Assembly: GCA_017464475.1 (NCBI GenBank)
Contig: JAFTZQ010000012.1
Location: 1-32,230 of the forward strand
Length of the DNA: 32,230 nucleotides
Reading direction: 5' to 3'
Source of the DNA: Paludibacteraceae bacterium
GTDB lineage: Bacteria; Bacteroidota; Bacteroidia; Bacteroidales; Paludibacteraceae
The position numbers and the translations under genes are program-made. The notes under the pieces were generated by a model, which saw only the letters and a program-made list of their open reading frames with translations, had not been told where the DNA came from and ran no database searches. Shown piece after piece: positions 1 through 32,230 of the stretch (positions are counted from its first letter, which is position 1; each line of letters opens with the position of its first letter).

Positions 1-98
1 CCGATTCTTAACAGTTTGCTTACTGCATGAGCGGATTCGCCGCTTTGAAGCATTTTTAACGCTTCCATTTTGACCTCCAAGGGCACTTTCTTTCTCAT
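1..98 (-). CDS. IS3-like transposase OrfA, N-terminal part (cut by window edge)
   Basis: Reading leftward from the ATG at 98-96 gives about 32 residues beginning MRKKVPLEVKMEALKML and continuing with QSGESAHAVSKLLRIG before the window ends. This is the basic, helix-turn-helix N-terminus typical of OrfA of IS3-type elements, which binds the element's ends. An IS-like terminus lies just upstream (about 99-139), and the gene points away from it, as expected. The rest of the element, including the catalytic DDE part, would be to the left of the window. The family call is from memory of such N-termini; another HTH transposase type is possible. Confidence 0.6.
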   Translation of the reverse strand, partial: MRKKVPLEVKMEALKMLQSGESAHAVSKLLRI

Positions 99-139
99 AA
101 TAAATCAATTAAAGTGTCCAAAAAACGGGGTACACTACA
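1..139 (-). mobile_element. Terminus of an IS3-family-like insertion sequence
   Basis: Read on the minus strand from 139, the sequence starts TGTAGTGTACCCCG followed by a T-run and GGACA. This resembles the terminal inverted repeat of IS3/IS150-group elements, and a transposase start codon lies about 40 bases inside. IS3-group ends usually begin with TG, which fits 139/138. The partner terminus and any target duplication are outside the window, so the exact edge is inferred. Confidence 0.55.
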
Positions 140-148
140 GCTTGTGAT

Positions 149-163
149 TAGGTTACTAACCTA
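149..163. repeat. Perfect 7-bp inverted repeat beside the IS end
   Basis: TAGGTTA and TAACCTA are perfectly complementary around a single central C. The palindrome sits between the IS terminus and the 11-bp tandem array, and its right arm overlaps the first array unit. Confidence 0.6.
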
Positions 164-210
164 TGAATCACCTAAGTATCACCTATGAATCACCTAAGAA
201 TCACCTAAGG
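160..210. repeat. 11-bp degenerate tandem array
   Basis: Four full units and one partial unit follow each other without gaps: CCTATGAATCA, CCTAAGTATCA, CCTATGAATCA, CCTAAGAATCA, then CCTAAGG. Units 1 and 3 are identical and units 2 and 4 differ by one base, so the array is also a 22-bp repeat. It lies downstream of a minus-strand promoter (232-264) and next to the IS end. No open frame with start codon covers it. Confidence 0.85.
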
Positions 211-231
211 TTGACAGCATGTAAACCGGGT

Positions 232-264
232 GCAAAGGTACAATAAATAATCGGAATATGCAAA
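232..264 (-). promoter_or_regulatory. Bacteroidota-type promoter, minus strand
   Basis: On the minus strand, TTTG (264-261), 20 nt, then TACCTTTGC (240-232) match the -33/-7 signals of Bacteroidota sigma factor ABfr. Transcription would run left through the 11-bp array into the IS end. No gene start is visible before the IS, so this may be the promoter of a gene displaced by the insertion. Confidence 0.7.
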
Positions 265-280
265 TTTTAGAGGGAGAAAA

Positions 281-480
281 ATGAAAAAAACGGAGAAAAG
301 CGGGCGATGGACGGAGGGCGGGCGATGGCATCGCCCTGAAATGGACGAAAAGGACGGCAGAGCGGGGAGAGAGGACGGCAGAGCCGTGCCCAAATACGAT
401 TTGGGCGCAATAGACAAAGAACGAAACAGCGGAAGAGAGGCGGAAGCGGTAACTCGCGCAAAAATGCGCGAGAATGGAAC
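281..480. other. Intergenic hairpin cluster with internal duplications
   Basis: This purine-rich stretch holds three perfect small hairpins: 320-336 (arms GGGCGATG/CATCGCCC, 1-nt centre), 388-406 (GCCCAAAT/ATTTGGGC, loop ACG) and 453-472 (CTCGCGCA/TGCGCGAG, loop AAAA). It also carries an 18-bp-spaced duplicate of GCGGGCGATGG (300-310, 318-328) and a 21-bp-spaced duplicate of AGGACGGCAGAGC (351-363, 372-384). Open frames of 78 to 119 codons exist on both strands, but all are low-complexity and none resembles a known protein. It lies between divergent promoters. Confidence 0.6.
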
Positions 481-496
481 AAAAATCGCTCTTTTA

Positions 497-529
497 TTTG
501 CATATTTGCAATATTTGTAGTAATTTTGC
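497..529 (+). promoter_or_regulatory. Promoter of the DUF2520 gene
   Basis: TTTG (497-500), a 20-nt spacer and TAATTTTGC (521-529) form a standard Bacteroidota promoter. The start codon at 567 follows 37 nt downstream. Confidence 0.8.
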
Positions 530-566
530 AGAAAATTACGAGAGAATAATAAAATAGCCATCATTC

Positions 567-1517
567 ATGAAAATAGCTATCATAGGAGCAGGGAGTGTGG
601 GGACGAACCTGCACCACGCTTTTGAACTCAAAGGAATCAAGACCGAACTCATACACGGAAGACCGCTGACAGCCCCAAAGACGCCAAAACCCCTCTCCGG
701 ATTGTTCTACGGACAGCCACTGGCTGCCCGATCGAGCAGAGCTCTTCACCCGCTCAAGGGAGAGGGAATTGTAGATGGGGGAGGAAACGAGCCTGCGGTA
801 AATGACCAAATGGTAAATGGTTTTGATGTGTATATCTACGCCATCGCGGATCAGGCGTTGCGGGAAGTGGTGAGTGTGATTCACGCGCCCAAAGCCCTTC
901 ATTTGCATACCTCCGGGACGATGCCGATAGACGTTTTCGGTGAGGACAAACCGCATGCAGGAATCCTGTATTTCTTCCAGAGCTTCAGCCGCGATGTGCT
1001 GATTGACGACTGGAGCGGAATCCCTTGTTTCATTTCGGGACGCAACATAGACGACATTGCGGCGATCTATTCGTTGGCTCAGACTCTGACGAGCCGCATC
1101 TACGAAGCGAACCAGCATGACCGCGAGCGGTTGCATATAGCGGGTGTTTTTGCGAACAATTACACGAACCTGATGTACCGTATTGCCGCAGATATACTCA
1201 AAGATACGCAGATACCTTTTGAGGCACTCTTGCCGCTGATTGACAATACCGCTGCGAAAGTGCATAAGATGGCTCCGAAGGACGCCCAGACCGGTCCTGC
1301 GCAGCGCGGCGACGAGGCGGTGATGGGGCACCATGTGGAGGTGCTAAAAGAAGCAAAACCCCACCCGGCCTCCCCACAAGGGGAGGGGGAAAGGCCTATA
1401 GAGGGGGGAAAACCCAGGGGTGATGTCTTTAGTGCGGAAGAGATGTGCGAAGTGTATCAAGCGCTCGGAGCGTTAATCGAGAAAAAGCATATTCATCCAA
1501 AGCCGAAAGAGGAATAG
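567..1517 (+). CDS. Rossmann-like and DUF2520 domain protein
   Basis: The N-terminus MKIAIIGAGSVGTNL is a GxGxxG nucleotide-binding (NADP-type) Rossmann fold. The C-terminal half, including VFANNYTNLMY and LLPLIDNTAAKVH, matches the DUF2520 helical domain found with it in Bacteroidota. The reaction is unknown. At 316 residues it is longer than I expect (about 260), and the excess is repeat DNA read in frame: a GC-rich palindromic element at codons 41-68, an AAATG-type array at codons 79-86 (NDQMVNG), and a second palindromic element at about codons 264-283 (KPHPASPQGEGE). All three interrupt loops. The last 89 nt overlap the 3' end of mutY on the other strand. A clear promoter (497-529) lies upstream. 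The family call is firm; whether the enlarged protein is fully functional is not known. Confidence 0.85.
   Translation: MKIAIIGAGSVGTNLHHAFELKGIKTELIHGRPLTAPKTPKPLSGLFYGQPLAARSSRALHPLKGEGIVDGGGNEPAVNDQMVNGFDVYIYAIADQALREVVSVIHAPKALHLHTSGTMPIDVFGEDKPHAGILYFFQSFSRDVLIDDWSGIPCFISGRNIDDIAAIYSLAQTLTSRIYEANQHDRERLHIAGVFANNYTNLMYRIAADILKDTQIPFEALLPLIDNTAAKVHKMAPKDAQTGPAQRGDEAVMGHHVEVLKEAKPHPASPQGEGERPIEGGKPRGDVFSAEEMCEVYQALGALIEKKHIHPKPKEE
688..770. repeat. GC-rich palindromic element (family 1), copy inside DUF2520 gene
   Basis: The ends AACCCCTCTCCGG (688-700) and CTCAAGGGAGAGGG (753-766) match the two halves of the family-1 element at 30684-30706 in inverse orientation. About 50 bp of other sequence lies between the halves, as if a second insertion were nested in the element. 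The copy is translated in frame. Confidence 0.65.
801..825. repeat. AAATG-type tandem array inside DUF2520 gene
   Basis: Units TAAATGA, CCAAATG and GTAAATG repeat with a 7-bp period and encode NDQMVNG. The same peptide-coding array occurs in the S9 peptidase gene near 10440-10468 (NDQMVND). Confidence 0.65.
1356..1415. repeat. GC-rich palindromic element (family 1), second copy in DUF2520 gene
   Basis: AAACCCCACCC is followed by TCCCC (1371-1375) and GGGGA (1380-1384) around a 4-nt centre, flanked by GGCCT and AGGCC. It shares its left end with the copy at 30652 in mutA. Translated in frame as KPHPASPQGEGE. Confidence 0.7.
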
Positions 1518-2535
1518 CTATCGTGCCCTCAATCTGCGGTAACTCATTCACCTTATGAATAATAAAACGCGCGTGAAGACGCTGGTGGGAGAGGGTGTGG
1601 GTACATTCATAGACCGCGTTGCTGTAGGACCGCTTCGCTGTAAGACCGGCTTTGCCTGTAGGACCGCCTGCGGCTGTAGGATCATTGTTTAGTTCCTCGC
1701 AGGGAAACTCATAGAGGTGGTACCAGATGTCTTTCGGATTCTCGCGACGGTGGATTAAAGTATAAACTTCTGACGGCTGATGGCTGACGGCTGACGGCTT
1801 CAAATAGATATGGTAATCGAACCATCGGTCGCGCACTTTGGGTCGCGGTTTGCGGACGGGCAGTAAGTCTGCCGTTCCATGTGCATAACCCAGACAGAAT
1901 TCGGACAGAGGACAGGTTGCGCATGCGTCGCCTAAAACGGGCGTGCAGTAGAGCGCACCAAACTCCATGATTGCCGAATTGAAGAGCCGCGGGTTCTCGC
2001 GGTCCAGCAGTTTCTCTATCTCTTTGTGGAACAATTTCTTACCCGCCGAAGTATCGAAGGGTTCGTCTATGTCCAGCAGCCGCGCCACGACGCGATATAC
2101 ATTGCCGTCCATGGCGGGATAGGGCAGGTTGTACGCGAACGAAGCAATCGCTCCTGCCGTGTAGTCGCCTATGCCCGGCAAGGATCGGATTTCCTCAAAC
2201 GTCCGCGGAAAAAGACTGCTATCGCCCGTTGCAGGCGAAGCCTTTTCTACAATCTGTTGCGCCGCTTTGTGCAGGTTTCGCGCCCGGCTGTAGTAACCCA
2301 AGCCTTGCCATTCGCGCAAGACCTCCGCTTCGTCGGCTGCCGCCAAGTCCTCCACGGTACGCCAACGCGCCAGAAAACGGCGGTAGTAATCGAGCCCCTG
2401 CGCAACCCGCGTCTGCTGGAGGATGATTTCGCTCAACCAGATCGCATAAGGGTCCTCCGTTTCCCTCCACGGCAGGTTCCGGCGGTTCACTTCATACCAA
2501 GCGTATAAATGGCTATATATGAGCTGTTTAGACAT
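1429..2535 (-). CDS. mutY: A/G-specific adenine glycosylase MutY
   Basis: It removes adenine mispaired with 8-oxoguanine. Visible landmarks in order: WLSEIILQQTRV with the catalytic Glu, the helix-hairpin-helix LPGIGDYTAGAIASFAY, AMDGNVYRVVARL with the catalytic Asp, a Cys cluster, and a NUDIX-like C-terminal domain with THTLSHQRLHARF, which reads 8-oxoG. The Cys spacing is C-x7-C-x2-C-x5-C, one residue longer than the usual x6. The C-terminal domain carries two repeat-derived insertions: SAVSHQPSE (about residues 246-256) from a TGACGGC array, and a Gly/Ala/Lys-rich stretch (about 282-306) from a 16-18-bp array. I chose the Met at 2535, because the upstream in-frame Met (2565) lies in AAATG-type repeat sequence. 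The 3' end overlaps DUF2520. Confidence 0.93.
   Translation of the reverse strand: MSKQLIYSHLYAWYEVNRRNLPWRETEDPYAIWLSEIILQQTRVAQGLDYYRRFLARWRTVEDLAAADEAEVLREWQGLGYYSRARNLHKAAQQIVEKASPATGDSSLFPRTFEEIRSLPGIGDYTAGAIASFAYNLPYPAMDGNVYRVVARLLDIDEPFDTSAGKKLFHKEIEKLLDRENPRLFNSAIMEFGALYCTPVLGDACATCPLSEFCLGYAHGTADLLPVRKPRPKVRDRWFDYHIYLKPSAVSHQPSEVYTLIHRRENPKDIWYHLYEFPCEELNNDPTAAGGPTGKAGLTAKRSYSNAVYECTHTLSHQRLHARFIIHKVNELPQIEGTIAIPLSALDEYAFSRLTLRALDTLRTSLPH
1619..1690. repeat. 16-18-bp tandem array inside mutY
   Basis: Four units start with CTGTAGGACCG or CTGTAAGACCG or CTGTAGGATC, spaced 16-18 bp apart. On the minus strand they are read in frame within the NUDIX-like domain of MutY, adding about 24 residues. 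Confidence 0.7.
1770..1800. repeat. TGACGGC heptamer array inside mutY
   Basis: Units TGACGGC, TGATGGC, TGACGGC, TGACGGC follow each other with a period of 7. Read on the minus strand they encode KPSAVSHQPSE within MutY. Related arrays lie at 5820-5850, 6148-6176 and 16068-16094. Confidence 0.8.
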
Positions 2536-2544
2536 AAATTCAGT

Positions 2545-2577
2545 TACAATTTGGTCATTTAGCATTTACAATTTGAA
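2545..2577. repeat. AAATG/AATTG-type array in the mutY leader
   Basis: On the minus strand the unit AAATTGTAA appears twice around AAATG motifs, immediately upstream of the mutY start. It adds an in-frame upstream Met (2565) that probably is not used. Confidence 0.5.
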
Positions 2578-2586
2578 AAAATCGGC

Positions 2587-2619
2587 ACAAAAATACAAAA
2601 AAATTTGCACATGTCCAAA
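2587..2619 (-). promoter_or_regulatory. Promoter of mutY
   Basis: On the minus strand TTTG (2619-2616), 20 nt and TATTTTTGT (2595-2587) fit the Bacteroidota promoter. It interleaves with the HU promoter: its -33 box lies in the spacer of the divergent promoter. Confidence 0.6.
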
Positions 2620-2636
2620 AAAATATGTACCTTTGC
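2604..2636 (+). promoter_or_regulatory. Promoter of the HU operon
   Basis: TTTG (2604-2607), 20 nt and TACCTTTGC (2628-2636) are a perfect match to the Bacteroidota consensus. The HU start codon follows 55 nt downstream, and RNase G is probably read from the same promoter. Confidence 0.85.
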
Positions 2637-2691
2637 ACGCTTTTTCGGATTTTTTGGATCCGCAAGACAGGAAAAATATAACGAACATAAT

Positions 2692-2982
2692 ATGACAAAA
2701 GCAGAATTAATCAACGAAATCGCCATTAGCACCGGTTATGACAAACGTACAATCGGTTTGATCGTAGAGGGTGTTATTGACAATCTGAAAGGCTCGATGA
2801 TCAAGGGCGAGCCTGTTTACCTGCGCGGTTTTGGTAGTTTTACCCTGAAGACCCGCAAAGCCAAAGTAGCACGTAACATCCGTGCAAAATCCACAGTAGA
2901 AGTACCGGAGCACTCGATTCCGTATTTTAAACCCGCGAATGAGTTCAAGGATCAGGTACGCGACGTGAAGATAAAAAAATAA
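2692..2982 (+). CDS. HU family DNA-binding protein
   Basis: This 96-residue protein, starting MTKAELINEIAISTGYDK, has the HU/IHF fold: two N-terminal helices, then the beta arms with LRGFGSFTLKTRKAK, ending in the usual FKPANEFKD box. It would dimerise, bend DNA and compact the nucleoid. The start at 2692 gives the canonical N-terminus; the in-frame upstream Met at 2605 would add 29 unrelated residues and lies inside the promoter. It is followed by a 29-residue protein and RNase G, an order I recall from other Bacteroidota. Confidence 0.95.
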   Translation: MTKAELINEIAISTGYDKRTIGLIVEGVIDNLKGSMIKGEPVYLRGFGSFTLKTRKAKVARNIRAKSTVEVPEHSIPYFKPANEFKDQVRDVKIKK

Positions 2983-3014
2983 CATTCGTATAACAATATT
3001 TAAATCAAACAATT

Positions 3015-3104
3015 ATGCCTAACGGAAAGAAGCATAAGAGACACAAGATGTCCACGCACAAACGTAAAAAACGTCTGCGTAAGAATCGTCATAAGCATAA
3101 GTAA
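3015..3104 (+). CDS. AURKAIP1/COX24-domain protein, tiny ribosome-associated-type protein
   Basis: A 29-codon gene starts MPNGKKHKRHKMSTHKRKKR and is almost entirely Lys, Arg and His. Its composition and the HKMSTHKRKKRLRKN core match the short Bacteroidota proteins annotated as AURKAIP1/COX24 domain, the domain at the end of mitochondrial ribosomal protein mS38. A role on the small ribosomal subunit is the likely function, inferred from that relationship. It sits 32 nt after HU and shortly before RNase G. Confidence 0.88.
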   Translation: MPNGKKHKRHKMSTHKRKKRLRKNRHKHK

Positions 3105-3121
3105 TTGACGATCGTCATTCA

Positions 3122-3180
3122 GCTTTGTGGCGCTAAACGGACCCTGGTGTGGGTCGGTTTGCCACAAGGCTTTTATTTTA
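3122..3180 (+). terminator. Long hairpin with T-rich tail upstream of RNase G
   Basis: GCTTTGTGGC (3122-3131) pairs with GCCACAAGGC (3161-3170), and AAACGGACCC (3135-3144) with GGGTCGGTTT (3151-3160), around a 6-nt loop. TTTTATTTTA follows. The shape is that of an intrinsic terminator, but RNase G starts only 21 nt later with no promoter of its own. It therefore may act as an attenuator or as an RNase processing site. Confidence 0.75.
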
Positions 3181-3200
3181 TTTAAACACCCTAATTTAGT

Positions 3201-4778
3201 ATGAAAAGCGAATTAATTGTGGACGTACAGCCGCAAGAGATCGCTATCGCGCTGACAGAGGACGACCGACTGCAAGAGGTCTCCCGCGAAAAACGAAACC
3301 AAGACAATTTCGCAGTGGGAAACATCTATTACGGTCGAGTGAAAAAAGTCATGCCGGCGCTGAATGCGGTTTTTGTGGATGTGGGTCATGAGAAAGAAGC
3401 TTTTCTGCACTATTTGGATTTAGGTTCACAGTTTCGTACGCTGCAGACATTTGTCACCAAAGCCGTTTCGGACCGCCGCCGTGTGCCGGTAGTCACCAAA
3501 ACACCGCGTCAACCCGAAGTGGGCAAAGAGGGACAAGTAGCCGACGTGCTCAAGGTGGGCGATCCTATTCTGGTTCAGGTTTCCAAAGAACCGATCAACA
3601 CCAAAGGACCGCGTCTGACCGCAGAGATCTCTATCGCCGGAAGAAACATCGTCCTCATTCCCTTTGCCGACGGCGTCATGGTGAGCCAGAAAATTAAACG
3701 CGAGGCAGAACGCCAACGTCTGAAACAACTGATGCTATCGATCAAACCTGCGGGTTTCGGCATCATTATTCGTACTGTAGCAGAAGATAAACGTGCCGCC
3801 GAACTGGACAGCGAACTACGGCTTCTCATGGAGCGCTGGACTCAAACGGTCAAGACGCTCCAGCAGAAAGAACCGGTGAGTCTCGTGAGCGAAGAAATGG
3901 GACGGACACTCGGTATTATCCGGGATGTGCTCAGCCCCGATTTCACCTCCATCCAGATCAATGATGAGGAGATTTATCAGGAGGTCTGCGATTACTTGGC
4001 GCTCATCGCACCGGAGAGCAAGAAGATCGTTAAGTTCTACAAAGGCGACAAACCTATCTTTGATCATTTCGACATTACCCGCCAGATGAAGGTGGGGCTC
4101 GGAAGAACGGTCGGTTTTAAGCATGGGGGCTACCTCATCATCGACAAAACCGAAGCACTATTCTCCATTGATGTCAATTCGGGCAGCAAGAAACTATTCG
4201 AGGACCAGGAGCAGAATGCGTTCCAATTCAATATGTTGGCGGCGGATGAGTTGGTGCACCAACTTCGCCTGCGAGACATCGGAGGCATCATCATCGTCGA
4301 TTTCATCGATATGGATGACAAGGGACACCAGCAGCAGTTGTATGAATATGTGCGCAAGCTGATGGAACGCGACCGGGCGAAGCATAACGTGCTGCCGCTC
4401 AGCAAGTTCGGTCTGATGCAGATCACTCGCCAGCGCGTTCGTCCGGCGGTAGAAGTGGACGTGACGGAAGTGTGCCCCACGTGTGGAGGCAAAGGAAAAA
4501 TCCAGTCTTCCATTCTCTTTACCGACCAGATAGCGGAAGCATGTGCACACATGTCTTCCCACTATGGAAGGGGTTTGAAACTGCATCTACACCCGTACGT
4601 TTATGCCTATGTGAACAAAGGTTGGTTCGCCTCCCTGCGCATGCAGTGGCAAATCCAGTACGGCGTGAAGATCATGGAAAATCAAGCGCTCGGAATGCTC
4701 GAGATGCGATTCTTTGATGCCAAAGGAAACCGTCTCAAGCACACAGAAGAACCTGCTCCAGCCAAAGCAGAGAAGTAA
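3201..4778 (+). CDS. rng: Ribonuclease G/E family endoribonuclease
   Basis: This 525-residue Rne/Rng protein cleaves single-stranded AU-rich RNA near 5' ends and takes part in rRNA maturation and mRNA decay. An N-terminal S1-type RNA-binding domain (about residues 38-128, with GNIYYGRVKKVMPALNAVFV) is followed by the catalytic core. The two metal-binding Asp are seen in FSIDVNSGS (D324) and IIVDFIDMDD (D367). The zinc-link CPTCGGKGK lies at C425/C428 and joins the dimer. The long RNase E scaffold tail is absent, so it is RNase G-like. It is probably co-transcribed with HU. A strong hairpin (3122-3170) in its leader could give feedback control, as known for rne in enterobacteria by a different structure. 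Confidence 0.95.
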   Translation: MKSELIVDVQPQEIAIALTEDDRLQEVSREKRNQDNFAVGNIYYGRVKKVMPALNAVFVDVGHEKEAFLHYLDLGSQFRTLQTFVTKAVSDRRRVPVVTKTPRQPEVGKEGQVADVLKVGDPILVQVSKEPINTKGPRLTAEISIAGRNIVLIPFADGVMVSQKIKREAERQRLKQLMLSIKPAGFGIIIRTVAEDKRAAELDSELRLLMERWTQTVKTLQQKEPVSLVSEEMGRTLGIIRDVLSPDFTSIQINDEEIYQEVCDYLALIAPESKKIVKFYKGDKPIFDHFDITRQMKVGLGRTVGFKHGGYLIIDKTEALFSIDVNSGSKKLFEDQEQNAFQFNMLAADELVHQLRLRDIGGIIIVDFIDMDDKGHQQQLYEYVRKLMERDRAKHNVLPLSKFGLMQITRQRVRPAVEVDVTEVCPTCGGKGKIQSSILFTDQIAEACAHMSSHYGRGLKLHLHPYVYAYVNKGWFASLRMQWQIQYGVKIMENQALGMLEMRFFDAKGNRLKHTEEPAPAKAEK

Positions 4779-4807
4779 AAAAAAAGCCCGCAACCGCGGG
4801 CTTTTTT
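4779..4807. terminator. Bidirectional intrinsic terminator
   Basis: AGCCCGC (4785-4791) and GCGGGCT (4796-4802) form a tight stem around AACC, flanked by an A-run on the left and a T-run on the right. It can stop rng on the plus strand and the NrdJ-like gene on the minus strand. Confidence 0.92.
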
Positions 4808-4811
4808 CGTC

Positions 4812-4839
4812 TCTCAATTCTCAATTCTCAATTCTCAAC
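4812..4839. repeat. TCTCAAT heptamer array at the end of the NrdJ-like gene
   Basis: Three perfect TCTCAAT units and one TCTCAAC unit are contiguous. Read on the minus strand the array supplies the last codons GAG AAT and the TGA stop of the adjacent gene. Related arrays lie at 8617-8643 and 23957-23984. Confidence 0.9.
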
Positions 4840-5325
4840 TTCCTCCCCTTCTACTTCCGCCCCGGGAATATAGCGCTTCAGCACACGCGCCACGCCGGTA
4901 GTCCAGTTGTTGATCGAATCCTGGTCCATCTGCAGACCGCTGATCATGTGGACCACTTGGTCGATCGGCATACCATACCGCAGCACGCCGGAGATGAGGC
5001 TGGCATAGTTCCAGAACTCGCGGTCGAACTTATAACTCAGTCCCTCCACGGTCGTCTTGAACCCGCGGGTGTTGACGAACTGGAAGTCATAGCGCTTCGA
5101 GCCGTCCTCATTGACCACTTTGATGATCTTGCCTTTGGTGACGCTCTTGGGTAACGCAATACCCATCTCATCGTCCGCCAAGCCGGTGAAGATCTCATAC
5201 GGACGACCGTCTTTCAGACCGACAAAAGCGATCCATTTATCCTTCTGGTTCTGAAACCGCACGACGTCACATTCCAGCTCCGTCGGGCGCTTTAATAGGG
5301 TATTGTTACTTTCTGAAGAATCCAT
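4828..5325 (-). CDS. Stand-alone NrdJ C-terminal-like (TSCPD-type) protein
   Basis: The 165 residues resemble the C-terminal region of Bacteroidota B12-dependent ribonucleotide reductase (NrdJ): ELECDVVRF, WIAFVGLKDGRPYEIFTGL, LPKSVTKGKIIKVVNEDG, then YASLISGVLRYGMPIDQVV. This assignment is from memory of that protein. The catalytic barrel is not encoded nearby; the upstream gene is a thioesterase. The protein has only one Cys and none of the paired Cys of the redox tail. It may be a separate subunit of a split reductase, a regulatory remnant or a fragment. Its final residues EN and the stop codon come from a TCTCAAT array (4812-4839), so the original end may have been replaced. It is probably co-transcribed with the thioesterase. 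Confidence 0.65.
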   Translation of the reverse strand: MDSSESNNTLLKRPTELECDVVRFQNQKDKWIAFVGLKDGRPYEIFTGLADDEMGIALPKSVTKGKIIKVVNEDGSKRYDFQFVNTRGFKTTVEGLSYKFDREFWNYASLISGVLRYGMPIDQVVHMISGLQMDQDSINNWTTGVARVLKRYIPGAEVEGEEVEN

Positions 5326-5344
5326 AATCTTGAATCTTTTTCTC

Positions 5345-5370
5345 CTCCCTTGAGGGGAGGTCGGGTGGGG
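5345..5370. repeat. GC-rich palindromic element (family 1), intergenic copy
   Basis: CTCCCTTGAGGGGAG forms the palindromic core, followed by GTCGGGTGGGGTT. It begins right after the thioesterase stop codon when read on the minus strand, as does the copy at 10898-10929 after the SDR stop. Confidence 0.85.
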
Positions 5371-6135
5371 TTATTGTATTGTTATCTTGGCGGAGCAAGA
5401 GGTCTCTCCGGCTTCGTTCTTCTGCTGGTATTGCACGCCGTCCGGCGTCAGAAGGTAGCATGTCTGCAGCTTCTCGCCGAGCATGGCTTCTTTCTGATAG
5501 TTGATGTCCAGCCGCACGGTCTTGCCGTAGTAGTTTGGCAGGTACGCGTCCGTCATGGCTTGCAGGTAACGGCAGGAGTTGCAATGCCCGTTGTAGTCGA
5601 TGTCCGAATAGGCCACTTTGTGCGTCTCGCAGCCGGTGGGTTCAGGGATCGTGGTCATGCGCACGCGCGGCATCTCAATCACTTCGCCGTCCACGCAATC
5701 CGCGAACATCGGATCGTCGAAGAGGTTCACGATCTCGCGTTTCTCCAAGTCCAGCACAGCCCAGACACTCTTGCATTGCCCTATTAAGATCCATTCGTCC
5801 GAGGTCTGATTGTTGGCGTCTGACGGCTGATGGCTGATTTCTGACGGCTTCGCATAAATGCGGAAATCACGTGTGCTCAGCATGTGTGCGTTGCTCTCGA
5901 TCCATGTCTCGAAACGCACTCTCTGGCAATGCGTCGGCAGTTGGTACATCTCTACGGAGAGCCTCGTCAAGATCCATGTCAGCCCCCGCGGGTGCAATGC
6001 CGCGATGCCGAATCCCAAATCGTCCGCTACTGTCCCTGCCACTTCCAGCAGGTAGTTCTCCAGGTTGAACAGCCGCAACTTCTTCTCCCCGTCCACCTCC
6101 TGGTACTTAATCTCGTATTCGTAATTGTATTTCAT
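5371..6135 (-). CDS. Acyl-ACP thioesterase
   Basis: The 254-residue protein has the double hot-dog architecture of FatA-type acyl-ACP thioesterases (Pfam Acyl-ACP_TE), which release free fatty acids from acyl carrier protein. The first hot dog includes the stretch AALHPRGLTWILTRLSVEM. The second carries the active-site segment SDIDYNGHCNS with N182 and H184. Residues 96-108 (AKPSEISHQPSDA) come from a TGACGGC-type array that lengthens a loop in the first hot dog. A promoter (6219-6187, minus) lies upstream, and the leader holds another such array. The stop codon is followed directly by a family-1 palindromic element. Confidence 0.9.
   Translation of the reverse strand: MKYNYEYEIKYQEVDGEKKLRLFNLENYLLEVAGTVADDLGFGIAALHPRGLTWILTRLSVEMYQLPTHCQRVRFETWIESNAHMLSTRDFRIYAKPSEISHQPSDANNQTSDEWILIGQCKSVWAVLDLEKREIVNLFDDPMFADCVDGEVIEMPRVRMTTIPEPTGCETHKVAYSDIDYNGHCNSCRYLQAMTDAYLPNYYGKTVRLDINYQKEAMLGEKLQTCYLLTPDGVQYQQKNEAGETSCSAKITIQ
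5820..5850. repeat. TGACGGC heptamer array inside the thioesterase gene
   Basis: Units TGACGGC, TGATGGC, TGATTTC, TGACGGC with period 7. Read on the minus strand they encode KPSEISHQPSD. The peptide core SEISHQPS is close to that of the mutY copy (SAVSHQPS). Confidence 0.8.
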
Positions 6136-6147
6136 AATTCAATTTTA

Positions 6148-6176
6148 GCTTTCAGCCTTCAGCTGTCAGCTTTCAG
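6148..6176. repeat. TCAGC-type array in the thioesterase leader
   Basis: Four imperfect 7-8-bp units (CTTTCAG, CCTTCAG, CTGTCAG, CTTTCAG) lie between the promoter and the start codon of the thioesterase gene. They look like diverged members of the TGACGGC family. Confidence 0.6.
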
Positions 6177-6186
6177 AAAAACGGCT

Positions 6187-6219
6187 GCAAAGTTAGTACT
6201 TTTTTTTGAATTATGCAAG
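6187..6219 (-). promoter_or_regulatory. Promoter of the thioesterase operon
   Basis: On the minus strand CTTG (6219-6216), 20 nt and TAACTTTGC (6195-6187). One mismatch in the -33 box. The start codon is 51 nt downstream. Confidence 0.65.
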
Positions 6220-6244
6220 TTATACGACTTTTTCTTCCTATTTA

Positions 6245-6277
6245 TTTGCGTATATCAATTATTTTATGTAATTTTGC
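6245..6277 (+). promoter_or_regulatory. Promoter of the KilA-N gene
   Basis: TTTG (6245-6248), 20 nt and TAATTTTGC (6269-6277). The KilA-N start codon follows at 6339. Confidence 0.8.
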
Positions 6278-6338
6278 GAGCAAAATTGAAACGTATATGC
6301 GTACAACAGGTACGAAGCGGTCGAATGAATAGATAAAA

Positions 6339-7160
6339 ATGGCTAAACTCCAGGAAATAGTTGTAAAGGATACTACCATCCGTTCTTTTTCGCAGAATGG
6401 ATGGGATTATATCTGTATCACGGATATAGCCCGGCAGAAGAATACAGAAGATCCCAACGCCGTAGTCGGCAACTGGATGCGCAATAGAAATACCATTGAA
6501 TATCTTGGAATTTGGGAGGCATTAAACAACCCGAATTTTAACCCCCTCGAATTCGAGGGGTTTAGAAGTCAGGCAGGCTTAAATGCGTTTACTTTATCCC
6601 CAAGTCATTGGATAGAATCCACTAATGCAATAGGAATTGTTGCTAAAGCGGGTCGTTATGGCGGCACATTTGCTCAACGGGATATAGCATTTAAGTTTGC
6701 CAGTTGGGTTTCGGTTGAGTTCGAACTCTATTTGATTAAGGAGTTCCAACGTCTCAAAGAAGAGGAACAAAAGGCTATCGGATGGTCCGCGAAACGCGAG
6801 TTGGCAAAGATCAATTACCATATACATACAGACGCTATCAAGGAGCACTTAATACCGGAAGAGATTGATCCATATCATCGTTCGCTCATTTATGCCAACG
6901 AAGCGGACGTACTCAATGTGGCGTTGTTCGGAATGACCGCCAAAGAGTGGCGCGATGCCCATCCTGAAGACAAAGGTAATATCCGTGACTACGCAACGAT
7001 TAACCAATTAATCTGTCTGAGCAATATGGAGAACCTGAATGCAGTTTTTATCAACGAAGGTCTGCCGCAAGGCGAACGTCTTCAGAAACTCAATCAAATA
7101 GCAATCCAGCAAATGACCGTGCTGGAGAATGTGGAAAGCAAACATATATTGAAAGCATAG
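6339..7160 (+). CDS. KilA-N domain-containing protein
   Basis: The first 135 residues form a KilA-N domain, a DNA-binding fold shared with phage antirepressors. Visible signatures are YICITDIARQKN, VVGNWMRNRNTIEYLG, GLNAFTLSPSHWIES and KAGRYGGTFAQRDIAFKFASW. The remainder is helical, with a Glu/Lys-rich stretch near residues 135-150 and no motif I recognise beyond what is common in chromosomal KilA-N genes of Bacteroidota. Such genes are accessory and often linked to phage or mobile DNA, but no phage genes are adjacent. The gene has its own promoter, stands alone, and is followed by an unusual structured region (7161-7381). Confidence 0.9.
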   Translation: MAKLQEIVVKDTTIRSFSQNGWDYICITDIARQKNTEDPNAVVGNWMRNRNTIEYLGIWEALNNPNFNPLEFEGFRSQAGLNAFTLSPSHWIESTNAIGIVAKAGRYGGTFAQRDIAFKFASWVSVEFELYLIKEFQRLKEEEQKAIGWSAKRELAKINYHIHTDAIKEHLIPEEIDPYHRSLIYANEADVLNVALFGMTAKEWRDAHPEDKGNIRDYATINQLICLSNMENLNAVFINEGLPQGERLQKLNQIAIQQMTVLENVESKHILKA

Positions 7161-7219
7161 CACCGCTGACACCGACAGCGTAAAAAACGGTGACATAAAT
7201 AGGCGCAAAGCGTTGCGCC
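7161..7219. other. Two small hairpins after the KilA-N gene
   Basis: CACCG (7161-7165) can pair with CGGTG (7188-7192), or alternatively CGCTG (7164-7168) with CAGCG (7176-7180). A second perfect hairpin, GGCGCAA (7202-7208) with TTGCGCC (7213-7219), has the loop AGCG. Neither has a T-run, so they are not standard terminators. Confidence 0.55.
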
Positions 7220-7242
7220 ACTGTTAAGCGTTATAAGCCAAC

Positions 7243-7381
7243 TTGATTGTTTGAAACCCTAGACAAGTTCACAAACATCATTTATTCTTCAAGCATGGTT
7301 TATGCACGCTCACGTATTAGCGTGAGTTTTCCGTGCATTTATTTGAAGGATAAAGGTAAGTCTAGGACCTCAAACAATCAA
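7243..7381. ncRNA. Candidate structured RNA or hairpin element, 139 nt
   Basis: The segment folds end to end. TTGATTGTTTGA (7243-7254) pairs perfectly with 7370-7381, and CCTAGAC (7258-7264) with GTCTAGG (7360-7366). TTTATTCTTCAAG (7281-7293) pairs over 13 bp with 7342-7354, using two G-T pairs. ATGCACG (7302-7308) pairs with CGTGCAT (7332-7338), and CTCACG (7309-7314) with CGTGAG (7321-7326) around the loop TATTAG. There is no protein frame of interest and no obvious promoter of its own. It could be a non-coding RNA or 5' leader for the lipoprotein gene, or a non-autonomous palindromic mobile element. The strand is not determined. Confidence 0.6.
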
Positions 7382-7456
7382 ATGAAGCGAACGAAAGCCC
7401 GCGCTTTTGTGTGCGTATATATAAACTAATTTATTAACATTCAAACTTCAATTATT

Positions 7457-7966
7457 ATGAAAAAGGTTAAACTTACTCTCGCAGCCCTGGCTGCCGTAAT
7501 CCTTACTTCCTGCGGAACGTACACGTACCAGGAATCCACAGCGCGTTTTGTAGAACCTTCCCGCGCAGGATTTGTAACTCCGGTAGTAGCGGACATGGTG
7601 GTACAGGAAGCTGCCATCTCCCATGAAGTGGAAGTCTTCGCCAAACTCAAGAAACGCGAGATCAATCAGATCATGCGGGCAGAGATACAAGGTGTAGAAT
7701 CGCCGTTAGTGCTCAGTTGGAAGAAATACGCCCTCGCTGAGACACTCAAGAAATTTAAAGCAGACGACATCGTATCGCCTACTTTCGAGATTGCTCCGAG
7801 CCGCATGAAGAAAGATGTATTGGTTATTACCGTTACAGGTCATTTGGCTACATATCAAAACTACCGCAAGGCAACTCAGGCGGATGTAGAACTGATGAAG
7901 CCATTCCTGGAGCAAAAGAACGAGGTTAATATGAAGGCGGGTATTATTCTTCAACGCGTTAGATAA
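7457..7966 (+). CDS. Predicted lipoprotein of unknown function
   Basis: A signal peptide ends in the lipobox LTSC with C19 as lipidation site, so the 169-residue protein should be anchored in the inner or outer membrane on the periplasmic or outer face. The mature part is mixed alpha/beta with no motif I recognise; the stretch KKDVLVITVTGHLATYQNYR looks like a beta-hairpin. It is followed after 9 nt by another small exported protein, so the two are probably co-transcribed. The 290-nt region upstream holds the structured element 7243-7381. No convincing TTTG/TAnnTTTGC promoter was found directly before the gene. Confidence 0.8.
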   Translation: MKKVKLTLAALAAVILTSCGTYTYQESTARFVEPSRAGFVTPVVADMVVQEAAISHEVEVFAKLKKREINQIMRAEIQGVESPLVLSWKKYALAETLKKFKADDIVSPTFEIAPSRMKKDVLVITVTGHLATYQNYRKATQADVELMKPFLEQKNEVNMKAGIILQRVR

Positions 7967-7975
7967 TATACAACT

Positions 7976-8527
7976 ATGAAACGGATTATTTTTATACTGC
8001 TTGCAGTAATGGGTTTGTGCTGCATTGCGCAGGCGCAAGTCGGTGTTTATCGTAGCGGTTATGGCGTAAGCAAACAACCCAAAGACGTCGGTCCTATTAG
8101 CCGACAGGGATTTATCTACTATTACCACAATGACCCGATGACATATGCAGAGATGGTCAATTTTGTGAATAGTAATTGCGAGCGTGCGGTGCAATACCTC
8201 AAGACACAGCGCAAAATAGAAACGGCAGGATGGGTTTTATTTGGCTCGGGACTTGCGATTACCGTAGCCGGGGCTACCATACTTGGTTTTAATAATGAAG
8301 ATGGAGCAGGAATTGGACTTGTTTGTTTCGGTCCGGTCACCACGGTTTTGGTCGGTGTACCTTTGTTAATTGCTGCCGATGTGAACAAACGCAACGTCTA
8401 TAAGGTCTATAACACATGGTGTGGCTACAAGGAGTTGGAGCAAGAGACCTCTTCACGCGAAAACAACTCCGTGGAACTCCGCCTTCAATCTTCTTCCAAC
8501 GGTCTCGGATTAGCACTTTCGTTTTAA
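7976..8527 (+). CDS. Small exported membrane protein of unknown function
   Basis: Residues 1-20 form a signal peptide, with likely cleavage after AQA. The mature protein begins QVGVYRSGYG, has a Tyr-rich patch (GFIYYYHNDPMTYAEM) and two hydrophobic segments at about 85-104 and 112-133 that look like a membrane hairpin rich in Gly. The C-terminus (VELRLQSSSNGLGLALSF) is beta-like and ends in Phe, as many outer-membrane proteins do. I do not recognise the family. It follows the lipoprotein gene by 9 nt and ends before a terminator hairpin, so the pair probably forms one transcript. Confidence 0.75.
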   Translation: MKRIIFILLAVMGLCCIAQAQVGVYRSGYGVSKQPKDVGPISRQGFIYYYHNDPMTYAEMVNFVNSNCERAVQYLKTQRKIETAGWVLFGSGLAITVAGATILGFNNEDGAGIGLVCFGPVTTVLVGVPLLIAADVNKRNVYKVYNTWCGYKELEQETSSRENNSVELRLQSSSNGLGLALSF

Positions 8528-8575
8528 CGATTATTTTGTAAAGCGGATTATACACCGAAACGGGACTTTATACGC

Positions 8576-8610
8576 CAGACGGGCGACACAATGTGCCGCC
8601 CGGCTGTTTC
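8576..8610. terminator. Hairpin terminator between convergent genes
   Basis: CAGACGGGCGACA (8576-8588) pairs with TGCCGCCCGGCTG (8594-8606) with two mismatches, followed by TTTCT. It lies between the plus-strand small membrane protein and the minus-strand S9 peptidase. Confidence 0.75.
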
Positions 8611-8616
8611 TATTAA

Positions 8617-8643
8617 TTCTCCATTCTCAATTCTCAATTCTCC
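8617..8643. repeat. TTCTCAA heptamer array at the end of the S9 peptidase gene
   Basis: Units TTCTCCA, TTCTCAA, TTCTCAA and TTCTCC are contiguous. On the minus strand the array supplies the final codons GAG AAT and the TGA stop of the peptidase, just as at 4812-4839. Confidence 0.88.
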
Positions 8644-10862
8644 TTCAGCCAGCGGTCGAGCCAGTTGCGGAACTCGCGCTGCCAGAGGATGCCGTTCTGG
8701 GGCTTCAAAACCCAGTGGTTCTCGTCCGGGAAGATAAGGAGTTCGGCAGGCACGCCGCGCATCTTGGCTGCATCGAAGGCTGCCATCGCCTGGTTGGCGA
8801 GGATGCGGTAGTCTTTCTCGCCATGGATACAGAGGATCGGCGTGTCCCATTTGTCCACAAAGCGATGCGGGCTGTTGGCAAACGTACGCTGGGCAATTTT
8901 GTTGTCTTTCTCCCAGTATGCACCGCCCATATCCCAGTTGGCGAACCATTTCTCTTCGGTCTCCAAGTATTGCATCTCCAGATTGAAGATTCCGTCGTGA
9001 GCGATGAAGGCTTTGAACCGTCCGTCGTGGTGACCTGCGATCCAATAGACGCTGAAACCTCCGAAAGAAGCACCGACGCAACCCAGATGGTCTTTGTCCA
9101 CATACGGCTCCTTGCAGAACTCATCGATCGCCGTGAAATAATCCTTCATGCACTGACCTCCGTAGTCGCCGGAGATCTCTTCGTTCCACGCCTTGCCGAA
9201 TCCCGGCAGACCGCGTCTGTTCGGCGCAACAATGATATAGTCGCCGGCGGACATCATCATAAAGTTCCAACGGAAGGACCAGAACTGGCTCACCGGACTT
9301 TGCGGACCGCCCTCGCAATAGAGGATCGTCGGATATTTCTTCGCGGGGTCGAAATGCGGCGGATAAATGATCCATGTCAGCATATCTTTCCCGTCTGTGG
9401 TCTTCTGCCAGCGCGGCTCAACGGTCGAACGCTCGATCTGCGAATAAATATTATCGTTCTCGTGGGTCAGCTGCTCCAGAAGCTGGTTGTACGTGTCAAA
9501 CGGCTGGTCGTAATAGATCTCCGTGTGCGCCATCTGCTCATGGTCTTTGCGCAGCCATTCACGGATGTCCAGATGGTAAATCTCGTTCGCCTGACGCATG
9601 GAGTGACCGAGCAGATAAGCCTGGTAATCCGTCACATCGCCCAGACCCAGATCCCACTGACCGTCCGTCAGTTTGGAAGTCCAGCCGTCGAGGGTGACGC
9701 GGTAGAGCTGGACGGTCGCTTGTTTGCAGGCGGTGAAGACCAGCGAGGTGTCGTCAATCCATTTGTATTCATCGACGTTGGTGTCCATGGAACGGCTCAA
9801 GAAACGCTTCTCGCCTGTCTCCATATTGAGCACCATCAGCCGGTTCTCGTCGCTCTCATAGCCGTCGCGCGCCATGGATTGCCATGCAATCCACTTGCCG
9901 TCCGGCGAATAGGACGGGTTGGTGTCGTAGCCTTTGTTCTCCTCGGTGATGTTCTTATGCGTGCGCGTACGTAAATCAAATAGGTATATGTCGCTGTTGG
10001 TGGAAACGGCGTATTCCAGTCCGGTTTTCTTGCGGCAGGTGTATGCGATCTCCTCGTTGTTCGGGTTCCATGCCAGCTGCTCAATGCCGCCGAAAGGCTT
10101 CATCGGGCTCTCAAAAGCGGTGCCTTCGAGGATGTTATACCCTTCGCCAAGTTTGGCGGATTTCATCCGCTCGCCCTCACCGAAATACTCGGTCTCCAAC
10201 TCGCATACGAAAGGCTGCGGCGCGGTTTCTGTCCACTCGTCCCAGTGTTTGTACATCAGATCCTCGTGCATGTGACCCGTTGCCAGCGGCAGATCCGGAT
10301 ATTTGTCCGCGGTCGAAGGAACGGTCTTCACTTGCTTGACCAGAATGATTTTGTCGCGCATAGGGGAGAGCAAGAAACCCTCAATGTCATTTATCATTTC
10401 TTTATTCACTCCGTTCATACGATCTGCTTCGCCGTATGGGTCATTTACCATTTGGTCATTTGGCATGACTTCCACTTCCTCTTTGTCGCGGCGGATAAAG
10501 AGTTTGCCGCCTTTGAGGTAAGCGAGCGCACCGCTGTTGCCAAACCAAGCCGGTTCGTAACCGACGAACTCATCGACCACCGCCATGTTCTCAAACGGAT
10601 TGCAGATGCGGATCCATGTCGTGCTCCGGTTCTCCTCCACGGAATAATAACTCACGGTGTACGCCAGCAGACCTGTCTCTACATCGCTCTTGACGCTGCC
10701 GATGCGTCCCATCGCCCACAGTCCTTCGGGCGTCAGACGACCGCCTTCAATGGTGATCTGCGGTTTCGTGATCGGAGCTTTCTGCTCCGCTGTATTCTCT
10801 TTCGCGCAACTCGCGCCAAGGATTGTCACGGCTGCCATAATAATTACCTTCCAGGTTTTCAT
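8634..10862 (-). CDS. S9 family prolyl-oligopeptidase-type peptidase, lipoprotein
   Basis: A lipobox (LGASC, C19) predicts a surface or periplasmic lipoprotein. The N-terminal two thirds form a beta-propeller with PD40-type repeats, such as NPSYSPDGKWIAW. The C-terminal part is an alpha/beta hydrolase with the triad S599 (GASFGGFS), D684 (HGEKDYRI) and H716 (DENHWV). Such enzymes (dipeptidyl or acylaminoacyl peptidases) cleave short peptides for nutrition. Residues about 132-160 include NDQMVND and MINDIEG, encoded by AAATG-type arrays, an insertion in the propeller. The last two codons and the stop are from a heptamer array. It lies 68 nt after the SDR gene, separated by a family-1 element, and is probably in the same transcript. 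Confidence 0.93.
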   Translation of the reverse strand: MKTWKVIIMAAVTILGASCAKENTAEQKAPITKPQITIEGGRLTPEGLWAMGRIGSVKSDVETGLLAYTVSYYSVEENRSTTWIRICNPFENMAVVDEFVGYEPAWFGNSGALAYLKGGKLFIRRDKEEVEVMPNDQMVNDPYGEADRMNGVNKEMINDIEGFLLSPMRDKIILVKQVKTVPSTADKYPDLPLATGHMHEDLMYKHWDEWTETAPQPFVCELETEYFGEGERMKSAKLGEGYNILEGTAFESPMKPFGGIEQLAWNPNNEEIAYTCRKKTGLEYAVSTNSDIYLFDLRTRTHKNITEENKGYDTNPSYSPDGKWIAWQSMARDGYESDENRLMVLNMETGEKRFLSRSMDTNVDEYKWIDDTSLVFTACKQATVQLYRVTLDGWTSKLTDGQWDLGLGDVTDYQAYLLGHSMRQANEIYHLDIREWLRKDHEQMAHTEIYYDQPFDTYNQLLEQLTHENDNIYSQIERSTVEPRWQKTTDGKDMLTWIIYPPHFDPAKKYPTILYCEGGPQSPVSQFWSFRWNFMMMSAGDYIIVAPNRRGLPGFGKAWNEEISGDYGGQCMKDYFTAIDEFCKEPYVDKDHLGCVGASFGGFSVYWIAGHHDGRFKAFIAHDGIFNLEMQYLETEEKWFANWDMGGAYWEKDNKIAQRTFANSPHRFVDKWDTPILCIHGEKDYRILANQAMAAFDAAKMRGVPAELLIFPDENHWVLKPQNGILWQREFRNWLDRWLKEN
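10384..10470. repeat. AAATG-type arrays inside the S9 peptidase gene
   Basis: Two AAATG-type arrays (10384-10405 and 10438-10470) flank about 30 bp. On the minus strand the right array reads with units AATGACC, AAATGGT and AAATGAC and encodes NDQMVND, a near copy of the array in the DUF2520 gene. The left array encodes MINDIEG. Confidence 0.65.
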
Positions 10863-10897
10863 AATAATGGTATAATATTCTTTTCTTTTTTTTTTAC

Positions 10898-10929
10898 CCT
10901 CCCTTGAGGGGAGGGAAGGGTGGGGTTAT
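10898..10929. repeat. GC-rich palindromic element (family 1), intergenic copy
   Basis: CCCTCCCTTGAGGGGAGGG is the palindromic core, followed by AAGGGTGGGGTT. It separates the SDR stop codon from the S9 peptidase start and could weakly terminate or stabilise RNA there. Confidence 0.88.
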
Positions 10930-10930
10930 T

Positions 10931-11710
10931 TTACACACACGTATATCCTCCGTCCACGGGGAGTGCCACGCCGGTGACGTAGCGCGAAGCGTCAGCTGCA
11001 AGGAAGCAAACGGCGCTGTCCAGTTCGCCCTCATGTCCGTAACGCTCCATCGGAATGACGGTTTTGGCATAGTTAGCGAAATAGTCGCTCTCCAAGGTCT
11101 CTTTGGTCAGCGGAGTAATGAAATAGCCCGGACAGATGGCATTGACGGTAATACCGTATTTGCCCCATTCGGCAGCCAGCGCACGGGTCATGTTGACCAC
11201 ACCGCCTTTGGCTGCATGATACGGAGAAGCAGGCGCAATCTTATTGCCCACCAGACCGTACATGGACGCGATATTGATAATACGTCCGTACTTATTCGGG
11301 ATCATCGCCTTCTTCGCTACGGCGCGCGCTACGCGGAACGAACCGAAGAGGTCAATCTGCATCTCGTTCTCAAACTGGGCATCGGTGATGTCCTCTGCGG
11401 GTGCCACTGCTCCTGTACCGGCATTGTTGACCACAATATCGATCTTGCCGAAATGGGCGAGCGCTTCGTCCACCATTTTCTCCACCGCTTCGGTGCTCGT
11501 AATGTCGCATTGGATCGGCAGCACCTCTACGCCGAAGGCTTGCTCGATCTCGTTTTTCACTTCCACCAGTTTCTCATACCGCCGTGCGATAATAACCAGT
11601 TTGCTACCTCTGGCTGCAAGGGCTTTTGCCATCTGCACGCCTAATCCTCCGGAGCAGCCGGTGACCAGTGCCACCCGTCCGCTCAAATCAAAAATGTCAT
11701 TTGTCATCAT
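10931..11710 (-). CDS. Short-chain dehydrogenase/reductase (SDR)
   Basis: This 259-residue classical SDR has the cofactor loop TGCSGGLG (residues 17-24), NNAG (95-98), and the catalytic S149 with Y164-x3-K168 (SPYHAAKGG). It resembles gluconate 5-dehydrogenase and 3-oxoacyl-ACP reductase types; the substrate cannot be read from the sequence. The C-terminal VTGVALPVDGGYTCV is typical of the family. Two adjacent Met codons allow starts at 11710 or 11707. A promoter lies at 11764-11732 on the minus strand, and the S9 peptidase follows downstream, so the pair may form an operon. Confidence 0.9.
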   Translation of the reverse strand: MMTNDIFDLSGRVALVTGCSGGLGVQMAKALAARGSKLVIIARRYEKLVEVKNEIEQAFGVEVLPIQCDITSTEAVEKMVDEALAHFGKIDIVVNNAGTGAVAPAEDITDAQFENEMQIDLFGSFRVARAVAKKAMIPNKYGRIINIASMYGLVGNKIAPASPYHAAKGGVVNMTRALAAEWGKYGITVNAICPGYFITPLTKETLESDYFANYAKTVIPMERYGHEGELDSAVCFLAADASRYVTGVALPVDGGYTCV

Positions 11711-11731
11711 AGTTCAATTCAAAATTTGCGT

Positions 11732-11764
11732 GCAAATTTACTGCTTTTTTCTGACATACACAAG
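11732..11764 (-). promoter_or_regulatory. Promoter of the SDR operon
   Basis: On the minus strand CTTG (11764-11761), 20 nt and TAAATTTGC (11740-11732). The -33 box has one mismatch. The gene start is 21 nt downstream. Confidence 0.65.
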
Positions 11765-11791
11765 TAAAGTAGCAAATTTATTCAATAATAA

Positions 11792-11824
11792 TTTGCATAT
11801 ATGCAAAATTTGTTGTACCTTTGC
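11792..11824 (+). promoter_or_regulatory. Promoter of the DUF1016 gene
   Basis: TTTG (11792-11795), 20 nt and TACCTTTGC (11816-11824), a perfect consensus. The start codon at 11847 follows after 22 nt. Confidence 0.85.
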
Positions 11825-11846
11825 AGCCGGAAATGTACATCACACC

Positions 11847-12971
11847 ATGACGTTTGAACGGTTAGCCCGAAATATTGAAAATATCCAAACGGCTCTGCAA
11901 CAGCAAGCCGCTCACGCTGTCAATCTGTCTTTGACAGCTCGCAACTGGCTGGTAGGTTGGTATATAGTGGAGTATGAGCAGAACGGCGAGGATCGGGCGC
12001 AATATGGTGAAGCTTTGTTGAAGAATCTGGCAAAACGGATTCACATGCGCGGTCTTGGAGAAAGGCGCTTATATGAGTTCCGTTTGATGTACAATGCGTA
12101 CCCGCAATTAGGCGAACAAGTGTTGCCTTTCGTATTGAAATTCAGCGACAAAGATATTTTGCGGTTGCCAACCGCAATTTCTGATAAAACAGATGATACC
12201 TCGATTTTGCGGTCAGCAACCGCAATTTCTTCGCCCGCAACAATAGAGCCGTGGCAAACGCCTTCCGACAAACTGTTTAACAGCCTCTCTGCAACACATT
12301 TGGTGTTTCTCGCTAATATCAAGGAACCGCTCAAACGCGCTTTCTACGAGCACGAGGCTATTGCCGGCTGCTGGACAATCAAGGAACTGGACAGACAAGT
12401 CTCTTCGCTCTATTACGAACGAATGGGTTTGTCCAAAGACAAGCAACTCCTTCATAAGACGGCTACCAAAGGTCCTACAATCCGTCCGCAGAATATTATC
12501 CGCGATCCGGTTGCTTTGGAGTTTCTTGACTTGCCGGAACAAGTCGCTTATACAGAGACAAAACTTGAAACGGCTATTCTCAATCACTTGCAACAGTTCT
12601 TGCTGGAATTGGGGAATGGTTTTTGTTTTGAAGCACGCCAGAAAAGGATATTAATAGACGGAGACTACTTTAAAGCGGATCTGATTTTCTACCACCGTAT
12701 TCTCAAATGCCATTTGATTGTCGAACTGAAGACCGACCGTTTCCGTCATGAGTATGCGTCCCAACTGAATATGTATCTTAATTATTTCCGTCATGAAGTG
12801 ATGCAACCGGATGACAACCCACCCATTGGATTGTTGTTATGCTCGGACTACGGGAAAACTACAGTGCAATATGCCACGGAAGGCTTGGCAGACAGTGTTT
12901 TTGTCAGCAAATACCGTCTCCAACTCCCTACCGAACAAGATATAGAAAAGTACCTGGAACAGAATAAATAA
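11847..12971 (+). CDS. DUF1016/YhcG family PD-(D/E)XK nuclease-fold protein
   Basis: This 374-residue protein has the YhcG-type layout. The N-terminal helical DUF1016 domain covers residues 1 to about 100, with LTARNWLVGWYIVEYEQNG and RGLGERRLYEFRLMYNAYP. The C-terminal PD-(D/E)XK nuclease-fold domain covers about 210-374, with ADLIFYHR (Asp near 278) and LIVELKTDRF (Glu/Lys near 292-294). These proteins are common near mobile DNA and restriction systems, but their role is not settled. The start at 11847 is fixed by the promoter 22 nt upstream; the frame stays open further upstream, but that part is antisense to the SDR gene. Residues about 103-127 hold a duplicated palindrome (LPTAIS and SATAIS) in the linker. 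It is followed by a structured RNA region. Confidence 0.9.
   Translation: MTFERLARNIENIQTALQQQAAHAVNLSLTARNWLVGWYIVEYEQNGEDRAQYGEALLKNLAKRIHMRGLGERRLYEFRLMYNAYPQLGEQVLPFVLKFSDKDILRLPTAISDKTDDTSILRSATAISSPATIEPWQTPSDKLFNSLSATHLVFLANIKEPLKRAFYEHEAIAGCWTIKELDRQVSSLYYERMGLSKDKQLLHKTATKGPTIRPQNIIRDPVALEFLDLPEQVAYTETKLETAILNHLQQFLLELGNGFCFEARQKRILIDGDYFKADLIFYHRILKCHLIVELKTDRFRHEYASQLNMYLNYFRHEVMQPDDNPPIGLLLCSDYGKTTVQYATEGLADSVFVSKYRLQLPTEQDIEKYLEQNK
12155..12229. repeat. Two copies of a palindromic unit inside the DUF1016 gene
   Basis: TTGCGGTT/AACCGCAA (12159-12177, 3-nt loop) and TTGCGGT/ACCGCAA (12207-12225, 5-nt loop) are two similar hairpins about 48 bp apart. Both are followed by TTTCT and lie within the linker between the two domains. 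The reading frame is kept. Confidence 0.75.
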
Positions 12972-12979
12972 AATACTCG

Positions 12980-13022
12980 TCCCTCTCCGAGCGGTGCTTT
13001 CATGCACTCAGGGAAAGGAGAA
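12980..13022. repeat. Probable diverged family-1 element
   Basis: CCCTCTCCGAGCGG is followed by a small stem GTGC/GCAC and then CTCAGGGAAAGGAG. The ends resemble the split family-1 copy at 688-770. It begins just after the DUF1016 stop codon. Confidence 0.5.
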
Positions 13023-13044
13023 AATGACATAAAATATAAAGACA

Positions 13045-13060
13045 AGCGCAAGCGTGCGCT
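13045..13060. repeat. Small perfect hairpin AGCGCA/TGCGCT
   Basis: Six-bp arms with the loop AGCG, the same loop as in the hairpin at 7202-7219. Confidence 0.6.
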
Positions 13061-13087
13061 AATTAAATAACAAAGCATTACTATTAT

Positions 13088-13273
13088 TTCGCGTTCAAGA
13101 AAAAGGTCAGGAAAACTAATTTCTTAACAGAATTAGAATAGTTATGTTCACGGAAGAGTTAGAAACTTCCTTGTCTCATCATAATACACTGATGTGTTTC
13201 GGTGTGAGTATATCTATGATGAGACGCGGGTTTTATTTCCTGACCTCCCGTGAACGCGAGTAGATATACTCAC
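13088..13273. ncRNA. Candidate multi-helix RNA with pseudoknot, about 185 nt
   Basis: Nested perfect helices: TCGCGTTCA (13089-13097) with 13251-13259; GGTCAGGAAA (13105-13114) with 13236-13245; GTCTCATCATA (13173-13183) with 13215-13225. Inside the closed region lie CTAATT/AATTAG (13116-13136), GGAAG/CTTCC (13152-13170) and ACACTGA/TCGGTGT (13186-13205, one G-T pair). GTGAGTATATC (13204-13214), in the 3' side of the last hairpin, is perfectly complementary over 11 bp to 13263-13273 outside the closing helix, giving a pseudoknot or an alternative fold. No protein frame explains this. It stands between the DUF1016 and LTA-synthase-like genes and could be a regulatory leader, a free RNA or a palindromic element. 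I do not recognise an RNA family. Confidence 0.6.
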
Positions 13274-13296
13274 TTTTCTTTTTCTATCTAGTAGAA

Positions 13297-13330
13297 ATTG
13301 ATAGTTATGCGCCAAAAAATAACTATCAAT
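13297..13330 (+). promoter_or_regulatory. 12-bp hairpin directly before the start codon of the phosphotransferase gene
   Basis: ATTGATAGTTAT (13297-13308) pairs perfectly with ATAACTATCAAT (13319-13330) around a 10-nt loop. The ATG at 13332 is one base after the stem, so the ribosome landing area is inside the helix. Melting or refolding of this AT-rich stem could control translation. Confidence 0.65.
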
Positions 13331-13331
13331 C

Positions 13332-15140
13332 ATGTTACAAAAAATCAAATCTTTCCTTTCGCAAGGCAACCGCGCACAATGGTGCGTATTCATTCTTTTT
13401 GCATTTACCATTTTCATTAAGGGTGTACTCTTTCATTGGAATTGCTTCCATTCGGTTCTTATCGCCAGTTTGTGGCACACTCCGGCTGAGTTTTTCCGTT
13501 TCTGGGGAGGCAAACTCGTTCCTGCACTATTCTTAGCATCTTTTGTATTTCTTTCAAAGAAAAATTGGTGGACAATAATTGCTAATTTTATTATTGATAT
13601 TTGGCTGATTGCCAATATGTTTTACTACAAAGCGAATTCTTTATTTCTTTCGTATGAAACGATGAAAATGGCAGATAACATGAGCGGATTCTGGAGTTCA
13701 CTTTATTCTTATTTAGGTTGGGATATATACATCTTTTTAGTCCTCTCTTTGGTCTATATCCTTTGTTTCCTTCCCCTCAAGAACATCATTAACCATCGTA
13801 GCGCGATCAAGTTCTTTAGTTTTTTCCTATTCTCCATTTTCCTATCTGTCTTCGATAATATTTGCTATGCAAAAGTGATGAATAAATGGGAGAACACAAA
13901 TGAGGCTATAGCGCAGGTTCATTCGCAGATGTTGGCCGCAGAACGATTCACTAATTATTATCCTTTTGGACACGTAGTTTATTATGCGGTGGGAGAAAGT
14001 TGCGTGGACTACAATGCGTGGTCATATACTTATGTCAAGGATTATTCAATATTAAGTTATTTTCCTGCAACATTTATTTTTAATTGGCTAAGACCCGCCG
14101 GAGAAATAATTCCGCTTTCCGAGGCTGATATCCAAATAATAGAGCCGTTTTTCTCTCAAAAACAAGACTCCATTTGTCCGAACTCCAACTTGATTTTCAT
14201 TCTCTTTGAAAGCATGGAGTCTTGGCCCTTGGAAGAAGTATGCGGCTACCATTTTATGCCGAACCTTACTGCCCTCTTGAACGATCCGCATGTGCTTTAT
14301 TGCGACAAATTGAAATCTCAAGTCAAACACGGTAACTCTGCCGATGGGCAAATGATAGACGCAACCGGACTTTTACCCATTTCCAATGGAGCTGTTTGTC
14401 GCCTATACGCAGACAATAAATTTGCAGGCTATGCAGAGTGTTACCCCAATGCCGCAATAGTAAATCCGGCTCCCGGATCGTGGGGACAATCCAAAGTGAC
14501 GTTCGGATATCAATTCAAGGAACTAATAGAACCGCAAAGGGGAGAACATTGGGAAGATCTAGAGTTGATGAAGCAAATGATCAATTATGCAGACACTACT
14601 GAAAATCCATTTTGCGTATTAGGAATTACTGTTTCATCACATGTTCCTTTTGCTTATGGCTCTAATCATCCTAAATATACGATAGACGGCATGCCTTTAA
14701 TCATGTCTGCGTACCTTAATTGTCTTCATTTTACGGACTCATGTATCGGCGAATTATTCCACGCTGTGCAGACCAACGAAAAACTCAAAGACAATACAAC
14801 AATTGTTATTTCCGGAGACCATACTATTTTCCGTTCGGTAAACGAAGAGTTTGACGTATTTGCGCAAAAGAATGGTATAAACATGCAGACCACAAAAACT
14901 TATACACCGCTCATCATTTACTCTCCAAATATTTCTAAAAACATGCAAGTTACAGACACATGTTATCAAATGGATATTTACCCGACCATTATGCATTTGA
15001 TCGGCTGTGAGGATTATTATTGGAAAGGTTTTGGAGTGAATCTCATGGACTCCATAGCGCGTCATAACCGTCCTATTTCAGAGCAAGAAGCCTATGAACT
15101 CTCCGACAAACTCATTCGAAGTAACTATTTCGCACAATAA
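13332..15140 (+). CDS. LTA-synthase-like membrane phosphotransferase (sulfatase fold)
   Basis: The 602-residue protein has about five N-terminal membrane segments in residues 20-175 and a periplasmic alkaline-phosphatase/sulfatase-fold domain. Metal and active-site motifs are FESMESWP (Glu near 293), GNSADGQ (S336, probable nucleophile in place of the Thr of LtaS), SSHVPF (near 436) and SGDHTIF (D496, H497). Relatives move phosphoglycerol or phosphoethanolamine from phospholipid to surface glycans or lipids; Bacteroidota lack lipoteichoic acid, so the acceptor here is probably another envelope glycolipid. The base composition is more AT-rich than its neighbours, which may mean transfer. The gene is preceded by a complex structured leader with a hairpin reaching to the start codon, and no standard promoter was found. 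Confidence 0.85.
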   Translation: MLQKIKSFLSQGNRAQWCVFILFAFTIFIKGVLFHWNCFHSVLIASLWHTPAEFFRFWGGKLVPALFLASFVFLSKKNWWTIIANFIIDIWLIANMFYYKANSLFLSYETMKMADNMSGFWSSLYSYLGWDIYIFLVLSLVYILCFLPLKNIINHRSAIKFFSFFLFSIFLSVFDNICYAKVMNKWENTNEAIAQVHSQMLAAERFTNYYPFGHVVYYAVGESCVDYNAWSYTYVKDYSILSYFPATFIFNWLRPAGEIIPLSEADIQIIEPFFSQKQDSICPNSNLIFILFESMESWPLEEVCGYHFMPNLTALLNDPHVLYCDKLKSQVKHGNSADGQMIDATGLLPISNGAVCRLYADNKFAGYAECYPNAAIVNPAPGSWGQSKVTFGYQFKELIEPQRGEHWEDLELMKQMINYADTTENPFCVLGITVSSHVPFAYGSNHPKYTIDGMPLIMSAYLNCLHFTDSCIGELFHAVQTNEKLKDNTTIVISGDHTIFRSVNEEFDVFAQKNGINMQTTKTYTPLIIYSPNISKNMQVTDTCYQMDIYPTIMHLIGCEDYYWKGFGVNLMDSIARHNRPISEQEAYELSDKLIRSNYFAQ

Positions 15141-15462
15141 TATTCCTTTAGGTTAGATAGTGGCGCGAGAGTGGCTTGAGAGTGGCTTTTTACTTATTCT
15201 TAACAAAAGGAACTTTTTAAGTTCGTTTCAAGATCGCTTCAATCGGCAGAGGTCGCGCTGACCCTGCGCTGCTCTTGGGATGAGTTTGGAGTAATACACG
15301 AATCTTAAAAATCGGCAATTTTGGAGGGCGGAAAATGGCGATTTCGGGTGGTCTATCGTCGGGTACGTGTCTCGTACGTGTCTCGTAAGTGGGTAGTAAG
15401 CCTGCCGTGCGTGTCCAAATCTTAATAATCGGTAATAATAATTTACGCAAAAGGAAAAAATA
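15141..15462. other. Intergenic stretch with several short repeats
   Basis: No gene is supported here. It holds a two-copy GAGAGTGGCTT repeat (about 15168-15189), a small stem GAACTT/AAGTTC (15210-15224), an 11-bp tandem array (15357-15400) and two similar blocks ATCTTAAAAATCGGCAAT and ATCTTAATAATCGGTAAT, near 15302 and 15419, that bracket the array. The promoter of the MBL gene begins at 15463. Confidence 0.6.
15357..15400. repeat. 11-bp tandem array in intergenic DNA
   Basis: Units TCGGGTACGTG, TCTCGTACGTG and TCTCGTAAGTG, and the weaker GGTAGTAAGCC, follow each other with a period of 11. The period equals that of the unrelated array at 160-210. Confidence 0.75.
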
Positions 15463-15495
15463 TTTGCACATGTCGATTTTTTGTTGTAATTTTGC
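15463..15495 (+). promoter_or_regulatory. Promoter of the MBL RNA-processing gene
   Basis: TTTG (15463-15466), 20 nt and TAATTTTGC (15487-15495). The start codon at 15515 follows after 19 nt. Confidence 0.85.
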
Positions 15496-15514
15496 AGCGT
15501 AAAATGCGTGAATT

Positions 15515-16984
15515 ATGAAAATTCAGTTCTTAGGCGCGGCACGCGAAGTGACCGGAAGCAAACATCTGATCACAACCGATTCCGGGCATACCATCCTGCT
15601 GGATTGCGGTATGTACCAAGGTAAAGGAGCAGAGACAGACGCGGACAACAGAGACTTGGGTTTCGACCCGGAGAAGTTGGATTGTATCATCCTCTCTCAT
15701 GCCCATATCGACCATTCGGGACTCATTCCGTATGTGTTCAAGAAGGGTTTCCGCGGCGACATCTATTGCACGCACGCCACGCGCGACCTGTGCGCAATCA
15801 TGCTGGCGGACACGGCTTTTATCCAAGAGCAGGACGTCAAGACGTATAACAAAAAGATCAACCGCCAGCACCCGCACAAGGAGAAGGGCAAGAACTATTT
15901 TCTGGAGCCGCTCTATACCCAGCAGGACGTGGACCGGGTGATGAAGCATTTCGTTTGCTACGACTACGACCGGCGTTTCCGCGTCTTTGACGACGTGCTG
16001 CTGACCTTCACCAATTCGGGGCACATGTTGGGCGGCGCGATCTGTTCGCTGGAAGTCTATGAAAGCGATCAGCCGTCAGAAATCAGCCGTCAGAATGATG
16101 GTTCAAAGCGCTGGAAACGCTTGGCGTACACCGGCGATATAGGACGCGCACACAGCCATATTCTGCCGAGTCCGATGCTCTTTCCACAATGCGATTACCT
16201 GATCTGCGAATCGACGTACGGTGACCGTTTGCACGACGAAGAGATTGTGACCGAGCAGCAGTTGTTGGGCATCGTGAAGGACACTTGCGAATACCGCGGA
16301 GGCAAGCTGCTGATTCCTTCTTTCTCCGTCGGGCGAACGCAGGAGATCGTCTATGTGCTGAACAAACTCTACAACGAGCAATACCTGTCGAGCCGTATTC
16401 CGGTCTATGTCGATTCGCCGCTCTCGACGAACGCCACCCATATCTTCCGCATGTACCCGCAATACCTCTCGGACGAGGTGCGCGACACGATGCAGTTTGA
16501 CGATGACCCGTTCGGGTTCAACACCTTGCGGTACATCACCGACGTGCGGGAATCGAAGAAGCTGAACACCGACGACAAGCCGGCGATCATCATTTCCGCC
16601 AGCGGTATGTTGGAGGCAGGACGAATCAAACACCATGTGGCGAACCATATCTCCGACCCGCGGTGCACCATCCTGATAGTCGGTTATTGCGAACCGACCA
16701 CGCTCGGCGCACGCATTCAGGAACCCGGACTCAAATGGATTTCCATCTTCGGCTTGGACCGCAAGATCAAAGCGCAGATCACCAAGTTGGAAGGCTTCTC
16801 CGGTCATGGCGATTACAAAGAAATGATTGATTACCTCACCCGCAGCCTGCAGGTGGACCAAGTGCAGCGCGTCTTTGTGGTCCATGGCGAGCAGACGGCG
16901 GCGGAGACCTACAAAGGACATTTGCACGACGCCGGATTCCGACATATAGAAGTGCCGGAGAAAGGCGAAACCGTAACTCTTTAA
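15515..16984 (+). CDS. Metallo-beta-lactamase/beta-CASP RNA-processing exonuclease
   Basis: The metal-binding motif SHAHIDHSG (H62, H64, D66, H67), NSGHMLGGA (H170), YTGDIGRAH and the C-terminal VVHGEQ belong to the MBL/beta-CASP family, related to the archaeal and eukaryotic CPSF73-type nucleases. Members act on RNA; the bacterial ones are usually annotated as RNA-processing exonucleases. The beta-CASP insert lies between about residues 230 and 380, with PSFSVGRTQEIVY. Residues 185-194 (DQPSEISRQN) come from a TGACGGC-type array read in the opposite orientation, placed just after the conserved GGAICSLEVYE strand. A promoter lies at 15463-15495. The secreted-protein gene follows after 27 nt and may be co-transcribed. 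Confidence 0.93.
   Translation: MKIQFLGAAREVTGSKHLITTDSGHTILLDCGMYQGKGAETDADNRDLGFDPEKLDCIILSHAHIDHSGLIPYVFKKGFRGDIYCTHATRDLCAIMLADTAFIQEQDVKTYNKKINRQHPHKEKGKNYFLEPLYTQQDVDRVMKHFVCYDYDRRFRVFDDVLLTFTNSGHMLGGAICSLEVYESDQPSEISRQNDGSKRWKRLAYTGDIGRAHSHILPSPMLFPQCDYLICESTYGDRLHDEEIVTEQQLLGIVKDTCEYRGGKLLIPSFSVGRTQEIVYVLNKLYNEQYLSSRIPVYVDSPLSTNATHIFRMYPQYLSDEVRDTMQFDDDPFGFNTLRYITDVRESKKLNTDDKPAIIISASGMLEAGRIKHHVANHISDPRCTILIVGYCEPTTLGARIQEPGLKWISIFGLDRKIKAQITKLEGFSGHGDYKEMIDYLTRSLQVDQVQRVFVVHGEQTAAETYKGHLHDAGFRHIEVPEKGETVTL
16068..16094. repeat. TGACGGC-type array (inverse orientation) inside the MBL gene
   Basis: ATCAGCCGTCAGAA followed by ATCAGCCGTCAGAA gives two 14-bp units, each two heptamers. 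It encodes DQPSEISRQN, in the same frame choice (SEIS) as the thioesterase copy although it is carried on the other genomic strand. Confidence 0.78.
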
Positions 16985-17011
16985 TACAGACGAATATTAG
17001 TTGTTTATAAT

Positions 17012-18661
17012 ATGAAAAAGGTATTTATTGTTTGTGCCCTCATGGCACTTTCCCTCTCTGTTTCCGCCCAGCTGGCATGGGACACGGAGTTTGTACAATC
17101 CGATTTTAACAACGCCCAGACGGTGATCTCCAAGACCGAGAATGTGTCTTGGAACAACGGCGTGTTCGGCGCTCTGGCGCATCTGGAGATAGGTAAGATA
17201 GTGGTTTCTCTGCCTTTTGTGGGCGGCGATCCGTATTCCGACGAGTGCGTCGTGGCGCTGCCGCAGGTAGGTATCGCGGAGAAACTGTATTTCTCGTGGC
17301 AAGGCGCGTCCAACGGCACGATCACGATCTATCAGTCGCCGGACCATAACAACTGGCAGCAGGTTTTCTCCACCGAGGGAAACACTATTGCTGCGGCGAA
17401 GGCTGATTCGGCAACTCTCTCTACCTCAACGCGTTACATTAAGTTCGCGGCTTCGGGTTTTACCGCTGCTGCGATCAGTAAGATCCGCGTTTCGGAACTC
17501 AAGAGTCTCAGTGTGGGACTGGAGGAATGGGAGCCCGCAGCAGCCATGGTGGACGACCCGGTGGCGACCAAGAATGTGACCGTTTCGTGGACCAATATCG
17601 TGGCATCTGTCACCTCCACGGATCCGCATTTCTCTGCGTCCGTAGAGACGGTCGGCCAGAAGAACCTGATTGACCAAAAGACCACAATCACCCTCTTCTA
17701 TTCGCACGAGGAAGCGGGCTCACATTCCGGCGAGATCATCATTTCCGGTGAAGGTCGCGAAGCACGCATCGCAGTCTCCGGAACGACCTCAAAATACGAC
17801 CAGACGCTCTCTTGGCCGCAGACACTCACGGAGTGTATCGCAACGGATGAACTGAGTTTCAATGCTTATGCTTCGTCCGGTCTGGAGGTTGAGTATCAGA
17901 CCTCTGATCCTGCCATCGCAGAGGTGGAAGGCAACGTCCTTCGAATCCACAGCTCCGGCACAATCACGATCACGGCTACCCAGCCCGGAAACTATAAATA
18001 CAACGCGGCTAACTCCGAGCAGAAAACCCTTGTCATTCATAAGGCAGATCCGGCGATTAGTCTCTCTGTAGATGATATCATATATGGCCAGCACCTGAGC
18101 GAAGCGGTTATTCATGAACTGATCGGCGCGGTTCCGGGTACGCTGACGTGGATGAACATCGATGCCGACACGCTGCTCAATGCCGGAGACTACACACTCT
18201 CGCTGCTGTTTACTCCGGAGAATACTGCGATTTACAATGACGCTACGATGCCTGTAGCGCTGCATGTCAATAAGGCGGTGCAAACCATCCTTTGGGAGGA
18301 GCAGGAGACCGACCTGACGGTTGGAACACCGGTTCTCTCGACCGCTACACTCTCGTCCGGAATGGAGATCACGTATGCTTATACGGCGTGCCTGCTCTCG
18401 ATAGAGGAGGGTATTATCACCCCGGAGAACGAAGGCGAAGTGACGGTTATTGCGTACCATCCGGGTAACGAAAACTACCTGCCAACGACGGTGATCATGC
18501 AGACATTCACCATCCAGCCGTCCGGAGATGAGACGCCGACCGCGCTGCCTCAACTGAGTCAAGAACAACTTCGTTCAGCGGCTAAATTCATGCACGCAGG
18601 AAATGTATATGTTTCCTTCGGCGGACGCATCTATGATGCCAATGGAGCGTTGTTGAAATGA
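17012..18661 (+). CDS. Secreted multi-domain protein with Ig-like repeats and C-terminal tail
   Basis: A signal peptide (residues 1-19, ending SVSAQ) is followed by a discoidin/jelly-roll-like region to about residue 165, an HYR/abnormal-spindle-like beta domain, and several bacterial Ig-like repeats. The repeat with EYQTSDPAIAEVEG and HSSGTITITATQPGNYKY is a common Bacteroidales type. The last about 27 residues (KFMHAGNVYVSFGGRIYDA and the following NGALLK) resemble the end of the endonuclease at 27209-28999 and may be a sorting tail. The function is unknown; a surface or exported adhesive role is plausible. It follows the MBL gene by 27 nt and has no promoter of its own that I can see. Confidence 0.8.
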   Translation: MKKVFIVCALMALSLSVSAQLAWDTEFVQSDFNNAQTVISKTENVSWNNGVFGALAHLEIGKIVVSLPFVGGDPYSDECVVALPQVGIAEKLYFSWQGASNGTITIYQSPDHNNWQQVFSTEGNTIAAAKADSATLSTSTRYIKFAASGFTAAAISKIRVSELKSLSVGLEEWEPAAAMVDDPVATKNVTVSWTNIVASVTSTDPHFSASVETVGQKNLIDQKTTITLFYSHEEAGSHSGEIIISGEGREARIAVSGTTSKYDQTLSWPQTLTECIATDELSFNAYASSGLEVEYQTSDPAIAEVEGNVLRIHSSGTITITATQPGNYKYNAANSEQKTLVIHKADPAISLSVDDIIYGQHLSEAVIHELIGAVPGTLTWMNIDADTLLNAGDYTLSLLFTPENTAIYNDATMPVALHVNKAVQTILWEEQETDLTVGTPVLSTATLSSGMEITYAYTACLLSIEEGIITPENEGEVTVIAYHPGNENYLPTTVIMQTFTIQPSGDETPTALPQLSQEQLRSAAKFMHAGNVYVSFGGRIYDANGALLK

Positions 18662-18719
18662 CAAAAGTGCTGCTTTTTGACCTCCTTTTGCTAAAAAAAC
18701 GCAAAATATAGCATAAATA

Positions 18720-18752
18720 TTTGCTCATATCAAAAAAAAGCAGTACCTTTGC
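18720..18752 (+). promoter_or_regulatory. Promoter of tRNA-Pro
   Basis: TTTG (18720-18723), 20 nt and TACCTTTGC (18744-18752). The tRNA begins 75 nt downstream, leaving a long leader. Confidence 0.85.
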
Positions 18753-18768
18753 ACTCGCTTTTGTGCGG

Positions 18769-18813
18769 CGGGTAGTAGTTCTCAGCCACTTCGTTCTGTC
18801 GATTTACTACCCG
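18769..18813 (+). other. tRNA-like decoy in the tRNA-Pro leader
   Basis: CGGGTAGTAGTTC (18769-18781) is identical to the first 13 bases of the tRNA (18828-18840). TACTACCCG (18805-18813) can pair over 9 bp either with the decoy (18769-18777) or with the same bases of the tRNA itself. It may be a remnant of a second tRNA copy or a processing control element. Confidence 0.65.
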
Positions 18814-18827
18814 ATGTACAAGGTAAA

Positions 18828-18902
18828 CGGGTAGTAGTTCAGCCCGGTTAGAATGCCTGCTTTGGGAGCAGGAGGTCGTGAGTTCGAATCTCGCCTACCC
18901 GA
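18828..18902 (+). tRNA. tRNA-Pro (anticodon TGG)
   Basis: The acceptor stem CGGGTAG (18828-18834) pairs with CTACCCG (18895-18901). The anticodon stem CCTGC/GCAGG encloses TTTGGGA with the anticodon TGG, and the T arm GTGAG/CTCGC encloses TTCGAAT. The discriminator is A and CCA is not encoded. It is followed at once by an intrinsic terminator. Confidence 0.96.
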
Positions 18903-18903
18903 C

Positions 18904-18936
18904 AAAATGGAGTCACGTCAAGTGGCTCCATTTTTG
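18904..18936 (+). terminator. Terminator of tRNA-Pro
   Basis: ATGGAGTCAC and GTGGCTCCAT pair around GTCAA with one mismatch, preceded by an A-run and followed by TTTTTGTT. Confidence 0.9.
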
Positions 18937-18959
18937 TTAAATTGTAAAATCATTAAATT

Positions 18960-19619
18960 GTGCGCTACAAAGCTATTTTTATAGATATTGACGACACCCT
19001 GCTGGATTACATCCCTTGTTGCCGGGAAGCTTTTGACGCCGCGATGCGAAATCTTGCACCCTCTCTTGAGGAGAGGGAAGGGGAGAGGTTGTTCCATCTC
19101 TTTTTCGAGATCAGCGGTCGGCTTTTCTCGGAAGCCAAGCATGGCAAACATACGATTGCGGAGGTGATGGACCTCTATCCGAAGGAGTTCATTGCGGCGA
19201 TCGACTACCCGGAGTCGGCGGTAGATCCCTTCAAGCATGCTTTTCGTGCCGCATGGGGCGAGACGCATACCTTGGTGCCGGAGGCGAAAGAGATGCTGGA
19301 TATATTGCATGCCAAAGGTTACCGGCTTTTTGCTGCGTCTAATAGTTTCGGACATCTGCAGCGCCGCCGGCTGGAGAGAGCAGGTATTCTGCCGTATTTC
19401 GAAGATACTTATATCTCCATGGACATCGGTTATGACAAACCTGACATCCGTTTCTTCCAAGAAGCGCTCCACCGCTGCGGCTTGCAACCGAACGAAGTGC
19501 TGATGATCGGCGACTCCATGACCACCGACATCCTCGGCGCACAAGCCGCCGGAATAGAAGCACTCTTCTTCGACAGACGGAACAACGCGTCACTTTTGGA
19601 ACTAATAAAAGAACTATGA
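18960..19619 (+). CDS. HAD family hydrolase, YjjG-like phosphatase
   Basis: The four HAD motifs are present: FIDIDDT (nucleophile D9, D11), AASNSF, DKPDIRF and GDSMTTDI. The helical cap between residues 15 and 95 makes it a subclass I HAD, similar to YjjG-type nucleotidases. The substrate is not certain. Translation starts at GTG (18960), inside AAATTG-type repeats; no in-frame ATG precedes the conserved N-terminus. Residues 33-43 (APSLEEREGER) derive from a family-1 palindromic element inserted in the cap. The 3' end overlaps plsC by ATGA. It is the first gene of the probable operon HAD-plsC-tolC-hlyD-ABC-ABC. Confidence 0.9.
   Translation: MRYKAIFIDIDDTLLDYIPCCREAFDAAMRNLAPSLEEREGERLFHLFFEISGRLFSEAKHGKHTIAEVMDLYPKEFIAAIDYPESAVDPFKHAFRAAWGETHTLVPEAKEMLDILHAKGYRLFAASNSFGHLQRRRLERAGILPYFEDTYISMDIGYDKPDIRFFQEALHRCGLQPNEVLMIGDSMTTDILGAQAAGIEALFFDRRNNASLLELIKEL
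19056..19090. repeat. GC-rich palindromic element (family 1) inside the HAD gene
   Basis: CCCTCTCTTGAGGAGAGGG is the palindromic core, followed by AAGGGGAGAGG. Read in frame as APSLEEREGER; the same frame is used in the Lpd copy (APSLEERAGGE). Confidence 0.9.
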
Positions 19620-20266
19620 ACAGATTCACTCTTGGAAAAATAATTAAATTCTTTCTGCATTGGCACTACGAAGTGCGAGTAGAGGGCGAAGAACTGCTTC
19701 GCGACGACTCCGTGCACCTCGTTCTGCCGAATCATACCGCTTACATGGACCCGCTGATCCTGTTCAGCGAATTATGGTGGCTGCCGATCAGCCCGATGGT
19801 GGACGAACTTTTCATGCGTCATTGGTTGTACGGCCGTGTGCTCCGGCTGGGGGACGCGATCGAAGTGCCGGATCTCAACAAAAGTGCCATGAGCCGCGAA
19901 GAAGGAGCTGCTGCGGCTTCGCAACTCAGCCGAATAGCGATCGATAGTCTGGCTGCCGGCAAACAGATTTGTTTCTACCCTTCGGGGCACGTGAAGACGA
20001 TTGACCGAGAAGTCATCGGAAACCGCCGCATGGCGTATGAAGTCTGCCGCGAATTGCCCGCAGGCGTGCGCGTAATCCTATGTAGAATGCGCGGGTTGGA
20101 GACCAGCCGGTGGTCCAAACTCAAACCCAAGAGGTGGAAATGGCGTCGCACGGTCACGTTGCATTTTGAGGATCATACGGATGAACTGCGCGCCTGGGCG
20201 CAGACTCTTGACCGCAGATCATTCAATGAGAAATTGGAAACTTGGTATAACAATATCGAAAAATAA
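19616..20266 (+). CDS. PlsC-type 1-acylglycerol-3-phosphate acyltransferase
   Basis: The acyltransferase motif NHTAYMD (H40-x4-D45) and the later FYPSGHV (a variant of the FPEG motif, near residue 120) place this 216-residue protein in the PlsC/LPLAT family, which acylates lysophospholipids or related acceptors at the inner membrane. One N-terminal hydrophobic stretch (about 5-16) can touch the membrane. The Glu of the FPEG motif is replaced by Ser, so the true acceptor may differ from glycerolipid. It overlaps the HAD gene by ATGA and is followed by the exporter genes after 68 nt. Confidence 0.85.
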   Translation: MNRFTLGKIIKFFLHWHYEVRVEGEELLRDDSVHLVLPNHTAYMDPLILFSELWWLPISPMVDELFMRHWLYGRVLRLGDAIEVPDLNKSAMSREEGAAAASQLSRIAIDSLAAGKQICFYPSGHVKTIDREVIGNRRMAYEVCRELPAGVRVILCRMRGLETSRWSKLKPKRWKWRRTVTLHFEDHTDELRAWAQTLDRRSFNEKLETWYNNIEK

Positions 20267-20334
20267 AACACATATTGTTGTATATGGCATGCTTTTTGTT
20301 GCCAATAACGCGGCTTAAAATATAGCGAAATAGT

Positions 20335-21792
20335 ATGACAAACAATACAAAACACCGGATTTTGAACAAAGGGCTGCTTGTCCTTTCAATTTTCATTTTT
20401 CAATTTTCCCTTATGAAGGCGGCTGACACCACCTATTATACGCTCCCTCAATGCCGCGATCTGGCGCTCTCAAAGGGTGCATCGTCGCAATCGCAGCAGG
20501 AGTTGCTTCTGGCTGCCAAATACAATCGTCAAGCGGCGCTGGCGGCTATGTTCCCTAAGTTCACAGCCAATGCTTCATACATGTGGAACAGCGCGAACGT
20601 GCATCTGCTCTCCAATACCACCGAATTCACGTTCGGTACCGCCACGGTCAATCCGGACGGAACGGCTTCGTGGGCGTGGAAAGATCTGCCGTCGATGACC
20701 CTCACGGACGATGCCGGGCAGTTTATCGCCGACGGATACAAGATGCTGTATGACAAATTGTCACCTGACATGCGTCAGATTTTTGTGGCGCACGTGGGCG
20801 TGACGCAGCCGATCTACGTCGGAGGGCGGCTCATACAAATGTACAAGATTGCCAAAGCGTCCGAGACGATCGCTTCGATTCAATCGGAGGCAAAACATGA
20901 CGATATCATCTACGGAGTGGATGAGGCCTACTGGCGCGTGGTGTCCGTCTCGAAGAAGAAAGAGTTGGCGGAGCAATATTACAAACTTCTTTGCCAGCTG
21001 GAGACGGATGTCAAAGAGGCGCTGGACGAAGGGCTGGTGACGCAGTCGGACTTGCTCAAAGTGACCACCAAACGCGGCGAAGCAGAGGTGAAGAAACTGC
21101 AGGCGGAGAACGGTCTGACGCTTTCCAACATGGCGCTCGCGCAAGTCTGCGGGCTGCCGCTGAGCACGGCTTTCCGGCTGGATGAAAGCGGTTTGAGTGA
21201 GACCTCGCTTCCTGTCGATTCAACGGACGCAGAAGCTGCGGTTGCCGGCAGGTCGGAGATACAATTGCTGGAGCAGGCAGAGAAAATAGCCAAATCCAAT
21301 GCCAAACTGATGGCAGCCGGCTTGCAGCCTAATATTGTCGCTTCGGCGGGGTACATCTATTCCAACCCCAATGTGGAAAATGGATTTAGCAATAAATGGG
21401 ACAGCAAGGGCTTCTTCTCTGCCGGCGTGGTGGTCAATGTGCCGATCGCGCATGCGGACGATATCCTGCGCTACAAAGCTGCCAAACATGCCGCAAATGC
21501 GATGGCGCTCAAAACCGAAGAGACGCGCGAGTTGCTGACGCTCCAGACGACCCAGGCGAACCAGAAACTGGCGGAGGCGCAGCAGAAGATTGCCCTCGCA
21601 CGCCTTACTCAGAACAACGCCGCCGAGGTACTCCGCATGGCGCAAGAATCCTATGAAGCCGGTATGATCACCGCCTCCGAACTGATGCAGGCGCAGACGG
21701 CGTGGCTTGCAGCGGCTACCGATCTTGTTGACGCCGAGGTGGAAGCCAAAACAACGGAAACACAACTTCGTAAATATTTAGGAAAACTATAG
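20335..21792 (+). CDS. TolC family outer-membrane channel protein
   Basis: A long N-terminal signal peptide precedes two outer-membrane efflux-protein repeats with the usual coiled-coil helices, for example KKKELAEQYYKLLCQLETDVKEA... in the first half and QTTQANQKLAEAQQKIALA in the second. The conserved end of the second repeat is MITASELMQAQTAWLAAATDL. The 485 residues are a normal length. It would form the outer-membrane duct for the HlyD and ABC-2 proteins encoded next. The hydrophobic core of the signal peptide (LSIFIFQFSL) is coded by TTTCAAT-like repeats. It lies 2 nt before hlyD. Confidence 0.92.
   Translation: MTNNTKHRILNKGLLVLSIFIFQFSLMKAADTTYYTLPQCRDLALSKGASSQSQQELLLAAKYNRQAALAAMFPKFTANASYMWNSANVHLLSNTTEFTFGTATVNPDGTASWAWKDLPSMTLTDDAGQFIADGYKMLYDKLSPDMRQIFVAHVGVTQPIYVGGRLIQMYKIAKASETIASIQSEAKHDDIIYGVDEAYWRVVSVSKKKELAEQYYKLLCQLETDVKEALDEGLVTQSDLLKVTTKRGEAEVKKLQAENGLTLSNMALAQVCGLPLSTAFRLDESGLSETSLPVDSTDAEAAVAGRSEIQLLEQAEKIAKSNAKLMAAGLQPNIVASAGYIYSNPNVENGFSNKWDSKGFFSAGVVVNVPIAHADDILRYKAAKHAANAMALKTEETRELLTLQTTQANQKLAEAQQKIALARLTQNNAAEVLRMAQESYEAGMITASELMQAQTAWLAAATDLVDAEVEAKTTETQLRKYLGKL
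20380..20412. repeat. TTTCAAT-type array coding the TolC signal-peptide core
   Basis: Units TTTCAATTT, TCATTTT, TCAATTTT repeat with 7-8-bp spacing and encode SIFIFQFSL. It resembles the TCTCAAT arrays at 4812, 8617 and 23957. Confidence 0.55.
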
Positions 21793-21794
21793 TT

Positions 21795-22784
21795 ATGAAA
21801 CACCAGAAAGAAGGAAGTCTGCTGTTTGGTCTTGTCGCACTCCTCACAGTAGTCGTTATTGTTGCGGTCGTGGGTATTCTGGCTTTGCGGCCGGAGAAGA
21901 CACTCATCCAAGGCGAAGCCGAGGCTGCGGAGTACCGCGTCTCCGGCAAAGTGCCCGGACGTATAGAGATGTACCTCTACGAGGAGGGCGAACATGTGAA
22001 AAAAGGCGATACACTCGTGGTGATCTATTCGCCCGAAGTGGAAGCCAAGAAAGCGCAGGCACTCGCTGCACGTGAGATGGCGGAAGCGGTGAACCAGAAA
22101 GCCAAGAATGGTGCGCAACGTGAGCAAATCCAAGGTGCGTATGAGATGTACCAGAAAGCCAAAGCCGGCGAGGAGATCTATCGCAAGTCTTACGAGCGCG
22201 TTCAGCGGCTCTATGACAAAGGAGTGGTCAGCGCGCAGAAACGCGATGAGGTAGAGGCGCAATACAAAGCAGCTGAAGCTACCGTCAAAGCAGCCCGCAG
22301 CCAATACCAGATGGCGTTAGCCGGTGCCCGCGAAGAGGACAAAGCAGCTGCTGAAGCCCAAGTGGCGCGAGTGGATGGTATCCTCCAGGAAGTAGCGGCT
22401 GCCGAGGCGGAGAAATACCTTCTCTCGCCCTGTGATGGTGAGGTCTCGGAACTCTTCCCCAAAGTGGGTGAATTGGTCGGACAAGGCTCACCGGTGATGT
22501 CTATCGTCGATCTGAATGACGTGTGGTTCACCTTCGCCGTGCGCGAAGATATGCTCTCCCGTTTTCCGATGGGAAGTGTCGTCGAAGTGACCATTCCGGC
22601 GCTGGGAAACAACGTCAAATATCCGCTTACGGTCACCCATATCAAAGCCATGGGAACGTACGCTACATGGCGTTCCACCAAGCAAAACGGAGGCTACGAT
22701 GTCCGCACGTTTGACGTCAAATGTCGTCCGACGACTTCGATCCCTAATCTTCGTCCGGGTATGACTGCTCTCGTTGCAGAATGA
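21795..22784 (+). CDS. HlyD-type membrane fusion protein
   Basis: A single N-terminal membrane anchor (about residues 8-30) is followed by a biotinyl-lipoyl half-domain (VSGKVPGRIEMYLYEEGEHV), a long helical hairpin (about 78-205, rich in Ala, Lys and Glu), the second lipoyl half (LSPCDGEVSELFPKVGELV) and a beta-barrel domain. It bridges the inner-membrane permeases and the TolC channel. The stop overlaps the next gene by ATGA, so translation is coupled. The pairing with two ABC-2 permeases is like the YbhG/YbhS/YbhR type. Confidence 0.93.
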   Translation: MKHQKEGSLLFGLVALLTVVVIVAVVGILALRPEKTLIQGEAEAAEYRVSGKVPGRIEMYLYEEGEHVKKGDTLVVIYSPEVEAKKAQALAAREMAEAVNQKAKNGAQREQIQGAYEMYQKAKAGEEIYRKSYERVQRLYDKGVVSAQKRDEVEAQYKAAEATVKAARSQYQMALAGAREEDKAAAEAQVARVDGILQEVAAAEAEKYLLSPCDGEVSELFPKVGELVGQGSPVMSIVDLNDVWFTFAVREDMLSRFPMGSVVEVTIPALGNNVKYPLTVTHIKAMGTYATWRSTKQNGGYDVRTFDVKCRPTTSIPNLRPGMTALVAE

Positions 22785-23956
22785 AAATCATTCTTCAAAA
22801 TATATGGCGTGTGCTGCTTCGCGAACTGAAGATGATATTCGCGCGGCCGCTCTATCTGTTTGCTTCGGTGGGCGTCATGCTGCTCTCCACATTCTTCTTC
22901 CTGACCCTCATGAAGGGTGGGGCGGCGGAGAAAATGCCGATGGCGGTGGTTGATCTGGACCAAACGACGATCTCCCGCCGGCTTATCCATGAGATGCAAG
23001 CCACACCTTCCGTGGACATCCAACTCATCACCAACTCTTATCCCGAAGCCCGCCAAGCCATGCAAAATGGCAAGATTTACGGCATTTTTGTCATCCGCGA
23101 AGGTTTCTACCGCGACCTCGTTTCGTTCAAACGTCCGCAGATTGATTTCTATGTCACGAACGCCTATACCGTAGGTGGCAACACAACCTACAAACAGATG
23201 CTGACGATGGCGAATCTGGTCTCCGGTGCGTTCCAGCGCGAGGTCTTGCGCAAGAAAGGGCTCACGGACGATGTGATCATGCACCGTATCCAGCCGCTCG
23301 CCATCGAGGGACACATGGTCGCGAACCCTTGGGGCAATTATTCCATTTATCTGGTCAGCACAATCCTGCCGGGTATCTTGGGGCTGGTCTGTCTCATGCT
23401 CACCATCTTCGCCATCGGTTTTGAACTCAAAGCGCGCACGTCGCACGCTTGGCTCCGTGCAGCCGGAGGTAACTATACCATTGCGATGATCGGCAAACTG
23501 ATTCCGTACACGCTGATCTATCTTATTCTCGGCATCGGCTGCCATCTGATCCTCTACCGCTTCGCCGGTTTCCCTGTCTATGGCAGCACAGGACGGCTGA
23601 TGTTCGGTCTGTTGCTTTTTATCCTGGCGATGGAGGCACTCGGAATCACGATGATCGGTCTGCTGCCCACGCTCCGCGACGCGCTCTCAATCGGTGCGCT
23701 CTATTCGATGCTGGGCTTCTCCCTCTCCGGCTTCACATACCCCCAGATGGCGATGCTGCCGCCCGTCAAAGCGCTCTCCTATCTGGAACCGCTCCGGCAC
23801 TATTATCTCATTTATGTCAACGAAGCGCTCATGGCTGCCCCTGTTGAAAACAGCCTTCCGAATGCACTTGCCCTCACCGCCTTCATGCTCGCCTCGCTCT
23901 GCGTCGCGCCGCGGCTCCATAGGGCGTTGGTCTATTGGAATTACCCTCTGAAATAA
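22781..23956 (+). CDS. ABC-2 type transporter permease (first)
   Basis: The 391-residue protein has the ABC-2 layout of YhgE/YbhR-type permeases: one membrane segment near residues 25-43, a large extracytoplasmic domain with AVVDLDQTTISRRLIHEM, and five further segments in the second half (about 185-385). It probably exports a lipid or hydrophobic compound together with the second permease. It overlaps hlyD by ATGA. No ATPase gene is found in the cluster. A TTCTCAA array of four units lies between it and the second permease. Confidence 0.9.
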   Translation: MKIILQNIWRVLLRELKMIFARPLYLFASVGVMLLSTFFFLTLMKGGAAEKMPMAVVDLDQTTISRRLIHEMQATPSVDIQLITNSYPEARQAMQNGKIYGIFVIREGFYRDLVSFKRPQIDFYVTNAYTVGGNTTYKQMLTMANLVSGAFQREVLRKKGLTDDVIMHRIQPLAIEGHMVANPWGNYSIYLVSTILPGILGLVCLMLTIFAIGFELKARTSHAWLRAAGGNYTIAMIGKLIPYTLIYLILGIGCHLILYRFAGFPVYGSTGRLMFGLLLFILAMEALGITMIGLLPTLRDALSIGALYSMLGFSLSGFTYPQMAMLPPVKALSYLEPLRHYYLIYVNEALMAAPVENSLPNALALTAFMLASLCVAPRLHRALVYWNYPLK

Positions 23957-23984
23957 TTCTCAATTATCAATTATCAATTCTCAA
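23957..23984. repeat. TTCTCAA heptamer array between the two permease genes
   Basis: Four contiguous units, TTCTCAA, TTATCAA, TTATCAA and TTCTCAA, start right after the TAA stop of the first permease and end 11 nt before the GTG start of the second. Confidence 0.9.
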
Positions 23985-23995
23985 TTTTTTCCATC

Positions 23996-25171
23996 GTGTC
24001 CGAATATAAATATCCGATAGTAAAATCCTTTGTCACGGAACTTCAGCGCATCTTCCGCGATCCGGGTGTGGTCGTCATTTTTATCGTCGCTACGCTGGCT
24101 TATCCGTTGATTTACAAAGCGCTCTATTGGAATGAGCAGATCAACGATGTGCCGGTTGCAGTAGTCGATCTGAGCAATTCGCCCGAGAGCCGCGAGTTCC
24201 TCCATCGATGGAACGCTTCGCCGGACATTCGGCTCACCCATTCGTGCGCTTCTATGGCGGAAGCGGAGAAGCTCCTGCGCGACCAGAAGGTGCATGGAAT
24301 CATCTATTTCCCGCGCGATTTTGAGCGCCAACTGGCGGACCCGCTCGGCAAGGCGCATATATCGCTTTATTGCGACATGTCCTCGTTCCTCTATATGAAA
24401 GCGATCTATCTCTCCTGCAACCAGGTCATGCTGGAGTCCATGCGTAATATTCAGATCGACCGCTACGAGCAGATGGGCATGGACAAAGAGTTCGCTTGGG
24501 CGCTCGTCCAAGACGCACCCTATTCCGAGACCGCACTCTTCACGCCCACAGGAGGCTACGGCTCGTTCCTCATTCCGGCGGTTCTCATGCTGATCCTCCA
24601 CCAGACGCTCCTTTTCGGCATCTGTATGCTCGGTGGAACGGCAAGGGAAGAGAATGACGAAAACTACTCCTTCGCCTCGCTCATCGGGCGCGCAGGCGCG
24701 TGTTTCCTTATATATTTCGCCTTGGCAGCCATCCTGCTGGGCTTCTTCCCGCGGCTCTTCGGCATACCCCATATAGGCGCAATAGACGATATCCTGCTGC
24801 TAATCGTGCCCTATCTGCTGGCAATCATTTTCTTCTCGCTCTGCGTCTCGGTCTTCATCCGAAACCGCGAATCGGGACTCGTCCTGCTGATCTCCACGTC
24901 GCTCATATTCCTCTTTATGGCAGGTATCTCATGGCCCAAAGAGATGATACCTGCGGCGTGGCGTTACCTCTCTTATTTCATCCCTTATACATGGGGCGCG
25001 CACGCCTTCATACATATCAACTCCATGGGAGCCTCGCTCTTGCATACCAACGGATTCGCTGCCTCTGCTGCCACCGAATGGATTGCACTTTGGATCCTCG
25101 CTGCATTCTATTTTATCATGGCGAGCGGACTTTTCTATATCCGCAAAAAACGCGTTTTGGCAAATAAATAA
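23996..25171 (+). CDS. ABC-2 type transporter permease (second)
   Basis: Same length (391 residues) and layout as its upstream neighbour: one N-terminal membrane segment with VVVIFIVATLAYPLIYKAL, an extracytoplasmic domain with VAVVDLSNSPESREF, and five C-terminal segments, ending in ABC-2 motifs such as SWPKEMIPAAWRYLSYFIPYT. The two are diverged paralogues and probably form a heterodimer. Translation starts at GTG (23996); the next in-frame Met lies much later, inside the extracytoplasmic domain. The two genes are separated by a heptamer array. It is the last gene of the run. Confidence 0.9.
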   Translation: MSEYKYPIVKSFVTELQRIFRDPGVVVIFIVATLAYPLIYKALYWNEQINDVPVAVVDLSNSPESREFLHRWNASPDIRLTHSCASMAEAEKLLRDQKVHGIIYFPRDFERQLADPLGKAHISLYCDMSSFLYMKAIYLSCNQVMLESMRNIQIDRYEQMGMDKEFAWALVQDAPYSETALFTPTGGYGSFLIPAVLMLILHQTLLFGICMLGGTAREENDENYSFASLIGRAGACFLIYFALAAILLGFFPRLFGIPHIGAIDDILLLIVPYLLAIIFFSLCVSVFIRNRESGLVLLISTSLIFLFMAGISWPKEMIPAAWRYLSYFIPYTWGAHAFIHINSMGASLLHTNGFAASAATEWIALWILAAFYFIMASGLFYIRKKRVLANK

Positions 25172-25188
25172 GTTTTTAGCCACTTTAA

Positions 25189-25221
25189 TTTGCGTATGTC
25201 ATAAAAAAGTAGTATCTTTGC
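25189..25221 (+). promoter_or_regulatory. Promoter of the C_GCAxxG gene
   Basis: TTTG (25189-25192), 20 nt and TATCTTTGC (25213-25221). The start codon at 25240 follows after 18 nt. Confidence 0.85.
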
Positions 25222-25239
25222 AGCCCAAATACTAATACG

Positions 25240-25764
25240 ATGACAAACGAAGAGATCGAATCACGGGCTGCCCGCGCCGTGGATTTATTCAAACAAGGCT
25301 TTAACTGCTCCCAGGCGGTCTTTGCTTCCTGCGCAGATTTATATGGTATTACGGACGAATCGCTTGCCCTGCGTTTGGCTGCTTCTTTCGGTGGCGGAAT
25401 GGGCAGAATGAGGCTCGTCTGCGGTGCCGCGTCAGGTATGTTCATGCTTGCCGGCTTGCACAATGGTTCTGCTACGCCCCATGATAACACAGGCAAAAAG
25501 GAGAATTATGCCTTCGTCCAGCAACTCGCAGGCGATTTCAAATCTCGCTACGGTTCTCTCATCTGCGCCGAACTCTTAGGTCTTGTTCCCAAGAATACAA
25601 CACCCTCCCTTGAGGGGAGGGAAGGGGTGGGGTTCTCTCCCAAACCCGAGGAGCGCACCCCGGAATATTACCAAAAACGTCCCTGTTCCGAGATGATCGC
25701 AGAAGCGGTACGAATCTATCTCCACGCAATAAATGATAAAATGAGAAAATGTGTAAATGACTAA
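25240..25764 (+). CDS. C_GCAxxG_C_C family (redox-active Cys) protein
   Basis: The family signature is four spaced Cys motifs. Here FNCSQAV (C23), RLVCGAASGMF (C61), LICAELLG (C109) and RPCSEMI (C149) fit it. Members are thought to be redox or metal-linked, but no reaction is established. Residues about 120-135 (TTPSLEGREGVGFSP), between the last two Cys, derive from a family-1 palindromic element. The C-terminus (INDKMRKCVND) is coded by an AAATG-type array that runs across the stop codon up to the lpd start. Lpd follows after 8 nt, so the two are probably co-transcribed. Confidence 0.9.
   Translation: MTNEEIESRAARAVDLFKQGFNCSQAVFASCADLYGITDESLALRLAASFGGGMGRMRLVCGAASGMFMLAGLHNGSATPHDNTGKKENYAFVQQLAGDFKSRYGSLICAELLGLVPKNTTPSLEGREGVGFSPKPEERTPEYYQKRPCSEMIAEAVRIYLHAINDKMRKCVND
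25600..25636. repeat. GC-rich palindromic element (family 1) inside the C_GCAxxG gene
   Basis: CCCTCCCTTGAGGGGAGGG is followed by AAGGGGTGGGGTT. It is almost identical to the intergenic copy at 10898-10929 but is here translated as PSLEGREGVGF. Confidence 0.92.
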
Positions 25765-25776
25765 ATGGTAAAATGA
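25732..25776. repeat. AAATG-type octamer array across the C_GCAxxG stop and the lpd start
   Basis: Five units of about 8 bp, ending in AAATG each time (ATAAAATG, AGAAAATG, TGTAAATG, ACTAAATG, GTAAAATG). The last unit supplies the ATG start of lpd, and the fourth holds the TGA stop of the upstream gene. Confidence 0.8.
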
Positions 25777-27170
25777 ATAGATATTTTTTAGCCATCATAG
25801 GCGGTGGACCTGCAGGTTATACCGCTGCGGAGAAGGCTTCCAAAGCCGGAAAAGACGTCATTCTCTTTGAGCAAAACGCCCTCGGTGGCACCTGTCTCAA
25901 CGTGGGATGTATTCCTACCAAATCGCTCCTCTACGGCGCGAAACAGTATTACAATGCCACTCACGCGCAGAAATACGGTGTCTCCGCGGAGAACGTTACC
26001 TTCGATTTTGCCGCCATGCAGAAACGCAAGACCATCGTAGTCCGCAAACTCGTAGCGGGTATCAAAGCCCGTCTCAACAACGACCATTGTACCGTGGTCA
26101 ACGGCGCAGCAACCGTCCTTCCTCCCTTGGCTCCCTCTCTTGAGGAGAGGGCGGGGGGAGAGGTTTGTGGGGTTTTGGTTTCATGCGGAGACCAAACCTA
26201 CGAAGCGGAGAACCTCATGATATGTACCGGCTCAACGAACTTCGTGCCGCCCATTCCAGGCATCAAGGACAATCCTGCCATTTGGGATTCGACCGACGCA
26301 CTCGCAGCGACCGAACTGCCGGCCTCCATCATCATCGTGGGTGGCGGCGTGATCGGAATGGAGTTCGCGACCCTCTATCACGAACTGGGTGTGCCGGTGA
26401 CGGTTATCGAAGCCATGCCTTCGATCCTGCCGAACCTCGATCCCGAAGTGGTACAAATCCTCCTCGATAAATACCGCAAAGCCGGCATCCAAATCCTCAC
26501 TTCCACCAAAGTGGAATCCATCGACGGAAACACAGTTTCCATTTCTAGTTCTTCTAGTTCGACTAGTTTAACTAGTTTGACTAGTGACAAGATTTTAGTG
26601 AGTGTTGGTCGTCGCGCGAACCTGCAAGGCTTGGAGGCTTTAGACGGACTCGAATTCAACCGCGGCGCGATCGTCGTGGATGAGTTCTGCAAGACTAACC
26701 TTCCGAATGTCTATGCCTGCGGCGACGTCACGGGTAAGATCATGTTGGCGCATGTTGCTTCGCGTCAAGCCGAAGTGGCTGTCGGACGCATGCTCAAAGA
26801 GATTCCGCTCCAGCGTATCGCGTACAACGCTATCCCGTCTGTGGTCTATACCAACCCCGAAATAGCGTCCGTCGGAATTACGGAGCAACAAGCGGAATCG
26901 ATGTCTATCCCCGTAGAGGTGCACAAACTCCCCATGACCTACTCCGGACGATTTATGGCGGAAAACGAAGGCGAGACCGGGCTGTGCAAACTGATTTTGG
27001 ATGCCAAGAACCACTCTGTCCTTGGCGTACATTGTATCGGCAATCCCTGCTCGGAGTTCATCGCTGCGGCTTCGTTCGCCGTACGTATGGGTTACACCGC
27101 GGCGGAGTTCCGCCAAGTCGTCTTCCCGCATCCTACAGTAAGCGAGATCTTACACGAAACAATCGTTTGA
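25773..27170 (+). CDS. lpd: Dihydrolipoyl dehydrogenase
   Basis: The FAD-binding GGGPAGYTAAEKA and redox-active GGTCLNVGCIPTK (C41, C46), an NAD-binding GGGVIGMEFATLY, the second FAD site VYACGDVTGKIMLAH and the C-terminal FPHPTVSEI (His-Glu pair) identify the E3 component that reoxidises dihydrolipoamide for 2-oxoacid dehydrogenases or the glycine cleavage system. No E1/E2 genes are adjacent. Two repeat insertions are read in frame: APSLEERAGGE at residues about 121-131 (family-1 element) and a Ser/Thr-rich stretch at about 257-270 (ACTAG nonamer array). Apart from these it has the normal length and motifs. The start ATG lies in an AAATG array 8 nt after the previous gene. Confidence 0.95.
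   Translation: MNRYFLAIIGGGPAGYTAAEKASKAGKDVILFEQNALGGTCLNVGCIPTKSLLYGAKQYYNATHAQKYGVSAENVTFDFAAMQKRKTIVVRKLVAGIKARLNNDHCTVVNGAATVLPPLAPSLEERAGGEVCGVLVSCGDQTYEAENLMICTGSTNFVPPIPGIKDNPAIWDSTDALAATELPASIIIVGGGVIGMEFATLYHELGVPVTVIEAMPSILPNLDPEVVQILLDKYRKAGIQILTSTKVESIDGNTVSISSSSSSTSLTSLTSDKILVSVGRRANLQGLEALDGLEFNRGAIVVDEFCKTNLPNVYACGDVTGKIMLAHVASRQAEVAVGRMLKEIPLQRIAYNAIPSVVYTNPEIASVGITEQQAESMSIPVEVHKLPMTYSGRFMAENEGETGLCKLILDAKNHSVLGVHCIGNPCSEFIAAASFAVRMGYTAAEFRQVVFPHPTVSEILHETIV
26127..26168. repeat. GC-rich palindromic element (family 1) inside lpd
   Basis: CCCTCTCTTGAGGAGAGGG is followed by CGGGGGGAGAGG. Core identical to the HAD copy (19056-19090) and read in the same frame. Confidence 0.9.
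26542..26587. repeat. ACTAG-type nonamer array inside lpd
   Basis: Five units of 9 bp: TTCTAGTTC twice, GACTAGTTT, AACTAGTTT and GACTAGTGA. Because the period is three codons it reads as a Ser/Thr/Leu run in Lpd. The matching array outside genes is at 29144-29206. Confidence 0.88.
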
Positions 27171-27208
27171 GCAACGCGAAATAAGAACTAATCTAATAAC
27201 ATCATATC

Positions 27209-28999
27209 ATGAAGAAACATTGTTTGACATTTCTTGCGCTCCTCTGCGCAGCGCAAATGGTGTTAGCCGCGGCGGTTACAACGCCGGCTAATATTCCGTC
27301 CTATTATTCAGCTGTGGACGGCAAATCCGGCAGCAACCTCTGGTCGGCTGTCAGCTCTGTTACCAACAAAGGCTATTCCTCCATCGGTTACAGCGGCTTG
27401 TATAGTGCCTACCTCAAGACCGACGTCTATCCTGCGGACTCGGTCGGTAAAGCCGGTAAGATATGGGATATGTACGGCGAATGTGGCTTCTCTTCAGGTG
27501 ATAAATGCGGTAGTTACAGCGGCGTGTGCGACTGTTACAACCGTGAGCACTCGATCCCGCAGTCGTGGTGGGGGGGAGGTACCGGAGGAATAGGAAACGA
27601 CATCTTCCATGTACTGCCTACAGATGGTAAGATTAACGGCGTCCGCTCTAACTATGAGTACGGAGAAGTGAACGGCGGTACGAACTGGAATGGCAACAAA
27701 TACGGCTCGGCGGGCTCTTGGGCTACCGATAAAAAGACTATCGCTACTGCCGCTAATGAGTCGGTGAACGGTTCCGGCAATGTGTTTGAACCCAAAAACC
27801 AATACAAAGGGGACTGGGCACGCGGTATATTGGGCGTGCTCGTCAAATGGCAGCAGTCGAACCTCACAACCAGCAATAATTTCTTCTCCGGCACATACAC
27901 CGCTTCCGGCTATTATGGCTTGACTAAAAAAGCCGTAGTGCTGCTTATGAAATGGCACCGCGAGGACCCGGTCTCGCAAAAAGAAATTGACCGTAACAAC
28001 GGTATCCAGCAGACCCAGGGAAACCGTAATCCATTCATCGACTATCCCTATCTGGCGGAATATATCTGGGGCGAGCACGCGGGAGAGACGGTTGACATGG
28101 CGAAACTGATGCCTTCCACCGATCCTTCTTTCGTTCCCGGAGTCAGCAACGGCTGGCGTGATAGCTCAACGCCTGTTGATCCGCACTCTGATGTTATCAG
28201 ACATGGTGTCACATGGTCTGTTAACGGAGAAGAACTCCGCACAGACTCCGTAGAGGAGAATAAGAATATCACGGCGTTGCCGGCTGAACCCGTTTCCTGC
28301 TCGTCCGAGAGCAACGTCTTCATGGGCTGGACCGACGCACCTATTGCCGGCATTCAGAACGAAGCTCCCGAAACGCTCTATAAACTGATCAGCGACTTCC
28401 CGGAGGTAACAGCGGATGTCACCTATTACGCTGTCTTCGCCCAAGCGACCGAACAAGCAGGGGCTGCTCCGGCTACTTATACCTATAGCGCGGATAGTAA
28501 AGAGGGCTGGACCAATACGGCGACCACCAAAGGTTCATATTGGCTCCTCGATCAAGGCAAAGCGCTTACCTCTCCGTCTGTGGATCTCTCCGGCTTGAAT
28601 TCCATCCAAGTACGCATGCGTACGTACGGCGGCACGCAGTATGATCAACTGCAAGTCGCAGCGGGAAGCGATGTACTTACCACCATCGAGGCTACGAGTG
28701 GAAGCACGATGAACGCTTACGAGTGGACCAATACGCAATCGCTTTCCGGCAACTCGCCGATCACCTTCACTTGCTCCAACGCAGGCAGCGGTAAGGGTAT
28801 AGGCTTCGAGTCTGTCACCATCAATGCTACCGGTGCAGGCGTTACCTATAGCAATTACCTCACCTCGTGCGATGGAGACCACACGGACATCGAAAATGAG
28901 CATATTTCCATCCCAACGCACAAAATTATGCGCGATGGACAACTTCTCATCGTTATTGGAGACCAAATCTACAACATAATGGGTCAAAAAATCCAATAA
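27209..28999 (+). CDS. Secreted endonuclease I family nuclease with C-terminal tail
   Basis: After a signal peptide (residues 1 to about 20) the protein has the His-Me-finger core of endonuclease I/Vvn nucleases: NREHSIPQSW (H114), DIFHVLPTDGKINGVRSNYE and RNPFIDYPYLAEYIW. The core's paired Cys residues near 92-109 suggest disulfides. The nuclease covers about residues 25-290; then come beta-type accessory domains, including a jelly-roll-like region (about 420-560). The end (KIMRDGQLLIVIGDQIYN and the following IMGQKIQ) resembles the end of the secreted protein at 17012-18661. It would degrade DNA or RNA outside the cell for nutrients or against competing DNA. No standard promoter was found just upstream. 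Confidence 0.9.
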   Translation: MKKHCLTFLALLCAAQMVLAAAVTTPANIPSYYSAVDGKSGSNLWSAVSSVTNKGYSSIGYSGLYSAYLKTDVYPADSVGKAGKIWDMYGECGFSSGDKCGSYSGVCDCYNREHSIPQSWWGGGTGGIGNDIFHVLPTDGKINGVRSNYEYGEVNGGTNWNGNKYGSAGSWATDKKTIATAANESVNGSGNVFEPKNQYKGDWARGILGVLVKWQQSNLTTSNNFFSGTYTASGYYGLTKKAVVLLMKWHREDPVSQKEIDRNNGIQQTQGNRNPFIDYPYLAEYIWGEHAGETVDMAKLMPSTDPSFVPGVSNGWRDSSTPVDPHSDVIRHGVTWSVNGEELRTDSVEENKNITALPAEPVSCSSESNVFMGWTDAPIAGIQNEAPETLYKLISDFPEVTADVTYYAVFAQATEQAGAAPATYTYSADSKEGWTNTATTKGSYWLLDQGKALTSPSVDLSGLNSIQVRMRTYGGTQYDQLQVAAGSDVLTTIEATSGSTMNAYEWTNTQSLSGNSPITFTCSNAGSGKGIGFESVTINATGAGVTYSNYLTSCDGDHTDIENEHISIPTHKIMRDGQLLIVIGDQIYNIMGQKIQ

Positions 29000-29046
29000 A
29001 CCCTTCCTGAGTGACTAAAAATCACTCGCACTACGCCCCAAACGGC

Positions 29047-29084
29047 AAAAACGGCAGATTTTTTGAAGAATTTGCCGTTTTTTC
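29047..29084 (+). terminator. Terminator after the endonuclease gene
   Basis: ACGGCA (29051-29056) pairs with TGCCGT (29073-29078), extended by flanking A and T runs, then TTTTTTCTT. It precedes the mutA promoter directly. Confidence 0.75.
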
Positions 29085-29115
29085 TTGCATATATGCGAAA
29101 CTTGTTGTAACTTTG
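29084..29115 (+). promoter_or_regulatory. Promoter of the mutA operon
   Basis: CTTG (29084-29087), 20 nt and TAACTTTG (29108-29115). One mismatch in the -33 box; the -33 extension CATATATG fits the other promoters here. The start codon is about 106 nt downstream, beyond an ACTAG array. Confidence 0.7.
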
Positions 29116-29143
29116 TGCGTTTTTTGAGAAATCGAAGATTTCC

Positions 29144-29206
29144 CCTAGATAAACTAGTTCAACTAGAAAAACTAGATAAACTGGAAAAACTATTATATAC
29201 TATCTA
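29144..29206. repeat. ACTAG-type nonamer array in the mutA leader
   Basis: About six units of 9 bp (CCTAGATAA, ACTAGTTCA, ACTAGAAAA, ACTAGATAA, ACTGGAAAA, ACTATTATA) fill the leader between the mutA promoter and start codon. Confidence 0.85.
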
Positions 29207-29221
29207 AAAAACACAATCAGC

Positions 29222-31162
29222 ATGGCAGAAAACAAAGTAAACATGTTGGCGGATTTTGCGCCGGTCTCCACCGAGACTTGGAAAGCCAAAATCATCGCTG
29301 ACCTGAAAGGTGCCGATTTCGAAAAGAAATTGGTATGGCGCACGCCGGAAGGATTCAACGTGCAGCCGTTCTACCGCCGTGAGGACCTGAAAGGGCTCAA
29401 GACCACCGTCTCCGCCCCCGGTCAGTTCCCCTACGTCCGCGGTACGCGTACTAACAACGACTGGGCTATCCGTCAGAACATCTGCGCCTGCAAGAACGCA
29501 CGCAAGGCGAACGAGAAAGCCCTCGAGGTGCTCAACAAGGGTATCAACTCCCTCGGTTTTTGTCTGGACAAAGAGAAGTTGACCTACCATTTCATCAAGA
29601 CGCTGCTCAACGGTATCGCCGCTGACTGCATCGCCATCAATTTCTCCATCTGCGCCTGCGCTGCGCCGAAGCTCGCGAACATCCTCGTGCGCTACTACGG
29701 CAGAATGGGCTACGATGTGAAGCACATGGTAGGCTCCATCAATGTGGACCCGATCAAGAACATGCTCGTGAAGGGCAAACCGCTGACCCGCGAGCAGGTA
29801 TCGGCTAAGATCGCCGAGGTGGTGAAAGCCGCCAAAGCGCTGCCGGGTTACCGCGTAGTGGGGGTTAACAGCGTTGTGCTCAATAACTCCGGCGCGTACG
29901 CTACGCAGGAGCTCGCTTACGCCCTCGCTTGGGGTGCTGAGTACATGACGATGCTCACCGAAGCCGGTGTGCCTAACTACCGCGCTGCCAACGCTATCCG
30001 TTTCAACATGGGTATCGGCGGCAACTACTTCATGGAGCTGGCTAAGTTCCGTGCGGCGCGTCTGCTGTGGGCAAAGATCGTAGAGGCATACAAAGCGCCG
30101 ATCTTCACCACCGCCCTCCGCAATGCGGCTAAGATGAACGTCAGTGCCGAGACCAGCCGTTTCAACATGACTATCTTCGACGCGTATGTGAACCTCCTCC
30201 GCACGCAGACCGAGACGATGTCTGCTGCTCTGGCAGGCGTGGATGAGATCACCGTCACGCCGTTCGACATCACCTATGAGCGTCCGACGGATTTCTCCGA
30301 GCGTATCGCCCGCAACCAGCAGCTGCTTCTCAAAGAGGAGGCGCACTTCGACAAGATTGTGGACCCTGCTGCCGGTTCGTATTACCTCGAGAACCTGACC
30401 GCCTCCATCGCTGCCGAGGCTTGGAAGCAGTTCCTTGCTATCCAGGAGCAGGGCGGCATGTACCGGATGGTTTCCGAAGGCAAGGTACAGGAGCACATGG
30501 CGGCAAACCTCAAAGCGCGTCTCAACGACGTAGCCAAACGCAAAGAGGTGCTGCTCGGTTCCAACCAGTTCCCGAACTTCACCGAGAAAGCCGCTAAGAA
30601 GATCAAAGCCGACGCCGGTGCTTGCTCAAGTATCTGTACGTGCAAATCGAAACCCCACCCAGCCTCCAACTGTTCCCTCTCCCTTGAGGGGAGAGCCGGA
30701 GAGGGGTTATTGCCCACCTTGCCAGTTGCCCGTGCTGCCGAGGAGTTCGAACAACTCCGTTTGGAGACCGAGGGTGCCAAGAAACAGCCCGTTGCGTTCA
30801 TGCTCACCATCGGCAACCTCGCTATGCGTATCGCGCGTGCGCAGTTCAGTTGTAACTTCCTCGCGTGCGCAGGATACAAGGTCATTGACAACAACGGCTT
30901 TGCCACTATCGCCGAAGGTATCAAGGCGGCTCGCAAGGCGAAAGCGGACATCATCGTCCTCTGTTCGTCCGATGACGAGTACGCTACCCTCGCGCCGAAG
31001 GCATGGAAGAAGCTCCAGAACGCCAAAGAGATCTTCATCGTTGCCGGTGCTCCGGCTTGCATGGAGGATCTCCAGAAGCTCGGTATCACCAACTTCATCC
31101 ACGTCCGTTGCAACGTCCTCGACACCCTCAAAGGACTTAACTCGCAGTTACTGAAGAAATAA
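29222..31162 (+). CDS. mutA: Methylmalonyl-CoA mutase small subunit
   Basis: MutA is the catalytically inactive partner of the B12-dependent mutase that interconverts succinyl-CoA and methylmalonyl-CoA in the propionate pathway. The N-terminal part has WKAKIIADLKGADFEKKLVW and the barrel motif ETSRFNMTIFDAYVNLLRT; VDPAAGSYYLENLT marks the end of the barrel. The B12-like domain at the C-terminus is degenerate, as usual for MutA. Residues about 477-497 (KPHPASNCSLSLEGRAGEGL) come from a family-1 element in the linker between barrel and C-terminal domain. Three ICxC motifs (C88/C90, C144/C146, C472/C474) are unusual; the first two share 13 identical bases. mutB follows after a 519-nt gap that holds the GxxExxY gene. 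Confidence 0.95.
   Translation: MAENKVNMLADFAPVSTETWKAKIIADLKGADFEKKLVWRTPEGFNVQPFYRREDLKGLKTTVSAPGQFPYVRGTRTNNDWAIRQNICACKNARKANEKALEVLNKGINSLGFCLDKEKLTYHFIKTLLNGIAADCIAINFSICACAAPKLANILVRYYGRMGYDVKHMVGSINVDPIKNMLVKGKPLTREQVSAKIAEVVKAAKALPGYRVVGVNSVVLNNSGAYATQELAYALAWGAEYMTMLTEAGVPNYRAANAIRFNMGIGGNYFMELAKFRAARLLWAKIVEAYKAPIFTTALRNAAKMNVSAETSRFNMTIFDAYVNLLRTQTETMSAALAGVDEITVTPFDITYERPTDFSERIARNQQLLLKEEAHFDKIVDPAAGSYYLENLTASIAAEAWKQFLAIQEQGGMYRMVSEGKVQEHMAANLKARLNDVAKRKEVLLGSNQFPNFTEKAAKKIKADAGACSSICTCKSKPHPASNCSLSLEGRAGEGLLPTLPVARAAEEFEQLRLETEGAKKQPVAFMLTIGNLAMRIARAQFSCNFLACAGYKVIDNNGFATIAEGIKAARKAKADIIVLCSSDDEYATLAPKAWKKLQNAKEIFIVAGAPACMEDLQKLGITNFIHVRCNVLDTLKGLNSQLLKK
30652..30712. repeat. 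GC-rich palindromic element (family 1) inside mutA
   Basis: ACCCCACCC is followed by CTCCCTTGAGGGGAG and AGCCGGAGAGGGGTTA. This long copy carries both the CCCCACCC left end and the GGAGAGGGG right end seen separately in other copies, so it may be close to the full element. It is translated in frame. Confidence 0.85.
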
Positions 31163-31166
31163 AATG

Positions 31167-31664
31167 GTTCACAAATTAACCAAATTAAACGAATAAAAAT
31201 TTGCTACATTTGCTAAATTTGCGAACAAAAAAGAACAATATGGAGCAACAATATATTTATAAGGAAGAGTGCTACAAAATTATAGGAGCAGCAATGGAGG
31301 TTCATAATGTTCTTGGTTGCGGATTCAAAGAAGCTGTATATCAAGAGGCTTTAGCCAAAGAGCTTTCCCTGTGTGACATTCCTTTTGAACGAGAAGTTAC
31401 TCTGCCCGTCTATTATAAAGGCGAGTTGCTACATACAGACTATCGTCCTGATTTTGTTTGTTTTGATAAGATTATTGTTGAATTGAAGGCAGTAGAATAT
31501 TTAGCGGATGAGCACTACTCGCAAGTACTATCGTACCTTAGAGCAAGTGGTATGCAATTAGGAATACTAATCAATTTCGGAGAGGTCTCCTTGAATTGCA
31601 AACGTATTATCCGACCTGATCATTGGCAATAAAAAAATTCGTTTAATTTGTTAAATTTGTGAAC
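31167..31664. mobile_element. 498-bp cassette: GxxExxY gene within 28-bp inverted repeats
   Basis: 31167-31194 and the reverse complement of 31637-31664 match at 26 of 28 positions. Each arm is built of three 9-bp units (for example TTCGTTTAA, TTTGTTAAA, TTTGTGAAC). A third, direct copy of the right-arm type lies at 31200-31226. The bracketed segment contains one complete gene with its start and stop inside the arms, and sits between mutA and mutB, which are normally adjacent. No clear target duplication is visible. Confidence 0.55.
31240..31632 (+). CDS. GxxExxY family PD-(D/E)XK nuclease-fold protein
   Basis: The motif GFKEAVY is the GxxExxY signature that names this family, and the nuclease-like core DYRPDFVCFDKIIVELKAV carries the Asp and Glu-x-Lys of the PD-(D/E)XK fold. 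The 130-residue length from the Met at 31240 is normal; an in-frame Met 13 codons earlier lies in repeat sequence. No cellular role is established for the family. The gene interrupts the mutA-mutB pair and is bracketed by 28-bp inverted repeats, and its base composition is more AT-rich than both neighbours. Both points suggest that it came in as a small mobile cassette. Confidence 0.88.
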   Translation: MEQQYIYKEECYKIIGAAMEVHNVLGCGFKEAVYQEALAKELSLCDIPFEREVTLPVYYKGELLHTDYRPDFVCFDKIIVELKAVEYLADEHYSQVLSYLRASGMQLGILINFGEVSLNCKRIIRPDHWQ

Positions 31665-31681
31665 AAAAAAATATTACATCT

Positions 31682-32230
31682 ATGAAACCAGATTTCAAAC
31701 AAATAGATATCAAGCAAGTGGCTGCAAGTAAGGTCTTGGACCCGAACACCGCCGACTGGCAGACGCCGGAGCTCATCGACGTCAAGCCTATTTATACCAA
31801 AGAGGACCTCAAAGGCATGGAGCACCTCGACTACGTGTCCGGTATCCCGCCCTTCCTCCGTGGCCCGTACAGCGCCATGTATCCTCTCCGTCCTTGGACC
31901 ATCCGCCAGTACGCCGGATTCTCCACCGCCGAAGAATCGAATGCATTCTATAGAAGAAACCTCGCCAGCGGACAAAAGGGATTAAGTGTAGCCTTCGACC
32001 TGCCTACCCACCGCGGCTACAACGCCGATAACATGCGTGTGGTAGGTGATGTCGGAAAAGCAGGCGTGTCTATCTGCTCGCTGGAGGATATGAAAGTCCT
32101 CTTCGCCGGTATTCCTCTGAACAAGATGTCCGTCTCCATGACCATGAACGGCGCCGTGCTGCCGATCCTCGCGTTCTATATCAACGCCGGACTCGAGCAG
32201 GGTGCCAAACTGGAGGAGATGGCAGGTACC
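31682..32230 (+). CDS. mutB: Methylmalonyl-CoA mutase large subunit, N-terminal part (cut by window end)
   Basis: The 183 visible codons begin [20 protein letters not shown] and show the barrel entry of the catalytic subunit: [21 protein letters not shown] (substrate-binding, including the RGPYxxMY motif), [32 protein letters not shown] and [14 protein letters not shown]. With MutA it forms the B12-dependent mutase of the propionate pathway. The B12-binding C-terminal domain is outside the window. The frame is intact up to the last base. The start codon lies 17 nt after the right arm of the GxxExxY cassette, so the leader of mutB is at least partly provided by the cassette. Confidence 0.95.

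Follow-up and report, generated by a model that had tools for sequence, protein, structure and literature searches.

A short repeat with the layout of a purine-motif intrastrand triplex lies in frame inside conserved genes of a Paludibacteraceae genome

The window analyzed here, a stretch of 32,230 nt (contig 31 of a host assembly of 1.9 Mb in 36 contigs, 71% complete), carries a short palindromic repeat both inside and between its genes. Its core, CCCTCCCTTGAGGGGAGGG, sought with up to three mismatches, gives eight matches at six places (5343, 10897, 19059, 25603, 26133, and 30677), two of which match on both strands, against an expectation of 0.02 and with none of 100 shuffles reaching eight. 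Two further members of the family, at 1357 (with a longer arm and a TTGT loop) and at 688 (a long form), were recognized from the sequence and from the repeat pairs I5, I8, and I25.

Two copies lie on the minus strand within the DUF2520 ORF (567-1517, plus strand), both in frame: the long form at 688..767, assigned from the sequence, and a short form with the TTGT loop at 1357..1390, close to the 3′ end of the ORF, assigned from repeat pairs I5 and I8 and the sequence. The core search placed two plus-strand copies between genes, where they adjoin the 3′ ends of opposite-strand genes, namely a 30-bp form at 5343..5372, which overlaps the stop codon of a minus-strand ORF (5371-6135), and a short form at 10897..10927, 3 bp past the end of another (10931-11710). 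The remaining plus-strand copies are in frame in plus-strand ORFs: a CTCTC/GAGAG variant at 19059..19090 in the HAD-like ORF (18960-19619), which would be translated as PSLEEREGE; a short form at 25603..25634 in the C_GCAxxG-type ORF (25240-25764), predicted to give PSLEGREGVG; and a second CTCTC/GAGAG variant at 26133..26165 in Lpd (25773-27170), with the predicted peptide PSLEERAGGE. The site at 30652-30712, in frame in the MutA ORF (29222-31162, plus strand), consists of a partial reversed copy (tail and start of the arm, about 30651..30667, minus strand, from the alignment) beside a full copy of the CTCTCCC/GGGGAGAG variant (30677..30708, plus strand, from the core search). The names DUF2520, HAD, C_GCAxxG, and MutA are those given by an earlier, sequence-only reading of this DNA, and the DUF2520 ORF has no NCBIfam match. 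That reading had listed nine places and six in-frame copies (DUF2520 twice, HAD, C_GCAxxG, Lpd, and MutA). All six are seen in the sequence, and eight of the nine places hold the repeat, whereas 12980-13022 was rejected on reading, having no arm-arm-tail anatomy.

The unit is about 33 bp long and is composed of a C-rich arm, a TTGA loop, a G-rich arm, a linker of 2 nt, and a G-rich tail whose sequence is that arm in mirror order. The common short form, of 33 bp, is TCCCTCCC-TTGA-GGGGAGGG-NN-GGGGTGGGG-TT; the tail is GGGGAGAGG or GGGGTGAGG in CTCTC/GAGAG variants and GAGAGGGG in CTCTCCC/GGGGAGAG variants. There are also a 30-bp form and a long form of about 78 bp (about 80 nt in the window copy at 688), which has the two ends of the short form with an inner cassette between them. 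The ends of the element are TCCC or TCC and GGTT, and copies also occur as inverted and tandem pairs. The palindrome had been described correctly before, but its third segment (the mirror tail), the long form, and the likeness to a published intrastrand-triplex class had been missed.

Stems of at least six pairs (6-8 pairs) are present in 93 of the 103 copies that lie in the host-genome stretches analyzed, and the common forms have a 2-nt linker. Read in mirror order, the tail repeats the second arm, except that A in the arm may face either A or T. Over six bases this mirror is exact in 77 of the 93 stems, whereas tails shuffled among the copies average 46.6 and never exceed 61; for 7-base cores, 57 of 74 copies agree with a mirror and 34 of 74 with a direct repeat. 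In a phylum sample, a pattern in which both tail positions are free matches 45 of 395 genomes, the host included, and the matches listed yield 112 distinct rows, which represent 42 of the 44 other genomes. Arm and tail base agree in 107 of these rows (p = 8e-20), and the remaining free tail base is A or T without exception. The rule has exceptions in the host, where the arm has G but the tail A in 14 of 66 parsed copies, 18 copies being unparsed. The arrangement of a pyrimidine arm, a complementary purine arm, and a mirrored third purine segment is that of a purine-type intrastrand triplex, and such a triplex may form in the host organism, to judge from the base pattern.

With one mismatch allowed, the core occurs 105 times in the host genome, on many of its 36 contigs, and not once in the reversed control. 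Among 36 other members of the genus, 19 are free of the core, five carry 16, 27, 43, 47, and 62 copies, and the rest have 1 to 8, numbers that are not evidence for the element because single genomes in the same search show 0 to 6 matches with the reversed control. The search of the host and its relatives, which had been proposed along with the repeat, therefore bears the family out, and since the copies are genome-wide and abundant in five relatives, they are not the product of a single mis-assembled contig, the artifact that had been considered. The proposed count of genic copies against chance gave no excess by ORF cover alone, with 80 of 98 host copies in ORFs of at least 200 aa against 86% of random nearby sites. 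In a cross-phylum comparison, 48 of 85 copies outside the host lie in such ORFs, against 89% of random sites, and therefore the tolerance of copies in genes is not general.

The genic position was also assessed with orthologues. For 62 of the 103 host-genome copies, an orthologue from the same genus confirms the gene in which the copy is in frame: 61 of them, in 52 genes, are spanned in frame by a protein from 1.885 Mb of one such genome (G034) after filtering, and the HAD copy was confirmed separately. Six of the 52 genes hold two to four copies each. Before filtering, one in-frame G034 match spans 73 of the 103 copies, from which 12 rows were dropped (two with a stop in their own frame, one antisense shadow at 10897, eight below 100 bits, and the tail-less copy L060); HAD was one of the eight rows below 100 bits and was restored by the separate orthologue comparison. 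The 41 copies outside the confirmed set are the 11 that stayed dropped and 30 without a spanning match, which are intergenic or have no orthologue in the G034 DNA used. No frame-breaking copy was confirmed among the 103, and the only apparent frameshift (L010) was interpreted, on reading its flank, as an antisense shadow next to a stop codon.

The genes concerned include many conserved enzymes. Twenty host ORFs, all but one from other contigs, were scanned against NCBIfam; 18 match at 1e-10, and nine reach the curated cut-off, namely HflX (four copies), glutamine- and lysine-tRNA ligase, DnaE, MurF-alanine racemase, Dxs, ThiL, RlmD, and RecF (two copies). The nine matches below the cut-off, some of them shortened by the end of the locus, are PcrA, isoleucine-tRNA ligase, CCA nucleotidyltransferase, MalQ, DapB (three copies), flavorubredoxin, RsmD, GlgB, and a RapZ/AmgK-like protein. 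For Lpd (1ebd) and PcrA, the best match among solved structures is gapped at the element, and so it is at two of the four HflX sites; the remaining two lie at or past the end of the HflX structure alignment. The copies thus read in frame are mostly in variable stretches, but they do not always keep away from catalytic motifs, as had been supposed, since the PcrA copy stands directly after a conserved TFTNKAAREMKERI stretch, which we take to be a helicase motif.

Within the window, orthologues without the element peptide were found for HAD (the G034 orthologue is 68% identical and lacks 9 aa at the element), for C_GCAxxG (the L116 and G034 orthologues are 5 aa shorter), for Lpd (the element is missing in three relatives, in G034, and in structure 1ebd), and for MutA, in which 21 distinct loci of relatives have no such peptide in a variable stretch that was also aligned as DNA. 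For DUF2520, G034 has a short form at one site and a different repeat at the other (1357). Several copies are not the exact insertions that had been envisaged: in MutA and Lpd, part of a variable stretch is replaced by the element rather than the element being cleanly added, and the net length change within 15 aa on either side ranges from -20 to +27 aa over the 73 rows, some of which are spurious.

The lengths fall between 30 and 34 bp in 95 of the 103 copies, the other eight or so being long or unparsed. Copies of 33 or 30 bp make up 52 of 62 in genes (a class that here includes the tail-less L060) and 34 of 41 not assigned to genes, and because the unassigned copies share the genic lengths, this length is a property of the family and does not reveal a selected insertion frame. 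By the boundary rule of the analysis, the length is 31, 32, or 34 bp in eight of the 62 copies in genes; therefore, either the flanks compensate or the boundaries are off. Selection is indicated in a different way. The six phases are used 22, 17, 12, 6, 3, and 1 times by the 61 copies; the loop TGA is found in none of the six copies in the phase in which TTGA would be a stop, compared with 49 of 55 in the other phases (p = 1.7e-5), and the five non-stop phases are themselves unevenly used (p = 7e-6). The avoidance of stops and the uneven use of the open phases point to selection.

The history of single sites can be followed among relatives, between which the presence of copies varies from species to species. 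HflX is matched in 41 of 41 genomes and was aligned over 30 loci (29 from relatives). The host genome has four copies in this gene; G018 has an identical peptide at one site, where G007 carries another stretch that may be element-like; a diverged pair at a second site is common to G021 and G002, and no element peptide was seen in the other 25 loci at the sites shown. At one site G002 has the long form where the host has the short form, and the reverse is found in DUF2520, where the host has the long form (688) and G034 the short form, 15 aa shorter. Thirteen copies are listed as common to the host and G034 at the same place, one of which is tail-less, leaving 12. In G034, loops at element sites often contain other repeats. 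The flanks are pyrimidine-rich, with C or T preceding the element in 92 of 94 copies, and no clear target duplication was found at these 94.

Taken together, we consider it probable that these copies belong to a short, non-autonomous repeat family with the anatomy of a purine-motif intrastrand triplex, which was scattered over the genome and then filtered by selection on protein. According to this model, the C-rich arm would pair with the G-rich arm, and the mirrored G-rich tail would fold back as a third strand. Copies would be scattered into pyrimidine-rich surroundings, between as well as inside genes, without target duplication. Since the common forms measure 30 or 33 bp and most phases are free of stops, a genic copy would usually add about 10-11 codons and leave the reading frame unshifted. 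Selection would then retain the copies that fall into tolerant loops and stop-free phases.

As to how the copies were made, the element might stall replication, and template switching or ectopic conversion might then write it elsewhere or over other repeats, with no need for a transposase. We regard such structure-driven copying as a serious candidate, although we stop short of favoring it outright. Several of the observations above agree with it: variable loops and other repeats are replaced at the same site, target duplication is absent, inverted and tandem pairs occur, and long and short forms are exchanged at one site. Further, in the 12 copies shared with G034, the tail differs at only 6 of 96 positions, compared with 467 of 2036 in the flanks (p = 2.5e-5); the hairpin differs at 8 of 204, a figure that is biased because the core served to find the copies. 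However, the low divergence of the tails would fit a recent shared origin or selection on the fold as well.

Alternatively, the hairpin of about 78 bp could be a MITE-like mobile unit moved by a transposase in trans, with the short forms derived from the long one. A folded 78-nt long-form copy gives -18.5 kcal/mol (z -3.6), both its ends are the same as those of the short form, and copy number is patchy in the genus, all of which would suit such a unit. The terminal stem of the long form contains a T-T mismatch. The 94 copies show no clear target duplication, long copies, even with the unparsed ones included, number only about 8 of 103, and no partner emerged among three enzyme families, none of which (Y1_Tnp, reverse transcriptase, and IS110 transposase) follows copy number. 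Y1_Tnp is absent from the host genome (71% complete), G002, and G021, falls below the cut-off in G034, is at the cut-off in G018 and G035, and is absent at E 0.001 from 9 of the 18 other genomes that have the pattern. Reverse transcriptase and IS110 transposase, with hits in 10 and 9 of 41 genomes, respectively, were rejected as drivers: the host and G035 lack both, and neither tracks copy number. We therefore find the MITE-like explanation possible but doubtful.

It is unlikely that the tail serves a G-quadruplex, that is, a fold of four G runs, or accompanies a simple hairpin, rather than providing a third strand. Four G runs are indeed present in GGGGAGGG-NN-GGGGTGGGG copies, but GAGAGGG copies with GWGAGG tails do not have them, and their arm and tail still covary.

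REP elements of the GTAG and CGTC superfamilies are palindromes of 20-40 bp that form dimers, some of them inside DNA repair and tRNA ligase genes, with intragenic REPs in several species (PMC3733652). The element described here resembles them in size, palindrome, dimers, and some genic copies, including those in tRNA ligase genes, but it has no GTAG or CGTC tag and a third mirror segment, and no link to RAYT was found. With Y1_Tnp absent or marginal in the host and in other high-copy members, we think it very improbable that this is a RAYT-type REP element. It is hardly credible that the peptides are useful and were selected for protein function, since, although G034 retains 12 copies at matching positions, there are at least five different peptides, from different phases, they are missing in close relatives, and the tail is conserved as DNA too.

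The closest published architecture is that of the TM-ECO or potential intrastrand triplex elements (Holder et al., 2015, PMC4666352; Hoyne et al., cited therein), which are defined by the pattern CCCTCNCCC N3-6 GGGNGAGGG N3 GGGNGAGGG, with 9-nt stems and a 3-nt second loop, and are reported from 262 proteobacterial genomes (PMC4666352). For oligonucleotides the triplex fold was supported by CD and NMR, whereas DMS probing in vivo revealed a polymerase stop in the assay but no protection (PMC4666352). Our element shares with TM-ECO the order of a C-rich stem, a short loop, a G-rich stem, a short loop, and a mirrored second G-rich stem, as well as inverted pairs and copy numbers that differ strongly between close relatives. 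It does not follow the strict TM-ECO pattern, its stems being mostly 6-8 nt and its linker 2 nt. Further, most of its copies are in genes, whereas TM-ECO in E. coli MG1655 (K-12) is described as always intergenic, with no tie to mobile elements found (PMC4666352).

In the open-licence PMC literature, we found no description of this element or of the same combination of features. In-frame palindromes also occur in Wolbachia. They are known best from Rickettsia, where the palindromic elements are 105-146 bp long with terminal inverted repeats and lie in frame inside conserved protein genes and also between genes (PMC2229807). The comparison with Rickettsia drawn in the sequence-only reading is apt, as is its proviso that family and host differ: our element, which has a different sequence, is a mirror-tailed unit of 30-33 bp or else about 78 bp long.

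With dozens of in-frame cases and many element-free members of the genus, the empty, short, and long states of one site can be compared, and the spread of such a repeat, including whether an unusual DNA structure alone suffices, becomes directly testable. The genus thus offers a system for studying how proteins are invaded by repeats without being destroyed, the typical predicted gain being about ten amino acids. For annotation, it is a warning that loops such as PSLEGREG or NPTPTLPSREG may derive from a DNA repeat.

More tentatively, and with some doubt on our part, in this one genus a triplex-type repeat might have become a portable in-frame module whose DNA fold is kept within coding sequence, a reading prompted by the low divergence of the tails in the 12 shared copies; if so, transposase-free, structure-driven copying could put the same 10-11 codons into essential genes. 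Relatives of the repeat are found in several phyla. A related 29-base pattern matches at least 112 stretches in a genome-contig database, and the matches listed (80) come from Sphingomonas, Variovorax, Ramlibacter, Maricaulaceae, Methylovulum, Saprospiraceae, Ignavibacteriae, Armatimonadota, rumen Bacteroidales, and others. The rumen Bacteroidales records contain similar elements with GGTT ends, one of them with a similar flank.

When the genes that carry the element were compared with their orthologues in a genome of the same genus (G034; fetched stretches L242-L341), the loops where the window's genome has the element were often found to be occupied by other repeats, for example NDKSQMSNDKSQMS and EELEELEELDTLDTL. 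The flank of one site seems to be common to the window's genome and the rumen record RUG14447 (fetched stretches L140, 5586-5614, and L058, 2016), and at this site one of the two has the short form of the element and the other the long form.

The window also holds a second repeat, CTGACGGCTGATGGCTGACGGC-like, within three ORFs (1768-1818, 5819-5868, and 16063-16095), encoding peptides such as AVSHQPSEV and EISHQPSDA, and a third, AAATGACCAAATGGTAAATG-like, which falls within, or at the beginning of, three ORFs (799-824, 2536-2561, and 10442-10461) and encodes NDQMVN-like peptides. CTAGTTCGA-like units of 9 bases are arranged in tandem at 26545-26583 and 29145-29192, the former array being within Lpd, where it codes for a serine/threonine-rich stretch. 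Further, eight similar stretches of the form ATTTGC...TAnnTTTGC (496-531, 2603-2638, 6244-6279, 11791-11826, 15462-15497, 18719-18754, 25188-25223, and 29083-29118) are present, which look like Bacteroidetes promoters with an additional ATTTGC part.
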